Source: Pelagomonas calceolata (Eukaryota > Sar > Pelagophyceae > Pelagomonadales > Pelagomonadaceae). From it: 64,000 nucleotides of DNA. The stretch lies in NCBI GenBank assembly GCA_918797485.1, contig CAKKNE010000004.1, positions 1,054,001 to 1,118,000 on the forward strand, read 5' to 3'. Under the pieces are notes generated by a model. That model was not told where the DNA came from. It did no database searches and saw nothing but the letters and a program-made list of their open reading frames with translations. A program made the position numbers and the translations under genes. Shown here in pieces: positions 1 through 64,000 of the stretch. The first letter of the stretch is position 1, and every line of letters starts with the position of its first letter.

Positions 1-66
1 GGTGGGATCCACCCGGAACTCCTTGTCGGCGTCCGCGCGGCGGCCGCGCTTCTGCGGGCGCGGCAT
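1..66 (-). CDS. 5' end of a minus-strand gene, cut by the window edge
   Basis: An ATG at 66 on the minus strand opens a frame that stays open to the left edge. It begins MPRPQKRGRRADADKEF, which is strongly basic. Only about 22 residues are visible, so no family can be named. The gene would be divergent from the next gene at 1011. It could also be a chance open frame. Confidence 0.4.
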   Translation of the reverse strand, partial: MPRPQKRGRRADADKEFRVDPT

Positions 67-1010
67 GGGCTTGTGCTTTCAAATTAGCAAAGTGGCTCTC
101 TGGGCCACAGATCTATAATAGGTCACGGGCACGATACGTGTGCGAACCAGGAGATCGCTGGAGGGTACCGCTTCACCGCCAAGCGCTGTTGCGAGCGTAA
201 CGCAGAATCGCGCGCGCGAAAGCGCCAAAAACCCGTCCCAAACCAGTTTTGTTCCACCAGGCCGTCTCCCGATGCGTGCGCGCCCGAACTCGCACGAGCG
301 GTCGTTTACGTAACCATAACAAACAAACAACAATGATCGCGGGCCTGACTGTCCAAATCAAGCCGCGGCGCCGATGTTATCGGCGCGACGCCCTCGCCCG
401 CGCGGCGGCGAGTAGCCTCCGTCGGCTGCGCCCGACACAAGCCCGCGACGCCGTGGCCCGCACGTGACTTCGTCGTCTCTCCCCGCCCCAGTACGCGGCT
501 CCGGGACCCTCGACTGGGGCGCCAGGAGCTGGGGCAGCCCACATCCAGGCGCCATGGGCGAGCTGCTGCCCGCGCATCGTGGCTCTGACGTCGCGTCGTG
601 GCGTCGAGCCCAGGCAGAGCATCATACTCGCCGACGTCGCGCACGCGCGCGCGGCGGGCTCGTTTTTGCCAAGCTGTCCGCAGGCAATTTCAGAGAAGAT
701 TGCGCGGTGGGACGCCAATGCGCTTGCCCACCCACCAGCGAGTCCTCGTGAGCCCGCAGACCGCTTGATGGATCGATCCAAAGCATAAAAATTCAAAGGC
801 TGGGGGGCTCCGCCGCGGCTTTTGCGTCGCTGTGCACGGCGCGAGAGGAGCCTCAGTAGATAAACGCAGCGTCGGCAGCGCTACGTCTATACCTCAATTA
901 ACCGCTGCTGCAACCGCGTTACGGGTGGTGCCGCAGAAGCCGCGCTTCAGCCGATCCCGCGCTGTGCAGTGGTTGCCACACGCGCCGACGTAGAACGAGC
1001 ACTCATCATC
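67..1010. other. Intergenic region, no convincing gene
   Basis: About 940 bases between two divergent genes. Several overlapping open frames exist on both strands, but their composition is that of GC-rich noise (runs of R, A and S) and none shows a recognisable domain. No copy of the palindromic promoter motif found elsewhere in the window is seen here. It probably holds both promoters and 5' UTRs. Confidence 0.4.
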
Positions 1011-2593
1011 ATGGCCCACGCCGGCACGCCGGCCTCGCGGCTCTCGCGCGAGACCAAAGAGCCGAAGCGCTTCGCCGCCCAGGCGCAATATGCGACGCAG
1101 CGCAAACCGAGCGTGCTACGCCGGGCGGCCGAGTCCGAATCGGACGACGACGACTCCGCCCAGCCCGGCGCGATGACAGGGGCGGACTTCGTCAAGCAGG
1201 AACAGAAGGCGGCCGAGGCCGTGGGCCTCTCGCCGCAGCGCGCGGAGGCCCCGCTATACAAACGCGACGCCAGGGCGAAGAAAGTGACGCTGCCGCGCGG
1301 CTGGAAGCCCTCGTCGCCCCAGGAGGTCGAGGACTATCTCAAGCACTTGAACAGTGATCAACTCAACAAGATCGTGAGGCTCCACAAATACGCGTTCTTC
1401 TCCGGAGGGACCCTGAAGACTGTGGGACAGGCAACCGCCAAAAAGTGGTTCCTCGACCGCGGCCTCGTCGTCGGGCCCTGGCACAAGGAGGGCTTCCCGG
1501 GCATGTGCAACTCGGAGGCGCTGGCGAAGCAGCGGATTGTGAAAGTGGCGCAGGACAACAACGCGCAGTCGTCCCACGACGCCACGATGGCGCGGCTGGC
1601 GGGCATGGGCCTGCCGAAGGGCGAGCAGACGCACGACGAGTCGTACGGAAATTATAAGGCCGAGGACTTGCTCACGGCGGCCTTCCTGAGCGGCAAGCCC
1701 ATGCCGAAGGGCAGCCGCGAGAAGCAGGAGAAGGTCGCCGAGTGGTTCCCGTCGAAGGTCGGCGACTGCGTTGACTGCGGGCTGCGCCGGTTGTTAGTGA
1801 AGATCGAGCACGCCAACGGCGGGCCGGACGACGGCAAGCGGCGCAAGCCGCCGTGCCACGAGGACAACACGGGCGAGCGCGCGGACTGTGACATGGCCAT
1901 TGACGCGGCGTACAAGGCCGACGAGACGTTGGATGAGGACGGGTGCGAGGCGGTGCCGAAATCACATTTCACGACATTCCACGACTCACTGGTCGATTTC
2001 TACTCAGGTACGCCAGACTCTTAGACCTGCGGCTCGCCTACGCGCGGCCCGACGGCGCGTCCGCCGAGGACCTGGAGATCCTCGCCCAGGCCGAGCGCCT
2101 GGCGGCGGATGTGAGAGCCCCGGAGGACCAGGAGGCCCTCGACTACCACTCGACGCTGCGCCGCCGCCCCGCGGACGACGGCGAGACCACGACGCTCGAG
2201 GAGAGGCGCGCGTCGTTTAAGGAGATGGAGGACGCGCGCGCGGCGGAAGAGAGGAAGTCGCGAGCGGCGAGGGAGGCGCAGCTGGCGAAGCGACCGCCCC
2301 TCCGGCCGAAGACGCGCGTCATCGTCAAGGCGACGGGTACGCGCGGCGTCGTGCTTCGTACGACGGGCGGCGGCGCGTGGATCTGGGTCGAGCACGAAAA
2401 CACGTCGTGGGGGGGGACGTGGGAGAAGGCCTACCGCCCGCTCGAGCTCGACATCGACACGTCGCGCAAGCCGTCCGCGCGCAAGCCGGCGGCGCGCAAG
2501 CCGGCGCGCAAGCCCGCCGCGGCGAGGAAGCCGGCCGCGAAGCGCAAGCCGGCGGCGCGCAAGTCGTCGACGAGGAAGAAGTCGCGGAAGTAG
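1011..2593 (+). CDS. Hypothetical basic nuclear-type protein, KOW/Tudor-like segment and histone H1-like tail (2 exons)
   Basis: I read exons 1011-1954 and 2008-2593, giving about 509 residues. The ATG at 1011 is the first in frame; the frame upstream of it opens with a GTG. The N-terminal two thirds (for example WKPSSPQEVEDYLKHLNSDQ) match nothing I know. There is a C-x2-C pair in VGDCVDCGLRR. Exon 2 holds a coiled, charged stretch, then a small beta-type segment (TRVIVKATGTRGVVLRTTG) resembling KOW/Tudor folds. It ends in a lysine/alanine/proline tail of repeated (A)RKP units, as in H1-like DNA-binding tails. A chromatin or RNA role is inference. The two exons lie in different frames, joined by a 53-nt GC-AG intron that fits the introner pattern described for this window. 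Confidence 0.6.
1951..2007 (+). mobile_element. Degenerate introner-like element forming an intron
   Basis: The 5' end (CGGTGCCGAAATCA) matches the left end of the element at 6351 (CTGTGCGGAAATCA) at 12 of 14 positions. The 3' end (CACTGGTCGATTTCTACTCAG) resembles the CACTGGTTGATTTCCACACAG-type ends seen at 44860 and 60782. Flanking 8-mers (gtgcgagg, gtacgcca) match at only 4 of 8 sites, so the insertion looks old. The frame closes if splicing removes 1955-2007, which is a GC-AG intron of 53 nt. Confidence 0.5.
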
Positions 2594-2679
2594 TCGCTCT
2601 GCGGAGTCAAGGCTAAGTTGCACGTGTGTTATTCCCTATTGAGGTGGCGTAAAACCAGAGGAGTCGGAGATTAGTATGC

Positions 2680-3675
2680 TTACGCGGACGCCTCCTCGAC
2701 AACCTTCCACCCCTCAGTAGCTCTGGACTCAATATCGTAGCGGTACTTCTTGGCGGCGATGGGCGCCAGCAGACTCGTCTTCTTGGCTTCTTCTTGGACC
2801 CTAGACACGCGTTTGGTGGAGTGCGACTCGTGCCAGTCCTTCGTGAGCACTTTCGACTCGACCTTGGAACCCCCCTTCATCTCACAGAAATGCAGGGGGC
2901 ACTTGGCCGGGAAGAGCTGGGCTAGATATTTGCCGACCTTGTCTGACGTATCATCAGAGCAGGGCGCAACTAACGCGGCCACGATGGCCGCGGCTTCAGC
3001 CGGAGCCCCGGCTCGACGAGGCGGTCTCGGCCGGTTCGCTCGACGCGTCTGCGCCGCTTCTAAATCATCAAACGCCACATCAGGCATGTTGGGCCCCTCG
3101 GGCAAACTGCGAAATTCCACAGCTCTACCAAGAGCCTTCCGCTCCAAATGCGGAGTGAGGACCTTCCACCACGTCTCATCTAAGTCCTGTAAAGATAACG
3201 GCACGAGCCAGTAGCCGCCCGCCTGGTCATACGTGTCCTTGGCGCCGGAGTGGAGTAACGCGACTCTTGTGTGCGCCAGTTTCTTGGGACCGAGGTTCAT
3301 CAATTGTAAAGACGACTTCTTCGTGCGCACTTCGTCGAAGAGGCAGTCGTAGGTGGCGTCGCCGGCGTTCGGGGGCTTATCCTCCGGAGTAACCTTGCGC
3401 CTTTTACGAGCGGGCTCGGCCGGTGCTGGTGGCGGTGCTTCCGGCTCCTCCTCGTCCTCCTCATCATCATCTTGGGGCGGCGGCGCCTGCTGCTGCTCGG
3501 GCATGAAGGCCTGCCACGGGTTCTCCAACAGTAAAGTCGCGGCGAGGTCGGGCGTCCCCGACACTTCCAGCGCGCGGCGCAGCGCCGGTTCCGGGATGTG
3601 GGGGAACATGGTTTGTAATGTGGCGACATGGTCTGCCTGGGAGCCCGGGGGTTGGGTGGGCTGGGTCTCCGCCAT
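2680..3675 (-). CDS. CUE-domain protein, probably nuclear
   Basis: 331 residues from the ATG at 3675. Residues about 15-55 (HVATLQTMFPHIPEPALRRA and on to LLLENP) form a CUE-type ubiquitin-binding three-helix domain, with the MFP signature and the closing di-leucine region. An acidic DDDEEDEEEPE stretch and a basic ARKRRKV cluster, likely a nuclear signal, follow. The remaining two thirds contain W- and H-rich segments (GGYWLVPLSLQDLDETWW) I do not recognise. Binding to ubiquitin is inferred from the CUE fold; the rest is unknown. A copy of the palindromic promoter motif lies 166 bases upstream. Confidence 0.7.
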   Translation of the reverse strand: MAETQPTQPPGSQADHVATLQTMFPHIPEPALRRALEVSGTPDLAATLLLENPWQAFMPEQQQAPPPQDDDEEDEEEPEAPPPAPAEPARKRRKVTPEDKPPNAGDATYDCLFDEVRTKKSSLQLMNLGPKKLAHTRVALLHSGAKDTYDQAGGYWLVPLSLQDLDETWWKVLTPHLERKALGRAVEFRSLPEGPNMPDVAFDDLEAAQTRRANRPRPPRRAGAPAEAAAIVAALVAPCSDDTSDKVGKYLAQLFPAKCPLHFCEMKGGSKVESKVLTKDWHESHSTKRVSRVQEEAKKTSLLAPIAAKKYRYDIESRATEGWKVVEEASA

Positions 3676-3836
3676 CTCGAGTCGCTATTGGCTGTTGCTT
3701 GCTTTTGGCGCGCACGTCGAGCGCGGCGCGGCGACGGCGTTCACAGTGCTGCGCAGCGCGGGGTACGGCTCCGTTGGCTCGGCTGGCGCGCGCGTGTAGC
3801 TGTGTGGCTCTCGCCTTTACGACGAGGTGGCAACCA

Positions 3837-3857
3837 GTGTCGTATAGACATACTAGC
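3837..3857. promoter_or_regulatory. Palindromic promoter motif, divergent copy
   Basis: GTGTCGTATAGACATACTAGC. It lies about 166-185 bases upstream of the CUE gene ATG at 3675. It keeps the GACA-(C/T)ACTAGC half well and the other half poorly. Confidence 0.4.
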
Positions 3858-3908
3858 CCCGAGAGTGCTGGAGGACCTGCCATGAAAGAAGCGGCCCGCG
3901 CCCGCCGC

Positions 3909-4040
3909 CGATGAATCGGCGACGCGCGGTGTCTTCCCCCCAGGGGCTCCGCCCACTAGTCCTAGCACCGTAACAATTAGGGGTACCCCCGGAGCGGGAG
4001 GGGTACGGGGGACCCTGCGACGTAACTAGCCTGAGCCTGA
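3909..4040 (+). repeat. Dispersed intergenic repeat, copy A
   Basis: The first half (from CGATGAATCGGCGACGCGCG to CCTAGCACCGTAACA) recurs nearly identically at 18229-18296. The second half (GAGCGGGAGGGGTACGGG, then CCCTGCGACGTAACTAGCC) recurs inverted at 11029-11147, where its last part is doubled. No coding capacity is visible. Confidence 0.7.
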
Positions 4041-4132
4041 GACCCTCCTCACAAAATACTCCTCACAAACAAGATAATTAATAGGATCACTTCCTCTTGC
4101 GAGGGAATGCCCCGGCAGCGGCCCGGAACGAG

Positions 4133-4927
4133 TCACGGCGGGACGACGCGGCTCAGGTTCAGCATCCACGCGTAGCGCGGGTCCCCTTCAAATTCCCGCC
4201 GGAGGCAGTCCGCCGCCGCGGGCGACGTGCGCCCGGCGAGGCCCTCGCCCCGCGGCCTTCCAGTCAGATGCTTCGCGTAGCCGTCCGCTCGACAGACGCA
4301 GTTTGGAGAAGAGCACTGCGCCAGCGACCGCGTGACGCGGTCCACGGTCCCACAGACATTTGAGACGATGTCCCGAAACGCGACCTCGACGACCCTAAGA
4401 TGCGCGGCCCGCGCGGCGTCGACGCCCCGCCGCCAGAAGGTTTCGTTGGCCGCGAAGCCCGCCTTGACCCCGCCCCCGCAGAATCGGTCGGACGCGGCGT
4501 CCCTAGGAACCCGTCTCCGGCTGACGTCGCGCTCGAAGGACGACACTTCGCGCGCGAGCTGGTTTTGCCGGAAGTCGGCCACGACGACGCCGAAGCCGAG
4601 GCCCCTGGCGGCCCCCATCAACAGTTCGGGCGTCGCGAGGTCCGTGTCCTCCCGTAGATGGGACGGCTTGACGTGCGCTAATAATTGATTCTTTCGGGAG
4701 CACTTCCCTAGATTCTTTCGCGTCAATGGCGGGCGGTTTTTAGATGGGCTGAAGCTCTCCTCGTGGCCGTTGCAGTATTTGAGGGAGACGGTCCTTTTTA
4801 GTGTTTCGCAGAACGTGTCCGTGGCCGAGCGGCCCTCGGCCCAGAGGAGCACGCCCTGCGGCTTGTGCGACCGACCGCCGACGGGCGCCGCGAGGACCGC
4901 GAGGGCTGCCACAGGGAGGCCCACCAT
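4133..4927 (-). CDS. Secreted or Golgi sulfotransferase-like protein
   Basis: 264 residues from the ATG at 4927 (context CCACCATGG on the plus strand, read in reverse). The N-terminus MVGLPVAALAVLAAPVGG is a signal peptide or anchor. It is followed by VLLWAEGRSATDTFCETL, which resembles the P-loop-like 5'-PSB motif of PAPS sulfotransferases (GRSxTxxF). Several cysteines (SSPNCVCRADGYAKHL) suggest an oxidising compartment. The 3'-PB motif is not obvious, so the family call is tentative. Longer in-frame upstream codons exist, but the signal peptide supports this start. A motif copy lies 265 bases upstream. Confidence 0.55.
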   Translation of the reverse strand: MVGLPVAALAVLAAPVGGRSHKPQGVLLWAEGRSATDTFCETLKRTVSLKYCNGHEESFSPSKNRPPLTRKNLGKCSRKNQLLAHVKPSHLREDTDLATPELLMGAARGLGFGVVVADFRQNQLAREVSSFERDVSRRRVPRDAASDRFCGGGVKAGFAANETFWRRGVDAARAAHLRVVEVAFRDIVSNVCGTVDRVTRSLAQCSSPNCVCRADGYAKHLTGRPRGEGLAGRTSPAAADCLRREFEGDPRYAWMLNLSRVVPP

Positions 4928-5481
4928 CGCCCGCCCGGCACAAGGGCCTTCCTGGTCGGCTGCGCCTTCCTGGCCGAGCTGGGATTGAGCGGTCGAGCTG
5001 CGGCCGGCGTGTGGTGGGTGCCACACAAGGCTCCTGGTGGTGGGCGCGGCTGGAAACCGATCGTGCGCGTGGCCGGCGCGCCGCGGGGCTGCCCGGGCTG
5101 GCCAAACAGCGCGGTGAAAGCAAGGTGGCACCAGTGTCGCTTCGGCTGGAGCGCGCCTGAACGCTGTGTTGCTCTCTCGCGCTGGGCAAACCTAGCTGAG
5201 ACACACTAGCCGATCTTGAACAATACGCTGCAATCGCATTTCTTATAGCCTGGCGGCCCTGGAGGCTACTTCCACGTGCAGGCGCCGCCGGGCAGGCAAG
5301 CGGCAGCCTCCGCGATGAGCCGGCGATCGCAGACGCAAACGAACCGACGGCGGACGTCTCCCTGATGCGGTCCTGGACGTCTCCCTGCGCGCGTTGCCGG
5401 CCATTGCCGCCACTGGGTGCTCACGGACACCGTCGTAATGTGATGTGCGAAGGAGGGGTGTTAGAGGGGGGGAACGGGGAT
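4928..5481. other. Intergenic region between a promoter and a 3' end
   Basis: About 550 bases. The motif at 5192-5210 is the only structured element I see. Open frames here have shadow composition. Confidence 0.45.
5192..5210. promoter_or_regulatory. Palindromic promoter motif, divergent copy
   Basis: CTAGCTGAGACACACTAGC. It lies 265 bases upstream of the minus-strand ATG at 4927. Arms CTAGC and ACTAGC flank a GACAC core. Confidence 0.45.
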
Positions 5482-6806
5482 CTAGTCGGCCTTCTTCTCG
5501 TCGTCGGCGTCAGCAGCCGGCGCCGGCGCAGCAGCCGCGTCGCCCTTGCGCGGGATGGCGCCGGGCTTGCGCTCGCGCGACCGCGACCGCGACCGAGAAG
5601 ATGAGGACGAGGACGAGTCCGAGTTCGAGCGGCCGCGCGCCGCGGGCGGCGCCGGCGCCGGCGCCCGTTGTGGTGGAGGCGGGTAGGGCGTGGCGCCTTG
5701 GGGCGCGACGGTCGGCGGGATGCCGGCGGACGCGGCCGCGGCGGCTTGTTGCGCCGCGGCGATGCGCTTCTGCGCGTCCGTGGCCATGTCGTTCAATGAG
5801 GGCGGCGCCGACGAGAAGCCGCCGGCGCCGGTCGGGGCCGAGTAGTAGTCGGCGGGCGGCTTGCCCGCGTATTGTCCGGGCTGCGCGCCGAAGTTGTTCC
5901 CGCCGTACGCGCCCCCGGCCGGCGCGCCGCCGAAGCCGGGCTTGACCTCCCAGGTCTTCTCGCGGTCGTGGACCATGACGCCCAGCGCCGAGAGCTGGTC
6001 CCGGAGCTGGTCCGCCTCCTGGAACTGGCGCGACATCTTGCACTGGAGGCGCCTGCGTTTTTTTTTGTGACGCCGTGCGTTATCTCTCTCGACGTATCGT
6101 GGTGTCCGCTCGACGGCGTCCACGCCATGCCGTCGACGCTCCCGTCGCGGCGATGGCGTGCCGGTCGGCTAGATGTACTCTCGCCCCACGCCGTCGACGC
6201 GGAAAGTTTGCGACGCGGTCCGCGCACCTCTTGAGGATCGCGTGAATCTGCTGCTCGTCGCAGGGCGTCGTGTCGCCCTCGACGCGCATGTAGTCATGCC
6301 CAGTCACGGGGTCGATGCGACCATACGAGCGGCCCATCGGCTGCGCTCTCCTGTGCGGAAATCAATCAATGAGTTGAGTGCAACATCGATAGTGAGGTTG
6401 TCGCGACAATTTTGTGCACTGGCTCGCGCCCTCCGTAAAAGCCGCCGCCGCCCTGGGGCGGGTAGCCGCCGCCTCCATAGCCGCCGCCGCCCCCGTACTG
6501 CTGGGGCGGGGGCGCGCCGTAGCCACCTCCTCCGTATCCGCCTCCTCCATAGCCCTGCTGCGGCGGCGGGGCTCCGTACCCACCTCCTCCGTAGCCCTGG
6601 GGCGCGCCGTACTGCTGCTGGGGCGGGTACCCGCCGCCGCCGCCGTACTGCGGCTGCTGGTAGCCGCCCTGCGGAGCGCCATACTGCGGCTGCTGCCCGT
6701 AGCCCTGCTGAGGCGCGCCTCCGGCCGGCGCGCCGCCGGCCGGCGGCTGCCCGGGATAAGCGCCATAGCCGCCCTGGGGCGGGTCGCTGCCTGGTGGCGC
6801 GGACAT
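5482..6806 (-). CDS. Gly/Tyr/Pro/Gln-rich, RS-tailed RNA-associated-type protein (3 exons)
   Basis: I join 6806-6418, 6350-6228 and 6052-5482 into one frame of 360 residues. Residues 1 to about 125 are low complexity, with repeats such as GGGGYGAPPPQQ and QPQYGAPQGG, like the prion-like tails of FUS-type proteins. Then comes GRIDPVTGHDYMRVEGD. Next is a helical pair LKRRLQCKMSRQFQEADQ and LRDQLSALGVMVHDREKTW, the motif found near the C-terminus of cysteinyl-tRNA synthetases. A P/A-rich stretch and an SRSRSRSRERK RS tail close it. A role in RNA granules or splicing is inference. Intron 1 is an introner (GC-AG); intron 2 (6053-6227, 175 nt) is GT-AG. Without these splices the three parts look like separate genes. 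Low-complexity sequence lowers certainty at the N-terminus. Confidence 0.65.
6053..6227 (-). other. Intron 2 of the RS-protein gene (GT-AG, 175 nt)
   Basis: On the minus strand the donor is AAGAG/GTGCGCGG and the acceptor follows a run of A (AAAAACGCAG/GCGCC). Joining gives ILKRRLQCKMSRQFQEADQ, a continuous helix of the expected family. The ends do not match the introner family. The middle carries a GTCGACGGCATGGCGTGGACGCC-type inverted sequence also scattered elsewhere in the window. Confidence 0.6.
6351..6421 (-). mobile_element. Introner element in the RS-protein gene
   Basis: A 71-bp element. Its plus-strand ends are CTGTGCGGAAATCAATCA and GACAATTTTGTGCACTG. The flanking 8-mers gcgctctc and gctcgcgc match at 5 of 8. 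Read on the gene strand it ends TTGATTTCCGCACAG. Splicing at 6417/6351 gives a GC-AG intron of 67 nt and restores the frame; a GT donor two bases earlier does not. Confidence 0.65.
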
Positions 6807-7405
6807 AGCGTCAAGCGGTGCGTGCGCGGAGCGCGAGCGGCGGGTGCGCGTGCGCGTGCGGGTTGCGGCGGCGCGGCGGTGCGGCGCGGCGGCGCGGCGA
6901 GGCGCGTCGGCGAAGGCGCGAGGTAGTGTGGGCTAGCGGGCGGCGAGAGCGATGCTTCTCACCGTTTGCAGCGCTTGATGAAGTCCAGCAGACACCACGA
7001 AACTGAGCAAACAGCTGCGGAGAGGCAGCGGCAAGCCCAAAATCACGAAAGAGGCGCCCACGCCAGCTAGCTTTGACATACTAGCACTGTTGAGGATCTC
7101 TCCGAGCACTCGTGCAAATGGCACACCTCCCTGGCACCAAGCACACGCCTGGCGTTTCGATTTTTCAGCGGACGTCTCCGGACAACAAGACCTCGTTTTG
7201 CTCTGCACGTGGGTAGCATCGACACTGTGCGCAACGCCGGACATATCGGCAGCCTTTCGCACTCGCATCAATCATAATCCTGTCAGTTGCACGCTGTGCG
7301 GGCTGCCCGGCTGCTCTTGCCTGCTGCAAGACCAAACTACTGCTGTGCAAGGACCAATAAGTGTGCGAGTCGCACGCTCGCGGGCTGCCCGAAGGACGAA
7401 ACCGG
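6807..7405. other. Divergent intergenic region
   Basis: About 600 bases serving the RS protein (minus) and the secreted Cys-rich protein (plus). It contains the motif copy at 7066-7085. The part next to 6806 is a GC-rich run of CGCGTGCGGGTTGCGG-type repeats. No gene is seen. Confidence 0.5.
7066..7085. promoter_or_regulatory. Palindromic promoter motif, variant copy
   Basis: GCTAGCTTTGACATACTAGC. It lies 260 bases upstream of the minus ATG at 6806 and 320 bases upstream of the plus ATG at 7406, in a divergent spacer. Confidence 0.5.
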
Positions 7406-8287
7406 ATGCACGGAGCCCTCACAACGCTCGTGGCAGCGTCCGCGGCCGCCGCCTCCGTCCGCACGCGCACCCCGAGCAAGACGTGGCGGACGCTGCGCCT
7501 CTATCACATCAACCCATTACGGTTCGACGCTGATGACATCGCCGACAAGGACTTGGGCGACGCTGCCGGCGACGCCTTCTTCGACATTTCCAGTATAACG
7601 AACTACTATGCGTGCGCGCCGGGGAGTCGGCGGGCGCCGGGCGTCGTGTGTGCCAACGCCGAGACGACTGGTCCAGACATCGGAGTGACGGAAGTGGAAG
7701 TAGAAGTGGAAGGTGCGTTCGGTCCCTACGGCACGTGCAACATTTGTGGCGACGATGGACGGTCGCCACTCAACCACTCCCAGACGTGTACTCCAGGCAT
7801 GTATGTCTGCAACTGTGAAAACGGCAAATTTCCACCGACAACACTACCTTGTACGACACAAATGGGCCGCGAGAACACGTCTTTATTCCTCGGTAAGGAA
7901 GGCATCGGCGGCTTCTGCAACGGCCGTTCCTCGTCGGTCGCGGCGTGTGCCGCAGGTTCTGCAGCGGACAAGCTGCAGGGGTTTTGGTACTCGCCGCCGA
8001 AGTCAGGCGACTGCGAATCTGGCAAATGCACGTGGCGCGTGAAGCGCGTCGTGAAGCGCATACGGAGAGATTGCCACGCGGATCATTTTTACTCATCGAT
8101 CGAATCAAAAAATGCGAGCTGCTTCGCGCCCTGCAAAACGCGCAACTCGACGTGCTGGGTCGACTGTTTCGTGGATACGACGCTCGGATCCAACGCGCGG
8201 ACGGCGTGCGACCCGAGTTCGGGCATGACCGCGTCTCAAATAGTAGAGGCCTGGACGGCGCCCTTCGATGCCTGCCCCAGCGCATGA
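7406..8287 (+). CDS. Secreted cysteine-rich protein of unknown function
   Basis: 293 residues from the ATG at 7406. MHGALTTLVAASAAAASV is a signal peptide. About 20 cysteines follow, spaced as in extracellular or ER-lumen domains (TCNICGDDG, CTPGMYVCNCENG, CWVDCFVDTTLG). NHS and NST sequons suggest N-glycosylation. The block DLGDAAGDAFFDISSITNYY near the N-terminus and the C-terminal TCWVDCF region look like conserved features, but I do not recognise a named family. The frame is also open 15 codons upstream, but no ATG there gives a better signal peptide. Confidence 0.65.
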   Translation: MHGALTTLVAASAAAASVRTRTPSKTWRTLRLYHINPLRFDADDIADKDLGDAAGDAFFDISSITNYYACAPGSRRAPGVVCANAETTGPDIGVTEVEVEVEGAFGPYGTCNICGDDGRSPLNHSQTCTPGMYVCNCENGKFPPTTLPCTTQMGRENTSLFLGKEGIGGFCNGRSSSVAACAAGSAADKLQGFWYSPPKSGDCESGKCTWRVKRVVKRIRRDCHADHFYSSIESKNASCFAPCKTRNSTCWVDCFVDTTLGSNARTACDPSSGMTASQIVEAWTAPFDACPSA

Positions 8288-8390
8288 CAAAGTTGACCCC
8301 CCGCGCCATCGTCAAGCGTGTGGGGGCTGTGCCGCTGTGTGGGGGAGCCCTGTTGTACCATCGTCAAGTCTATCGTACTACTAGTAACAG

Positions 8391-8930
8391 TTACTCCTTT
8401 TCCTCCTCGTCCGCGGGCGCCGGCGCCGCAACCGGATCAGGCTCCTTGTTGAAGTCCAGCATCTTCCGGAAGTCCATCAGCGAGATGCGCCCGTCGCCGT
8501 CCACATCACCGGTCTCCGTCAGCACCGCCAGGTCGTCCTCGGAGATCTCGCCGAACCCGAGGTTCTCGAAGATCGCTTTGAGCACGGAAGTGTCGACGAA
8601 CCCCGTCCCCTCCGGGTCGTAGACCTTGAAGGCCTCGGCGACGGGGTCGAAGTTTTTTACTTCGTTGTCGAGCAGTAACTCCCGCAGGTCATCTAGCGTC
8701 AGTTCGCTCTGATCATTCATCAAAAATTTGTACTCCTTGTTGGGCATATCTTTATAAAACACGCCTAGTCGTTTCTTGAGTTGGGCCTGGGTTATTTTGC
8801 CCGACCCTTCGACGTCAAAAAAGTCGAAGGCGCTCTTCAGCTCTTCGTCGGTGACCAGGACGCCTCCCCTTGAGTTTCTAGGAACCAGGTCCGGCGCCTT
8901 CTTGGGGCCTTCCAACGAGCGGCGGGGCAT
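8391..8930 (-). CDS. EF-hand calcium-binding protein (calmodulin/centrin-like)
   Basis: 179 residues from the ATG at 8930. Three loop-like segments are visible. FDFFDVEGSGKITQAQL is EF1, with Q at loop position 12 instead of E. FKVYDPEGTGFVDTSVL is degenerate. TGDVDGDGRISLMDF is a canonical loop with D at position 12. A fourth site is replaced by the linker NDQSELTLDDLRELL. Layout and length fit calmodulin-superfamily proteins with a basic N-terminal extension and an acidic DEEEKE tail. Probably only the last loop binds calcium strongly. It faces the secreted-protein gene tail to tail, 100 bases apart. Confidence 0.85.
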   Translation of the reverse strand: MPRRSLEGPKKAPDLVPRNSRGGVLVTDEELKSAFDFFDVEGSGKITQAQLKKRLGVFYKDMPNKEYKFLMNDQSELTLDDLRELLLDNEVKNFDPVAEAFKVYDPEGTGFVDTSVLKAIFENLGFGEISEDDLAVLTETGDVDGDGRISLMDFRKMLDFNKEPDPVAAPAPADEEEKE

Positions 8931-9430
8931 GGTGCTGCCTGCCTATGGGCTGTCACACAGGGTTGGTCCGCGGCAGTCTCGAGCCGAACTGCTGCTCTTC
9001 TCGCCAGTGGCGTCGCGGCGGTCGCGTTTGGGTCGAGCTGTGCCTCGCTGTAGGGCGTGGGGCAGCCCTTTTTGGTGGTCCAACGCTGGACGCTGTGCGC
9101 CGGCCTTGTCTGGGCATCGCACTAGAAAAAGCGGAAGAGTCGTCGGGGAGGTCTCCCAGGCGTCGGCGTCGTGCGCGCGACCGGGCTTCGATATAGGAAC
9201 CCGCACCATAAGTGAATCAAACTTTATGGCACTGCGAGCTAAGTTAGACGCATACCTCGGCCCGGCAGGCCGGCCGACGCAGCCCCGCGCACCGTTCTAC
9301 GTCGCTGAGGAGCGCTGCGACCTCGGACGCACGCGTCACTCCGTTTTGCGCTCCCACTGAAGCTGGCATCCGTGCTACTGGGGCTACTTAGGAGTGGCAC
9401 GCCGGACGACGCCGGACGAAGCTTGGGGCC
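8931..9430. other. Divergent intergenic region
   Basis: About 500 bases between the EF-hand gene (minus) and the Sfi1-like gene (plus). I see only weak resemblance to the promoter motif (GAGCTAAGTTAGAC near 9237) and no gene. Confidence 0.4.
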
Positions 9431-10987
9431 ATGGACCACTTACTGCTCGGCACCGCCGCAAACAAGGTCCACGACCGCTCGCTCCAGGCGTCGGCCACGC
9501 AGAAATGGGCCGCGTCGACGACGACGGAAGCCTTAGCCGATGCGTTCGACGACGACGACGCCCTGAGTGAGCTGCGCCAGACGCCGGCGCTGACACAAGA
9601 CGCCGCGTCCCTCGCGTCCAAAGTCTCGGACGCGACGGCGGCTCGTTTGGCCCACACTCTTGAGAGGATCAGCCCGGACACGGCGCACACGGCGGCCGTG
9701 CCGGCGCAGACGACGCCGCGCAAGACGGACGTCCGCGAGGATTTGTACGCGCGCCTTGGTGGAACAAGCCCTTTCCAAGGCCAGAAGGAGGCCTTCCCGC
9801 CGTCGCCCGGGGTCTCGCGCCTCGGCGAGCCGCCGACGCCGCCGCGCGTCGCCGCCTCCCAAAAAGAGCTGCCCTCGCGGCTGCACTTCGCCGCAGTCGG
9901 GGGTTCTCGCACAAAACTCGTCAAGCGCCGGCTGACGCTCTTCGCGTCGAGACGGCGGGACAAGCTGCGCCGGGCCCTGGGGCGGTGGCAGGCCCTCTCC
10001 GCGGCCTGTAACGCGCGATTGGCCTCGATCGAGACCGTCGAGGCTTCATTGCAAGCGGCGGAGCAGCGGCGCGAGGGCGCCGTGGCGCTCGCGCGCGCTC
10101 TGACGGCGCGCGTCGACGCCGCGACGTCGGCGGCCTTGGATGCGGCGCGATTGAGGACAAGATGCGCCGCGGAGCGACGGCGCGGCCACGCGCGCGTCGT
10201 TTTTTCGCTTGCTCGTGCGGCGATGCGCCGCACGAAACGAGCCATGCTGCTTCGGTCGTGGGGCAAGTGGGCTTCATCAGTGCGTAAATCCAAAGCCTGG
10301 GCGTCGTACAAGCAGGACGGTGAATTAGCGCAGACGCGGGCAGATCGAAGGAGCCGGTTTTGGGCCAGACGGTCTCTTCGACAGGCGTGGAAGGCCTGGG
10401 TTGTGTTGTCGCGGCAGTTCGCGGAGTTCCGGCGAAAACTGAAACGGGATCAGCGGCGCGCGGCGGCCTGCGCTTCCATCCGGAAATTGCTGCAGAGGGT
10501 CCGCGCCTTGGAGAACCGCCTGAAACCGCACAACGACCCCTGGGCCCACCGCGACATCCGCGAAGCGATCGACGAGAAGGGGCGCACGTACTGGTGGGAG
10601 CGGCTGCCCACGGCCCATAGGCACCACAGTGACGGAACGCCCAAGCCAATAAGGAGGTGGTGGAAGGACCCGCGCCTTGCCACGGACACGGAGAAGAAAA
10701 CGGTCCGCCGGAGACCGGTTGCTTCGAAGGAGCCACCTTTACACGTGCCGTATCGACTGCTCGTCTTGCAAGCCCGCGCCGACGTCGCGCCTGCACCGAA
10801 GCGGCGCCGGCGGAAGCGCGTCGTTCGGAAGAAGGCGCTGCCGCGCGTCGCGTCTCTAGGAAATCCGAAGCACGCGCGCCACGCGCCTTTGCATCCTCAC
10901 GACGTCGACGCGTTCCTCGCGGGCGCGGCGCCGCGGCGGCCGCTCGCGCCGAACGTGAACGTGTACCGCGTGGCGGTGCCGTTCTGA
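9431..10987 (+). CDS. Sfi1-like coiled-coil protein with a WW-like segment
   Basis: 518 residues from ATG 9431 (context GGCCATGG). The middle holds tryptophan repeats spaced as in Sfi1/centrin-binding proteins: LRRALGRWQAL, LLRSWGKWAS and LRQAWKAWVVL. Arg/Ala-rich helices surround them. Residues about 375-405 (KGRTYWWERL, then RRWWKDPR) look WW-like. The C-terminus is basic. A centrosome or basal-body role is inferred from the Sfi1-type repeats; an EF-hand gene of the calmodulin/centrin type lies just upstream and divergent, which may be coincidence. No introns are needed. Confidence 0.6.
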   Translation: MDHLLLGTAANKVHDRSLQASATQKWAASTTTEALADAFDDDDALSELRQTPALTQDAASLASKVSDATAARLAHTLERISPDTAHTAAVPAQTTPRKTDVREDLYARLGGTSPFQGQKEAFPPSPGVSRLGEPPTPPRVAASQKELPSRLHFAAVGGSRTKLVKRRLTLFASRRRDKLRRALGRWQALSAACNARLASIETVEASLQAAEQRREGAVALARALTARVDAATSAALDAARLRTRCAAERRRGHARVVFSLARAAMRRTKRAMLLRSWGKWASSVRKSKAWASYKQDGELAQTRADRRSRFWARRSLRQAWKAWVVLSRQFAEFRRKLKRDQRRAAACASIRKLLQRVRALENRLKPHNDPWAHRDIREAIDEKGRTYWWERLPTAHRHHSDGTPKPIRRWWKDPRLATDTEKKTVRRRPVASKEPPLHVPYRLLVLQARADVAPAPKRRRRKRVVRKKALPRVASLGNPKHARHAPLHPHDVDAFLAGAAPRRPLAPNVNVYRVAVPF

Positions 10988-11028
10988 GTAAGTGTCCGGT
11001 GGATTTTTTTTCAGGCGGCTCCGGAGCA

Positions 11029-11147
11029 GGCTAGTTACGTCGCAGGGCTCCCCGTACCCTTTTTAGGCTGGCTCAGGCTAGTTACGTCGCAGGGTTCCCC
11101 TACCCCTCCCGCTCCCCCCGGGCCCACCCGTCCGGCTGGACTAGGAC
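11029..11147 (-). repeat. Dispersed intergenic repeat, copy C (inverted)
   Basis: The reverse complement of the second half of the repeat at 3909-4040. The block CCCTGCGACGTAACTAGCC is present twice in tandem, separated by GAGCCAGCCTAAAAAGG. Confidence 0.65.
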
Positions 11148-11153
11148 TTTTTT

Positions 11154-11176
11154 GCTAGTGTCTTACAGTCCGCTAG
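11154..11176. promoter_or_regulatory. Palindromic promoter motif
   Basis: A near-consensus copy (GCTAGTGTCTTAC, then AGT, then CCGCTAG). It lies 165 bases upstream of the ATG at 11341. Confidence 0.55.
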
Positions 11177-11340
11177 TAATAACTCGAGACGCGAAGCAGA
11201 GCGCGCTGCCGCGTGCGTAGCGCACGGGAAGACCCACTACTGCTGCCAATCGCATCTCACAGCACGTATTCGCTGTTCCCAAGCGCCAGCCGACGCGCAA
11301 ACTCATTTGTCGAGCGCTGTGCTCTGCAGCCACTACTGCC

Positions 11341-12528
11341 ATGCAGCAGCCTTACGCGCACAGATGCGGCCCCCTGCTGCCCGTGGGCGTCATCTCACTC
11401 TTAGCCTTGACCGCCATTATTTCGCAGAGCGTCGCGGTGCCGTTAGCCATGTGCGGGCCCGATGGGCAATGCCGCGAGGAGCCGTCCATACCGTCGCCGC
11501 GCACGCGCTACACGGCCAAGACGAGCGCGTTGCAGAGCGCCTGGACGCGGTTCCACGAAGAACTGGCTCGTAGGGCCGCGGCCTACGCCCCCACGCAGAA
11601 ACCGCTCTTGCTGCTCGGCGACTCGATCACCGAGGCGTGGCTTGGGACCTCGATGGACGAAGACTCGGAGCGGGCCCGCGGCTGCCCCGAAGTGCTCTCT
11701 GACAAATTCCCGGACTACTCGCCGTTGGTGCTGGCTATCTCTGGCGACCAGACGCAGCACTTATTGTGGAGATTGCAGAACGGCGAATGGCCCTCCGCCG
11801 TTCCATCTGCCACAGTAATTCTGATGATTGGCACAAATAATCTGGGGCGAGGCCACCTGCCGGGCGAGACGGCGCGCGGCGTCGTCGCCGTTGTGAATGA
11901 GATTTTACAAAGGCTGGACGGCGCATCCAAACTGCTCGTGCTCGGTTTACTACCTCGAGGCGACGGTTCGAGGATACTGAAGCGGCTCTGCCCGCCGCGG
12001 TGCGACAGGCAGGGTGCGCCCTACTCGTCCTTCATGCCGGCGGTCGCGAAGGTCAATAGCGACGTCCAGCAGGCGGTCAGCGACTTACATGATCAACGCG
12101 TCGTTTTTGCGGACTGCGGCGCCGTGTTTCTGGACGCGGCCGGCGCGGTGCGCGAGCGGCTCATGCCCGACCGGCTCCACCCGAACGCCGAAGGTTTAGG
12201 GCTCCTGGCGGACTGTATAAGGAGCACATTATCTTGCACATTCCTAACAGATCCCGAGCAGGCGTCGCGTCGATCAGGGTGGTGGCGGCGGCGAGGGGTC
12301 GCCGCCGTCCAGCAGGAGCAGCCGCTCGACGTCGCTCTTCGCGCGCGCCGCGTGCAAGATGCAATTGTCGTCGACGCGGCACGAATTGGAACACTCCTTT
12401 CTCAACAAATGGGCGAGCTTGCGGTAGCCGTGGTCCTTCGGTTCAGGAAAATCAGCATGATCGGAGGGGAAGGCCCGCTGATATCTCTTCTTCAAAGACC
12501 CGAGGGCCAGTCCGGAAGGCTGCTCTAA
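11341..12528 (+). CDS. SGNH/GDSL hydrolase with N-terminal anchor
   Basis: Open from ATG 11341 to a stop at 12528 (395 residues). A hydrophobic segment VGVISLLALTAIISQSVAV is a signal anchor or signal peptide. Block I is LLLGDSITEAW, with the catalytic Ser; the GTNNLGRG block and the DRLHPNAEG block, with the catalytic Asp-His, follow in order. This is the arrangement of PAF-acetylhydrolase-like SGNH enzymes, which hydrolyse esters. The domain ends near residue 300 (about 12240). The last roughly 95 residues lie antisense over the coding 3' end of the next gene and are probably not a domain. The real 3' end may be reached by an intron I cannot place. Confidence 0.75.
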   Translation: MQQPYAHRCGPLLPVGVISLLALTAIISQSVAVPLAMCGPDGQCREEPSIPSPRTRYTAKTSALQSAWTRFHEELARRAAAYAPTQKPLLLLGDSITEAWLGTSMDEDSERARGCPEVLSDKFPDYSPLVLAISGDQTQHLLWRLQNGEWPSAVPSATVILMIGTNNLGRGHLPGETARGVVAVVNEILQRLDGASKLLVLGLLPRGDGSRILKRLCPPRCDRQGAPYSSFMPAVAKVNSDVQQAVSDLHDQRVVFADCGAVFLDAAGAVRERLMPDRLHPNAEGLGLLADCIRSTLSCTFLTDPEQASRRSGWWRRRGVAAVQQEQPLDVALRARRVQDAIVVDAARIGTLLSQQMGELAVAVVLRFRKISMIGGEGPLISLLQRPEGQSGRLL

Positions 12529-13536
12529 GAGCACCACGAGCAATTTCGCCTCGAAGCGGGCGAACTTCGACGAAGAAGACCCGAGCAACGAGCCGATCCG
12601 GTCGGGGTCGCGCAATGGATTGCCCGGCACGCCGTCGACGAGTTTTCGATACGTTTGCACGCAGTCGTCGAAAACACGAGCGTCGCCGCTTTTGTCAGGG
12701 TGATGGAGTAAAGCCGCCTGGCGGAAGGCCTTGGTCAAGCTCGCGGCGTCGCTGGCGTCCACGCGCGTCCCGCTCAGCTTCGCTAGCTTCGCTGCGAGTT
12801 TTTCACGGTCGGGCGCCGCCGTCGTCGCTAAATATTGCGCCACGTTGTCATGCCCGCCCTCCCGCGCCAGATCCGCCGCGTAATTCCCATGCGCGTCGGG
12901 CACCTCCCTCCTACCCTTAGCCTCGACGAGCCACGCGCACATATGTAGGTGACCGCTAAACGCCGCCTTGTGAAGGGGCTCGTGACCCTGCGAATTGGTC
13001 AGCGACCAGTCGCCATCAATCACCTCTTCGAGCCACGTGCAACAGCGCAGGTGCGCGTCGACCTCGACCGTCGACGGTGCTAGTGCGATCCAATGCAGCG
13101 CGGAGCAGCCAAAATCGTTCACGCGCCCGCAGTCGACGTCGTGCCGCGACGCGAGGTAGCGCATCACTTCCTCTTGAACCTGCCAGCAGGCCAGTTGAAA
13201 AGGCGTGACGTCCGCGTCGGCTAGAGCGTCCGCTTGCACCTGATACACTTCGATTAACAAACGACAGACTTCGGTTCGACCGTTCCTTGCAGCATAATGT
13301 AGGGGCGTGCGGCCGTTCGTCGTTTGCTTCTGAGACGGGTCCAGGTCTTGCGAGACGAGGTACTTGACGCATTCAACATGTCCGGAGCCGGCCGCCCAGT
13401 GCAGCGCCGTACATCCATGCGCGTCAATAGCGGCGAGGAGCCGGTCCGCGCTCGCTTCTTCGAGGAAGGCCAAGTCGCCGGTCTTCGCGGCTTCCAGCAC
13501 GTCGGCGTGGTTTGGTGTCGTCTTTTTACGGACCAT
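12274..13536 (-). CDS. Ankyrin repeat - J-like - LOTUS (OST-HTH) protein
   Basis: 420 residues from the ATG at 13536 (MVRKKTTPNHADVLEAAK); the frame upstream opens with TTG only. Five to six ankyrin repeats span residues about 12-245 (for example HGCTALHWAAGSGHVECVKY and GRTPLHYAARNGRTEVCRLL). Then comes a J-domain-like helix pair with an HPD motif (AFRQAALLHHPDKSGD). Next is an OST-HTH/LOTUS-like fold (KLLVVLLEQPSGLALGSL, then YRKLAHLLRKE). The tail is poly-Pro. J domains recruit Hsp70 and LOTUS domains bind RNA helicases or RNA in other proteins; how they work together here is unknown. The last 255 bases overlap the antisense SGNH frame. A motif copy lies 260 bases upstream. Confidence 0.75.
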   Translation of the reverse strand: MVRKKTTPNHADVLEAAKTGDLAFLEEASADRLLAAIDAHGCTALHWAAGSGHVECVKYLVSQDLDPSQKQTTNGRTPLHYAARNGRTEVCRLLIEVYQVQADALADADVTPFQLACWQVQEEVMRYLASRHDVDCGRVNDFGCSALHWIALAPSTVEVDAHLRCCTWLEEVIDGDWSLTNSQGHEPLHKAAFSGHLHMCAWLVEAKGRREVPDAHGNYAADLAREGGHDNVAQYLATTAAPDREKLAAKLAKLSGTRVDASDAASLTKAFRQAALLHHPDKSGDARVFDDCVQTYRKLVDGVPGNPLRDPDRIGSLLGSSSSKFARFEAKLLVVLLEQPSGLALGSLKKRYQRAFPSDHADFPEPKDHGYRKLAHLLRKECSNSCRVDDNCILHAARAKSDVERLLLLDGGDPSPPPPP

Positions 13537-13883
13537 TTTAAGGCTGCATTTTTTTGTGCTTGGGAGAGCAGTGCGGTGGCCGAGGCGCTGCGTAGCGCAC
13601 GCGTTGACAAGCTCGGTGGAGCCGTCGGCTACGAGTCCAATGCTCAAAAGATTGCTATTTTTTCGCGTTTTGCAGCGGAGTACGAGCTCGTGCGGCTGTA
13701 ATGGCTGTCGACGTAGAAACCCGCGAGCTCAGGAGGCCCGGGGCTCGATCGCAAGTGATTTATCTTTAGTGCGGCTGTAGTGGGCCGGGCAAGGGGCTAG
13801 CGGTTGTAAGACACTAGCAAGACGACAGGTATGAAAGAAGCGGGAAAGGGAATAATCGAGCAAGATAGGAGACGTGCCGGTGT
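13537..13883. other. Intergenic region, promoter of the ankyrin gene
   Basis: About 350 bases holding the motif copy at 13796-13818. Nothing else is recognised. Confidence 0.45.
13796..13818. promoter_or_regulatory. Palindromic promoter motif (inverted copy)
   Basis: Reads GCTAGCGGTT, then GTAAGACACTAGC. It lies 260 bases upstream of the minus ATG at 13536. Confidence 0.55.
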
Positions 13884-14738
13884 TCAAAGTAAAGCGGAGT
13901 TACACGCAGAAAACGTTCCCGCGTCGTCGGAGGTCTCTATGCAATCGGTGATGCAATCGTAGCACCCGGACTCGCACGGCGGCGTCGCCGTGGCGCAGTC
14001 GAACGTCGCATCGAAGCAGCTCTTGATCAGCTGCGGCGCGTACAAGAACGCGACGGCGATCGGGTCGGAGCAGCCCTGCAAGGTCGGGAAGGCCGAGTTC
14101 GCCAGCACCGATGCGTCGTACCGGTCTTGGACGCATTTTTCGACGCACGAGACGTTGGCCTCGACCGTATCTCTGGTACCTGTCTCGCAATAAGGGAGCG
14201 AGCTCGAACCCGTACACATCTCACAATTTCCATCGCAGCTCGCCATGTCCAAGAAACTGGTCTTGCAGTAGGAGCCCTGTATTACGCTGCGCAGCAAATG
14301 GTCGAAGTTCGCGCTGACCTGCTTGCCCCAGGCGATCGGATCGTACGTCATGTTGTGGAGGTGCCACATGCTGAACTGGCCCCGGTCCGAGAAGATGACG
14401 CCCCCCGCCGGATCGATCGCCGCCGGATAGCCCATGAACTGCTGCACGACGTAGGCTAGGTCGGCGCCGCCGGAGCCTGAGCTCACGCACGCCGTGTCGT
14501 TGTCGTCGGAATCCTGGAACTTGAACGACGTTGCTGGCGCTTCGCGCCAGCGCTGGCGCGTCGCCGTCGCGACGAGCGCCCCCGCGAGCACCGCGGCGCC
14601 GAGCGCCACCGCGCGGCTGGACGCGATTTTTTCTCGCGGCGTGGCTGCGCGGTCGACGGCGCCGTAGTGCATGTCCGCGGAGCCGTCGCTTGTCGAGAGA
14701 AGGGCGGGCGGCATGTCACACGCGAGGTGGCAGATCAT
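13884..14738 (-). CDS. Single-pass type II membrane protein with Cys-rich ectodomain
   Basis: 284 residues from the ATG at 14738; a second ATG at 14714 is equally possible. A short cytosolic part is followed by one membrane segment, VALGAAVLAGALVATA. The rest is a putative luminal domain with many cysteines (GCYDCITDC, CEMCTGSSSLPYC) and N-glycosylation sequons. GVIFSDRGQFSMWHLHNM is a striking segment of unknown family. The next gene is divergent, about 300 bases away, and has the same topology, so the two may act in one compartment; that is speculation. Confidence 0.6.
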   Translation of the reverse strand: MICHLACDMPPALLSTSDGSADMHYGAVDRAATPREKIASSRAVALGAAVLAGALVATATRQRWREAPATSFKFQDSDDNDTACVSSGSGGADLAYVVQQFMGYPAAIDPAGGVIFSDRGQFSMWHLHNMTYDPIAWGKQVSANFDHLLRSVIQGSYCKTSFLDMASCDGNCEMCTGSSSLPYCETGTRDTVEANVSCVEKCVQDRYDASVLANSAFPTLQGCSDPIAVAFLYAPQLIKSCFDATFDCATATPPCESGCYDCITDCIETSDDAGTFSACNSALL

Positions 14739-15039
14739 CGAATTGGTCGGAGATGATCCGAGGCTGGCTGTTGTGCGGGTTCTATGACGAACGCTGCGCG
14801 CGTCGGGGCAGCCGTCGCGGGCGAGGCGCCCTCCCGCACGGGTCGCACGGTCGGGGCCGTGCGATAAGCGCGGTTCCCACTAGTTTTTCTTTTGCTTCCC
14901 TGGCTTTGCGGCCTCATTTTGGCTGCCCCAGCATCGCCCCGCCGACGCCGACGCCGCGCCAGGAACCCGCCGCAGCATCTTCGGCTGTCCCATCATCGGC
15001 CCAGCCGCCGCCACCGCCACCGCGCCGCAAAACAACAGC
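14739..15039. other. Divergent intergenic region
   Basis: About 300 bases between two membrane-protein genes. It holds only a half-site like the promoter motif (CCCACTAGTTTTTC near 14876). No gene is seen. Confidence 0.35.
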
Positions 15040-15843
15040 ATGGAGGCCACGGGCCTGGAAATGGAGGCCGAGCCCATTACGTACGGCAGCATCCCCTCCG
15101 AAGCCGAGGCGCCACAAAAGCGAAGGCGGCGCGCCCCCTACGCCGTCGTCGGCGGCTGCCTCGGTCTCGCCGCGGTGGCCGGCGTCGCGTCGACGAAGAC
15201 GCGCACGTCCTTAGCGGTCAATGATTATCCTCATCCTCATGCGTCCGCGCCTTCTCACGGCTGTGCGATGATCGACGACGTGCTGTCGACCTGCAATCGC
15301 GACGCGGGCGACGACTTGCCGCTCTTACAAGGCATGGACGTCATGTCGTACTTCGACGCGGCTTCGGGTCTCATCGACGAGCCCCTTCGAGGGACTTCGG
15401 AGTTCTCGTACAACTACCAGGGCAACTTGTTATACTTCTCGAGCGAGAAGAACATGAACACCTTCTCCTATGATCCTACCAAATACATGCCGTCTGGCGG
15501 GGGCTATTGTCCGCTGGCCATGTCGGGGCTCGATCCCGCCCTGTCGTGGGTGTGTACGTCGGTCTCGCCGGTGGACCCGTTATCGTACGAGGTCGACACG
15601 CAGGGGCGGTTGTGGCTCTACCGGGAGCCCTCGGCTCTATATTCGATGGCTGAGGTGTATGAGGACTGGTTGGCCTCTGAAGTGGGCGGCGTCTCGCCCT
15701 ACTCCCAGGCCCAGGCGAACTGGGCCAACCTCGTGGCTCAAAGAACGGGCACGGGCGAGCTCTACCCGCCGACGATGATGAACAAAAACACGAAGGAGTG
15801 CATGGACCTCTACGGGCTGTTGAAGAGCGACCAGGACCGATAG
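15040..15843 (+). CDS. Membrane-anchored YHS-domain protein
   Basis: 267 residues from ATG 15040. A roughly 30-residue N-terminal part ends in a basic patch (QKRRRRAP), then one membrane segment (YAVVGGCLGLAAVAGVA), then an ectodomain. Within it, GMDVMSYFDAASGL, then YNYQGNLLYFSSEKNMNTF, then DPTKYMPSGGGYCPLAMSG follow the order of YHS domains, which resemble heavy-metal or haem-binding modules. YHS residues usually read DPxKYxPxxGGYCA. The C-terminal part holds WLYREPSALYSMAEVYEDW. The metal role is family-based inference. Confidence 0.75.
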   Translation: MEATGLEMEAEPITYGSIPSEAEAPQKRRRRAPYAVVGGCLGLAAVAGVASTKTRTSLAVNDYPHPHASAPSHGCAMIDDVLSTCNRDAGDDLPLLQGMDVMSYFDAASGLIDEPLRGTSEFSYNYQGNLLYFSSEKNMNTFSYDPTKYMPSGGGYCPLAMSGLDPALSWVCTSVSPVDPLSYEVDTQGRLWLYREPSALYSMAEVYEDWLASEVGGVSPYSQAQANWANLVAQRTGTGELYPPTMMNKNTKECMDLYGLLKSDQDR

Positions 15844-16334
15844 TGCGTAAGGCGAAAGTAGTAGTCTTGTTTGGTCGCGGCGACGGCGTTACTGCTCCAT
15901 ACGCAGTCGCCGCGTTTCTCTGAGCGTCCGGACCGCGGCGACGCGTCCGACACCGAACACTCCAACAGAGCCAGTAGGCACTCGGCCCTTGACAATCGCC
16001 ACACCCCACTCCCGGTAAATCTGGGCTGAATCACGGCCGCCGCGTCGCAGACCTCTGAAAAAATTGCTAGTGTCTTACGGTCGCTAGCTCATTATGCTGA
16101 GATCTCGAAAGCGGCTCTCGCTTGCCACAAACTGCGCATCGGTGCCATCCAACCTATTCGGTGACCTATTCGGGACCATCCGCTTGCCTGCTGCTGCTGC
16201 TGAACTGCGCGCCGTGTCGCCGCACCGTCATCGCACGCAATTGCTCGCTAGGGTCACACACAGCTTAGCCACAGCACGCCGTCGCCGTCGCCGCATAACG
16301 CGCATAGCAACTACGCTCACACAACGTAGCAACC
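15844..16334. other. Intergenic region upstream of the His-rich protein
   Basis: About 490 bases with the motif copy at 16066-16088. The sequence after it is rich in CGTCGCCG runs and leads into a long 5' UTR. No RNA gene is recognised. Confidence 0.45.
16066..16088. promoter_or_regulatory. Palindromic promoter motif
   Basis: Near-consensus: GCTAGTGTCTTAC, GGT, CGCTAGC. It lies 247 bases upstream of ATG 16335. Confidence 0.55.
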
Positions 16335-17306
16335 ATGTTCTCCGGCAGCGCCGCGGACATGCTCAAGAAGTACGGCCAGCCCGTCCCCGAGCAGCAGCCC
16401 ATGTCGTCGCTCGAAGAAGCGCAGGCCGCAAAAGCAAAAATGGAGGCCGAGAAAGCCAAGGACGGCCACACGCACTTCCACGACGGCCACGCCTGCACCA
16501 TGGACCACGGCCATGGGGAAGAGGACCACAACCACTCCAGCGGGACGCACGCGAACGAGTGCACGGAGGACCACGACCACTCGGAGCACTCTCATGAGTC
16601 TCATGGCCACAAGGAGAGCGGTCACGATCACGGCTCGAGCCACGATCACTCCAAGTGCGACGGCGACCACGGCCACTCTGATCATGGACACAAGGAGGAG
16701 TCCCACGGCCACGGCTCGTCCCACGACCACGCGCCTGCACAGAAGGACTTCGAGGGCTGCGCCAAGGGCAAGTACGCCTGGACGGACACCGGTTCGACGA
16801 AGGCGGAAGACCTGGGCGACGCCATTAGGGATTACGCGTTCTCCGACGGAAACAAAAAAGCTTCTGTTTACGTCGATCTAGATGGATTGGACGCCCTGGC
16901 TGATGCGGACTTGTGTGTCACCAAAGTGAGCGAGACTAGAGTCGAGTTCACGGCTCAGTTCCCGTCTGGTAAAAGATGTCTCACCCTCTCACCGCTGCAC
17001 GCGTCAATAGATGAAGCTTCACTCCTGAGGAAGCCGGGCAAGAACCGCGTCATCCTCAAGCTCAAGAAGACGAAACCGGAAGCCTGGAGCACGCTCCTCA
17101 CGGCGCCGCCGCCGGCGCAGCCCGACCCTTCTGCGATGGGCGGCCTGGGGGGCATGGACATGGAGTCCATGATGAAGAGCATGGCGGGCATGGCCGGCGT
17201 GCCGGACCCGCCCGACTTAGGTGCGGACGACACGGGCGCGGATCCCGAGGAGGCCGGGTCGGACTTAGATGATCTGCCGGACTTGGAGGAGGACAACGTG
17301 GACTAG
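16335..17306 (+). CDS. Histidine-rich CS-domain protein (CacyBP/p23-type fold)
   Basis: 323 residues from ATG 16335. After a helix (EEAQAAKAKMEAEKAKDG), residues about 44-135 hold more than 35 His in HDH, HSH and HGH groups mixed with Asp and Glu, as in zinc or nickel storage proteins. Residues about 145-255 form a CS domain: YAWTDTGSTK, ASVYVDLDGLD, VTKVSETRVEFTAQF, NRVILKLKKTKPEAWSTL. This fits the SIP/CacyBP branch of Hsp90 co-chaperones. A Met/Gly-rich helix and an acidic tail close the protein. Linking a metal-binding stretch to a co-chaperone fold is unusual. The 3' end of the gene is duplicated 1.06 kb downstream. Confidence 0.75.
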   Translation: MFSGSAADMLKKYGQPVPEQQPMSSLEEAQAAKAKMEAEKAKDGHTHFHDGHACTMDHGHGEEDHNHSSGTHANECTEDHDHSEHSHESHGHKESGHDHGSSHDHSKCDGDHGHSDHGHKEESHGHGSSHDHAPAQKDFEGCAKGKYAWTDTGSTKAEDLGDAIRDYAFSDGNKKASVYVDLDGLDALADADLCVTKVSETRVEFTAQFPSGKRCLTLSPLHASIDEASLLRKPGKNRVILKLKKTKPEAWSTLLTAPPPAQPDPSAMGGLGGMDMESMMKSMAGMAGVPDPPDLGADDTGADPEEAGSDLDDLPDLEEDNVD

Positions 17307-18141
17307 AGCGGTTCGATGCGTAACTTAGACTCTAGCTATAGGGGACGAATTGCAAACGGAACGGCGAGTCGGCGACGGCGTCTAGCTAGGGGGTGAATTG
17401 AGCGGCGACGGCGCGTGCGGGTAACATATCTATGTCGTACCGGAAATGACACCGACGCCGTACAACGGGACCACGCGGGGCACTACCCGTATCCGCTGAA
17501 CGCGCAGCGAATTCCGAAGTACCAAAAACCACAGAACGCCGGAACCACGCAGACCAGTGCTATACCCGAGAGCCCGCAGATCTGATCTGCCTTTGCGGCT
17601 CGAGAATCGCGCAAGGGCTGCGCGTCGACGTACCGCTGCAGCCGGTCGCATACGGAGGCGTCCAGGCTGGAGAAGTCCACGGTGGGCTCGTCGTCGCCGA
17701 CGATCGCCCTGGCGCCCGGGAGACACGGCGGCGGAAGCCGCAAGAATGCGTGACACAGGGCCTGCCGCTCCTCGGGGGACCAGCGTTTCGGCGGCGGCGG
17801 CGGGCGCGCCACCGGCTCCATGCGACATTCCCGCGGGTTCCATTGCATCTCGACGTCGTCTCGACCGCGCTTGCGACTCGCGCCCCGGGCGCAGCACGCG
17901 ACGCAACAGCCCACGATGCCGCAGATGGCGAGGGCGATGGCGAGGACCAGGAAAACACAGGTGAGGATACAATCAGGATACATGATCTCTGGCCAAGGCA
18001 CCGACTGAGCTGGGCTGCCCAGCAACTTACTGTGCCCCTTGGAGCTGTGCGTCAAACTAGGAGGCACAGCCGCGGTGTCGATCGGGCAAGGGCAGCCCCG
18101 GTTGCGCACCACGAGGTGTGCGGTGTCGATCGTTCACGGCA
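17283..18141. repeat. Tandem duplication, unit 1
   Basis: The unit runs from the last codons of the His-rich CS gene (TTGGAGGAGGACAACG) through a small membrane-protein gene and its promoter side (TGTGCGGTGTCGATCGTT). It is repeated at 18346-19101. Identity is high in the coding part and lower in the flanks. Confidence 0.75.
17483..17983 (-). CDS. Small two-pass membrane protein, tandem copy 1
   Basis: 166 residues from the ATG at 17983. The N-terminal membrane segment CILTCVFLVLAIALAICGIV runs into GCCVACC, a likely palmitoylation site. A cytosolic loop with VEMQWNPRECRMEPVARPP and a helical part (SLDASVCDRLQRYVDAQP) follows. A second segment (LSGIALVCVVPAFCGFWYFG) lies near the C-terminus. 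No known family. It is 70-75% like its neighbour by eye. Upstream in-frame codons exist but lie in sequence that is conserved as non-coding promoter in the copy. Confidence 0.65.
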   Translation of the reverse strand: MYPDCILTCVFLVLAIALAICGIVGCCVACCARGASRKRGRDDVEMQWNPRECRMEPVARPPPPPKRWSPEERQALCHAFLRLPPPCLPGARAIVGDDEPTVDFSSLDASVCDRLQRYVDAQPLRDSRAAKADQICGLSGIALVCVVPAFCGFWYFGIRCAFSGYG

Positions 18142-18190
18142 GCAGTGTGTTAGCTCACACTCCGAGCTGCCCACTCCTTGCTGGGCATCC

Positions 18191-18213
18191 CTAGTGGCTT
18201 ACGGGCCGCTAGC
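18191..18213. promoter_or_regulatory. Palindromic promoter motif
   Basis: CTAGTGGCTTAC, GGG, CCGCTAGC. It lies 208 bases upstream of the minus ATG at 17983. Confidence 0.5.
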
Positions 18214-18228
18214 GCGCGCCGCGCGAAA

Positions 18229-18296
18229 CGATGAATCGGCGACGCGCGGTGTCTCCCCCCCCAGGGGCTCCGCCCACTAGTCCTAGCACCGTAACA
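18229..18296 (+). repeat. Dispersed intergenic repeat, copy B (short)
   Basis: Nearly identical to the first 68 bases of the repeat at 3909 (CGATGAATCGGCG through CACCGTAACA) and then ends abruptly. It sits between the two tandem units. Confidence 0.7.
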
Positions 18297-18345
18297 TCGA
18301 CTACCGCCGCGCGAAATGCCGCGTTAAACACCCGATTGGAAGAGG

Positions 18346-19101
18346 ACAACGCGTAACTTAGACTCTAGATAATAGTGGACGAATTGCGGACGGCGCATGA
18401 TGGTAACATATCTATGGCGTACTGAACGCGCAGCGAATTGCGAAGTACCAAAAACCACAGAACGCCGGAACCACGCAGACCAGTGCTATACCCGAGAGCA
18501 CGCAGATCTCACCTTGCTTTCCGGCGCGCGAAGGCTGCGCGTCGACGTACTGCTGCAGCCGGTCGCAGACGGAGACGTCCAGGCTGGCATAGTCCACGGA
18601 GTGCAGAGCCGCCGGCCATCTAAGGCGAAAAAGGGCGTCGGACTCGTCGCCGCCGACGATGCTCCTGACGTCCGGGAGGCACGACGGCGGGAGGCGCGAG
18701 ACCACGCACGCCAGGGCCCGCCGCTCCTCGGAGTGTTTCGGCGGCGGCGGCGGGCGCGCCACCGGCTCCATGCGACAGTCCCGCGGGTTCCATTGCATCT
18801 CGACGTCGTCGCGACCGGGCTTGCCACTCGCGCCCCCGGTGCAGCAAGCGACGCAACAGCCCACGATTCCGCAGATTGCGAGGGCGATCGTGAGGATCAG
18901 GAAAACCCAGACGAAGTAACAAGAAGGAGACTCCGTCATCACTGGCAAAAGTAGTACGACCTGTGTCGATCCGGCCTGGGCTGCCCAACTTACTGTGGAG
19001 GCAGCTGTGCGTCACTAGGAGGCACAGCCGCGGTGTCGATCGGGCAAGGGCAGCCCGGTTGCGCACCACGAGGTGTGCGGTGTCGATCGTTAACGGCCAG
19101 C
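18346..19101. repeat. Tandem duplication, unit 2
   Basis: The second copy of 17283-18141. It starts with TTGGAAGAGGACAACG, a relic of the 3' end of the His-rich CS gene that no longer encodes anything. It then follows the first unit through GCGTAACTTAGACTCTA and the membrane-protein gene to TGTGCGGTGTCGATCGTT. Confidence 0.75.
18412..18939 (-). CDS. Small two-pass membrane protein, tandem copy 2
   Basis: 175 residues from the ATG at 18939 (MTESPSCYFVWVFL). It has the same plan as the neighbour: a membrane segment LILTIALAICGIV, a GCCVACC cysteine cluster, VEMQWNPRDCRMEPVARPPP, then a loop that carries an extra DALFRLRWPAALHSVDY insertion, and the second segment LSGIALVCVVPAFCGFWYFA. Conserved reading frame in both copies argues that both are functional. 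The motif copy at 19198 lies 259 bases upstream. Confidence 0.65.
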   Translation of the reverse strand: MTESPSCYFVWVFLILTIALAICGIVGCCVACCTGGASGKPGRDDVEMQWNPRDCRMEPVARPPPPPKHSEERRALACVVSRLPPSCLPDVRSIVGGDESDALFRLRWPAALHSVDYASLDVSVCDRLQQYVDAQPSRAGKQGEICVLSGIALVCVVPAFCGFWYFAIRCAFSTP

Positions 19102-19197
19102 GACAGGGTATTGCCTTCGCGCACTAACAAAATGGGCAGCCCCGAGACGGTCCGTGTGCTTTTTCAGCCCCAGGGGCGAGAATCCAGAATATAATTA

Positions 19198-19221
19198 GCT
19201 AGCGGCATGTAAGACACTAGC
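19198..19221. promoter_or_regulatory. Palindromic promoter motif in a divergent spacer
   Basis: GCTAGCGGCAT, then GTAAGACACTAGC, the exact sequence also found at 41249. It is 259 bases from the minus ATG at 18939 and 170 from the plus ATG at 19391. Confidence 0.6.
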
Positions 19222-19390
19222 AAGGTCAAGCAGTCGGCTAGGCTAGGCGCTTGCTGAGGAACGACTGCATTTGGGGCACCGGCACACGCTGGCACTACTA
19301 GCGGGCGCCTCTACGCAGGGGATAGCTCAACCTGTGCGGTCCGCCAGCGCGCCGCAGCGCCGCTAGACTGCAGCTGCAGTCCGGGCGGAA

Positions 19391-21652
19391 ATGAAGGCTC
19401 ACGCGAGGCGCGCCGTCCGCGACGACGCCGCGGCGCGGCGGAAACCGCTAGCCTTTGTCGGCGCGTCACGCGTCGAAAGCGGCGCGCGCGTCGCCAATGG
19501 GCGAGTGCTCAACCCACAAAGAGACCCGGCGACGACACCACGTGAAGCCGAGGACGCCACACGAGAAGCCGTCGAGGCGCGAAGGACGCACCTCGAAGAC
19601 GCGCCGGCGGCGCGCGGTTTACGCAACCTGGGCAACACGTGCTTCCTGAACGCCACTTTACAAGCGTTGCGGAGTGTCCCTGGTGTGGCCCAGACGCTCG
19701 GTGATAGTAGGTGGCCCTTAGCCGAGCGAGGCGCCGACGTGGCCGCGGCGTTCCGCGCAGCTCTCAATCCGCGGGAGACGGCTCCTAGAAACTTGGTGAA
19801 GCGGTTGCGGCGCATCAACCGCGGCTTTCGGTTAGGCCGCCAGGAGGACGCCCATGAGTTGCTCCGAGCATTACTCGACGCCTCATCGTCAGGATTCGCG
19901 AAGCTCCATCGTGAAGACAAGCGCGGGCCCGTCGAGGCGCTGTTCGAAGGTCGGTCGACGTCAACGCTGACGTGTCCCGAGTGCGGCTACGCCTCGAAAA
20001 CAACGGAGCCCTTCCTAGACTTGAGTTTGGAGCCGCTAGAATCAGTAAACCAGGCCCTCAAAGCCTGGTCCGCGCCCGAGACTCTCAGTTCATCGGACGC
20101 GTGGCGGTGCGGCGGCTGTGATAAAAGGGTAAGGGCGACGAAAGCTCTTGGAGTTCAGGACTACCCGGAAGCTTTAGTTGTGCACTTGAAGCGGTTCCGG
20201 GCGGCGCAACTACAGAGAAGAAGACGTAGACAACCGCAAAAAATAGAAAGACGCGTCGCGTTCGACACGCGGTGGTCTCCGACTGATAGTGCGTCGTACG
20301 ACCTGACCGGCGTGGTCATCCACCACGGCTCTACCACTAGAGGCGGCCACTACACGGCCTACGCGCGGTCCCAGAACAAGTGGTGGCATTATGATGATAG
20401 TCGAGTCACTACTGTGAAGGAGAGCGAGGTCCTGCGCTCCAAGGCCTACCTGCTCTTCTACGCGCGGAACTCCCAGAAACGAGCGCGGATTGATAGTGTA
20501 GATCTACCTAGTCGAAGAAAACGTCCGAAGCCGTCGCTTGTGACTGTTGATTCCGCACCTTTGTTGGAAGCGAAATTTCGGTTGATGGCGGCCTTCGAAA
20601 GGCGCTTTAAAAGAGTAGTAGTCAAGCACGGCGCCGCGGGCCTCAAGCGGCGCGTCGTAAAGCCGCTGGGTGCCCGCGGCGCGGCGCTCAAGGCCAAGAG
20701 TGCGGCGAACCAATTGCGCCGGAGACAGTCGAGGCGCAGCGCGACGCGGTCGTCCAGTAGAAGGGAGGCCTCGGAGAAGTACTTGCGCGTGGCCAAGGAT
20801 GTATTGACTGAGGAGCAGTACGCGGCCTTCGTAGAATTGGCGAGGACGGTCGTGCAAGGATGCACCGAACAGGAGGAGTTTCAGTGTATCGAGAAGGTCG
20901 AAAGGTTATTTGAGGGCCACGGGCTGCTGAAGCACCACTTCAATTTGATCCTGCCTGGTAGTTTCGACGTGCCTCAGTCAAAACAGACGGAGCTCCACGG
21001 CGTCGAGGACTACGCGCGTCGTAGAAGGGAGGGGACGCTGCCGGCGGGCGTCGTGTCACAACCGGAGGCGTCGCGCCAGTTGGGCGGTCTCTTCGACGCG
21101 GCCGCGGATTCAGATGATGACGAGCCCCCGAGCTGGCGCGACGAATTCGCTGATAGTGACTCGGACGACGAGTCGTTCGACCCGGACGCGTCGTCGTCGT
21201 CCGAGGAGGAGGACGACGCGGCCTTAAAGGCCAATATCGCCCGCCTCCGGGCCGAGAACGCGCGGCTCCGGGCCGCGACGGAGGCGGCGTCCGTGGCGCG
21301 GGCGGTCGCGGCGTCGCTCGAGTCGGCGGCGGCGGCGCCGGCGGCGCGCGCCGCGTCGTCGTCGTCTTCCTCCGGCGACGACGAGGACGCCGACTTCGAG
21401 TCTAGAATGGACCAGCAATTAGAAGCGGAGCGCGCGAAAGTGAAGCCGGCGTTTGAAGTGGCGGCCGCGCGGCGCGCCCTCGATGACGAGGCGCCCGTGA
21501 CGGCCTGGGGCGGCTTTGCGGTCGGCGGCTGGGGTGATGATGGAGATGATGACGTGCGCGCGGCGCCTCCCCCAAAAAAACGGCCGAAGCACCGCTACGA
21601 CGCGTGGGACCGGTCGCTCGACGCGCCGCGGCGGGGCAACTGGGACGACTGA
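19391..21652 (+). CDS. Ubiquitin-specific protease (USP family) with a harmonin/PAH-like C-terminal domain
   Basis: 753 residues from ATG 19391. The Cys box GLRNLGNTCFLNATLQALR places the catalytic Cys at about residue 84. The His box GGHYTAYARSQNKWWHYDD places the His near 320. Two CxxC pairs between them (CPECGYASK, CGGCDKR) form the usual zinc ribbon. The domain resembles USP36/42-type enzymes, which remove ubiquitin from substrates. After it, residues about 463-530 (YLRVAKDVLTEEQYAAFVEL, then VERLFEGHGLLKHHFNLILP) match the LFxGHxxLxxxFNxxLP signature of PAH/harmonin-like helical bundles. An acidic disordered region and a coiled coil follow. The gene ends 26 bases from the convergent MYND gene. 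Confidence 0.9.
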   Translation: MKAHARRAVRDDAAARRKPLAFVGASRVESGARVANGRVLNPQRDPATTPREAEDATREAVEARRTHLEDAPAARGLRNLGNTCFLNATLQALRSVPGVAQTLGDSRWPLAERGADVAAAFRAALNPRETAPRNLVKRLRRINRGFRLGRQEDAHELLRALLDASSSGFAKLHREDKRGPVEALFEGRSTSTLTCPECGYASKTTEPFLDLSLEPLESVNQALKAWSAPETLSSSDAWRCGGCDKRVRATKALGVQDYPEALVVHLKRFRAAQLQRRRRRQPQKIERRVAFDTRWSPTDSASYDLTGVVIHHGSTTRGGHYTAYARSQNKWWHYDDSRVTTVKESEVLRSKAYLLFYARNSQKRARIDSVDLPSRRKRPKPSLVTVDSAPLLEAKFRLMAAFERRFKRVVVKHGAAGLKRRVVKPLGARGAALKAKSAANQLRRRQSRRSATRSSSRREASEKYLRVAKDVLTEEQYAAFVELARTVVQGCTEQEEFQCIEKVERLFEGHGLLKHHFNLILPGSFDVPQSKQTELHGVEDYARRRREGTLPAGVVSQPEASRQLGGLFDAAADSDDDEPPSWRDEFADSDSDDESFDPDASSSSEEEDDAALKANIARLRAENARLRAATEAASVARAVAASLESAAAAPAARAASSSSSSGDDEDADFESRMDQQLEAERAKVKPAFEVAAARRALDDEAPVTAWGGFAVGGWGDDGDDDVRAAPPPKKRPKHRYDAWDRSLDAPRRGNWDD

Positions 21653-21678
21653 GCTTCTTAATTAATTCGTTATCATGA

Positions 21679-22815
21679 TTACAATGCGCGGACCAAGGCT
21701 CGTTTCCGGGCGAGCAAGGCTCGTTTCCGGGCGAAATCTAAGCAGACTTGCGTCATCTTCCGCTGAGGGTGGTCAGGTCCCTGGGTCCGGCGCTGCCGCC
21801 GATCCAGGTCCTCGAGCGTTGCGACCACCAGACTAAGGTCGTCGAGGGAGGCGCAGTCTTTGCCGATAAGGATCTGTGCATGCATCCTCTGTAACTTGAA
21901 CGTTTGCTCATGATCTTTTCCGAGCACTCGCTGGGACTTGGGTATAGTTTCAAGTAACAACGGCAACGCTTCCTCGTGGTGTCCGAGCTTCATTAGCGTG
22001 TCCACGAGATTTTGGGCAGCTATTATAGCTTCTTTACTCGAGCCGCCGAAGAGCCTTATTTTTCCCGAGTGTACGTCGCGCTGTAGGCTTACGGCCTCTT
22101 CACGCCGTCCCAGCATTGAATACGTGGTCGCAAGATTGTTCTGCACGTCGAGAATTCGTGCCTCTGGCGCGCCAAGGCGCCGCTCCATAGACAACTCGGC
22201 CTCTCCCACGGTCAACTCGTCCTCGTGTTGTCCTGCCTCGGATAAACCGTTCCCAAGCTGCGTCATAGCACTCCTCCGAGCCGTGTCCGTCTCCGGCCGA
22301 TCCACGTACGTCTTCCAGCACGCCCACCCAAGCGCACACAAAACGACGCCGTAGTACCGTTGCTCACACAGGCTACACTTGTACCATCGCACCCACCTCT
22401 CACTCTGCACCTTGACGTCCAAATTGTTCTCCTCGGCCTCCGCGAGCAAAATCTTCGCCTGCTCCGCGAGGCACGACACGTGTGCGAAGCCCGCCGTCCC
22501 GCGGCACGCGCACCCGCGCACGAGACCCTCCTTTGTCTTCCAATGCAAGGCTTGCGTGCAGATGTAGCACGTCTGGCCCTTGGTGTCCTCGGCGCACGCC
22601 TCCGCCGCGACCGCTACCGACTCTTTATATTTTTTGTCGGCGTAGTATTGCTCCGCGTTGCCGCCGCGGTGTATTTTCTTACACATCTGCTTGTGGCCGC
22701 GGCGCCAGTGGTCATGCTGGCAAGTTGCATCACAATATCTCGTCCAACATCTAACACATCGCGGCGCGTTGTGGGCCAGTGGCGCGGCGCAGGCGGCGCA
22801 GTTTGTGAGGATCAT
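21679..22815 (-). CDS. MYND finger - RING-CH-like - TPR protein, paralogue 1
   Basis: 378 residues from the ATG at 22815. Residues about 5-46 are a MYND zinc finger (CAACAAPL, CVRCWTRYCDATCQ, WRRGHKQMC). Residues about 80-155 follow a RING-CH plan (CYICTQAL, GCACRGTAGFAHVSCL, CSLCEQRYYG). The C-terminal half has four or so kinesin-light-chain-type TPR repeats (VQNNLATTYSMLGRREEAVS and others). RING-CH folds are often ubiquitin ligases and MYND fingers bind peptides; the substrate is unknown. Two full paralogues lie at 32282-33418 and 41326-42468, and a fragment at 53053. The C-terminus ends in a tandem ARKRALLARKRAL. Confidence 0.85.
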   Translation of the reverse strand: MILTNCAACAAPLAHNAPRCVRCWTRYCDATCQHDHWRRGHKQMCKKIHRGGNAEQYYADKKYKESVAVAAEACAEDTKGQTCYICTQALHWKTKEGLVRGCACRGTAGFAHVSCLAEQAKILLAEAEENNLDVKVQSERWVRWYKCSLCEQRYYGVVLCALGWACWKTYVDRPETDTARRSAMTQLGNGLSEAGQHEDELTVGEAELSMERRLGAPEARILDVQNNLATTYSMLGRREEAVSLQRDVHSGKIRLFGGSSKEAIIAAQNLVDTLMKLGHHEEALPLLLETIPKSQRVLGKDHEQTFKLQRMHAQILIGKDCASLDDLSLVVATLEDLDRRQRRTQGPDHPQRKMTQVCLDFARKRALLARKRALVRAL

Positions 22816-22967
22816 TTTTGTCTGGTTTGGGGCGTTTGCGAGTTTCGCGCGGCGGCGTGATGTGTTAATTTCTTTTTTTGCTGAAACACCCCCAAAACGG
22901 GTTTTCCTCGGACGCGAGACGACGAGTCGGAGACGTGCTCGACACTCGCGGGCTCTACTAAGTCAAG

Positions 22968-24404
22968 TTACAACACAAGGGACACGTCGTCGTCCGACGA
23001 CTCGTCGGACGACTCCTCGCGAGGAGGTTCGGGCACGGGCACCAATGGCAGGAACGCCAACGGTATAAGAGAGGCCGCCGCGGCGACGTAGAGGTAGCGC
23101 CGCACGGACGCCGGATGATCGGGCTCCGTGCGGCATTTCGTCGCCAGAAATACGGCCAGCCAGCCGCTCGCGGCGCCGCCGGAGTCGTAGGCGGCAAGAT
23201 AAGCCCCGTAGACCGCGCCGCGCCGCTCCGACCCCGCCGCCGCTTTCAGGGCAAAGGTCGTCGCCGCCACGCCCAGCAGCGCGCCGCCGGCGCTGTCGAC
23301 GACGTTGCCCAGCGTCGCGTAAACGACGTTCCGAGCGGCGGGCAGCTGCGCGAGGCGCGCTCCGGCCGCGACGAAAACCGCGACGGCGGCCGCTTTTCGA
23401 GTAGCGGGCGGCCGCCGGACGCACACCAGGCACACGATCATGGCCGCGAGGGCCCCGCCCGCATTCACGAGGGGCAGGACGCAAGGACGACCCTGGAAGC
23501 GCTCGTAGCGCACGTTCGCGAGGACTTCCGAGGCGGACGGCGCCGCGGCGACGGCGACGAGGAAGGGCCCGGCGCGCCAGAGGCCCGGCTTTTCTGCCGC
23601 GAGGAGGGGCTCCTCCAGCGCGGTTGTCTTACGACGGTAGCAGAGGACAGCAATGAACACGACGGCGAGGCCCGCGCCGCTGACGCACCAGATAGTCGTC
23701 GCCAACGCCCCTTTGGCCGACACCCACGCGCACGCGACCTGCACAGCTATCAAAAGCGGCACCGGCGACTGCGCGTCGCGCTTCATTGAGATTGGTGTCG
23801 TGTCCGATGCTGTTAGTGCCACAACGACGCCGACCAAAGGGCACGCCGCGGCGGCGAGGAACGCGGTGGCGGGCGACGGTATCGCGTGATCGCAACGGTA
23901 CATCGCGAAGCCGACGCATGAAGCGAGGAGCGTCCCGAGCCAACGAGCGGCGGTAGCCTCGGCCTGGGCGCGGCCCGCGCCGACTCCTGAAGCCACGACG
24001 TCCGCCAGCCGCGCCCCGAGGCACGTCTCGGCACAGGCCTGGCACGCGCAGAGGAGCGCATAGCCGACCGCGAAGGATGCGACGGACCTTGTCACGGCGA
24101 GCGTACAATGGCACAGGACACCGCCGAAACTCGCCGCGACGTAGGCCAGGACGCGCCCCCGCGCCCCGTAGCGCGTCGCGAGCGCGTCGGCGAGTGCGCC
24201 GTAGACGGGCCGCAGCGAGAAGCACGCATAACCGAGCGCGAAGACGCGCAGCTGCTGCGCCTGCCCCACGCCATGGGCGTCGAGCCACTGGACCTGGGCG
24301 ACGAGCGGGACGGCGGCCTCCAGGGCGCCCAAAGTGTACAAGGCGAGGAGGCCGCGGGGCAGCCGCATCCCTGGCATTTCGACCGGCGCCGCTGGGCGCT
24401 CCAT
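22968..24404 (-). CDS. Major facilitator transporter, BT1/folate-biopterin type
   Basis: 478 residues from the ATG at 24404, with about 12 hydrophobic segments. Charged segment FALGYACFSLRPVYGALADA, at the second helix and loop, resembles the YxxKPxxGxxSD block of BT1 folate/biopterin transporters, with RPVYGALAD in place of KPLYGxLSD. The C-terminus is acidic (SSDESSDDD) and probably cytosolic. The ligand is inferred from family only. It is divergent from the next gene with only 112 bases between the two ATGs. Confidence 0.7.
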   Translation of the reverse strand: MERPAAPVEMPGMRLPRGLLALYTLGALEAAVPLVAQVQWLDAHGVGQAQQLRVFALGYACFSLRPVYGALADALATRYGARGRVLAYVAASFGGVLCHCTLAVTRSVASFAVGYALLCACQACAETCLGARLADVVASGVGAGRAQAEATAARWLGTLLASCVGFAMYRCDHAIPSPATAFLAAAACPLVGVVVALTASDTTPISMKRDAQSPVPLLIAVQVACAWVSAKGALATTIWCVSGAGLAVVFIAVLCYRRKTTALEEPLLAAEKPGLWRAGPFLVAVAAAPSASEVLANVRYERFQGRPCVLPLVNAGGALAAMIVCLVCVRRPPATRKAAAVAVFVAAGARLAQLPAARNVVYATLGNVVDSAGGALLGVAATTFALKAAAGSERRGAVYGAYLAAYDSGGAASGWLAVFLATKCRTEPDHPASVRRYLYVAAAASLIPLAFLPLVPVPEPPREESSDESSDDDVSLVL

Positions 24405-24516
24405 CGCTGCGGCGCGTTCGATAACGCTAGCGCCGCGTACGCGAGGATCAGAGCGCCAGAGCCAGCTGCAGCAGCGCTGCCCCCAGCTAGTTTATGCAAG
24501 TTGGGCAGCCGCAGCC

Positions 24517-25638
24517 ATGGCCGTCGACGCCGCGGTGTGGTGCAGGTTGCAGCTCGCCGTCGTCGGGGCCCATATCAATGCGGCGGCGCCGCTCGTGGCG
24601 GCCTACGGGCTGCCCAAAGCGCTCTCGATGGTCGCTGCGATCGCACTCCTCCACGGCGCGAGCGCGCGCTACCTCATACATGCGGCGGCGGAGAGCGCCG
24701 ACGGCTACGGGGCCGTGGCCGCGAGCTGCGGCCTCGGCCGCCGCCGGCGCGCGATGGCGGACGGCGCCGCGCTGCTGGTCGTCGCCGCGGCCTGTGCGAA
24801 ACGCCTCGGCAGCGCGGCCGGGGCGCTCGCGGGCTTCGTTGAAGGACCGTCTTACGTCGTGAATGTGGGCGCGACGCTCGGGATCGGCCTCGCGGCCGCG
24901 GCCTTGGATAAATCGGCGCGCGTCGCGACGACGGCCGCCGTCCTGGGCCTCCTCGGGCTCCTCGCGATGGTTGTGCTGGGCATGAAGGCCGCGGACGTCG
25001 CCGTCGAGGCGACGCATCCTCTAAAAGCGCTGGCCTCGCTCAACGTCGCCTTCGCGACATTACAACCCTCCGCCCTAAGCCTCGTGCTCCGGCGCGCTTT
25101 AGCTGGTGGAGACCCGGACGCCCTTGCCGGCGCGGCGCTGGCCGGCGCGCTGACGACGGGCGCGCTCTACGGGGTAGTGGCCGTTTCTGGAAATTCCCCG
25201 TCGGACACGTTGCTGAGCGCCGCCGTCGCGGCGCTCTCGCTCGTGCCGCTCGTGCCGCCGCTGCGCCACGCCGTCGAGGGCGTCGCCGAGGGCCTTGCGC
25301 TGCGGACCAGGAGCCGGGCCCTCGCGGCGCTGGCCGTGGCGGTCGTCTTTCTCCTCGCTTCGGCGCTGCCGGACGACGTCTGGGCGTCGCTCGTCGCCCT
25401 CGGCGTCGGGCTGACGTCCTTCGCCCTGCCGGTCTGGTGCCATTGGAGGGTGGAACGGCCGCGTGGCGACCCGAGGCAGCTCTGCAAAAGTTTACGATTC
25501 GTGCTGCTCGAGATCGTTCTGCCGGCGGTCGTGCTCTTCCTGGGCGTCGCGCTCTCGGTGCTGCCGGCGGCGGGGCTGGTGGCGCGGACGGCGGTTGGCG
25601 TTGTGCCTCGCGAGCAGTCCCGGCTCGTCGAGAGGTAA
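24517..25638 (+). CDS. Multipass membrane protein, amino-acid-permease-like
   Basis: 373 residues from ATG 24517 (context GCAGCCATGG). About ten hydrophobic segments are visible, for example ALAALAVAVVFLLASALPDD and LLEIVLPAVVLFLGVALSVL. The segment LASLNVAFATLQPSALSLV has the feel of the AAAP family, but no signature decides it, so the substrate is open. An upstream open stretch overlaps the divergent transporter gene and has no better start. The last roughly 75 coding bases are part of a sequence duplicated at 26552-26661. Confidence 0.6.
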   Translation: MAVDAAVWCRLQLAVVGAHINAAAPLVAAYGLPKALSMVAAIALLHGASARYLIHAAAESADGYGAVAASCGLGRRRRAMADGAALLVVAAACAKRLGSAAGALAGFVEGPSYVVNVGATLGIGLAAAALDKSARVATTAAVLGLLGLLAMVVLGMKAADVAVEATHPLKALASLNVAFATLQPSALSLVLRRALAGGDPDALAGAALAGALTTGALYGVVAVSGNSPSDTLLSAAVAALSLVPLVPPLRHAVEGVAEGLALRTRSRALAALAVAVVFLLASALPDDVWASLVALGVGLTSFALPVWCHWRVERPRGDPRQLCKSLRFVLLEIVLPAVVLFLGVALSVLPAAGLVARTAVGVVPREQSRLVER

Positions 25639-25661
25639 GTATGTCTCTAGATTTCTAGTGA
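25552..25661 (+). repeat. Left flank of duplicated block (3' end of permease-like gene), copy 1
   Basis: Spans the last codons (PAAGLVARTAV) and the downstream GGTAAGTATGTCTCTAGA. It is about 85% identical by eye to 26552-26661. Confidence 0.7.
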
Positions 25662-25778
25662 CTCTTCGAAAACGAGGACTTGTCGTTTGTCGTCCGTCGA
25701 GGGGAACCCGCACGTATGTAATTTTGCAGATCGATCACATCTCATCAAGTAGCTGTGCTTAGGCTGCCCTGCGCAACG

Positions 25779-26462
25779 ATGATGGGATCCGCAGCGCTTT
25801 TGTCCTTGGCTAGTTTATTGTCAGCCGTGGCTGGCAGCACGATGAACGACATCACCATCCGAACTGCAGTAACAGAGTGGCTCTCGGACAGCGCCGCCGC
25901 CGAGGCGACGTACGGCCACATCTCGACGTGGGAGACTGGCGGGGTGACGGACATGGATCACTTGTTTTGCGCAGATTCATGGTTCAGTTCTTGCAACACG
26001 GCCGCGGCGTCCTTCAACGAAGACATCGGCGCGTGGGACACCTCCGGCGTGACGACGATGAGCGGGATGTTCTACGAGGCCTCGGCCTTCAACCAGGACA
26101 TAGGCGCGTGGGACACCTCGGCCGTCAGAGCCATAGAATCCATGTTCAAAGACGCCTCGGCCTTCGACCAGGACATCGGTGGTTGGGCGGTCCACAGCGT
26201 CACGGACATGCGCTGGATGTTCGCCGGCGCCTCGGCCTTCGACCAGGACCTCGGCTGGTGCGTGGACGACGACGTAATATTTAAAAGGGTCAACGACGGC
26301 GGCCCGTTCGACGGAACCCCGTGTGAGTCGACGTCGTGCGGCGTCAAGCAAGGAGCCCTGGAGGAAAACGGCAATTGCCAGTCGACGGGCGCCCTGGCCA
26401 GCGACGGCGCCAGGACCCTCTCCGCCGCCCTCTTCCCGATCGTCCTCTTTCTACTCTTTTAA
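25779..26462 (+). CDS. Secreted surface protein with DUF285/BspA-like repeats
   Basis: 227 residues from ATG 25779 (the frame opens earlier with GTG). It has the signal peptide MMGSAALLSLASLLSAVAG. Tandem repeats of about 25 residues follow the DUF285 pattern: FNEDIGAWDTSGVTTMSGMF, FNQDIGAWDTSAVRAIESMF and FDQDIGGWAVHSVTDMRWMF. A Cys-containing segment follows. The protein ends in a hydrophobic run (LSAALFPIVLFLLF) behind a small-residue stretch, typical of GPI anchoring. Such repeats occur in many protist and bacterial surface proteins and often in expanded families. It sits inside the left unit of a duplicated block. Confidence 0.85.
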   Translation: MMGSAALLSLASLLSAVAGSTMNDITIRTAVTEWLSDSAAAEATYGHISTWETGGVTDMDHLFCADSWFSSCNTAAASFNEDIGAWDTSGVTTMSGMFYEASAFNQDIGAWDTSAVRAIESMFKDASAFDQDIGGWAVHSVTDMRWMFAGASAFDQDLGWCVDDDVIFKRVNDGGPFDGTPCESTSCGVKQGALEENGNCQSTGALASDGARTLSAALFPIVLFLLF

Positions 26463-26476
26463 GTCCTCTTCATCAT

Positions 26477-26661
26477 ATAGGGAGTCAGTCTTACGCCACA
26501 GGGGGGGGAAGGGAATCAGGCGAGCGCCTGGACCAGCGTCGCGCTGAGTCTCTGTGCTGCCGGCGGCGGGGCTCGTCGCGCGGGCGGCGTCAACCGTTGG
26601 CGTTGAGCCTCGTGAGCAGTCCCGGCTCGTCGAGAAGCAAGTATGTCTCTAGAATTTTAGT
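26477..26661. repeat. Duplication junction: relic of RPA1 3' end fused to relic of permease 3' end
   Basis: 26477-26548 copies 28056-28124, the RPA1 3' end and spacer (TCTTACGCCACAGGGGG and GCGAGCGCCTGGACCAGCG). 26552-26661 copies 25552-25661, the 3' end of the permease-like gene. The join lies at a shared GCGCT. This is what a tandem duplication of a block running from the permease end to the RPA1 end would leave. Neither relic encodes a protein. Confidence 0.7.
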
Positions 26662-26787
26662 GGCATATTTCAAGATCGACGTCTCGCCGAGGGTCCCCAT
26701 CTGGGTCCCGCGACGCGCGGCGACCCGCACGCAAATGAATTGCGAGTATCCCCAACGCCACGGGCAGCCTCCACGAGGACGACGACG

Positions 26788-27852
26788 ATGCGCGCCACTG
26801 CTGTAGTGGCGCTCCTCCTCCACGCCCTGCCCGGCTCGCACGGCGCCGCCACCACGTTCGTCCGCGTGCCCGAGGACCTTGCCTACGCGGAGGCCGAGGC
26901 CCGCTGCACGCAGATCGGGGCCGCGATCGCGTCCATCCACAGCGCGGCGGAAAACGAGCTGGCGCGGACAGCCTGCGGCAATAGTGCGTGCTGGCTGGGC
27001 CTGGCGGAGACGGGGGGCGACGCGGGCACCGCCGCGGCGAACCAGACGTGGCTCTGGCAGGACCCGCCGGCGGGCCAAACCGCCCTCCCCGCGTACACGA
27101 ATTGGGCGGCCGGCGCGCCGGACAATGCTGGGGGCGACCAGCGCAACGCCATCATCGACACCGCGGGCGAGTGGCACGACAGCCTCTCATCTCCCTCTCA
27201 CGCCCCCCTCTGCCGCGTGGCCGGCGAGCTCAATTTCACCCTCGACCACGCCCCGCAGCAGTGCCAGGTCAACACAAAATGCCGACAAAAAAAAAGAACA
27301 TCGAAGGGAAAGACAGGGAATGTCCCACGGAAAGACAGGGACCCGACCTGCTGCGGGCGCGGCGCGGAAACATCAAACATCAAACATCGGTCGTGCGCAC
27401 CAGTCGGGGACGCGACGTACCAGTTCGTCCAGACCGGCATGGCCTGCGACGTCGGGGAATCAGTCGAGGAGTACAAATGCTATCCGTGCAAACCCGGGAA
27501 GACCTGCGACATGGGCCCGGGCGACGAAGGAAGATGTAAGTGGCCCGGGCCCGGCCATGGGACTTTTGTTGGCGTTTTTCTCGTCTTCCTCGGTCCGATC
27601 ATCTTCTGCATCTTTGCTGGCGTCGGCTGGTACGTCCACAAGAGGAAGAACGCGGACGAAACGTACGCCGCCGCCGCGCGCCGCGTCCTCTGCCGTCGCG
27701 GGACCAAGGTCCGCGCGGTCGCGCCCACGACGTCCGAGGAAGCGCCCGCGCTGCCGGCCAGCACGGTCAGCGTCGTCGACGCGCCGGCCGCGGGCATCGC
27801 GCCGAACGAGCTCGGCACCGTCGTCTCGGTTAAACCGGCGAATCAAAGATAA
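26788..27852 (+). CDS. Type I membrane protein with C-type lectin domain
   Basis: 354 residues from ATG 26788. It has the signal peptide MRATAVVALLLHALPGSHG. Residues about 22-145 are a C-type lectin fold: YAEAEARCTQIGAAIASIHS, ACWLGLAETGG, YTNWAAGAPDNAGGDQRNA, GEWHDSL and PLCRV. The Glu-Pro-Asn type calcium motif is not clear, so sugar binding is uncertain. A Cys-rich part (YKCYPCKPGKTCDMG) leads to a membrane segment (VFLVFLGPIIFCIFAGVGWY) and a cytosolic tail. The low-complexity A/G-rich stretch at about 27280-27350 reads in frame but could hide a small intron. It occupies the right unit of the duplicated block. Confidence 0.7.
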   Translation: MRATAVVALLLHALPGSHGAATTFVRVPEDLAYAEAEARCTQIGAAIASIHSAAENELARTACGNSACWLGLAETGGDAGTAAANQTWLWQDPPAGQTALPAYTNWAAGAPDNAGGDQRNAIIDTAGEWHDSLSSPSHAPLCRVAGELNFTLDHAPQQCQVNTKCRQKKRTSKGKTGNVPRKDRDPTCCGRGAETSNIKHRSCAPVGDATYQFVQTGMACDVGESVEEYKCYPCKPGKTCDMGPGDEGRCKWPGPGHGTFVGVFLVFLGPIIFCIFAGVGWYVHKRKNADETYAAAARRVLCRRGTKVRAVAPTTSEEAPALPASTVSVVDAPAAGIAPNELGTVVSVKPANQR

Positions 27853-28092
27853 CGTCGCCGCCGCCCGCCGGGAAAAGATGGCCTCGCGTAGCGCCGTCGC
27901 CCCCGAGGCCAAGCAGCCGCCGGCGGAGCGGGAGCCGGGCGCCGGGCGGCCCGTCGTCGAGGGCGTCGTCGTCGAACCGGAGCCCGAGAGCATGGCGCCG
28001 GGGGCCGAGCAAGAACCTGTAGTTGTGTGTATTCCCCCACGGAAGGCATCTAAGCGAGGAGTAAGTCTTACGCCACAGGGGGAGGGAGGAAC

Positions 28093-29895
28093 TCAGGCGA
28101 GCGCCTGGACCAGCGCGGCGCTCTCCGCCTTGTAGTCGCAGGGCTTGACGTCCGCGATGGACACCTTGACCCGCGTCTGCTCGTTCCACGTGTCCGCCTT
28201 CGCGCGCAGCTTCAGGACGTAGCGCTGGAAGTTGAACTGCTTCATGTACGATTCGAACTTGCCGTCCTCGCCGTCGACCTCCTCCTTGTACACGGCCAGT
28301 TGGTCCGCGTCGACCTTCCCAAACAGTTCCAAGGCCGATTCGTTGAAGGCCGACACCCAGGCCTGGCCGCTGTCGTCGATGAAGGTGCAGGACACGATGT
28401 AGCGCCGCTGGCACTCGGCACTGGTAGAATTGCACTTCTCGCACATCCACGTGCCGTCCGTATTTTGCACGACCTTCTTCTGGCAGCCCTCGGACGCGCA
28501 GGCCTCGTACCAGAGCTTCTCGGAGCGCACGAAGTTCAAGGTGGCCGCAACCCCGATGTAGTCGGGCTTCTCGCCATACCCGAGCTGTTTGGCCTTGATG
28601 TCGTCCAGCACACCTCGCTCGCCAAAGGGCACTTCGCGGCCGCCCATGCCGCCACCTGAGCCACCTGTCAAGCCTTGGGTGGAGGAGTCCTTGCCGCCCT
28701 CGGACCACCACTGTCGTAACTCCACACTTCGCGGGATGTCCTGGCTGTCCCACAATAATTGGGAGGAGAAGCCTGACGAGAGGGAAACGCCGCCGAAGTC
28801 ACCAACTCTAAGACCCTTGGCGCAGAGCGTCGGCTGCGAATCCCAGAAGGCGTCCTCCTTCAAAGCAACGTCGCCCCAGAACGTGCACCGGATGTCAAAA
28901 CCGCTGTCGTCGCAGAGGACGACCTCTCGCTTCGTCAGTTCCTTGCCGGACTTGGACGAGATGATCGTGCCGACGGGCTCGGCCTTGCGCACGATGGCGA
29001 CGACGTCGATGTTGCCGTCGCGCGGGCCGCCGCCGTCGCCGAATATCGACAGGGGCTGCCAGTCGCCCTTGATCTGGGAGATGCCCGCGTCGTCGTCGCA
29101 GGCTTCCACCGTGACGTTGCCGAAGGTCAATTCAAATTCATGACTTAATGAAGTGTACTGCTTGTTGGCCGGCTTGAGGCGGCCGGACGTCTCCTGGAAC
29201 GTGTAGACCTTGCCTTCCTCGAGTAGAGGGAACACTTTGTCCGCCGTCTCCTTGAAGAACGTGCCGCGGATCTCGCCGGACGCATCGAGCAGGTCGACGG
29301 AGAAGAGGTTACCTTTCGAGGTCGGCTTGTCCCAGTAGCGCATCTGGGATTTCGAGGTCACGCGCGCGCGCAGGCAGAAGCGCTGCTGGTAGGGGTTGAG
29401 CTCGGCGATGGGCATGGCCGCGCGGCCGCCGGCGCTCGGTCTTCTCGGCGCGGCCCTCGCCGGCGCGGGCGCGGGCTTCTTCGGCGCCGCTTGCGGAGCA
29501 GGCGCGCCGCCGGCCGGCTGGGCGTCGCTCGGTAGTGCTTCGCCGTTCGGGTAGCCCGTCGGCGCGCCGATCAACTTCTGGGGGCCCGCCGCGACCTCGA
29601 GGTCGATGACGATGACGATCTTGCGGCCGGCCATGTCGTTCACGGAGTACTTGAGGAGTCTCACGAGGCATCCCGGCGCGAAGTCGCCGCCCTCCTGGAG
29701 CAAGGCGTGGACCTGCGTCGCCGCCATGGCGTAGACCCACCGCGAGCCGTCCGTGAGCCAGAGCTTGTGGCGCGTCGCGTTCGCGCCGCCTACCGGCTGG
29801 AACTTCGCCACCTGGAGGACCGGGCGGTCGCCGCCATCACTCGTGACGATCTCGTTGACGATGCCTTCGACGGCGCCGGCGCTGAGCGTCGTCAT
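28093..29895 (-). CDS. RPA1: Replication protein A large subunit
   Basis: 600 residues from the ATG at 29895. It holds the N-terminal OB fold (residues 1 to about 105), a P/A-rich linker, then DBD-A starting at PIAELNPYQQRF (with the family WxIKARVTxKS block as CLRARVTSKSQMRYW). DBD-B follows. DBD-C carries the zinc ribbon YEACASEGCQKKV and WMCEKCNS. Order and length match RPA70 of other eukaryotes (about 600-620). It binds single-stranded DNA in replication and repair as a heterotrimer with RPA32 and RPA14. The frame continues upstream of the ATG but with alanine/arginine noise. Its last codons are duplicated at 26477-26548. Confidence 0.95.
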   Translation of the reverse strand: MTTLSAGAVEGIVNEIVTSDGGDRPVLQVAKFQPVGGANATRHKLWLTDGSRWVYAMAATQVHALLQEGGDFAPGCLVRLLKYSVNDMAGRKIVIVIDLEVAAGPQKLIGAPTGYPNGEALPSDAQPAGGAPAPQAAPKKPAPAPARAAPRRPSAGGRAAMPIAELNPYQQRFCLRARVTSKSQMRYWDKPTSKGNLFSVDLLDASGEIRGTFFKETADKVFPLLEEGKVYTFQETSGRLKPANKQYTSLSHEFELTFGNVTVEACDDDAGISQIKGDWQPLSIFGDGGGPRDGNIDVVAIVRKAEPVGTIISSKSGKELTKREVVLCDDSGFDIRCTFWGDVALKEDAFWDSQPTLCAKGLRVGDFGGVSLSSGFSSQLLWDSQDIPRSVELRQWWSEGGKDSSTQGLTGGSGGGMGGREVPFGERGVLDDIKAKQLGYGEKPDYIGVAATLNFVRSEKLWYEACASEGCQKKVVQNTDGTWMCEKCNSTSAECQRRYIVSCTFIDDSGQAWVSAFNESALELFGKVDADQLAVYKEEVDGEDGKFESYMKQFNFQRYVLKLRAKADTWNEQTRVKVSIADVKPCDYKAESAALVQALA

Positions 29896-30576
29896 CGTTT
29901 TGCCTGTGCGTGGGACGGTCCCGCGGCGCGTTCCCTCTCCGTCGCTGGGGCGCGGCGCGCGCGGAAAAGCTGTGGGCGGCTGGCGCGGTGGCGGCGCGGC
30001 GTGAAAATGGGTGCGGCGCGGGCGGCGCACTCTTCTACGCGCTGCTGTTTTGAAAAAGAGCGCTCCTCGGTTTTGGGGGGCCTGCGGCGCGCGCAGCGTC
30101 GTTTTCGACCGCGTCAAGCCTCCGCGCGTCGTAGATAGGTGTGAGGCGCCGCAGCGCACCGGTGATCCAGTCCAATTCCACGCCTGTGAGCCGGGAGCAC
30201 GTCCCAATTCAAACAAGCCAGCAGCCCGAACTCTCGCGCCGCTCGATCTCGGACCGCTGCGAAAACCGCCAAGACCGCTCTGGACTTGGCGTCCGTGCTC
30301 CACTGGAGCCCTGGAAGCTTGTGGGAGTGAGTTAAGCTAGTAAAACCCCCTCTAGCCCGGCTGCAGCCCAATCAGCTCGCAGCACTTTTGCGACGCGACT
30401 TCGTGCCGTGCGCGTTGTCAGAGCTGGCATTCGTGCTACTGACAGCCACGCGCTGCGAAACCGAAGTTCTCCGTGCGCCTGCGCCGCGCTCCCGACAAAC
30501 ACAAAGACTTGCAAGGCTGCCAAAGCGCTGCAGACGCGCGTGGCCTCATCGCTGCAAGCAAGGCATAAAAAAAGCC
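29896..30576. other. Divergent intergenic region
   Basis: About 680 bases between RPA1 and the CNNM gene. A weak relative of the promoter motif, GCTAGTAAAACCCCCTCTAGC, lies at 30335-30355. No gene is seen; long open frames here lack domains. Confidence 0.4.
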
Positions 30577-32198
30577 ATGCTCGACGCCGCGACCTGCGAA
30601 GCCGCTCTGGCAACCTCGCCCCACGTCACCGATCACAAAGCCGCGTGCGCCGACCTCGTCACAGCACTTGCAAGGAGACGGCTCTCCGAGGACCACGCGT
30701 TCGCGACGTTCGACGACGTGCAGGACTACGTCGACCTAGCGTGCGTTATTGTGATTGTGGCCTGCGCCGCATTAGCTGCGGGTTTAACGATGGGCGTCAC
30801 TTCTCTAGAGTCCTCGGAACTCCGAGTGATAGTAAGGACCGGCACCGCAACCGAAAAGAGCCAAGCCTCGAAACTCCTACCGCTGGTGGAGAGGAGGCCG
30901 CATCACCAAGTACTAGTAACCCTGTTATTATGCAACTCGCTCGCCAACGAGGCTTTACCTATATTTGTAGACAAACTAGCGCCGACGTGGGCCGCCGTGC
31001 TCTTCTCCGTCGTCTTCGTGCTAGTTTTTGGGGAAATATTACCGTCGGCCATCTTCACGGGTCCCTCGCAGCTGCGGATGGCCGCTCTCTGCGCGCCCCT
31101 CGTGAAATGCGTCCTGGCGGTGTTCTCTCCAATAACCTACCCTATTAGCTTGTTACTCGACCACTACCTGCCCGAGGAAGACGACTGCGAAGAACCAGAT
31201 GAGATCGTGGCGCGGGTCGAAGTGGAACGGGAGCTGGCGCAGCTGCGGGGACGGCCGGCGCCCTTCACGGCGGACGAGTCGAACTTGGTGCGAGGAGTGA
31301 TGGCTCTACGGAGAACGACCGTCGCGGACGTCTACGTTCCTCTCAAGAGGGTCGCTACCGTCTCAGCAAGTGCGCCGTTGACGCTAGAAACGCTGCAAGC
31401 TCTGAGGGATGCCGGGCATAGTAGGATACCTCTCAGGTGGTCGCAGACGCCCGGAGACTGGCGCGATTTCATACTCGTGAAGGAGCTCGTCGGGTGCCGA
31501 CCTGTGCATACATAAAAATTTCGCGGCGCGTTCTTGAATCGTCGCGTATGACCTCCACGCCGACGCGACGCCTGCTCGATAGCGTGGCGATGCCGGTTCG
31601 TCACCGCTCGACGGTCCCCTTGACTCACTGGTTGATTCCACACAGGTGCCAACCAGACCAGACCATCACGCTGTCCGGGACGGGCCGAGCTCTAAGAACC
31701 CCGCATTGGGTCTCCCTCGACCAGTCACTACCGGAGGTTTTAGACCTCTTCCAGCAGGGCCAAAGTCACGTCGCGTTCGTGTCGATGAACCCGCAACGCT
31801 CAGCGAGTTGTAGAGTCCACGACCGCGAAACGCTGGCCGTAGGAATCGTCACTCTGGAGGACGTCGTCGAGGAATTGATCACCGAAGAGATTTACGACGA
31901 GGACGACCGGAGGATCGCCAAAAGGGTCGTCGGCAATTTCATCCTCCGAAAATGGTTCGGGCGGTCGGCGGTCCTGCAGCGGGCGACGCTGTCTGGTCGG
32001 CGGGCGTCGCTCGAACGAGGTTCGGTGTCGCCGCCGTCTCGTAGAGGTTCGGTGCGCGGGAGATTACGGGCGTCGTCGGCGCATGAGGCCTCGGTGGCTT
32101 CTACGGTTGGTCGTGCTTTACGTCGGTTGGGGTCTCAATCGTCGACGGCGGGCGAGCGGACAAGGCTCGTGGTGGATGAAGGCGCGGACGTCGTGTGA
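30577..32198 (+). CDS. CNNM/MAM3-type membrane transporter (DUF21 + CBS pair), 2 exons
   Basis: Exons 30577-31505 and 31646-32198, 493 residues. A luminal N-terminus is followed by the DUF21 membrane domain: VIVACAALAAGLTMGVTSLE, HHQVLVTLLLCNSLANEALP and VFVLVFGEILPSAIFTGPSQ. The LVTLLLCN and GEILP blocks are diagnostic. CBS motifs follow, with MALRRTTVADVYVPLKRVAT and the second half ending GIVTLEDVVEELITEEIYDE. The Ser/Arg-rich tail is probably regulatory. Family members move or sense magnesium and other divalent cations. The intron falls between the two CBS motifs, within CRPV-CQPDQ, and is an introner with a GC donor. Confidence 0.9.
31502..31645 (+). mobile_element. Introner element in the CNNM gene
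   Basis: A 144-bp element with ends CTGTGCATACATAAAAATTT and TTGATTCCACACAG. The flanking 8-mers gtgccgac and gtgccaac match at 7 of 8. The interior shares CTCGATAGCGTGGCGATG and CACCGCTCGACGG-type blocks with the elements at 44757 and 60614. The frame demands that splicing removes 31506-31645 (140 nt), so the donor is GC; a donor at the GT in 31504 would break the frame. Confidence 0.85.
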
Positions 32199-32281
32199 GT
32201 TTATATGCTAAGTATTTGTAATTAATTGCTCGCCGGGTCGCGGGCGCGGAGGACGGCTCGCGAACAGTGTAATTCATTCTT

Positions 32282-33418
32282 CTACGTGAAGACGACGCTC
32301 TGCCCGGCTTCGCGGGCGCGGAGCGCGGCTCGCGCGGTTCGCAAACCCGCATCAACCCCTGTCGTGAGCGGGTGCGCGCCACCCATCACGCGCCGCGCGA
32401 TCCGATTCGCGTCCTCGAGCGTCGTCACGGCCTCGCGCACATCGTCGAGCGTGGCTGCAGGGTCCTTGTAGAGCGCAACCGCGTAACACAACTGCATCCT
32501 AAGCGGGAACTCATTCGAATCTCCAAGAACGCGCCGCGATACGGGCATCGTTTTGCGCAGCAGTGATTTGGTTTCTTCGAAGCGCTCTAGAGCCTGAAGG
32601 GACGCCGCGTAGTTGGTTGCTGCTATGAGGGTTTGCGGATGATCCTTGCCGTGTAACTTTAAGCGTCCGGAGTACACGTCTCGCTCCATGCTTAGAGCCT
32701 CCTCAAGCCGTCCAAGCTGTGCATGTGTTCTCGCAAGATTGCTCTGCACGGCGAGCAGGTTGTGTTCTGATGTGCCATTGCGTCGCTTCATAGAAAACTC
32801 GGCCTCTCTCACGGACAACGACTCTTCGTGGTGACATGCAGAGGATAAACCGTTCGCAAGTACGCCCATCGCCATGCGCCGAGCCTCGTCCGCCTCCGGC
32901 CGACCGACGTACGTTTTCCAGCACGCCCACCCGAGCGCGCATCGCACGACGCCGTGGTAGTGTTGCTCGCACAGGCTACACGTGAACCACCGCCGCCACC
33001 TCTCGTTCAACACCTTGACGCCCAAATTGTTCTCCTCGGCCTCCGCGAACAAGATCTTCGCCTGCTCCGCCAGACACGACACGTGCGCGAAGCCCGCCGT
33101 CCCGCGGCACGCACACATGCGCACGAGGCCCTCCTTCGTCTTCCAGTGCAAGGCCTGCGTGCAGATGTAGCACGTCTGGCCCTTCGTGTCCTCGGCGCAC
33201 GCCTCGACCGCGACCGCGACGGCCTCCTTGTATTTTTTGTCGGCGTTATACTGTTCTGCGTTGCCGCCGCGGTGTATTTTCTTACACATCTGCTTGTGGC
33301 CGCGGCGCCAGTGGTCATGCTGGCAAGTCGAGTCACAATAGCGAACCTTACATCTAACACAGCGGGGCGCGTCGTGGGCCAGTGGGGCGGCGCAGGCGGC
33401 GCAAGTTGTGAGGATCAT
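32282..33418 (-). CDS. MYND finger - RING-CH-like - TPR protein, paralogue 2
   Basis: 378 residues from the ATG at 33418 (MILTTCAACAAPLAHDAPRC). The same layout as paralogue 1, and very close to it through the MYND and RING-CH parts (CKKIHRGGNAEQYNADKKYK, GQTCYICTQALHWKTKEGL). It diverges in the TPR half. The 150 bases upstream of the ATG also resemble those of paralogue 1, so promoter and gene were copied together. A short tandem echo of its 3' coding end (GGGCGCGGAGGACGGCTCGCG) lies just beyond the stop at about 32230-32270. The start is chosen from the match to the paralogues; longer upstream frame is noise. Confidence 0.85.
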   Translation of the reverse strand: MILTTCAACAAPLAHDAPRCVRCKVRYCDSTCQHDHWRRGHKQMCKKIHRGGNAEQYNADKKYKEAVAVAVEACAEDTKGQTCYICTQALHWKTKEGLVRMCACRGTAGFAHVSCLAEQAKILFAEAEENNLGVKVLNERWRRWFTCSLCEQHYHGVVRCALGWACWKTYVGRPEADEARRMAMGVLANGLSSACHHEESLSVREAEFSMKRRNGTSEHNLLAVQSNLARTHAQLGRLEEALSMERDVYSGRLKLHGKDHPQTLIAATNYAASLQALERFEETKSLLRKTMPVSRRVLGDSNEFPLRMQLCYAVALYKDPAATLDDVREAVTTLEDANRIARRVMGGAHPLTTGVDAGLRTARAALRAREAGQSVVFT

Positions 33419-33637
33419 TTTGCGTTGGTTTGGCGTTTGTGAGGCTCGCGCGTCGCGTGTTTTGTGGCTGGACCCAAAAATCGGGTTCACAAATTTGCCG
33501 CAAACGTTCGCCCCGTCGGGTCGTATATCGCGCCGGCGGCGTGCGCAGGACTCGTAACGTTCGTCGCGAGCCGCCTCGGGGGCACCGGTATTGATTGTGA
33601 CCACCCAAGCCAAAATTCCTGGGACTAAAGCGCCGGC

Positions 33638-34210
33638 ATGGGTGCCCTGTTCTCGACGCGACACACACTTCACAGCGACGGCGCCGACGCGGCCCGCGGC
33701 GAGGACCTCGCGTTCTACTTACAACTGGATCTCGACCACGAACCCAAAGACGTCGTCGAATTGGGGGTCGGCGCGTCCGGCGCGGCCCTGCGCGCGGTCC
33801 TCGCGGCGAAGCCGAAGAGCCTCCACGCCCGGGAGCTGTCGGAGAAGAACCGAAAACGGCTGGAGAAGGAATTCGCAAAAGAGGTCGAATCTGGAGTGAT
33901 GACGATCTCGGGCTCCACCACGCCGCGGCCCCTGCCTTTGGATGATGCCAGTGTAGATATCATCTACGGCCTGCACGGCCTCCACTGCATGGAGTCCTTC
34001 GCGGATATCCACGCGGAGATGCGGCGACTCCTGCGGCCCGGCGGGAGACTGGTGTGGGCCTGCGGCTCTTACGGCCCGGCGGGAGAAGGCGGATCGCGCG
34101 TGCTGGCCGGGGCGATGCGCGCGGCGGGCTTCGTCGACGTTAAGATCGACGTCACGCGGCTCCAGGGCGCCGCGAGGTGGACGCCAGTCGTGGGCGTGAA
34201 GGCGCGCTAA
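33638..34210 (+). CDS. Class I SAM-dependent methyltransferase
   Basis: 190 residues from ATG 33638. Motif I is DVVELGVGASGAALRAVLA, the glycine-rich SAM-binding loop. LPLDDASVDIIYGLHGLHCM is the motif around the post-II/III region, and RRLLRPGGRLVWACGSYG is the LKPGG-type motif. These are the hallmarks of UbiE/Methyltransf_11 type enzymes, but the substrate is not evident. It is short and compact, probably a single domain. It is divergent from the MYND gene with 219 bases between. Confidence 0.85.
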   Translation: MGALFSTRHTLHSDGADAARGEDLAFYLQLDLDHEPKDVVELGVGASGAALRAVLAAKPKSLHARELSEKNRKRLEKEFAKEVESGVMTISGSTTPRPLPLDDASVDIIYGLHGLHCMESFADIHAEMRRLLRPGGRLVWACGSYGPAGEGGSRVLAGAMRAAGFVDVKIDVTRLQGAARWTPVVGVKAR

Positions 34211-34328
34211 TCTCGTGCCGCGGCGAAGGCGGTCCAGGCGCCATCCACGCCATCGCCGCGAGCGACGCCGACGCATGTGTATAAACTAAGTAATCCAAGG
34301 CTCGATGGCGTCCGTACGTTAGAATAAA

Positions 34329-35519
34329 TTACTCGCTCCTAACCAACCACAGCGTGTGCCACTCCCGCTCCTCTCTCTTCTCGAGCGTTACCACAATCGT
34401 AGAACCATCAATAGTCCACGAACACCCAGAGGGATCGATGGGCGCAAACAACGGCGACCAGTGAATTAACTGGACGCCATCACACGTCACGGTCAGCGCG
34501 TCGCCTCGACCATAAGAGACCTTGACGCGCGCCTTGAGAGGCTTCTCAGATTCTGGACAAGTCACCACAATCTCGACCTCATCATCAGTCTGCGACCACT
34601 TGTAATTCTCGCCGCTACCGGACTTGACGTCCACGGGCCGCATGGCCTGGGACTGGGCGTGGTGGCTCCTGAGAGACGCGACGCACCAGTCCGAGGCCGG
34701 ATCTAGCTCCGACTCGTAGAAGTCGACGTTCCTTAAACCGGAAGGGCCCGCTTGCGTTCTTCCTACATAAGCGTCGCCTTTTATGGATAACCCGTGCAAC
34801 CCACAAGCAGCACAGAGCTTCTCGGCGCGCGCGTTTCTGGGTCGTTCCCGCAACGCCCCGATGCCGTCGATGTACAACGAGACGTGTCTCCCTGATGAAG
34901 AGTCTCTAGCTAAGGGATAGGCCTCGACGTGGCCCTCTTCCGACGCTAAACTTTGTAGAGTGTCGAAGGACGGCGCCTCGACGCTTTGCTGCGACAGCAT
35001 CTTGCTCAGTCTATCTGTCGTTTCTCGTTCCACGGCGCGCCGGTCCATCACTGTCCGATCGGCAAAGACGGGCTTGAGGAGCGTCAACAGCGTGTCGCCC
35101 TTCGAAATAGGACCGTGCAATCGGGAAACGTTTTCCGTCGGCGTGTGAGGAAGTTTGAGGTACACGAATTCGCCCGCTCCCCGAAGAGGCACGACCTCCT
35201 TCTTTGTAGAACGGTCTTCAGACGTCTCGACCTCGACGCCCCGCTCGCGCAGGTAGGCCAGGCGCTGGTCCGGCGTCAGCGCGTCCTCCTCGTCGTCGTC
35301 GAGTGTGGGTGCTGGTGGTGGCACCGCGGCGCTCGCGACGGTCTCTACGTTCAGCCCTTCGACCGTCGGCTCCTTCTCGCTGGTCTCCGGCGGCGGCGTG
35401 GGCTTCTTCCTCGTCATGTCGCGCACGACGTCGACCTCGACGCCGCGCGACCGCAGGTAGGCCAGGCGCTCGGCGGGCGTCATGGCTTCGGCGTTGGGCG
35501 GTGGCGTGGGGACGTGCAT
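34329..35519 (-). CDS. CS-domain protein (NudC-like C-terminus) with N-terminal repeats
   Basis: 396 residues from the ATG at 35519. Two copies of a short helix lie near the N-terminus: TPAERLAYLRSRGVEVD and TPDQRLAYLRERGVEVE. The middle part is unknown and includes SLYIDGIGALRERPRNARAE and a Cys pair (KLCAACGLHG). The last roughly 100 residues form a CS domain of the NudC/p23 class (YKWSQTDDEVEIVVTCPESE, SWTIDGSTIVVTLEKREERE, HTLW). Such domains assist Hsp90 or bind clients. The motif copy at 35720 is 201 bases upstream. Confidence 0.75.
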   Translation of the reverse strand: MHVPTPPPNAEAMTPAERLAYLRSRGVEVDVVRDMTRKKPTPPPETSEKEPTVEGLNVETVASAAVPPPAPTLDDDEEDALTPDQRLAYLRERGVEVETSEDRSTKKEVVPLRGAGEFVYLKLPHTPTENVSRLHGPISKGDTLLTLLKPVFADRTVMDRRAVERETTDRLSKMLSQQSVEAPSFDTLQSLASEEGHVEAYPLARDSSSGRHVSLYIDGIGALRERPRNARAEKLCAACGLHGLSIKGDAYVGRTQAGPSGLRNVDFYESELDPASDWCVASLRSHHAQSQAMRPVDVKSGSGENYKWSQTDDEVEIVVTCPESEKPLKARVKVSYGRGDALTVTCDGVQLIHWSPLFAPIDPSGCSWTIDGSTIVVTLEKREEREWHTLWLVRSE

Positions 35520-35719
35520 TTTGTAGCTGTGGCTGCACGAATGCGGCGTGTAATTAGCTGGATAGCTCGCAGAGGCCGATCGTGTGAGGGCGGCGCTTGA
35601 GCGGCAGTAGCGGTGCAGCTCTGTATCGCCGGCGGTAGCAGCGATCAAGAACGGCAGCTTGCGACCCTGAGATTCAGCATGCGACGCGTAATGCTGGTCG
35701 TACTCGTAGGAGAGTGCTT

Positions 35720-35743
35720 GCTAGTGTGTTACATGCCGCTAGC
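35720..35743. promoter_or_regulatory. Palindromic promoter motif in a divergent spacer
   Basis: GCTAGTGTGTTAC, ATG, CCGCTAGC. It is 201 bases from the minus ATG at 35519 and 111 from the plus ATG at 35854. Confidence 0.6.
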
Positions 35744-35818
35744 TTTGCTTGCGTTTTGCTGCAATTGCGTGGCTGCAGCGGAGCTTGAGTCGCCATAGCT
35801 CTCAGTGCTGGCCTATAC

Positions 35819-35834
35819 TCTATATATATATACA
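35819..35834 (+). promoter_or_regulatory. TATA-rich tract
   Basis: CTCTATATATATATATACAT-type tract 20-35 bases upstream of the ATG at 35854. It is unusual in this GC-rich setting. It could be a TATA element with a very short leader or a simple dinucleotide repeat. Confidence 0.3.
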
Positions 35835-35853
35835 TAGCGTCAGCAGCACATCA

Positions 35854-37629
35854 ATGCGCTGGCTGCTCCTGCTCGCCCAGGCGGCTTTAGCCGAGGCGCT
35901 CATACCACCGCACACCAGGCCGTCGCCGCGGCGCTTGCACAGCGCTGTCGCAACCCCCGAGCTCACAAAGGACGAGGCGGGCCACTTGCTCGGCTTCGGT
36001 GACGCTTCGCACGAGCCCTCCACCTTACAACAGATCGACGCCGCTTGTGCCGCAAGGGCAGACGCGCTCACCTCAAATGATCTACAAAAACTAGAAGAAC
36101 AAATAAAAGCTATCGACGAAGAATTGGGCCCGCCCGTCTCGCCCTCTGGCAATGTGAGGAGGGATTCTGATGGAAAGGACGTCGTCGCCGTCGCCGCCGA
36201 GTTCAAACGCGCCTCGCCGTCCAAAGGAGACATTGCATTGGATGCGGACATCACGGACGTCGCGTCGACCTACGCGAAGGCCGGGGCCTCAATTATAAGT
36301 GTGCTGACGGAGCCTTCCAAGTTTAGCGGTTCTCTGGAAGATTTATTATCAGCAAGACGTGCAGCGCAAAAAGTAGCTGAGAGCACAGGTAAGCCGAGAC
36401 CCGCCATGCTGCGCAAGGACTTCATTTCAAGGGAATCCCAGATCATCGAAGCGAGGGCCTATGGCGCTGACTGCATCCTGCTCATTGTGGCCTGTCTCAC
36501 AAGATCTCAGTTGAGAGACCTCGTCGCGTCCTGCAAGAGGTACCAAATCCAGCCGCTCGTCGAGGTCCACACGGAAGAAGAAATGCAGTTAGCTCTCGAT
36601 ACGGAAGGTGTGGAATTTATCGGTATAAATAATAGGAATTTGCACTCGTTCAAGCTCGACATGTCGACCACACCTCGACTGATGGCTGCGGCGGCCAAGC
36701 ATCCGAACTACTCTGACGAGTTGACCTTCGCATCACTAAGTGGAGCGGCGGGCCGGAGTGACGTGGACGAGCTGAATGGTAGTACGAGGTGTGTTTTGGT
36801 GGGAGAGGCGCTCATGCGCGCGCCGGACGCGGGCGCGTTGGTGAACGAGTTAAGGTATCCCTCTGCCACAGTTGCGACGAAGCGTGTGCTCGCCAAGGTC
36901 TGCGGTGTGACTACTGCGGAAGATGCCATTCTTGCGTGCCGCGCGGGCGCGGATCTTATCGGCGTGATCAACGTCGCCAAATCAAAAAGATACGTAGACG
37001 CCGCCCAGGCTTCGGACATTGTCGACGCCGTCCGGGCGTTCGGGGAGCGGGAGCAACGGTGGGCTCCGTCATCCCATGGCTCATTGGATGCGTGGGCCGA
37101 TGCCTTGCGAACGGCCACGGATCGAGGACGGCCGTTGGTCTTCGGCGTGGTCCAGGACCAGCCTCTGGCGGACGTGCAGAAGTTCGTCGAGGGGTCGGGC
37201 GTCGATGTCATTCAACTGCACGGTTCCGAGAGTCTGGAGTATGCGGAAGCGCTCCAAGTGCCGCACGCGCGCGTGTTGCACGCGGAGCCATCTTCGGACA
37301 TCGACGCCGCCGCCGCGGATCTCGCGGCAGCATACGAACAAGTCGCGTCGGCCAAGTGCTGTCTTGTTCTTGTGGATGCGGCCGCGGCGGGCGAGAAATC
37401 AGGAGGGTTAGGAGCCCCCTTCGACTGGCGCGTCGCCGACGTGTTGGATGCGAAGCATGACATACGGGGCCTCGTGGCGGGCGGCCTCGACGCGGAGCGC
37501 GTCGTCGACTGCGCGGCGGCCGTCCCGAACGCGGTGGGCTTCGACGCGTCGTCGCGCCTCGAGAGTGAAACGCGGACGAAGGACCTGACGCGCGTGCGGG
37601 CGTACGTGGCCGCGGCGAAGGGTAAGTGA
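35854..37629 (+). CDS. Bifunctional indole-3-glycerol-phosphate synthase / phosphoribosylanthranilate isomerase, plastid-targeted
   Basis: 591 residues from ATG 35854. The N-terminus MRWLLLLAQAALAEALIPPH is a signal peptide followed by an S/R-rich stretch, consistent with a bipartite plastid presequence. The IGPS part carries AEFKRASPSKGDI, PAMLRKDFI and EFIGINNRNLHSFKLD. The PRAI part carries VCGVTTAEDAILACRAGADLI, VDVIQLHGSES and GLVAGGLDAERVVD, ending in GFDASSRLESETRTKD. The two enzymes catalyse consecutive-pathway steps 3 (PRAI) and 4 (IGPS) of tryptophan synthesis. The order IGPS then PRAI is the same as in the E. coli TrpC fusion. Confidence 0.95.
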   Translation: MRWLLLLAQAALAEALIPPHTRPSPRRLHSAVATPELTKDEAGHLLGFGDASHEPSTLQQIDAACAARADALTSNDLQKLEEQIKAIDEELGPPVSPSGNVRRDSDGKDVVAVAAEFKRASPSKGDIALDADITDVASTYAKAGASIISVLTEPSKFSGSLEDLLSARRAAQKVAESTGKPRPAMLRKDFISRESQIIEARAYGADCILLIVACLTRSQLRDLVASCKRYQIQPLVEVHTEEEMQLALDTEGVEFIGINNRNLHSFKLDMSTTPRLMAAAAKHPNYSDELTFASLSGAAGRSDVDELNGSTRCVLVGEALMRAPDAGALVNELRYPSATVATKRVLAKVCGVTTAEDAILACRAGADLIGVINVAKSKRYVDAAQASDIVDAVRAFGEREQRWAPSSHGSLDAWADALRTATDRGRPLVFGVVQDQPLADVQKFVEGSGVDVIQLHGSESLEYAEALQVPHARVLHAEPSSDIDAAAADLAAAYEQVASAKCCLVLVDAAAAGEKSGGLGAPFDWRVADVLDAKHDIRGLVAGGLDAERVVDCAAAVPNAVGFDASSRLESETRTKDLTRVRAYVAAAKGK

Positions 37630-38037
37630 GGTCTCTTTAGATAGTCGTGCGGGTTTCTCGTCAGGCTTTGCTGTCAGTGAAGACGTGACGCTGGATCCGG
37701 ACCTTTAGAGGCCAGGTTCTAGGCGTCCATCCCCCCAGGACTAGGCTAGCGTTGTCAAACCGAGTAAATAGTCTTCTCCTTCTTTTTGCTGTCAGCGCCC
37801 ATAAAAGTCCGTAGAGCAACAACGAGGAAGATCGGCGCCCGTAGCCGTGATCCACGTCCGTAGCCCTTCGACTTCCACGCAAGAAACACCTTCAAAGGCG
37901 CGCACTTGCAAGCATAGGCCAGTTATAAATTGGTGGTCGTCAAACGCACAAAGTTTGGCGGCGTGAGTCGGAAGGCAGAGAGCCGGAAGAGTTGTCGCGT
38001 TGTGCCGACGCGGACGTCGACCTCCCACTGATTCGAC
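37630..38037. other. Intergenic region, no convincing gene
   Basis: About 400 bases with lower GC content than its neighbours. Short minus-strand open frames lack any domain. No copy of the promoter motif is seen. Confidence 0.4.
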
Positions 38038-39033
38038 ATGAAGCTCGCCGTCGCCCTGCTCCTGGCCGCGGCCTCGACCGCCCAGGCCGACTACAGCCCG
38101 GCCGGTTGCGGCAATTTCTTAGCGCTCGGCTTCGATAGTCTAGATTTTGACCGGTACGATGAGTACTACAAGGCTGATTCGACCTTAACGTTGGCTCCGG
38201 TGGGCACGTTTCAAGGACCCGACGCTATCCGGGAGTACGTAAAGTTCCTCAGTCCTTTTTCACCGTTCCTTGATGATTTTGTGGAAAAGTACTCCGAATC
38301 CAATATCGACCCGTTCCGCTTCAATGCCGCAACCGGCACGTGCGTGTTCACGCGGGCTTTTCAGATCGAGTTCAAGTTGTCCGCCCCGGCGTCCCCGGGC
38401 CTCGAGGGCGAGGTCGCGATTTATTCTTTAGTCCAGTACGAGATCGATGGAAACTACGTCTCCAACGTCGAGGTCTACCTCCAGCCAGGCTGGTACGACT
38501 TTTACTTTGGCTCCGCCTTGAACACCGACGGTGTTCGCAAGTACATCTGTGACACGATGCGCGACTCGTGCCCCGCGACTTGGAAAGACAACGGGTACGA
38601 TTCGACGGGGCTCGCGACGTGCATCGACGACCTCGAGAGCCTGCCCATGTTAGATCCGCCGCCGTACTTCGACGGCAAGGGCCAGGCGTGCCGTATACTC
38701 CACGCCGACTTCGCGGCCGAAAACCCCGCTCACTGCGCGCACATCTCATTCAAGCCGGCGGAGGACCCCAAGGGCAACATCGTGTGCCAGGAATCGGCTC
38801 TGAATCCTGTTTTGATGGGCAGCCCTGGCTCGCCTTTCACGATGCAGGACAAGGCGACGTTCGACAAATTCATGAGCGACCGCGGGATCCCGGAAGCTGG
38901 CTACAAGCTGGATCCGACGGTCCCGTGCGGTTCAACCGAGGACTGCCCCGTGGGCCTGGTGTGCGATTACTCTGGCGGCCGCCGCCTCCGCTTCGGCACC
39001 GCCAAGACGGGCTTCTGCGTGCTCGCCGAGTAG
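38038..39033 (+). CDS. Secreted protein with NTF2/SnoaL-like fold and Cys-rich C-terminus
   Basis: 331 residues from ATG 38038. MKLAVALLLAAASTAQAD is a clear signal peptide. Residues about 30-160 (DRYDEYYKADSTLTLAPVGT, FQGPDAIREYVKFLSPFSPF, EVAIYSLVQYEIDGNYV) read like a SnoaL/NTF2-type cone domain that begins with a helix and then alternates strands. The C-terminal half has paired cysteines (GVRKYICDTMRDSC, CGSTEDCPVGLVCDYSGG). The function is unknown. Such domains bind small ligands in other proteins. Confidence 0.65.
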   Translation: MKLAVALLLAAASTAQADYSPAGCGNFLALGFDSLDFDRYDEYYKADSTLTLAPVGTFQGPDAIREYVKFLSPFSPFLDDFVEKYSESNIDPFRFNAATGTCVFTRAFQIEFKLSAPASPGLEGEVAIYSLVQYEIDGNYVSNVEVYLQPGWYDFYFGSALNTDGVRKYICDTMRDSCPATWKDNGYDSTGLATCIDDLESLPMLDPPPYFDGKGQACRILHADFAAENPAHCAHISFKPAEDPKGNIVCQESALNPVLMGSPGSPFTMQDKATFDKFMSDRGIPEAGYKLDPTVPCGSTEDCPVGLVCDYSGGRRLRFGTAKTGFCVLAE

Positions 39034-39120
39034 AGCAGCGAGCTGCAAGACACACATCCTCCCCCACACACGACGACGCCCACGCTCCCCCAAAGATATA
39101 CATAAAAAACAAAACTAGAA

Positions 39121-41082
39121 TTACACGCCCACCCGCGACCGCCCCTGCAGCGCGGCTAATAATCCCGCCGGCGCCGCGCGCGGCCGCGCCGGCCGTGTCA
39201 AGGGATCCGCCGCGTCGGGCCGCCAGCCCGCGTCGCACGCCTCGGACGGAAACAATCTCACAAAGTCCGGCAGGTGTTGATACGCGCTATTCCGCTTCTC
39301 CGCAGGAGTCAACGACCCCGACGCCTCCTTCGCGACCATCGCTACTAATTTTTCACGCACACTTTCGCGCCATGCTGCTTTCGCGCCGTCCCCGTCGTTC
39401 GCGAACTCCCGCGGCAGACACGCGTAGACCGCTCTGAGTTCGACGATGTCGAGCCCGGTCGGGGTATAGGTGCCTCGCAAGTCAGCAACGTGCGCCTTCC
39501 TTAATAATTCCGAAGGCGCCCGGACGGCTCGCAGCGCTTTCGCGGACCACACTCTCCGCGCAAGTGCCAGAGCCGGCTTGTCGTCTGACTGTAAAGCGTC
39601 GCAGATCCGCAGGCCCACGTCCTTCGCCGTACTCTTCAGAATGTCCGGCGGGACGAGAGAACGAGTCAACGCCAGCGCGTTGTTGTTCGCGGTTCTTTGT
39701 TCCGAGTCCCAATTCGCTCTAGCTTTCGCCTGTCGTATTTTGTGGTCGGGGTGGGCCCGGAGAGCGGCGTCCAGCCGCTCGAGCTCACTCTCCGCCGACG
39801 GATCTCCCTGGAGACATCGAGCTGTTGCTGCTCTTAATTCACTCTCGATGTCGTCGATCGACTGCTGCTGCTTCTCGGTGGGCTTCTTGACACGATTCAA
39901 TTCCGACCGCAAAGCCGCCACGGTCGCTTCTAATTCAGCAATGCGTTTCGAGGTGTTGACCTGGGCTTCGCTCGGCCGCGCATGCAAAGGCGACGTCGCC
40001 TCCTCGGGCGGCGGCGGCGGTTGTGCGCGTTGGAAGGGGTTCACCCGCTTCCTTGTGGGAGACTTCGGCGGGCCTTTCTGTTTGCGCTTGGCCGCTGCTG
40101 CTGCTAATGCTTCGGCGAGCGCCGACGGCGCGGCGGGTCTTCTGGACAGAGTGGGCGAGGACGGCGGCCTTGGTCTTCTAGCGACCTCGGCGGCGGCGGC
40201 GGCCGCGAGGGGGTGGACATTTGACACGGGTTTGCGTTTCGGCGGTGAGGATGGCGCGGCTCGCGGTTTGCGGCCGGCGGCCGCCGCCGCCGCGGCGAGC
40301 GACGCGGCCGGTGGTGGTGGCGGCGGCGGCGGCGGCGGCCGCGTTCCCGCGGGCGGCGCCTCGGACTCCGCCAGCGCCCTTGCCATCGCCTCGTCCTCGG
40401 ACTCGCGCCGCCGCCGCACGTCTTCATCCTCGGCCGCCAGCGACGCCGCGACGGCCGCGTCGAGGTCGTCTTCCGGCTCACTTTTCCCGAACCAGCGACC
40501 GAAGAAGCCCTTCTGTTGTTGTTGTTGCGGCGTCGATTCCTTCTTCGAGGCCTCGAGGGCGCGCTGGAGGTCGTCGTCGGCGTCCGGCGCCTTTCCTTCG
40601 TTGCGCGGCGTCGACTCGAGCGCGGACGCGGCCAGCGCCGCGGCGAGTTGCGCCTCGTCCTCTTCAGCCTGGCGACGACTCTCCGCCAGCGCCCGCTCCA
40701 GCTCGGGGTCCTCCTCCTGAGGTGCCGGCGCCGTCACGATCTCGAAGGCCGTCTCGCCATTCATATTTCGGACACCAAGTGGGGCGCCGGCCTCCAGCAA
40801 AGCACTCGTCACGTCGTGCAGTTGTCTCCTAACAGCCGCGTGGAGCATCGTGTCTCCATTGATGATGTCCGCCCCGTCGAAGGCCGGGTAGACGCGCTGG
40901 ATCGTGACATTTCCGAGCTTTAGTTGGTCATTGCTTCTTCGGAACGCGAGCGTCGCGGCGCCGAGGACCGCGGCGGACGCCGCGGCGCCGGCGTCTCCTG
41001 GTTTTGTGAGGGCTAAACAAGCGAGCTGGACGGCCTCCTGCTGCGTCGTGTCGCCCGCGGGGCTGGTCGCGGGGCTGGCCAT
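39121..41082 (-). CDS. Ankyrin-type protein with an array of ubiquitin-interacting motifs
   Basis: 653 residues from the ATG at 41082. Residues about 75-115 hold an ankyrin pair (NGDTMLHAAVRRQLHDVTSA, LLEAGAPLGVRNMNGETAFE). Then four to five UIM-like helices follow: DPELERALAESRRQ, EDEAQLAAALAAS, DDDLQRALEASKKE, EDDLDAAVAASLAAE and EDEAMARALAESEA. Each has the acidic start and the central Ala with a Ser four residues on. A poly-Pro/poly-Ala region, a coiled coil (RIAELEATVAALRSELNRVK) and an unknown helical C-terminus complete it. Several UIMs suggest avid binding of polyubiquitin. This is the second ubiquitin-binding protein after the CUE protein. Confidence 0.75.
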   Translation of the reverse strand: MASPATSPAGDTTQQEAVQLACLALTKPGDAGAAASAAVLGAATLAFRRSNDQLKLGNVTIQRVYPAFDGADIINGDTMLHAAVRRQLHDVTSALLEAGAPLGVRNMNGETAFEIVTAPAPQEEDPELERALAESRRQAEEDEAQLAAALAASALESTPRNEGKAPDADDDLQRALEASKKESTPQQQQQKGFFGRWFGKSEPEDDLDAAVAASLAAEDEDVRRRRESEDEAMARALAESEAPPAGTRPPPPPPPPPPAASLAAAAAAAGRKPRAAPSSPPKRKPVSNVHPLAAAAAAEVARRPRPPSSPTLSRRPAAPSALAEALAAAAAKRKQKGPPKSPTRKRVNPFQRAQPPPPPEEATSPLHARPSEAQVNTSKRIAELEATVAALRSELNRVKKPTEKQQQSIDDIESELRAATARCLQGDPSAESELERLDAALRAHPDHKIRQAKARANWDSEQRTANNNALALTRSLVPPDILKSTAKDVGLRICDALQSDDKPALALARRVWSAKALRAVRAPSELLRKAHVADLRGTYTPTGLDIVELRAVYACLPREFANDGDGAKAAWRESVREKLVAMVAKEASGSLTPAEKRNSAYQHLPDFVRLFPSEACDAGWRPDAADPLTRPARPRAAPAGLLAALQGRSRVGV

Positions 41083-41248
41083 CAGGATCTGAGAGCTGCT
41101 CTCTCTGTTTTAGAACACAGGCCTCCGGGAAGGCTTCCTGCGCTAGGGTCACTTTCGGTATGAACAATGTGAGTGTCTGCGTCCACACAGCGCGCCCGGG
41201 GGGCGCCTGGCACCGGCTTTTTGTCTTCCTAAAGCAGCTGTGATATTA

Positions 41249-41272
41249 GCTAGCGGCATGTAAGACACTAGC
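41249..41272. promoter_or_regulatory. Palindromic promoter motif in a divergent spacer
   Basis: Identical to the copy at 19198. It is 167 bases from the minus ATG at 41082 and 54 from the plus ATG at 41326, the shortest plus-strand distance seen. Confidence 0.6.
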
Positions 41273-41325
41273 AAAAAGCTTTTGCATCGCAGGGCTGCCC
41301 CCGAGCGAATTTGACCATATACAAG

Positions 41326-42468
41326 ATGATCCTCACGCAGTGCGCCGTCTGCGCCACCGACCTTGGGCTAACCTTGGGCAAGAAATGCGGCCGCTGCAGC
41401 ACACGCTACTGCGGGCCCGAATGCCAGAAAAAACACTGGGAAGAGGGCGGGCACGACAAACTCTGCAAACTGATAAAGAAATCAGGCGGCGCCGAGCAGT
41501 ACAACGCAAATAATAAGTACGCGGAGGCAGTGACAATCGCGGCGGAGGCGTGCGCCGAGGACACGAAGGGCCAGACGTGCTACATCTGCACGCAGGCCCT
41601 CCATTGGAAGACGAAGGAGGGCCTCGTGCGTGGATGCTCGTGCCGCGGGACGGCGGGCGTCGCGCACGTATCGTGCTTGGTGGAGCAGGCGAAGATTTTG
41701 GTCGCGGAGGCCGAGGAGAACAATTTGGGCCACGATGCGTTTAATGCGAGGTGGCGGCGGTGGTGCAGCTGTAGCTTGTGCGAGCAAGAGTACCACGGCG
41801 TCGTGAAGTGTGCGCTCGGGTGGGCTTGCTGGAAGACGTACTTGGGGCGGCCGGAGACGGACGAGGTTCAGGGCATGGCGATGAGCATGCTTGGGAACGG
41901 TTTATTCTTTGCTCATAACTACGAAGACGCGTTGTCCGTGTACGAGGCTATGTTGCATATGCTGCGGCGCCTTGGCGCAGCAGAAGAACACATTCTCATC
42001 GCGCAGAGCAGTCTCGCGAGCACGTATCGAGCGCTTGGGCGGAATGAAGATGCCTTACAGATGGATCGAGATATATATAGCGGACGTTTGAGGCTCAACG
42101 GCGAGGAAAATGGACATACCCTCCTTGCAGCCAACAACTACTCGACGTCCCTTATTGGCCTAAAGCGCTTCGAAGAAGCGAAGTCGCTGCTGCGCAGAAC
42201 GATGCCCGTGGCACGACGCGTCCTCGGGGATAATAATGACATGACGCTCAAGATGAGGGTGATTTACGCGGAGGCGCTCTACGAAGACGAGGGCGTGACG
42301 CTCGGCGATCTCCGCGAGGCCGTGACGACGCTCGAGGACGTGGGTCGGATCGCGCGGCGCGTGCTCGGTGGCGCGCATCCGCTCGCAGTGGGGATTGAGG
42401 ACGCCCTGGGAAACGCGCGAGCCGCACTCTCCGCCAGCGAAACGTCGCCGACGAGCAACAACGCCTAG
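41326..42468 (+). CDS. MYND finger - RING-CH-like - TPR protein, paralogue 3
   Basis: 380 residues from ATG 41326. MYND finger: CAVCATDLGLTLGKKCGRC, then STRYCGPECQKKHWEEGGH. RING-CH part: CYICTQALHWKTKEGLVRG, CSCRGTAGVAHVSCL, CSLCEQEYHG. TPR repeats follow (LLAANNYSTSLIGLKRFEEA and others). It is the most divergent of the three full paralogues in the MYND region but keeps the linker AEACAEDTKGQTCYIC. Opposite strand to the other two. The gene ends 32 bases from the convergent NDOR1 gene. Confidence 0.85.
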   Translation: MILTQCAVCATDLGLTLGKKCGRCSTRYCGPECQKKHWEEGGHDKLCKLIKKSGGAEQYNANNKYAEAVTIAAEACAEDTKGQTCYICTQALHWKTKEGLVRGCSCRGTAGVAHVSCLVEQAKILVAEAEENNLGHDAFNARWRRWCSCSLCEQEYHGVVKCALGWACWKTYLGRPETDEVQGMAMSMLGNGLFFAHNYEDALSVYEAMLHMLRRLGAAEEHILIAQSSLASTYRALGRNEDALQMDRDIYSGRLRLNGEENGHTLLAANNYSTSLIGLKRFEEAKSLLRRTMPVARRVLGDNNDMTLKMRVIYAEALYEDEGVTLGDLREAVTTLEDVGRIARRVLGGAHPLAVGIEDALGNARAALSASETSPTSNNA

Positions 42469-42500
42469 GCTCATAACCAAAGATGAATACATACAAGAAT

Positions 42501-44210
42501 TTACCCAAACGCCTCCGTTGCGAAGCGCCCCTCCCGCTCCAACCTCCGCAGCAGCGCCGCCGCCTTTTGCGAGCCACCACATCGCGGCGCGAGGCAGTCG
42601 CACAGCGCCAGCGCCACGTCGGCGGCCATTTTAGCATTTCCAGCGATATAGAAGCGGGCATTCCGATCCAGAATCCAATGAGCCACATCCGTGGCGCGCG
42701 CCCTCAAAGCTTTCGTCACGTACCGTCTCTGACTAGCGTCCGTATGTCTAGAGACCGAGACATCAACTTCCAATTTCGAAAGCCCCGCAAATTCATCGGC
42801 GTAGAGCCGATCCTTCGATTCATGGCGGCACCCGAAGAACAACAACATATCATTTCGAGGCTGAGACCGCGCGAAGGCTCTAGCGGGAGCGACGCCCGTC
42901 CCCGGCCCGACGAACACCAACGGGTCCTGTTCGATGGGCGAGAACTCGCCCCGGCGCACGCCTATCAGCAAAGTCCCTTCTCTCAGATCGCAAAGCCAGG
43001 ACGAACAAAGTCCATACACTTTCCGTCCTAAAGGCGTTTCTAGCAGCGCGCGCGCGACGCACAATTCAATTGTATCGGTAGAACACGACGCTATCGAGTA
43101 GTGCCGCGGGCGCAGCCTCGGACAGGCGTCGAGCAACGCTTCTAATGAAGGTGCACAGCGGTCGAAGTCGACCAACACATCAGCGACGCCGCGCCGTTCT
43201 GAACGGACGTAGTCGCGATACAGCGGGCCGCCTTGAACGGTGGCGAGCTCCTTGAGTTTTTGTCGCTGTTCCTTTGAGGTGTCGTCCTCACCAACCACGA
43301 ACAATGCCAGAATGCCCAGCGACCGCTGCGGGAGCGGCGTGGCTAGATCTAAGCACGTGGACAGCACGTCTTCGACGGTACCGTTGACCAATGAGGACGT
43401 CACCGGTGTTTGTAGTGAGATCGTCCTATCGTTTTTTTGGAGAGCGCGTAACACCGCTTGGACGTGGCGCGGGGCGTTCCTTGGTACTAAGACAGCAACG
43501 TCTCCCGGGGCGTAGGTCACAGAAGCGCTGAAGACGACGTGGCGCACCTCCTGCCACCAGTTTTCATCCGTGAGTCGTTGTGTTGTGGAGAGTGTCGCTT
43601 GTGCTATGGACGCGCAGCCCTCCTTCGCGAGCAGGCGCCGTTCGTACGCTTGTATTGTGGAACCTTCATCAACCATCTTTATGGTGACGGGCGGCGCGTA
43701 GTCCTCGACGCGGTCAGGAGCCTCGTCGCCGACGCGACCCTGCAAGGACGCCTCGAGGCTCTCCGAAATACCTAAAGCAGGAGACAGGCGGGCGAAGAAG
43801 CCCGGCAGCAGGCTCTCGGCGCCCTCGACGGTACACGCGTCTCCTAACGATCGTTCGCATAGCCGCGCGGCGCCGAGTTGCGCCAGACGCGCATCCAACC
43901 GCCTAGCGAACGCGTTGAACTTCGCGCCGTAGCGCGCGTCGCCGAGACCATATAAAGCATACCGCTTCCCGTCCAGGCGCGGGGCGCCCTTCCTTAACAG
44001 AGTGCTCCAGAACTTTTTGCCGTTCGAGGGCGGTGCTCCATCTCCCGCGGTCGCCGCGAAGATGATTGTTGTCGTTGATTCACTCGTGAGGGCGTCGAGC
44101 GGGACCGGGTCGCTCGTCGTGACGTTCCTCAGTCGCAGCCAGCTCCGGCAGCGCCACGCGAGGGCTTCTGCTCTACCCGTTTCACTTGCGTACGCGATGC
44201 GCACGTCCAT
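42501..44210 (-). CDS. NDOR1: NADPH-dependent diflavin oxidoreductase
   Basis: 569 residues from the ATG at 44210 (MDVRIAYASETGRAEALAW). The flavodoxin domain comes first (YASETGRAE phosphate loop; TIIFAATAGDGAPPSNGKKF; YALYGLGDARYGAKFNAFAR). Then the FAD-binding part with RPRHYSIAS, and the NADPH part with FVGPGTGVAPARAF and CRHESKDRLYADEF. Length fits Tah18/NDOR1, which with anamorsin/Dre2 feeds electrons to cytosolic iron-sulfur cluster assembly. Methionine synthase reductase or cytochrome P450 reductase would be longer or membrane anchored. A motif copy lies 177 bases upstream. Confidence 0.9.
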   Translation of the reverse strand: MDVRIAYASETGRAEALAWRCRSWLRLRNVTTSDPVPLDALTSESTTTIIFAATAGDGAPPSNGKKFWSTLLRKGAPRLDGKRYALYGLGDARYGAKFNAFARRLDARLAQLGAARLCERSLGDACTVEGAESLLPGFFARLSPALGISESLEASLQGRVGDEAPDRVEDYAPPVTIKMVDEGSTIQAYERRLLAKEGCASIAQATLSTTQRLTDENWWQEVRHVVFSASVTYAPGDVAVLVPRNAPRHVQAVLRALQKNDRTISLQTPVTSSLVNGTVEDVLSTCLDLATPLPQRSLGILALFVVGEDDTSKEQRQKLKELATVQGGPLYRDYVRSERRGVADVLVDFDRCAPSLEALLDACPRLRPRHYSIASCSTDTIELCVARALLETPLGRKVYGLCSSWLCDLREGTLLIGVRRGEFSPIEQDPLVFVGPGTGVAPARAFARSQPRNDMLLFFGCRHESKDRLYADEFAGLSKLEVDVSVSRHTDASQRRYVTKALRARATDVAHWILDRNARFYIAGNAKMAADVALALCDCLAPRCGGSQKAAALLRRLEREGRFATEAFG

Positions 44211-44386
44211 GGTCGTGCTCTCTGTGTGAGTGCCTGCTGCAGAGAGCAGAGAGCACAAGTCACTTCGGAGCCGCGCGCCGCGTTCGATCTATGCGCAGTC
44301 TCTGCGAGGTTTCAAGCTCCACAGAGCTCCGGCAGTGAAGTCTGCTGTGGAGCGTGGCGCGCAAAAAACTGCGCATGCCGCGCTTT

Positions 44387-44409
44387 GCTAGTGTCTTACG
44401 GGCGCTATC
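44387..44409. promoter_or_regulatory. Palindromic promoter motif
   Basis: GCTAGTGTCTTAC, GGG, CGCTATC. It lies 177 bases upstream of the minus ATG at 44210. Confidence 0.5.
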
Positions 44410-44491
44410 ACATTTCCGCGCGGAGCCCTTTAAGCCGCGCGGGACGCCGTCGACGCGACTCGGGGAAAAGGGGACACTTAGGCGGATCAAT

Positions 44492-45494
44492 CTAGAGCGC
44501 GCGCAGCAGCTCGCTCACCTCCGCGGCCGACGCCAAATTTGATGGAGGTGATTCCACAACAACTCTTTGATCAGGCACGGGCTGCTCCCACGACGGCCGG
44601 CGCGGCGGATCTTTTGACGTAAACTTTGAAAAATCAAACAGCGTGTCCCGGGCAAAGTCCATGAGCTCGCCGTTCGGTTCGTACTCGTCCGTCTGATCGA
44701 GCAGCGCCTGGATCGCGGCCACGCCCTCGAAGAACTCGTCCCCCGAGCCCTTGAGCCTGTGTGGAAATCAAATTGCGATGCTGCTCGATGGCGTGGCAAC
44801 GCCGGTTCCTCACCACTCGACAGAGCCAGGCACCCGGCGCACTGGTTGATTTCCACACAGCTTTGAGCTTCTTCGCGGCCCGGTCGGCCGCGAGGTACGC
44901 GTCCGCCAGGAAGCGCTTCGGGAACCCTTCCGGTGATTGAGTTCGCTTCTTCGACACGATCGGTTCGTCGTCGTCACTCGAGGAGGACGAGGCGTCGAGG
45001 TCCACCTCTAAGCGACTGAGGGCCATGCGTACCAATCTCAAATCGTGCTGCGCGTGGCGCTCTCTACTACCAATCTTGGCCAGCTCGTGGTCGTTCTCTG
45101 GAACAATTGAGAGCTTCTTTCTCAGGAAGATGTCCGCATCTCGAGCGACGGCCGCTCGTAACAGGGCGAGGCGCCTCCTGATCCTGTCGGTGTGCGGATC
45201 GCGCGGCCGCGATTCGAGGCCTCGGAGCAACGCGTCGCGGCGCGCCTCCAGCGCCTCGGCCCTGTGGAGCGCTTCGGCCGCCGCGTCCTTCCAGGGCGCG
45301 GTCGCGGCGCCATCTACTAATTCAGAGAGGACCGCGGCGCCGGCCGCCGGCGGAATGGGTACTTCGGCCTGTTCTAAAGTGTCAGTGAGGACGGGCTCCG
45401 TCGTGGCGTAGGGGTCGACGGGCGTGACGGGCGGCGGCGGCGCGTGGCGGGGCATGCGGACGTAAGGACGGCCGTCGCAGTCCAAATCAGACAT
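44492..45494 (-). CDS. Unknown helical protein (2 exons)
   Basis: Exons 45494-44857 and 44756-44492, 300 residues. The ATG at 45494 has the strong context CCACCATGTC. The N-terminus is P-rich (MPRHAPPPPVTPVDPY). A long amphipathic helical region with many Arg, Glu and Leu follows (ALHRAEALEARRDALLRGLE, LRLVRMALSRLEVDLD), then DASSSSSDDDEPI, an acidic patch with likely CK2 sites. Exon 2 (LKGSGDEFFEGVAAIQALLD) also matches nothing I know. The 1003-base gene is broken by an introner. Confidence 0.6.
44757..44860 (-). mobile_element. Introner element with perfect 15-base inverted ends
   Basis: A 104-bp element. Both ends read CTGTGTGGAAATCAA (inverted). The flanking 8-mers ccttgagc and ctttgagc match at 7 of 8, a clear target duplication. 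Splicing of 44856-44757 (GT-AG, 100 nt) restores the frame, leaving LKAV-LKGS. This is the best-preserved copy in the window. Confidence 0.9.
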
Positions 45495-45813
45495 GGTGGG
45501 TGTCTCGCGCGCGAAGCGTTCTTTTTGATGGGGGCTGCTGGCTGGGGGCGCTGCGGGCTTTTTGCTGCTCGCTGCTCTCTCGGGGCTGCTGATTTGCTGT
45601 CGCTTTCGCTCCGTAATTGCGAGTTCGGTGTTGGATGTGCAGGGGACCACAAATCCAATCGAATCGAGACTCGGGCGCCGCGCGAGGACGCCTCCCGCTC
45701 GGCCCAGATAACAGTCCGGCGCCCGCGATGGAGCGCTTCCGGCACGCCGTCGATGCCGACGGACGCGTCTCGCGTGTGCCGGCACGCCGTCGCCGCGAGT
45801 ACACAGTCAATCC

Positions 45814-46686
45814 TTACCCGGTCCGCCGCACGGACGGCAGCACGCCCTTCTCTCGAAGGGCATTTTCAACAGCACTCGCGACGCCGTCGAGCGCCGCCGG
45901 GAAGCGCGCGACAATTGTATGTTGGTCGGGCGACGGGTGCGGCGGCGCCAACACCACGATGCCCGCGCTTTCCATGGAGACGCCACAGGCCGCCGCGAAG
46001 GTTCCGGCATCATCATGTAAACACTCGACCTTGCCCCCGATGCGCTTCCGCCGCTTTGCCGCTTGTGCCGCGGTAGGAAACACCGCGACGACGCGGCCGA
46101 CCTTTCTCGGTAACCTATCGTGCAAGGCGCGCGCCGCGGCGTCGACGCCGTCGACCGCGCCCACGACCTGTGTGCGTCGATGACGGTGTCATTCCTCGGC
46201 GACGATACACGGTAGAAAAGTTGATTCGTGCGCGCTGCCACCTACCAGGATCAGCGACCGCGCCGGCCCGTCCATGTCGAGCCAGGCGTCGTCCGCGGTG
46301 TACGGACCGCCGTCCGAACCACGCAGCGCGTCCCACGCCGCGACGGCGACGCTCCTCTCATTCGTGATGGCCGCCTTCGACACGTCCTCGACGACGGCCG
46401 CCCGGCCCTTGTCTCGCCAGTGGGCGTCGGGCACGAGCTCTGCTGCGGCATCAAACGCGGCGATTTCCGCCTCCCAGGTCGTTTCGTCTTTTACGGGTGG
46501 CTCTACCGGGGCGTCCTTGTCTCTCCACAAGCGCGCGAACTGCTCCTGTTTTGAGCTGCCGAGGCCGCCGGCGGAGTAGTCGCGCTTCTTGGCCCCGAGT
46601 TGCGACGGGTGGCGCGGCACTGGCGGGTGCAGCAGTGCTGTAGTAGTGCTGAGGATGCAGGATGCCAGCATTGCTGCTTTGAACAT
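45814..46686 (-). CDS. Probable organelle-targeted protein, possibly thioredoxin-like (2 exons)
   Basis: Exons 46686-46246 and 46167-45814, 264 residues. The N-terminus MFKAAMLASCILSTTTALLH is a signal peptide, and the S/R-rich sequence after it could be a plastid transit part. The C-terminal half alternates strands and helices (SLILVVGAVDGVDAAARALH, GRVVAVFPTAAQAAKRRKRI, GIVVLAPPHPSPDQ), which vaguely suggests a thioredoxin-like fold without a CxxC. The 78-nt GT-AG intron (GTAGGTGG ... GACGCACACAG) makes the two frames continuous in phase 0. Function unknown. Confidence 0.55.
46168..46245 (-). other. GT-AG intron, 78 nt, not clearly an introner
   Basis: On the minus strand: ATCCTG/GTAGGTGGCAG ... 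GACGCACACAG/GTCGTGG. The acceptor resembles introner ends, but the donor side does not, and no 8-base duplication is seen. Confidence 0.55.
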
Positions 46687-47076
46687 GGTGCTCTGCTGCT
46701 CAAAGCTTGTGAAAGATGAATTTTCAGAGCAATGCGTCCGGCGTATACCTTGGTGCCGTCGTTGCGGCCAGCGTCGAGTTGTCTTGCCACAGAGCTAGCG
46801 TCGTAGACACACGAGGCCTCGCGGCGCCCGCTCGTAAAACAAACTCCTGCGCTGCGCATCGCGCGAGCCAGGTGCAGGCGCAACTAGTTTCCAGCTCTCG
46901 CCGACCGCGCTTTCACAAATTCGGACGCGCGCCGGCCAGCTCGCTCGGGCGCCGAAGGACCCGCTGCGAAGTCCGCGAGCGCCGCCACGCCGCGCGCCAG
47001 CCGCGCCGTCTGCGAGCGCCGCCGCGCCGAGCGCTAGCCGCCAGCCGCCGCGCCAGCCGCCGCCGCAACCACAACC
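46687..47076. other. Divergent intergenic region
   Basis: About 390 bases between an unknown gene and the proteasome gene. It contains a half-site CAACTAGTTTCC near 46880. No full motif and no gene are seen. The 5' leader of the proteasome gene is rich in CGCCGCGCCAGCC. Confidence 0.4.
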
Positions 47077-48022
47077 ATGTTCCGCAGCCAATACGACACC
47101 GATGTCACGGTGTGGAGCCCCCAGGGCCGCCTCCTCCAGGTCGAGTACGCCATGGAGGCCGTCAAGCAGGGCTCCGCGTGCTTAGGGTTGGTCGGCAAGG
47201 ATGGGGTGGTCTTAGCTGCCTTAAAAAGGCAGCCGAACGAGCTGAGCGGTCACCAGAAAAAACTTCTCAAGATCGACGACCACTTAGTCATTGCGGTCGC
47301 TGGTTTAAATGCCGACGCGAGGACTTTGGCGAAAGTCATGAGGACGGAGTGCCTCAATCATAGATATGTGTATGGCGCCCCGCTCCAAGGCGCCCGACTC
47401 GTACAGGACATCGCGGACAAGTACCAGCGGTGCACGCAGACTTATGTCAGAAGACCCTATGGCGTCGGGTTGTTGGTGGCGTGCTGCGACGCGACGGGGC
47501 CGCACTTGTACGAGACGTGTCCGTCGGGCAATTTCAGCGAGTTTGTCGCCGTCGCGATTGGCGCTCGAGCCCAGTCGGCCAAAACTTACTTAGAGAAGCA
47601 CCACAAGACCTTCAAGGACACGCCGGTCGAGGAGCTGTGTACTCATGCTCTCCAAGCACTGGCCTGTGTGGAAATCAACCGGTGTGCCGCTATCTCGACA
47701 CCGCGGCCCTCGTTTTGGCTCAAACTCGGACACGACCTCCGAGACCCACGCGACCGTATCCAGAGAGCAGCACCTCACTCCCACCCCGAGAGACCCCGAA
47801 TCGAAGGGCGCTTGAAGTTTTATTTCCCCACAGGCATTGGCCGGTTGCGTCGCTGGCGACAAGGAACTCGACGCGGCGGCCGCGTCCCTAGCCGTCGTGA
47901 CTGCCGATGGGCAGTCGCGCTTGATTGAGGACGCGGAGGTGCAGAAGTACCTCGACCTGGTGGAAGTGGAGAAGACGGCCGCCCAAACGGAGGGCATGGA
48001 GCTCGAGGGGGCGTCGGCCTAG
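47077..48022 (+). CDS. PSMA1: Proteasome subunit alpha type-1 (alpha6), 2 exons
   Basis: Exons 47077-47667 and 47834-48022, 259 residues. It opens MFRSQYDTDVTVWSPQGRL and YAMEAVKQGSACLGLVGKDG, the alpha-subunit N-helix and first strands. The best match is alpha6, which reads MFRNQYDNDVTVWSPQGRL-type sequence in other eukaryotes. TYVRRPYGVGLLVACCDATG and GARAQSAKTYLEKHHKTFKD follow. It forms part of the outer ring of the 20S proteasome. The intron sits in the helix HALQALAC-ALAGCVAG, where four extra residues would be created by the insertion. Confidence 0.95.
47664..47833 (+). mobile_element. Introner element in the proteasome gene
   Basis: A 170-bp element with ends CTGTGTGGAAATCAACC and TTTTATTTCCCCACAG. 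The flanking 8-mers gcactggc and gcattggc match at 7 of 8. Splicing of 47668-47833 (GT-AG, 166 nt) restores the frame. Its interior differs from the elements at 31502, 44757 and 60614, so it may be another subfamily. Confidence 0.85.
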
Positions 48023-48402
48023 GTCCATCCGCGTAAGGGGCTTATTCTATCTCTCTCGTCGATGGCGTCTAGGCTCTCGCGTTGGGGGCCAGGGCTCCGC
48101 TCACCTCGGGCTCTGGGCAAAAATAGGAACGCAGCAAGCCAGCGCCGAGCCGATCATAATCGATTAAAGCCAAAACAGCATCGATTGCTCTACAACGTTG
48201 CATGCGGCGTCCACAATACGTCTTCTCCCGACGCTCCAAATTTTGTCGCGAGCGCGTACCGCTATGACGAGATAGTCGACGAAACTCGACAAGAATTGAT
48301 AAAAAATCGCGCGCACGCCGCCGCCGCCAGGCTCGGCGAGCGCGATCCCTTCCCTCATTCTTCCTATCTACTAAGACGATCGGAATCTACAGTATGCACA
48401 AC
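48023..48402. other. 3'-to-3' intergenic region
   Basis: About 380 bases between converging genes. No motif, RNA gene or open frame of note is seen. This region lacks the palindromic motif, as expected if the motif marks promoters. Confidence 0.45.
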
Positions 48403-49083
48403 TTACATGCCGAACGGCGCCCGGTCCGTCAAGTCCCCCTGGACGGCGCGCGCCTCGTCGAGCAACGGCAGGCCCGCGTTCGCCGGGTTCGCGATCGCGA
48501 CGACGGGAACGCCCGCCGCGAGGGCACTCTGTAGCCCTGAGGGCGAGTCCTCGACGGCGACGCACTCCGCCGGCGCGACGGCGAAATGCTCGCAGGCCGT
48601 CAGGTATGGGTCGGGCGCGGGCTTATGCGCAACGTCGTCGTCACCGGCCACAATGTAGTCGACCTCGACGCCCCAGCGCTCGAGGCACGCCGAGACGTAC
48701 GCGCGCAGGCCGGACGTGACGACGGCGACGGGGATCGCCGCCTCCCGCAGCGCCTTCAAGAGCTCGAGGCCGCCTCTGGTCGGAGCGACGTCGGCTAAAA
48801 AAGCGTCGGAGACGACGCGCTGGCGTAAATCTTCGATCACCGCCGCGGGCGGCTCGTCGACGCCGAGCAGGTGGCACACGATCCACTCCGTGTTGCGGCC
48901 GACGCACTCGCTGTCCCAGCGCGCGCTGTCGCAGGCCACGCCCGTCGCCGCGACGAAGCGCTTGCGGTGCGCCTCTTCCGACTGCGCGAGGGAGCCGTCG
49001 AAGTCGAAGAGGACGGCTCGTGGCTTTCCCATCTGTCTCGTCGCGGCGGGGTGGAGACACATCAGGAGCAACGCGATGCGCAT
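48403..49083 (-). CDS. HAD-family hydrolase, beta-phosphoglucomutase/phosphatase type
   Basis: 226 residues from the ATG at 49083 (MRIALLLMCLHPAATRQMGK); an internal ATG (MGKPRAVLFDFDGSLAQS) at 49032 would drop the hydrophobic start. HAD motif I is VLFDFDGSLAQSEE. Motif II is VAVVTSGLRAY. Motif III/IV is KPAPDPYLTACEHFAVAPAE, then CVAVEDSPSGLQSALAAGVP. The cap is of the small-helix (subfamily I) type. Such enzymes hydrolyse sugar phosphates or isomerise them; the substrate is not given by sequence. A signal peptide is possible. Confidence 0.85.
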   Translation of the reverse strand: MRIALLLMCLHPAATRQMGKPRAVLFDFDGSLAQSEEAHRKRFVAATGVACDSARWDSECVGRNTEWIVCHLLGVDEPPAAVIEDLRQRVVSDAFLADVAPTRGGLELLKALREAAIPVAVVTSGLRAYVSACLERWGVEVDYIVAGDDDVAHKPAPDPYLTACEHFAVAPAECVAVEDSPSGLQSALAAGVPVVAIANPANAGLPLLDEARAVQGDLTDRAPFGM

Positions 49084-49506
49084 CAACAGCGTCGCGACGA
49101 TGGCGTGCAGGCAATGCTGGGCTCTGTGGAGCGCTTTTTGAGCTGTGCACCGCGCGAGCAACCGCACAATTGTGGGAATGCGGTGAGAGTACTGCCACCT
49201 AGCTCCTCGAAAAGTGACAGCTGGAGAGGAGGGCTGTGCACGGCGTACGAAGGCCTGCGAGATCACGCACGTCGACGCTCTCACAAGGCGGGTTTTGCGG
49301 AATTTTCGGAACCGTTCGGATGCGTCAAATGCCGTCCCCACCCCGTCGAAGACGAGCTATCCAGGTCGCGCAGCCGCAACCCACTAGCTCGGGCGAGGGC
49401 TCAAACACAACCGACTCCGCAGCGCCCACGAAGGCACAGGCGCAGAGGCAGCCCCCGCCCGTCGACGCGACGTGAACGCCGCAGGAGGCTGCCCGCGAAG
49501 GCAGCC
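49084..49506. other. Divergent intergenic region
   Basis: About 420 bases. A half-site ACCCACTAGCTCGGG lies near 49378. Otherwise nothing is recognised. Confidence 0.4.
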
Positions 49507-49872
49507 ATGAGCACCACCACCTCCCACAAGCCCGGCGCCCCGGCCCAGCCGCCAAGCAACCCGCGCTCCTTCCACGCCATGTTCATGGACGAGGGCTGCG
49601 GCCCCCAGTTCCAGACGACGTACGACCACGACCGCGCCTACAGGAACCCGCACATCACGGACGAGCCGGTGCCGGGCACTGGTACAACACCGACGATCAT
49701 GACGACCGTCTCCGCGGACAACATGCTCGTCAAGCCTCATTTATCTCCGACGAAGGAGCGGCCGATGAAGAAGTACGTCGGCTCGCCCAAGGCAAAGCGG
49801 CGCTTCTGGCGCGGGCCCGAGGAGATGGGCCGCCGCAAGTTCCCGCCTCCACAAACGACGGTGCCGCTCTGA
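49507..49872 (+). CDS. Small conserved-looking protein of unknown function
   Basis: 121 residues from ATG 49507 (context GCAGCCATGA). It is polar, without membrane segments. FQTTYDHDRAYRNPHITDEP has the TTY-x-DY-type pattern seen in some axonemal microtubule-inner proteins, and the C-terminus is basic (KKYVGSPKAKRRFWRGPEEM). An axonemal role is a guess only. Short but with the codon bias of its neighbours. Confidence 0.55.
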   Translation: MSTTTSHKPGAPAQPPSNPRSFHAMFMDEGCGPQFQTTYDHDRAYRNPHITDEPVPGTGTTPTIMTTVSADNMLVKPHLSPTKERPMKKYVGSPKAKRRFWRGPEEMGRRKFPPPQTTVPL

Positions 49873-49902
49873 GGACGCGGCCGCGGTGGCTTTGTGGTCG
49901 CA

Positions 49903-49970
49903 GCGATGGCGTCGACGCGATGCCACGTCGCCTCGACGCCGTCGACGTGGCCGTCAGAGAGTCTACTACG
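49903..49970. repeat. Dispersed inverted-type repeat (GTCGACGCCGTCGA core), copy 1
   Basis: The reverse complement shares about 50 bases with 53989-54060 (CGTAG-GACTCTC, then GGCGTCGAGGCG-CGTGGCATCGC). It lies in the 3' flank of a gene. Confidence 0.5.
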
Positions 49971-50032
49971 CGTCTCGCGAGAACGGCTTGTCTCGTCCGC
50001 ACACGGCGGATGGGATTGTGTAAGAATAAGAA

Positions 50033-50824
50033 TCAAGTCTTACGCCGCCACCGCTCGACGTCGGACACAACATCTTCCCGCCGCGAGTCGTCATAAACGG
50101 AAGCCTCCATCAACGCCCGGTCGCAGACGCGGTCCACAGCGCCTCTATCAAGCAGACCTAGCGCGTGGCAGATGTCTGCCGCCCCCACATAGGTCCGGAA
50201 AAAACGTACCGGAACCCCGTTCACCTCGTACGCCTCCGACACAGTGCCCGGTCCGACAATGTGCAGTAAGACGGCCTCCATGAGCTCGGGATACTTGTAG
50301 CACATGAGCTCGCCGGCCTCGCCGTCTCTTTCTCCCGTATCGCCGATAAACACATAGCCACTCCCGGGAAACCGTGCCGCCAATACGCCGAAATTCAAGA
50401 ACTTGCGCCAGCCCTTGAAGTCCTGGAAGACCCACTCGTGCGCGCTCCCGTAGAGCACCCGATCGGGAGCGACGCCCCACTTTGGGTTCGAGCGCCTTCT
50501 ACCACATTCCCGGAAGGTCTTCACGACCTTGTCGTTGGCATCTAACCGCAGTGCAAATGCGAATTCCTCGGCGCGCGCGGTGAGCACGGCGACGGGCTCC
50601 GGGTCCGAACGTGCATTTGCTAATTCGAAGCAGAAGTCGCAGACCCCCGGGTAGAACTGTCCCCGCTCATACTGTTCATCAATACCGCCCAGCGGGATGT
50701 CTAGTATTCGTACATTGCCGCTCGACTTGACGGTGTCGTCGACGTCCACGACGACCTGGATCGGTCGGCCCGGTTGTAATGCTGTGGTTCGGAGCAGGGC
50801 GGCGACGAAGAGCGCGACGCGCAT
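50033..50824 (-). CDS. APP1-like phosphatidate phosphatase (DUF2183)
   Basis: 263 residues from the ATG at 50824. MRVALFVAALLRTTALQPGR is a signal peptide. The catalytic motif is VVVDVDDTVKSSG (DxDxT). GGIDEQYERGQFYPGVCDFC and VAVLTARAEEF follow, and YVFIGDTGERDGEAGELMCY gives the second acidic motif (GDTGERD). This is the order in the APP1 catalytic domain, which dephosphorylates phosphatidate. Cellular location after the signal peptide is probably ER or plastid. Confidence 0.85.
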   Translation of the reverse strand: MRVALFVAALLRTTALQPGRPIQVVVDVDDTVKSSGNVRILDIPLGGIDEQYERGQFYPGVCDFCFELANARSDPEPVAVLTARAEEFAFALRLDANDKVVKTFRECGRRRSNPKWGVAPDRVLYGSAHEWVFQDFKGWRKFLNFGVLAARFPGSGYVFIGDTGERDGEAGELMCYKYPELMEAVLLHIVGPGTVSEAYEVNGVPVRFFRTYVGAADICHALGLLDRGAVDRVCDRALMEASVYDDSRREDVVSDVERWRRKT

Positions 50825-51256
50825 CGATGGCGTGCTCAGCTCAGCGCGGTGCACAAGGCTGCAGGCTGCTTTCAGCAGCAATGGTGCACGGCTGCAGCCG
50901 TGGTTTTTGACGCGCGCTTGCAAAACAGCGATGGTGCTGGGTTCAAAACGATGCACTTATGCCGTGTTTTGAACCAAGTGTCGAGCACTGAGGGCTGCAA
51001 TGCACCAAGTCTCGGCTTGCTAGTGTCTCACAGCCCGCTAGCTCACCTCTCGGTTCGACTCGAGAGGGCAGTAATAGCGAGCGGTAGTCCTCGCCGAGGA
51101 CGCCGTGTGCCACTAGGTTGCCCGGCTCGACTCTGCCTGCAGCGCGCAGCGCGAGAGAGGCCGTGCTGCCCGGCTTACGCCCGCCGACGCGGGCAGAGGA
51201 GAGGCACCACTGCAAGGCACCAATCTCGCGGCGAGGCAGCCCCTCCAACCGCAAGA
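50825..51256. other. Divergent intergenic region with promoter motif
   Basis: About 430 bases holding the motif copy at 51019-51042. The open frame that runs through here into the next gene has no ATG before 51257 that gives sensible sequence. Confidence 0.45.
51019..51042. promoter_or_regulatory. Palindromic promoter motif in a divergent spacer
   Basis: GCTAGTGTCTCAC, AGC, CCGCTAGC. It is 195 bases from the minus ATG at 50824 and 215 from the plus ATG at 51257. Confidence 0.6.
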
Positions 51257-53029
51257 ATGGCGCCAAGTGTCGAGGTCGAGGCGACGCTGCCCCGGTCTAG
51301 CATCGCGCGCACGACGCGCCGCCGAAAGACCGCCCGGAAACCTGCGGCCCGGGGTGTCGACGCGCCCGAGCCCATCAAGAGGACCACCTTGGTGCGGCGC
51401 CGCCCGCGCCCCAGCAAGCCCCAGCCGCCCACGACGACCGCGCTCGTGCGCCGCCGGCCGCGGCCGCCCAAGCCCCAGCCGCCCACCCTTAACTTACGGG
51501 AATTGGTAGAGGCGGACCCGGCGGCGAAGTACGACCGCCTGCCGCGCTTGCCTGGTTTAGAACCGCGCAACACCGATCCTTCGGGCGAGGGCTACGCTTC
51601 TGGGTATGGTCGAACACGCAAAAAAGTATTCTACGACGTACCTGAACAGCTGGGGGAGCTGTCCGTCCAGAGCGGGTTCTCCGGCTCGCTAGGTTTGAGG
51701 GAGAAGCCTTCAGCGAGCGATTACGAGAAGCTGCCCGGAGCCCCTTCATTTGGGGCTGTCGAGTTGTTTTCCGCTGCCTTGGATGAAGACAAACCGGACC
51801 GAAACGGTCCCACCACGCCCGTCAAACAAAGATTGTTCGAGCCGGACCTGCCGCCCTACTCTCCGCAGTACGTCCCGAAGCCGTCTCCCGTCTCAGATGA
51901 TGAAAGTGTGGCCAGACGAGCTTTTCCCTTCTCGCCACCGCACACGCGCAAGCTGCACATCAAGCCAAGACCGAAGACGTGGTCCGGCGTGCGCGTGCGC
52001 GTGTTCGGGGACATGGCGGCGCGCGAGTTACTTACTGGTGCTTTTCGAGCCGAGGATCGCCGGTCGAAGTCCGCCCCGTCCGCCTGGAAGGCCGTGAAGA
52101 AGCGCGTGCATGGGGACATGGCGGCCCGCGAGTTGTTGATGGGGGCCTACCGGACAGAGAGTGACGAGATCGAGGATTGGCGGGATCCCAACGAGGCGAC
52201 CTTCCAGCAGACGCCGGGCGCGGAGGCGATGTCGCCGGGCGCCATGTCGCCTCCCAATGGTGTGGCGCCCTACGGCCACACGCCGGCCAAAGCTGATCAA
52301 GATCCGGGCTCGCCTGAAAGGCAGGATCAAGCCGCGGCCAAGGTCCAAGCGCGCATTCGGGGCCGGAACGCGCGCGAGGCTGTTGGCAGAAGAATGCCGA
52401 TGCGGCCGTCCTTCGACGACGGCGGGTGCCCGTCGCCGCACAAAGGTTCTGCGAGCCCGCTCGACGACGCGTCCGTCGACACCGTGTCCATAGCTGATCC
52501 AAGGCGGCCGCCGCGCGGGCCGAGATTCATGTTGAGAGTACGCGCCTCCAAGACGCGCGACGAGCAGCGGCGAGTGGTCGGTAGGGACGACTTGAGATCA
52601 CTGAGGCATGCATCCAAGTGCGCCCTCGCGACTCTAGGTGTCGAGGACTCTGTGAGGAAGCGGCCCGGCTTTGGATTATGTTACAAGGATCCGGTGACGC
52701 GCCGGACGATCTCGTTACTGAATGATGAGGACTGGCTCGCCGCTCGAGATGGGGGATTACGTCTACCGCAGCCCCAGGTCTTCCTGCTCGTCGACGTGGG
52801 CGAGCCTCTGAGGGCTCTGCGGACGTGCCGCGTCGAGTTCAATCGTGTAGAATTGAGGGGCAAGGCGCCGTCGTTCGACTTGCTGGCTCGAACGCTTCTG
52901 CCCCATAAACTGGCGGACGCGCGGCGCCCGCCCGAGAAGTCGCCTCCCAAGAACCGGACGCCGCTCAAGGAGCGAAGGCGGCGGTTGGCGCTGAATTTGG
53001 AGGCGGGGTTGTCGCTGGCGACGGCGTAA
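51257..53029 (+). CDS. IQ-motif protein of unknown function, basic and proline-rich
   Basis: 590 residues from ATG 51257. The N-terminus repeats LVRRRPRPSKPQPPTTT and LVRRRPRPPKPQPPT. A duplicated block lies at residues about 240-300 (VRVFGDMAARELLTGAF and VHGDMAARELLMGAY). An IQ motif follows (AAAKVQARIRGRNAREAVGR), which binds calmodulin-type proteins. The C-terminus ends in NLEAGLSLATA. Apart from the IQ motif I recognise nothing; a cytoskeletal role is possible. Confidence 0.65.
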   Translation: MAPSVEVEATLPRSSIARTTRRRKTARKPAARGVDAPEPIKRTTLVRRRPRPSKPQPPTTTALVRRRPRPPKPQPPTLNLRELVEADPAAKYDRLPRLPGLEPRNTDPSGEGYASGYGRTRKKVFYDVPEQLGELSVQSGFSGSLGLREKPSASDYEKLPGAPSFGAVELFSAALDEDKPDRNGPTTPVKQRLFEPDLPPYSPQYVPKPSPVSDDESVARRAFPFSPPHTRKLHIKPRPKTWSGVRVRVFGDMAARELLTGAFRAEDRRSKSAPSAWKAVKKRVHGDMAARELLMGAYRTESDEIEDWRDPNEATFQQTPGAEAMSPGAMSPPNGVAPYGHTPAKADQDPGSPERQDQAAAKVQARIRGRNAREAVGRRMPMRPSFDDGGCPSPHKGSASPLDDASVDTVSIADPRRPPRGPRFMLRVRASKTRDEQRRVVGRDDLRSLRHASKCALATLGVEDSVRKRPGFGLCYKDPVTRRTISLLNDEDWLAARDGGLRLPQPQVFLLVDVGEPLRALRTCRVEFNRVELRGKAPSFDLLARTLLPHKLADARRPPEKSPPKNRTPLKERRRRLALNLEAGLSLATA

Positions 53030-53052
53030 TGTGGTGTGGAATATACTAGAAG

Positions 53053-53238
53053 TTAGGTGTGGGGCGATTCGCGCGCGCGGAGCGCTGCTCGCGCCCCTTG
53101 TAGGGCTCGCACAATCGAACCTACGGTCGGGTTTGCGCCACCGAGCACGCGCCGCGCGATCCGTTCCGTGTCCTCGAGCGTCCTCACAGCCTCGCGGAGA
53201 TCGTCGAGCGTGGCGGCGGGGTCCTTGAAGAGCGCCCG
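53053..53238 (-). pseudogene. 3' fragment of a fourth MYND/RING-CH/TPR paralogue
   Basis: The minus strand reads ALFKDPAATLDDLREAVRTL, then TERIARRVLGGANPTVGS, then ARAALRARESPHT and a stop. This matches the C-terminus of paralogue 2 (LYKDPAATLDDVREAVTTLE). Nothing of the MYND, RING-CH or first TPRs remains. It joins directly to the Cys-rich fragment on the other strand. Confidence 0.75.
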
Positions 53239-53885
53239 CGCATCCGCGCACCGCGACGGTTTTTCTTGGGGCCACGAAGTCGAGGTCCGGGAGGTGACAC
53301 AAACAACACACACAGGTCAAGGAGTGGACGAAGAAGGGCCGCAAGGCCCTGTTCGAAGGTTCTAGGGATTGCGCGTGGGTCGCCGAAGATCCCGAGAACC
53401 GGTGTGGGCACCGCGGCGAGGTCACGGCCAAGGAGGTCTGTCGCAAGGCTTGTGGATTCCCCGGTGGTGTTGATAGACCGACCTTCGAGGTCGAGTCCGA
53501 GGCGCCCACCTACAACGCGGATCCGACGCTGCGAGGCGGCTTCGGCGGTTTAGATGCGGCTGCCGTCACCTCTTTAGCGGTCGGCGCCCCTGCGTCTGAC
53601 TCACCTTCGTCCGTGCACCGCGATGGCGTCTTAGAGGTCCCGTCCCCTCCGGTCCGGAAGGTGACAAAAAAAACAACACAGGTCAACGCGCTCGAGAAGA
53701 TGAAGAAGCTCGCCAAGTCGGCGCCGCGGTCCTGCGACTGGGTCGCGGCGGATCCTGGGCATCGTTGTGACGAGCGGGGCACCGTCGCGGCGGAAGACGC
53801 GTGCCACGCGGCGTGCTACGCGCAGGAGCTCAAGAACCTGAAGCGCGAGACGTGGAGCGCGCAGCAGCCGCTCCGGGCGCCGTGA
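53239..53885 (+). pseudogene. 3' part of a Cys-rich repeat protein gene, 5' end lost
   Basis: Two units of about 340 bases each contain an SxHRDG-type linker, a KVT-x-TTQV stretch and a Cys module: CAWVAEDPENRCGHRGEVTA and CDWVAADPGHRCDERGTVAA, each followed by a C-x3-C ending. Such modules occur in secreted stramenopile proteins. The frame is open from 53298 to the stop at 53885 without a good ATG. The first unit has one extra base in a CA tract compared with the second, so it is shifted before 53298. The gene lacks its signal peptide and 5' exons, so I call it a truncated host gene. A remote 5' exon outside the usual spacing cannot be ruled out. Confidence 0.55.
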
Positions 53886-53988
53886 GGCGATCCCCCTTTC
53901 TCCCTTACCTCTGTGTAATCACTCTTTCCCCCACGACCCGTGTCTGACGTCCCCACCCCCGAACGACGCCGTCCGCGAAACTGCATGC

Positions 53989-54060
53989 GTAGACTCTCAT
54001 GCGGCTGGTTGGCGGCGTCGACGGCGTCGAGGCGGCGTGGCATCGCAGCAACGCCGGCGA
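53989..54060. repeat. Dispersed inverted-type repeat (GTCGACGCCGTCGA core), copy 2
   Basis: The counterpart of 49903-49970, in opposite orientation. Reads TGCGTAGACTCTC, then GGCGTCGACGGCGTCGAGGC, then GTGGCATCGC. Confidence 0.5.
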
Positions 54061-54142
54061 GCCGACGTGGTCCCACGACGCCGTCGATGCGACGAGCTAC
54101 GGCAGTGCTTCCCCCACGCCCGAGAACACAAGCTACTACTCC

Positions 54143-54883
54143 TTAGCTATACGCCTTCTCGTACGACGGCAGCTTCTTCACGCGGTCGAGCCACGCCTCG
54201 AGCGCCGGAAACTCCGCGAGCCAGCCCATCGCCCGCGCGTTGCCTAGCGGTTTGGCGAGGACGAAGTCCGCGGCCGTCGGGCCTTCTATCCCACCTGCTG
54301 ATAGTAACCAAGGTCCAGTGGGATCGAGCGAATGTTGTCTGATGAGTAGTGGCGCGACCGTCTCGACGAAGGTCTTTTGCGCTTCTTCCACGTACGTAGC
54401 GTCCTGCTCCTCGATCGTTTTGAGGTAGGCTTTCACAACTACCGGAAAAACGGTAGTCCCAGTGTAAAAAATGGACTCCCACATCTTACATCTTTGAGTG
54501 GAGGACCACGCGGCGCACTCGCCCGTAACCTCCAGGAGTAAAGATATAATAGCGCCGGACTCCGTGATCAACGAGCCCGTGTAGGACGCGCCTCCTCGTA
54601 GCTTGAGCGCCGGGACGCTTCGTTTGGGATTCAGAGCTCCATATTTCACATCGGTGCGGACGTGCTCGAACGACAGCGTCTCTATCTGTATGTCCTCTTG
54701 CAATTGTAGCTCATGGATCAACTGGACGACCGGCGCGCTGCTCGTTTTTGGGATGTGGTACAAGACACTGTCTTCGAGGGTTTCCATCGCGTTTCGCGCG
54801 TACTGGCGCCTGAACGCAGCGCTGGCGGCTCGAAGGGATGCGGTGGTAATGGTACGAGAGCACAGCAAAGCCGCTGCGAGCAT
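54143..54883 (-). CDS. Glutathione S-transferase-like protein
   Basis: 246 residues from the ATG at 54883; a second ATG at 54787 (METLEDSVLYHIPKTSSAP) starts right at the thioredoxin-fold domain. N-domain: LYHIPKTSSAPVVQLIHELQ, NPKRSVPALKL and ITESGAIISLLLE, the usual cis-Pro and ESxAI blocks. C-domain: GPTAADFVLAKPLG, the helical part. The first 32 residues could be a targeting peptide. The palindromic motif sits only 24 bases above 54883 but 120 above 54787, which favours the shorter form. Confidence 0.8.
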   Translation of the reverse strand: MLAAALLCSRTITTASLRAASAAFRRQYARNAMETLEDSVLYHIPKTSSAPVVQLIHELQLQEDIQIETLSFEHVRTDVKYGALNPKRSVPALKLRGGASYTGSLITESGAIISLLLEVTGECAAWSSTQRCKMWESIFYTGTTVFPVVVKAYLKTIEEQDATYVEEAQKTFVETVAPLLIRQHSLDPTGPWLLSAGGIEGPTAADFVLAKPLGNARAMGWLAEFPALEAWLDRVKKLPSYEKAYS

Positions 54884-54906
54884 TTATGGCTGCAAGCGCT
54901 GCACAG

Positions 54907-54930
54907 GCTAGTGTCTTACAGGACGCTAGC
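54907..54930. promoter_or_regulatory. Palindromic promoter motif in a divergent spacer
   Basis: GCTAGTGTCTTAC, AGGA, CGCTAGC. It is 24 (or 120) bases from the GST start and 239 from ATG 55169. Confidence 0.6.
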
Positions 54931-55168
54931 AAGCTCTCAGAGCAAAAAAAGCTCAAGGTGGGCTACCGGGACGGGATCTGTCGCCAATTTTATCTACAAA
55001 CACGCTGTCGACGCACAGCAAGCCACTTGCTGCCGCCAAATTGCCGCCCATCAGCGGACACAGCTCCAGCCTCTCTGGGAGCTGAGCCGCTGCCGCCAGT
55101 CGTCGCGGATCAGACGGCACAGCCAAAAACAACCAAAGCGCTCGCGCACGCCAGTCGCGCCACACAAA

Positions 55169-56854
55169 ATGGCAGTAGTCGTCGTAGGCTCGGCCAACGT
55201 CGACCTCGTCGTCAACTCCCCTAGGTTCCCGAAACCAGGAGAAACTTTAATAGGGAGCCGCTTCGAGCAGCTGTTTGGCGGCAAAGGGGCGAACCAAGCC
55301 GCCGCGGCCGCTTTATTAGGTAGTCCCGTGCGCGTCGTCATGAGGGTAGGAAGGGACGACCTCGGCCAGGCGACGCGCAAGAACTTCGAGAGGTTAGGCA
55401 TCGACGCGAATCGCGTCGTTGACACGAGGGACGCGGCGACGGGCGTCGCATTGATAACAGTCGATTCCAATGGGGAGAACACGATCGTCGTCGCGAGTGG
55501 CGCAAACGCGAAGCTCACGCCGGAGGACGTCGCGGAGACGGTCTTCGACGGCGCCTCTGTGATACTGACGCAGCTCGAGGTTCCTGTCAGTACGAACATC
55601 GCCGCTCTGAGAAAGGCCAAGGCTAGAAAAGTGTTGACGGTATTCAATGCCGCGCCGGCGCCCACTTCGCCGTTGCCGGACGAGATTTGGAAGTTGTGTG
55701 ACGTCTTGTGTGTGAATGAACCGGAGTTGCAGCTTTTGACCGGTAGGAAAGTCGAGAACGATTCAGAAGCGTGCGGCGAGCTGCTGAAGAGGGGCGTCGG
55801 CGCCGTGTTGCTGACGCGGGGCCGTCGAGGATGCCTGCTGGTCCGCGAGCAAGGTTCCATCAGTTGCAGTGTACCCGAGGCTTTGCAGAGTACGCCGGTT
55901 GACACGACCGGCGCCGGCGACGCCTTTTTAGGCGCGCTAGCCCACTTGGTCGCGAGCGGGTCGACGCTCGAAGCTGCCTTGCCAGGCGCTGTGGAAGTGG
56001 CATCGACGTCCGTGCGTAGAAGAGGAGCCCAGGCCTCCTACCCGACCGCCGCGGATCTGGGGTGGGCGAAACGGCCGCCGGCGCCGCCCTCGCCGACCCG
56101 TTTCGGGGACTCGCGACGGCCGTCGGTAGCTGGTGCCCTTGCGGCCGCTACCGAAGCGGTGGACAAATTTGTGGCGTCTGGTAGCGTCGTCGGCATCGGC
56201 TGCGGTTCGACCGTCGATCACTGCGTGCAGCTCATCGCCGAGCGACTCGCTTCTGGTGCTTTGAGGGATGTGACGGCCATGGCGACTTCCGAAGCTACTG
56301 AAAGACGCTTACGCGAATTTGGAATCCCGCTGCTACCGCCGGACTCGGACAAAGCCGTCGACGTGGCCCTGACGGGCTGCGACGGCGTGTCCTCGTCCAA
56401 AGACGTCGTCAAGGGCGGCAAGGGCGCCATGCTCCGAGAAAAATTGGTCCGGGCGGCGGCGTCGCGGTGGGTCGTGATTTGTGACGAGTGCAAGCGGAGC
56501 GAGGGGCTCGGCGTCGACTTTCCCGTGCCCGTGGAAGTCGCGCCGGCCTTCCATCAGCGGACGTTGCGAAGGCTCGCGAAGTTGACGGGTGCGGACGCTA
56601 GATTGCGCTTGGGTTTGGCGCCGGCCGGCCGGCCCGGCTCTGATATGAGCGGAAAACCGTTCGTCACAGACAACGGGAACTATGTGGTGGACCTGTTCTT
56701 CAGCGAGCCTCTAGGAGACGTCTGGCTCATGGCGTCGCAGCTCGATGCGTGCCCGGGGGCGGTCGAGCACGGGCTCTTCCCGGCGTCGATGCGGCCGGAC
56801 GACCCCGTCGTGCTCGTCGGTGGGAGTGATGGGGGCGTGGAGCGGATGGAATAA
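55169..56854 (+). CDS. Fused ribokinase - ribose-5-phosphate isomerase A
   Basis: 561 residues from ATG 55169. Residues 1 to about 300 are a PfkB ribokinase: MAVVVVGSANVDLVVNSPRF, FGGKGANQAAAAALLG, VNEPELQLLTGR and the catalytic DTTGAGDAFLGALAHLV. Residues about 325-561 are RpiA: VGIGCGSTVDHCVQLIAERL, MATSEATERRLREFGIPLL, KGGKGAMLREKLVRAA, FPVPVEVAPAF and FVTDNGNYVVDLFF. The ribokinase makes ribose-5-phosphate and the isomerase converts it to ribulose-5-phosphate, so the fusion would pass product on. The usual DGADE of RpiA reads TGCDG here, so one conserved Asp is replaced; the Lys and Glu of KGGxxALLREKIV are kept. No targeting signal is seen, so it is probably cytosolic. Confidence 0.9.
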   Translation: MAVVVVGSANVDLVVNSPRFPKPGETLIGSRFEQLFGGKGANQAAAAALLGSPVRVVMRVGRDDLGQATRKNFERLGIDANRVVDTRDAATGVALITVDSNGENTIVVASGANAKLTPEDVAETVFDGASVILTQLEVPVSTNIAALRKAKARKVLTVFNAAPAPTSPLPDEIWKLCDVLCVNEPELQLLTGRKVENDSEACGELLKRGVGAVLLTRGRRGCLLVREQGSISCSVPEALQSTPVDTTGAGDAFLGALAHLVASGSTLEAALPGAVEVASTSVRRRGAQASYPTAADLGWAKRPPAPPSPTRFGDSRRPSVAGALAAATEAVDKFVASGSVVGIGCGSTVDHCVQLIAERLASGALRDVTAMATSEATERRLREFGIPLLPPDSDKAVDVALTGCDGVSSSKDVVKGGKGAMLREKLVRAAASRWVVICDECKRSEGLGVDFPVPVEVAPAFHQRTLRRLAKLTGADARLRLGLAPAGRPGSDMSGKPFVTDNGNYVVDLFFSEPLGDVWLMASQLDACPGAVEHGLFPASMRPDDPVVLVGGSDGGVERME

Positions 56855-56991
56855 CTGGGCATTTGTGTTTTTGCGTCGTCGTTTCGTCGACGGCGTCCAG
56901 CAATGGGCCCACGACACTTCCCACGCCGTGCGCGCTGGCCAGCGGACTTGCCAGCGGAAGTGCCAGCGGAAGAACAATAGACTTCATAAAG

Positions 56992-59900
56992 TTACCCACC
57001 CCCCATCATCTCAGCAGCCTTGACCTCCTCATCCAACTCCACCCAGGACTCCTCGAAGAGCGACCCGTTGATGATGCGCTTCGCCATCGTCAGCTTGTTC
57101 TCTTTGGTAGCTGGGTGGTTGCACAGGTCGATGGTTTTGGCGGTAGCCTTTGAGGAGTCAGAACACCACGACTCGCACCAGAGCCAGTCCTGCGGTAAGG
57201 AGAAGATGGGGATTTGGGGCTGGGCGTAATTGGGCAAATCTTGGTCGAGATTTGAGAGCGACGCCGGGTCCCGCGACAGCTGGTCGTAGACCATCCTGAG
57301 TTGGTCGCCGACGCCTCTTCTACGAAACACCTCGAGATCGACGACATACAGCGCCGAGATGTGGTACGGCTTGCCTCTCAAATGATCCTTCCAGTAGCCG
57401 GACCGCCAGAACTGGTAGCCCAACGTTTCTTTCCTGCTATCACAGAACGGCGTGTACCCGTAGGCATGGCCTTGTAAATCAAGATCCCAGAGCTCCCGGA
57501 GATTGCCCCGCACCACTTGATCCGCGTCCACATATATAATCTTCGGCACATCAAGGGGAAACAGCACATCCAGGAACAAAATCTTGTAGCCCCAGATGAT
57601 CCTTTGTTTTACCGTTTGCGTTCTGAGCCACTCCGGCCACTTGTACGTTACATATGCCACATCAAAACCTTTCGACTCACCAAGGGCTCTTGCTCCGTCC
57701 TTGAACGCTGGTGTCAGGTAGTTCTCGAAGAGCCAGAACTTGATCGGTCCCGTCGTGCGCTTCCGGACGGAGAGCATCATGATCTTGAGCATCCTTTCAT
57801 ACAAGGAACCCGTCGCCAGAGAAAACACATGGATCGTATCCTTCGACCGCCTCTTCTTCTTCTTTGAGCTAAAGAACCACGACGACTGATCGTCTTCGCC
57901 GAGTAATTCCACGTTCTCCTGGCCCTTGCGCTTCCGCACGCGCAACTGGTGCGCAGACGCTTCGAAGTCACTGACCACGATATCGACGCCGTCCGACGCT
58001 TCGGCGTCCGCGTCGAACGAGGGACCGTACCACGACCGCGCAAACCCGACGGGCTCGACCTGGACCGTCTCGTACAACTCCTCGGACCTTGTATTCGAGG
58101 CGAGTTTTATTTTCCACGCGCCCGGTTGACTGCGGAGCTGGAAGTACCCGAGATTCTGCATGACCAACGTATCGGAAGATGTCCCTTCGAGCTGGATTTG
58201 CAGGCCGTTCGGCGGCCTCGAATCGACCACATCATAGCACTGGCCCATCACGACTAACGACTTCAGCTCATAAACGATCCGCGCGTCGCCGGCGCGCATG
58301 TTGTCCGGGTCACTGGAAGCGGAGGCCATCTGCGCGTCCCAGGCCTCCGGCGTATCTACCCTCAGTGTCAACACTTGGTGCTTCGGCAGGGACGCGAACT
58401 TGGCCCGCGGCGCGCTGTCGACGTCGAGCGCGAAGCGGTAGTATTTCTGGAGTGGCATTTCCTGGAGCTCCGGGTCCGGCGCGAGCACCAACCTCACTTT
58501 CAGTCCCAGGACATCTCGCAGAGCTAGGAGCACCGGAGCGGCTCTCTGGGCAGCTTCGCTCAACGGATCAAAAATGGCCGTCGCTTGCGGTGCGATGCCG
58601 TCGGACGTCAGTACCAATTGTTCGACGCCCTGTTCCTTCAACATGGCCTCTATGAGACCCTCTACATCCGATCTAGGCTCTAGGGAACGCTGACCGGCGT
58701 ACCGTCTCGCCGCGCCGATCGCGTCGAGGACTCGTGGACGGTCCTCGGAGTCAAAGGCCTCGGCCAGTTTCGACGCATATAACGCCTCACTCCTCGCGAG
58801 GACGACGAGGTCGCCGTCGTTTGTGGGGGCGTTCGCTTTCCTACTGTTGGCAAAGGTACAAGTAGTGCCAGGTTCGCAGGGGCCCCTGAACGTCACACCA
58901 TCTGTCGATGTCTTCTTGGAGAAGTAGGCTTCTCTGAGGGCGTCTACCGTAGTACAGTGTTTCGAGATGTAGTGGCCCGTCTCATCTGAATCGGACGAGG
59001 GATTGTGCACTACGGAAACGCGCGCGGCCCCCTCCTTTTGTGAAGCATGCTTCAGTACTAGATAAGCCGCCCGCACGCCACTAACAGAAGACAGGTCCGT
59101 CGCCAAGACGATCGACACGTTGCCTTGCGGGTTCCCGGGGACCCAGTCGTATTCTGACCAGTGGTACTCGTGTTTTTCTAGTTCTAAGATGCGCGAGTGC
59201 CGTTCTACGAGATGCGTGGCCTTCTCCTTGGACGAAGCGCCTCCTAGCAACGCCTTGCCGTAGATCGACTTCGTGCTATCAGTGATCACCTTCCTCCGTA
59301 CTAACTGCTGGAGCCGCGCCTGCTCTTGGCCTAGAGCCGGCAGCAGGTTGTTCTGCAAATCTAAGCCGCTGTCCAACACGAGACCATTCAAGGCCACCGT
59401 ACCCTCAAAGGACAAGCCTTTCTGACTTACAAAGCGCCGTTGCTGGGCGACCTGTAGAGCTACTTCGTTAATCACTTCTTCGTTGGTCAGCAGCCGCCGC
59501 AGCTGCTTCTCAGATGCCTTTTTAGTAGACTCGTAGCCTGGTACAGGGTCCTCCTCACTCATAGAGATGGCCTCGCCGTACGCGGAGATGACGCTCTCGA
59601 GCGTCGGCGCCTCGCCGTACTCGCGGTTCGACGCGAGTTCCACGAGAAAGGCCCACGCCGTTTTGGGACCCCTCGCGAGCTTCGCCAACGAACAGGCGGC
59701 GGCGACCTGGGTCCCGATGGAACTCGGATCGAATTGTTTTATGACCTGCTGCTCGTCGACGTCCTGAGCTTCATCAGAGAAGACGTCACCTGACGCTTCA
59801 TCGCTCAGAGACGCGTCGCCGAGCACAAAGGCGACTCGGACCGGATAGCCCTGGCGCAGCATGGCGTGGGCCACGTAGATCGCGTTCAGGGCTTCATCGG

Positions 59901-61599
59901 TAGACGCATCTAACACGAGTAGAGCCGTGTACAAATTCTTCGCAACGGAAGTGAGCTGCCACGACGGGTACAGGAGCTGCTGCACCGACGGCGGCCAGTC
60001 CTTGTACTCCGGATCCTTCTCGAGGTTGTTGGCGTAGGTGATCGAGCCCTTCGAGCCGCTCAGCAGGTCGACCCGCGTCGTCGACCGCTGTTTCTCGTCA
60101 GTGGCGAGGATTAAGTCTCGCCGTTTGTTAGACTCATCTACATCGGTAGTGAGGACGTCTAGCGCTGCCAACTGCCGCAACGACGAAGCTTCGGACCGAA
60201 TACCTTGCAGCAAAGCATGTAAGGAGAACGTCGGCGAGCCGACGTCGTGAGCAGTCCCGCCTAAAAACACCAGAGCTCGCCCCGTCAAGCCGGAGTGCAT
60301 GCTATACGCGTGCGCCGTGGCTGCCGCCTCCCGCAGGTCGTCGCGGACGCGCCTCGCTGACAAACCAGCAGCATGTCTAGGAAAGTCCTGCGACAGATCT
60401 TTCAGCGTCCTCAACGGGTCCTGGGCGTCGATGGTCGCCTGCGTCGCCTGCAAGGATAGGTCCCGCAGCTTCCACACTTTTAACGAGTCCGTGGTCTCGG
60501 ACGCGAGTTGCGTCCTCAGTTCACTCAACTCCTGCTTCAGGTCGGGCCGCCTTTGAGCTAGCGTCGCGAGGTAGACGCCGCCGACCTCCTCGCCCTCCTC
60601 GAAGGACGTCGACCTGTGCATAAATCAAAATTTTACGGCGCGTTTCCATCGACGCGGCTCGATGGCGTGGCGATGTCGGTTCCTCGCCGCTCGACGGAAC
60701 CAGCGCGGCCACGTCGTCGCCGAGAAAGGACTTAGTGAAGAATTATCGGGTGCGCCCGACGCACTGGTTGATTTCCACACAGTAGTAGACGCTTGCGTGG
60801 TCGTCGTTTCTGTTGTACTATCGTCCATGTTCTTGTACTCGAGGTCCTTGATGTCCAGATTGGCCCCAAAGGCTTGTAAATGCGTTTGATTGGAAGAGCC
60901 TCGCAAATGAGACGCGTGGCGCAGGAAGTAGGTCGCTTCTGTCGCGGAGCACGCGTCGTGCCATGCTCGGAACTGTGAAGACGTGACGTCTACGATGAGT
61001 TCAATAGTCACGTCCGAGCCGTCTTCAGAGAAGGGCGTCTCCGAGCCCAACAACCGCGGTGTTTGATCGCACTGTTGAGATGTGCAGACCTGCTCCGCGG
61101 CCTTGGCTACGAGTGCAGAGACGTCCGATGCCTTACAAGCGACGTGGCGGCCGCTCGGGCCATATATGATCGCTCGTGTAGACTCGACGTCGCCACCAGG
61201 ACAAGTAGGTGCTTGCGACGCTAGCGACCGGTGGGCTTCGAGCCTCGGAGCGTAGGTCCGCACGGCCAGCGCCATCCGCAACAACGCGTGGGCGAGGCCG
61301 TCCAATTTCTTCTCCGCGGCGTCGAGCGCGATGGAGGCCATCTCCTCGTAGCCTTCACCGTCGTACGTGGAAGCTGACGAGGCCGCGCGGATCTTCTCTT
61401 TCGTCGACGCATCCCCAAAACCGTCGCCGATGGCCTCCACAAAAGACCAGTAGACGCTCCTCCCTTCGCCCGCCAGGAACTCGGCCGCCTCGAGGAGCGG
61501 CGAGACGGCGCGCGTCGGCCAGGGCGCTCTTATTGATACCTCTACGGAGCGGGCTGTGGCGTGCGTCGCTATCAGTAGAACTGCGACCGCGCGCGCCAT
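56992..61599 (-). CDS. UGGT: UDP-glucose:glycoprotein glucosyltransferase (2 exons)
   Basis: Exons 61599-60779 and 60613-56992, 1480 residues. MARAVAVLLIATHATARSVE is the ER signal peptide, then VSIRAPWPTRAVSPLLEAAE, as in other UGGTs. Four thioredoxin-like folding-sensor domains make up most of the length. The GT24 catalytic domain at the C-terminus holds FLDVLFPLDVPKIIYVDADQ (DxD), then GHAYGYTPFCDSRKETLGYQ, SALYVVDLEVFRRRGVGDQL, and NLDQDLPNYAQPQIPIFSLP, then WLWCESWC. It re-glucosylates misfolded glycoproteins in the ER for calnexin-type refolding. No clear KDEL-type ending is present (ends AAEMMGGG). The intron near residue 274 is an introner. Confidence 0.95.
60614..60782 (-). mobile_element. 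Introner element in the UGGT gene
   Basis: A 169-bp element with plus-strand ends CTGTGCATAAATCAAAATTT and TTGATTTCCACACAG. The flanking 8-mers acgtcgac and tagtagac match at 5 of 8. The interior shares CTCGATGGCGTGGCGATG and TTCCTCGCCGCTCGACGG with 44757 and 31502. On the gene strand the GTGTGG end comes first, so the intron (60778-60614, 165 nt) is GT-AG. The frame is restored as QASTTV-STSF. Confidence 0.9.
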
Positions 61600-61957
61600 G
61601 GCTGTCCGCGAGCAGAGGCGAAAGTGACTCTTGCGCCTGTGATGCCGCACAGCTCTTCGCGGCTTGCGTCGCGCTGGCGAGAGATGCGTGGCAGCGCTGC
61701 TGTGCGCTCAGCCTGCCGCAGGCGCTCTCACGACGTAAATGGCAGACTCGACTCGAGTACCGGGCTAGCGTGTCGATACACACTAGCTTTCACCAAGCCC
61801 CAACTCTCGCCTGAGCCACTGCGCCCCTGCGACGCCTTTTCAGTGGTCCTACAGGCGCATTGAATACCCACCGCTGGCCGGAAGAGTGAGGGCTCCCGGG
61901 CGTCGCGCGCCGAGCCGCCGCAGCGCAAAACCAAGGAGCCGCAACCCAGGACCAACG
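61600..61957. other. Divergent intergenic region with promoter motif
   Basis: About 360 bases between UGGT and the next gene, almost centred on the motif. No gene is seen. Confidence 0.45.
61764..61787. promoter_or_regulatory. Palindromic promoter motif in a divergent spacer
   Basis: GCTAGCGTGTCGATACACAC, then TAGC. It is 165 bases from the UGGT ATG at 61599 and 171 from ATG 61958. Confidence 0.55.
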
Positions 61958-62290
61958 ATGCTGCGCGCTGTCCTCCGGAGCGCGCGCGCCGCACCAATGA
62001 TGCCGCGCGCCGCGCCGGCCCGCGCCATGGGCGGCGGCGGTGCCCACCCGCCCTCTCCAAATCATGTGTGGACCCCGGCCGGCGGCTGGTTCGCCGACCC
62101 TCCTCAGTGGAAGCGCAACACGGTCTACGCCTTCCTGGCGCTCGGGGCCGGTTTCTTGTACGTCGGAAGTCATTCGGTGCAGCTCGAGGAGCGGCCCGTG
62201 GCGCCGAAGCACGCGATTCCGTCGGCGATGTGGAGCCGCGGTGTCAAGCCCGTCGACGACAAGTACAAGAGCGACGAGTACGTCGAGTAA
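61958..62290 (+). CDS. Small single-pass mitochondrial-type protein
   Basis: 110 residues from ATG 61958. The Arg/Ala-rich N-terminus MLRAVLRSARAAPMMPRAAP is a mitochondrial presequence. Then comes HVWTPAGGWFADPPQWKRNT, one membrane segment (VYAFLALGAGFLYVGS) and a short hydrophilic tail. The W-x3-GGW-x-ADP-x-WKRNT pattern reminds me of small accessory subunits of respiratory complex I, but I cannot name one with certainty. A second ATG (MPRAAPARAMGG) lies a little downstream. Confidence 0.6.
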   Translation: MLRAVLRSARAAPMMPRAAPARAMGGGGAHPPSPNHVWTPAGGWFADPPQWKRNTVYAFLALGAGFLYVGSHSVQLEERPVAPKHAIPSAMWSRGVKPVDDKYKSDEYVE

Positions 62291-62514
62291 GGGCGTTTGT
62301 ACGTAGTGATAGGTCCCTTCCCTTCGCGTCGTCTGGCGCTCGTTTGTCGATGCGCGACGCACGACTTAAACGAGGCCGTCCGACTCGCACGCCGAACGCC
62401 GAGTCGCAGTGATTGATCGCACGAAGGAGGTGTCGCATCGCTGCGGCACGCCGTGTAGCCCGAGCAGCTGTGCATTCGCGTAGTCATCACTCCAAAATAA
62501 GACAGGGCTGCACG

Positions 62515-63141
62515 ATGCGCGTCGTCTGCGCGCTCCTCGCCAGCTCGCACGCCATCCTATTACGACGGCGGCCGGCAGCCGTCCCCGCACGCGCAGCAGC
62601 GGCACCCGACGCCGCGCCGGAGCCGTTGGTGCATCAGCGCTCGAACTGCTTCGACGCGCGCTTCGAAAGGACGGACTCTCTACCGAGGATGCACATCGAG
62701 CTCCTCCCCTCGAAGATCGACGAGGCCGACGGCCGCGCCATGGCCGAGTTTATGAGCAATGTCCTCGACCGGAACGAAGATTTCACGGCGTTCTTCGACC
62801 TGCGGCAGATGAAGGTCGGCCTGCGGTCCAAAGCTTGTTTTTCCTATGGCGTGGACTTCATGGCCCAGGAACGGCATGCATCTAGATTAGATGCACGCGT
62901 GAAGGGCGTTTGTTTGTTGGTCAAGTCGCCCGTTTTGAGAACTACCGCAAGGTGGTTGGTCGCTCTTTGTGATCCTCCCGCACCCGTGCATTTAGTCAGG
63001 GACGAGAGTGCTGCGGCGGAGATCGCGCGCTTGTTCGCTGCCGGTGAAGGGTCCATCGATGACTGTTCATTGATCGACGCCGACGAATGTTTGTTAGACG
63101 ACGTCGACGTCGAGGCCGTCGCGCGCGACAGTCCCATTTAA
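62515..63141 (+). CDS. Unknown protein, possibly STAS-like, organelle-targeted
   Basis: 208 residues from ATG 62515. MRVVCALLASSHAILLRRRP is a signal or transit peptide, followed by an A/P-rich stretch. The core (MHIELLPSKIDEADGRAMAE, FTAFFDLRQMKVGLRSKACF, VKGVCLLVKSPVLRTTARWL, then APVHLVRDESAAAEIARLFA) alternates strand and helix like SpoIIAA/STAS folds. The tail is acidic (DADECLLDDVDVE). No catalytic motif is seen; the fold is a guess. Confidence 0.55.
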   Translation: MRVVCALLASSHAILLRRRPAAVPARAAAAPDAAPEPLVHQRSNCFDARFERTDSLPRMHIELLPSKIDEADGRAMAEFMSNVLDRNEDFTAFFDLRQMKVGLRSKACFSYGVDFMAQERHASRLDARVKGVCLLVKSPVLRTTARWLVALCDPPAPVHLVRDESAAAEIARLFAAGEGSIDDCSLIDADECLLDDVDVEAVARDSPI

Positions 63142-63155
63142 CGTACAATGTTGTC

Positions 63156-64000
63156 TTATGATCCTTTGAATTCGAGCGACGCCCCGTCCGGCACGCCCAG
63201 AGCATCGAGCAGCCGCTTCTGCAGCACCTTCTTCAGGCCCTTCGTCTCGAGGCCTCGCTGGGCTAGCGCCGCCCGCAAATCCTTGACCGGCATCTTCATG
63301 ATGTCGATCGGCTGCGTCGGCTCCGGGTTCCGTTCGCTCTCGGGCACTATATCCGGTTTCGGCGCTCTCGTCCCATCTTTGAGCGTGATGGAGCCGCGCA
63401 CGGGCGTCGCGGTCTCGACGGCCATTTTCCTAGGGTTCGCGGAGAAGCGCGGCTTCGCTCTCCGTCCTCGTCGCAGCGACACGCCGAAGCTGCCGCCGGC
63501 CACCGAGGGCGTCGCGGGCGTCGCGGGCGCGGGCGGCGGCGTGTCGCAGGCCTTCCCGTACCTTCGCGCGCCTTTACTATCGACGGAAACGGGATCGGCC
63601 CGCTCCGCGACATCGTTGCCCTCGTCGTCCAGATGTCTACAAAGAGGCTTCAGGGGCGTCAGAGGACTCACAGAGGAACTTTTCCTCACGGAAACGCGGC
63701 CGCACAGCCGCAGCGCCGCGTCCAGCACGGGCAAAGGACATCTATCTAGTCTCCCAGGTTGCACGTAGCACGGAGCATGGCCCCACCGGAAATGATCGAT
63801 ATTATCCGAACCGATCCACTGGAGACAACAAGCCACGAAGTCCGCCGGTTCCACGTCCTCCAAACCCAAGCGACTGAGCAATTCGTCCCACTCATTCTCC
63901 TCAAGTTCCTGCGCCCAGCCGTACTCGCCCATGCCTCGGTCAAAAAGGACTTGCGGCGCCCGGCGCGACAAATTACGGATACTGCCAAAACCTTCTTCCC
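63156..64000 (-). CDS. SAP-domain protein, N-terminus beyond the right edge
   Basis: The frame is open from the stop at 63156 to the window edge; no in-frame ATG is forced, though the ATG at about 63935 (MGEYGWAQELEENEWDELL) is possible. The N-terminal part has Trp- and Glu-rich helices, then a Ser/Pro/Arg-rich middle (SLRRGRRAKPRFSANPRK). Near the C-terminus lies a SAP domain (MPVKDLRAALAQRGLETKG, then LKKVLQKRLLDAL), which binds DNA or RNA in nuclear proteins. It converges on the previous gene, 14 bases apart. Confidence 0.65.
   Translation of the reverse strand, partial: EEGFGSIRNLSRRAPQVLFDRGMGEYGWAQELEENEWDELLSRLGLEDVEPADFVACCLQWIGSDNIDHFRWGHAPCYVQPGRLDRCPLPVLDAALRLCGRVSVRKSSSVSPLTPLKPLCRHLDDEGNDVAERADPVSVDSKGARRYGKACDTPPPAPATPATPSVAGGSFGVSLRRGRRAKPRFSANPRKMAVETATPVRGSITLKDGTRAPKPDIVPESERNPEPTQPIDIMKMPVKDLRAALAQRGLETKGLKKVLQKRLLDALGVPDGASLEFKGS

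What the first reader, a model, noticed from the sequence alone, without database searches (positions are those of the whole stretch)
31502..60782. A family of frame-preserving introners interrupts at least six genes
Six elements of 57-170 bp (1951, 6351, 31502, 44757, 47664, 60614) sit inside genes that otherwise break into two frames. All have CTGTG/CACAG-like ends; four or more share a GTGTGGAAATCAA end, and the 44757 copy has perfect 15-base inverted ends. Five carry recognisable 8-base flanking duplications (7/8, 7/8, 7/8, 5/8, 5/8). In each gene the frame closes only when splicing keeps the first four bases of the element. 8 + 4 = 12 nt, so each insertion adds four codons and never shifts the frame. 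Introners as DNA-transposon-derived introns are known from Aureococcus and Micromonas; the arithmetic seen across these six sites is what I find striking.
Basis: partly seen in the sequence, partly recalled or inferred. Interest (0 to 1): 0.8.

Follow-up and report, generated by a model that had tools for sequence, protein, structure and literature searches.

The report
Transposon-made introns that splice out perfectly
Short mobile DNA elements in this marine alga have inserted into coding genes and become introns; the sequence indicates that each is removed exactly, borrowing one splice site from the duplicated target, so the claimed four-codon addition does not hold.

Summary
The six elements are real. 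They belong to a high-copy family of miniature inverted-repeat transposons (full copy about 203 bp, 15-base inverted ends, 8-bp target-site duplications, TSDs) that makes introns. The genome matches Pelagomonas calceolata, where introners were already reported.

The "8 + 4 = 12" rule is not supported. Frame arithmetic cannot distinguish an intron starting four bases inside the element (+12 nt) from one starting at the first base of the upstream TSD copy (net 0). TSD composition decides. In 63 of 63 sampled elements with a TSD of at least 6/8, the upstream copy in gene sense begins GT (47) or GC (16); read antisense, 19 of 63 do. The sense 3' end is AG in 63 of 63, while the matching base at the 5' end is free. 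Genome-wide, 1,495 of 1,562 exact ends fit (about half would by chance); 67 do not. With a donor inside the element, TSDs of any sequence should survive.

So intron = upstream TSD copy + element, leaving mRNA length unchanged: the mechanism reported for Aureococcus introners (recalled and second-hand). The +12 arithmetic is also in print (Gozashti 2022, Fig. 2F legend). No RNA data were available.

The parts
1943..2007 (+). Old introner (element 1951-2007) plus upstream TSD copy 1943-1950; predicted intron GT...AG
   Evidence: TSD 4/8, upstream copy starts GT, acceptor AG, net-0 frame open; gene unnamed (no Pfam match). Not in the 80-element sample.
6351..6429 (-). Diverged introner (element 6351-6421) plus upstream TSD copy 6422-6429; predicted intron GC...AG on the minus strand
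   Evidence: TSD 5/8, upstream copy in sense starts GC, acceptor AG; right end placed by hand at the GTGCACTG; gene unnamed. Not in the 80-element sample.
31494..31645 (+). Introner (element 31502-31645) plus upstream TSD copy 31494-31501; predicted intron GT...AG in a CNNM-family gene
   Evidence: TSD 7/8; Pfam CNNM 2.8e-24.
44757..44868 (-). Introner with perfect 15-base inverted ends (44757-44860) plus upstream TSD copy 44861-44868; predicted intron GC...AG, minus-strand gene
   Evidence: TSD 7/8, upstream copy in sense GCTCAAAG; gene unnamed.
47656..47833 (+). Introner (47664-47833) plus upstream TSD copy 47656-47663; predicted intron GC...AG in the proteasome alpha-1 gene
   Evidence: TSD 7/8. 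The net-0 product aligns without a gap over 239 residues to proteasome alpha type-1 (3unb_E, 6.4e-75), junction at residue 206.
60614..60790 (-). Introner (60614-60782) plus upstream TSD copy 60783-60790; predicted intron GT...AG in a UGGT-type glucosyltransferase gene
   Evidence: TSD 5/8, upstream copy in sense GTCTACTA; Pfam Glyco_transf_24 1.3e-130, Thioredoxin_12 and Thioredoxin_13.

Best explanation
The elements are non-autonomous, MITE-like DNA transposons. Each inserts into an exon with an 8-bp target duplication. The intron that results is the upstream TSD copy plus the whole element. Its 5' splice site is the first two bases of the TSD (GT in about three quarters, GC in about one quarter), taken from the host exon. 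Its 3' splice site is the AG at the element's end. Because the ends are inverted repeats, either end can supply that AG, so insertions in either orientation can be spliced. The downstream TSD copy stays in the exon and restores the original reading frame and protein, so the net change is 0 nt. Insertions whose target octamer does not begin GT or GC in gene sense are lost by selection. Shown here from DNA: the family, TSDs, frames, orientation, and the GT/GC and AG constraints. Inferred: the actual splicing, the selection, and the transposase.
For: Upstream TSD copy in gene sense begins GT or GC in 63 of 63 elements with TSD >= 6/8 (47 GT, 16 GC); read antisense 19 of 63; Fisher p = 6.5e-19. 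In the contiguous sequence not picked for element ends (window plus C1:200001-400000) it is 16 of 16. Gene strand was called from coding statistics of 210-base flanks, which on one side include the 8 bases of one TSD copy. Sense 3' end is AG in 63 of 63; the same inverted-repeat position at the sense 5' end is T in only 44 of 63. Genome-wide, 1,562 exact ends: 987 have GT/GC at -8, 1,002 have the complementary AC/GC directly outside, 494 both, so 1,495 fit and 67 do not; at the antisense rate of 0.30 about 760 would fit neither. Ends that cannot supply AG (CA/CC/CG in place of CT) must be donor-side: 112 of 124 have GT/GC at -8 against 987 of 1,562 for CT ends. These genome counts include the duplicated chromosome ends twice. 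Element orientation relative to the gene: 25 same, 21 opposite, 17 undecided of 63, so the GT/GC rule follows the gene and not the transposon. Intron phase 25/10/25 for phases 0/1/2 (60 elements) follows GT frequency by codon position 0.073/0.023/0.067 (upstream flanks of 38 elements). Guerin 2022 gives an intron-length peak at about 210 bp: 203 + 8 = 211, whereas a +4 donor predicts 199.
Against: No RNA data were available. Mismatches between the two TSD copies are 22 of 37 synonymous (22 of 37 at third codon positions), more than the roughly 0.43 expected if only the downstream copy is coding (0.27 is the computed fraction for random changes; 0.43 is a hand estimate from it). This hints at some constraint on the upstream copy. 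Of the 17 elements with TSD <= 5/8, 11 begin GT or GC and 6 do not, and 5 are not in the expected frame; I take some of these for false pairings but did not resolve each. 67 of 1,562 genome-wide ends and 12 of 124 variant ends do not fit. One of 63 elements is out of the expected frame (c1 142636, weak coding score).
Confidence: 0.93

Rival explanations
1. One reading: the element carries both splice sites, the intron starts after its first four bases, and every insertion adds 8 + 4 = 12 nt (four codons).
For: Frame closes, but this follows for net 0 as well. A published legend describes exactly this for an Aureococcus MAG, with a four-residue difference from an orthologue. GT at element positions 5-6 is common at the donor end (position 5 is G in 63 of 63, position 6 T in 55 of 63). 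The excess of synonymous TSD mismatches could mean the upstream copy is coding.
Against: With this donor the TSD could begin with any dinucleotide, yet 63 of 63 begin GT or GC in gene sense. Positions 5-6 are equally conserved at the acceptor end, where they would have no role. Three of six window sites would need GC there, and one sampled element would need GA (L033). It would put four extra residues into proteasome alpha-1 at a place where that protein otherwise aligns gap-free.
Confidence: 0.03
2. Tandem donors: both sites are used, net 0 being major and +12 minor, giving in-frame isoforms that differ by four residues.
For: A second candidate donor exactly 12 nt downstream of the first (GT at element positions 5-6 in 55 of 63); synonymous excess in TSD mismatches (22 of 37).
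Against: No donor-specific conservation at element positions 5-6.
Confidence: 0.1
3. The GT/GC start is a target preference of the transposase and not a splicing requirement.
For: TSD-based preferences are common among DNA transposons (general knowledge).
Against: The rule follows gene sense, not element orientation (25 same, 21 opposite, 17 undecided; 63 of 63 GT/GC), and is not seen read antisense (19 of 63).
Confidence: 0.03
4. Chance ORF interruptions or assembly artefacts, not introns.
For: None found.
Against: 1,562 exact 15-base ends genome-wide, reversed control 0; TSDs far above null; 62 of 63 in the frame predicted by removal of element + 8.
Confidence: 0.005

Closest known systems
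Introners of Aureococcus anophagefferens (Huff, Zilberman and Roy 2016, Nature 538:533; paper not held; abstract recalled; second-hand passages in PMC10228655, PMC9860276, and PMC7789003)
   Same: Pelagophyte; short DNA transposons with inverted ends and direct repeats; one splice site carried, the other co-opted from the duplicated target; no change in mRNA length; both orientations; phase bias that follows codon-position bias of the co-opted sequence (partly recalled). The 8-bp TSD in A. anophagefferens is recalled.
   Different: Here the inverted-repeat sequence is CTGTGTGGAAATCAA; whether it is homologous to the Aureococcus family was not tested. PMC7789003 calls the Aureococcus splicing motifs canonical, whereas about a quarter of the donors here are GC.
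Introner family 4 of Aureococcus sp. TARA_AOS_82_MAG_00129 (Gozashti 2022, PMC9860276, Fig. 2F and 2G legend and methods passage seen; figure not seen)
   Different: The authors read both splice sites as carried, with +12 nt. In the present genome the TSD composition says net 0. Whether the two families are the same could not be tested here; their example may deserve re-reading.
Introners noted in Pelagomonas calceolata (Guerin 2022, PMC9481584, passages seen)
   Same: Very probably the same genome; introners inferred there from an intron-length peak at about 210 bp
   Different: The passages seen give no inverted-repeat, TSD or splice-site description ('inverted repeat', 'target site' and 'GC-AG' occur 0 times in the main text; supplements not available).
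Symbiodinium microadriaticum introners (Gozashti 2022, Fig. 2B legend)
   Same: 3' splice site carried, 5' splice site co-opted from the TSD, inverted ends
   Different: 4-bp TSD.

Membership tests
Introner (intron-generating transposable element) | Many similar copies acting as introns at unrelated coding sites | tested here: met
   80 elements in the sample, 74 joined in one single-linkage similarity group; coding frame continuous in 62 of 63 with TSD >= 6/8 and 12 of 17 with less
Introner (intron-generating transposable element) | Terminal inverted repeats and target-site duplications of a DNA transposon | tested here: met
   15-base inverted ends; 56 of 80 with TSD 7-8 of 8
Introner (intron-generating transposable element) | Removed from mRNA by the spliceosome | not testable with these tools
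   No RNA reads; inferred from frame and splice dinucleotides
Aureococcus-type introner (Huff 2016) | One splice site carried by the transposon | tested here: met
   Sense 3' end AG in 63 of 63; the equivalent base at the 5' end is free (T in 44 of 63)
Aureococcus-type introner (Huff 2016) | The other splice site co-opted from the duplicated target, no change of mRNA length | tested here: met
   GT/GC at the TSD start in 63 of 63 and 1,495 of 1,562 ends genome-wide compatible; the mRNA itself was not seen, so the length part is inferred
Aureococcus-type introner (Huff 2016) | Insertion in both orientations relative to the gene | tested here: met
   25 same, 21 opposite, 17 undecided of 63
Aureococcus-type introner (Huff 2016) | Preference for nucleosome linkers | not tested
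   No nucleosome data used
'+12' introner (Gozashti 2022, Fig. 2F) | Both splice sites inside the element, so the TSD sequence is unconstrained | tested here: not met
   TSD start is GT/GC in 63 of 63
hAT superfamily DNA transposon | 8-bp TSD with nTnnnnAn bias (bias recalled) and a matching hAT transposase | tested here: inconclusive
   8-bp TSD met; A at TSD position 7 in only 15 of 56; two hAT-like ORFs found (below the curated cut-off), with only loose, about 4-mismatch likenesses to the inverted repeats nearby

The most novel reading that the evidence does not exclude
Each introner brings two in-frame donors 12 nt apart (GT/GC at the TSD start, usually GT at element position 5), so insertions are born with a built-in in-frame isoform switch of +4 residues. 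The published '+12' introner example (Gozashti 2022, Fig. 2F) would then be either the minor isoform or a gene-model choice of the inner GT where the real donor is GC.
Probability: 0.12. Interest if true: 0.5.

Novelty: new member of a known kind. Interest (0 to 1): 0.27.

Why it matters
It is a clean worked example of how transposons make introns, with at least about 780 copies (1,562 exact ends, two per copy at most, duplicated chromosome ends counted twice) in a compact genome, and it shows that splice-site choice can be read from DNA alone through target-duplication composition. It also shows that frame arithmetic alone cannot separate +12 from 0, which may bear on a published example of introners said to add four amino acids.

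Tried and rejected
The donor at element position 3 (GTGTGG) was rejected: with the terminal AG it leaves +10 nt and breaks the frame, since the continuous-frame result requires a retained length divisible by three. The donor at element position 5 (+12) was rejected on TSD composition. A hAT origin was pursued because ends of the CAGTG type occur at the donor end and TSDs are 8 bp. One PF05699 match over its cut-off and one PF04937 match below its cut-off were found. In the 7.1 kb around the first, the loose pattern (up to 4 mismatches) gave six likenesses to the ends and the exact core pattern none. In two 2-kb pieces beside the second (the 1.4 kb between them was not fetched) there is one 4-mismatch likeness, against 0.66 expected in shuffled sequence, without a partner end. 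I do not count these as ends. MULE gave nothing. KDZ gave nothing, but that search rang in no control genome either and is uninformative. A scan of public viral contigs for the exact 15-mer gave 43 stretches with one match each; among them were five loosely paired ends, none with a matching target duplication. I read these as chance; no expectation was computed. The TSD-mismatch codon test did not decide between models and is reported as mild counter-evidence. Huff 2016 could not be checked in its own text (not held). Passages of PMC12768974 (mirusvirus introns), PMC11782384 and PMC12730881 were looked at and added nothing decisive. Literature searches were (listings).
Full report
Setting. The window lies in G000:C4:1054001-1118000, a genome of 32,445,274 bases in 8 contigs, with 63% GC in the window. 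This fits Pelagomonas calceolata RCC100 as described in PMC9481584: six nuclear contigs of 32.4 Mb, one plastid and one mitochondrial contig, 63.6% GC (passages seen). That paper reports a 393-kb duplication at the ends of contigs 1 and 5; paired positions such as C1:86633/C5:86697 and C1:104385/C5:104444 look like the same thing. The species name is inferred. The paper attributes a peak of intron lengths near 210 bp to introner elements.

Observation. The six elements are present. The shared 13-mer GTGTGGAAATCAA occurs 859 + 872 times in the genome, reversed control 0. I sampled the window, 200 kb of contig 1 and 60 small loci around listed copies. Pairs of ends with limited mismatch gave 80 elements; 56 of 80 have a TSD identical at 7 or 8 of 8 positions, where random pairings of the same octamers give 0.6%. 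The rest are 7 with 6/8 and 17 with 5/8 or less. Of the six window elements, four are among the 80; 1951 and 6351 were too diverged for the sampling rule and were examined separately. 74 of 80 join one single-linkage similarity group. Full copies are about 203 bp, and many shorter copies look like internal deletions of it. In the sample 28 elements have both ends exact, 31 one and 21 none.

Frame. A coding model trained on 145 long ORFs of the same sequence (in-sample frame accuracy 84% on 120-base pieces) was used to call gene strand and frame on each side. When the element plus 8 bp is removed, the frame is continuous in 56 of 56 elements with TSD >= 7/8, 6 of 7 with 6/8 and 12 of 17 with less. 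In the stricter set where both flanks score above 3 it is 34 of 34, 4 of 4 and 8 of 12. This is what exonic insertion with an 8-bp duplication must give, whatever the splicing. It requires only that the number of extra nucleotides left in the mRNA be a multiple of three.

What decides. Under the alternative the donor is the first dinucleotide of the upstream TSD copy. Read in gene sense, that copy begins GT or GC in 56 of 56 elements with TSD >= 7/8 (42 GT, 14 GC) and in 7 of 7 with TSD 6/8 (5 GT, 2 GC), 63 of 63 in all against 19 of 63 read antisense (Fisher p = 6.5e-19). Three of the 63 have strand margins below 4. In the 17 elements with TSD <= 5/8, 11 begin GT or GC. In the contiguous sequence not picked for element ends it is 16 of 16. 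All six window sites agree. The acceptor AG at the sense 3' end is present in 63 of 63, while the same inverted-repeat position at the sense 5' end reads T 44, G 8, A 7, C 4.

Genome-wide test. Every exact CTGTGTGGAAATCAA end should be either donor-side (GT/GC eight bases out) or acceptor-side (the complement, AC/GC, directly outside). Of 1,562 ends, 987 satisfy the first, 1,002 the second, 494 both; hence 1,495 satisfy at least one and 67 neither. At the antisense rate of 0.30 about 760 would satisfy neither. Ends whose second base is not T cannot supply AG and so must be donor-side: 112 of 124 have GT/GC at -8. Of the 100 of these that one search lists, 24 are GC and 76 GT by my count. These counts take the duplicated chromosome ends twice; at least four of the 100 listed are such duplicates.

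Mechanism. The intron is the upstream TSD copy plus the element. Since the ends are inverted repeats, either end can provide the AG; accordingly 25 elements lie in the same orientation as the gene, 21 opposite and 17 could not be assigned. Intron phases are 25/10/25 for phases 0/1/2 in 60 elements, following GT frequency by codon position in the upstream exon flanks of 38 elements, 0.073/0.023/0.067; GC frequency is nearly even, 0.124/0.102/0.126. The net-0 product of the 47664 gene aligns without a gap over 239 residues to proteasome alpha type-1, junction at residue 206. Other genes: CNNM family at 31502 and a UGGT-type glucosyltransferase at 60614; the genes at 1951, 6351 and 44757 gave no Pfam match.

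Against. No RNA was available. TSD copies differ at 37 positions in 60 elements, 22 of them synonymous; random changes would be 27% synonymous, and a mixture of a free upstream and a constrained downstream copy about 43% by hand estimate. The excess is small but could mean that the upstream copy is partly constrained, for example as a donor or through occasional +12 splicing. 67 of 1,562 ends and 12 of 124 variant ends fit neither expectation.

Known or new. The mechanism (one splice site carried, the other co-opted from the target duplication, both orientations) is that reported for Aureococcus and Micromonas introners by Huff et al. 2016 (recalled; second-hand in PMC10228655 passages, and PMC9860276 passages). 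Thus neither reading is new as a kind. In this genome the +12 reading is not borne out by the DNA. Whether that published example is the same family, and whether it would fail the same test, could not be examined. The mobilising transposase was not found.

Noticed in passing
window 11154, 13806(-), 16066, 18190, 19209(-), 35720, 41260(-), 44387, 51019, 54907: A second dispersed short repeat, GCTAGTGTCTTAC...CGCTAGC: 7 full-length matches in the window with up to 3 mismatches and none in 100 shuffles; 869 + 872 exact 13-mers genome-wide, reversed control 0. 6 of 10 window copies lie outside stop-to-stop frames of 250 aa or more. Role unknown.
   Followed up: partly
window 22063-22818, 32309-33422, 41322-42444, 53065-53241; also L089: Related sequences repeated at four places in the window, 74-87% alike over long stretches. 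A reading frame of L089 holds a cysteine-rich stretch that resembles an MYND zinc finger (by eye), suggesting a lineage-specific gene family.
   Followed up: no
L043 118-248 and 632-683, L055 620-819, C1:228370, window 31502 and 60614: A second end type (like CAGTGCATAAATCAA / TTGATTTATGCACAG) occurs, and some elements have one end of each type (window 60614, C1:228370), as if two related families recombined or shared a transposase.
   Followed up: partly
C4:4499982-4500185 (L089, L090) and C5:1222172-1222657 (L134, L135 beside it): Two hAT-like transposase ORFs (721 and 832 aa open frames; the second below the Pfam cut-off) without clear introner ends nearby.
   Followed up: partly
genome-wide, 24 of 100 listed donor-side ends: About a quarter of the introner donors are GC and not GT (listing, my count; 16 of 63), a high share of predicted GC-AG introns that gene predictors may misplace.
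   Followed up: partly
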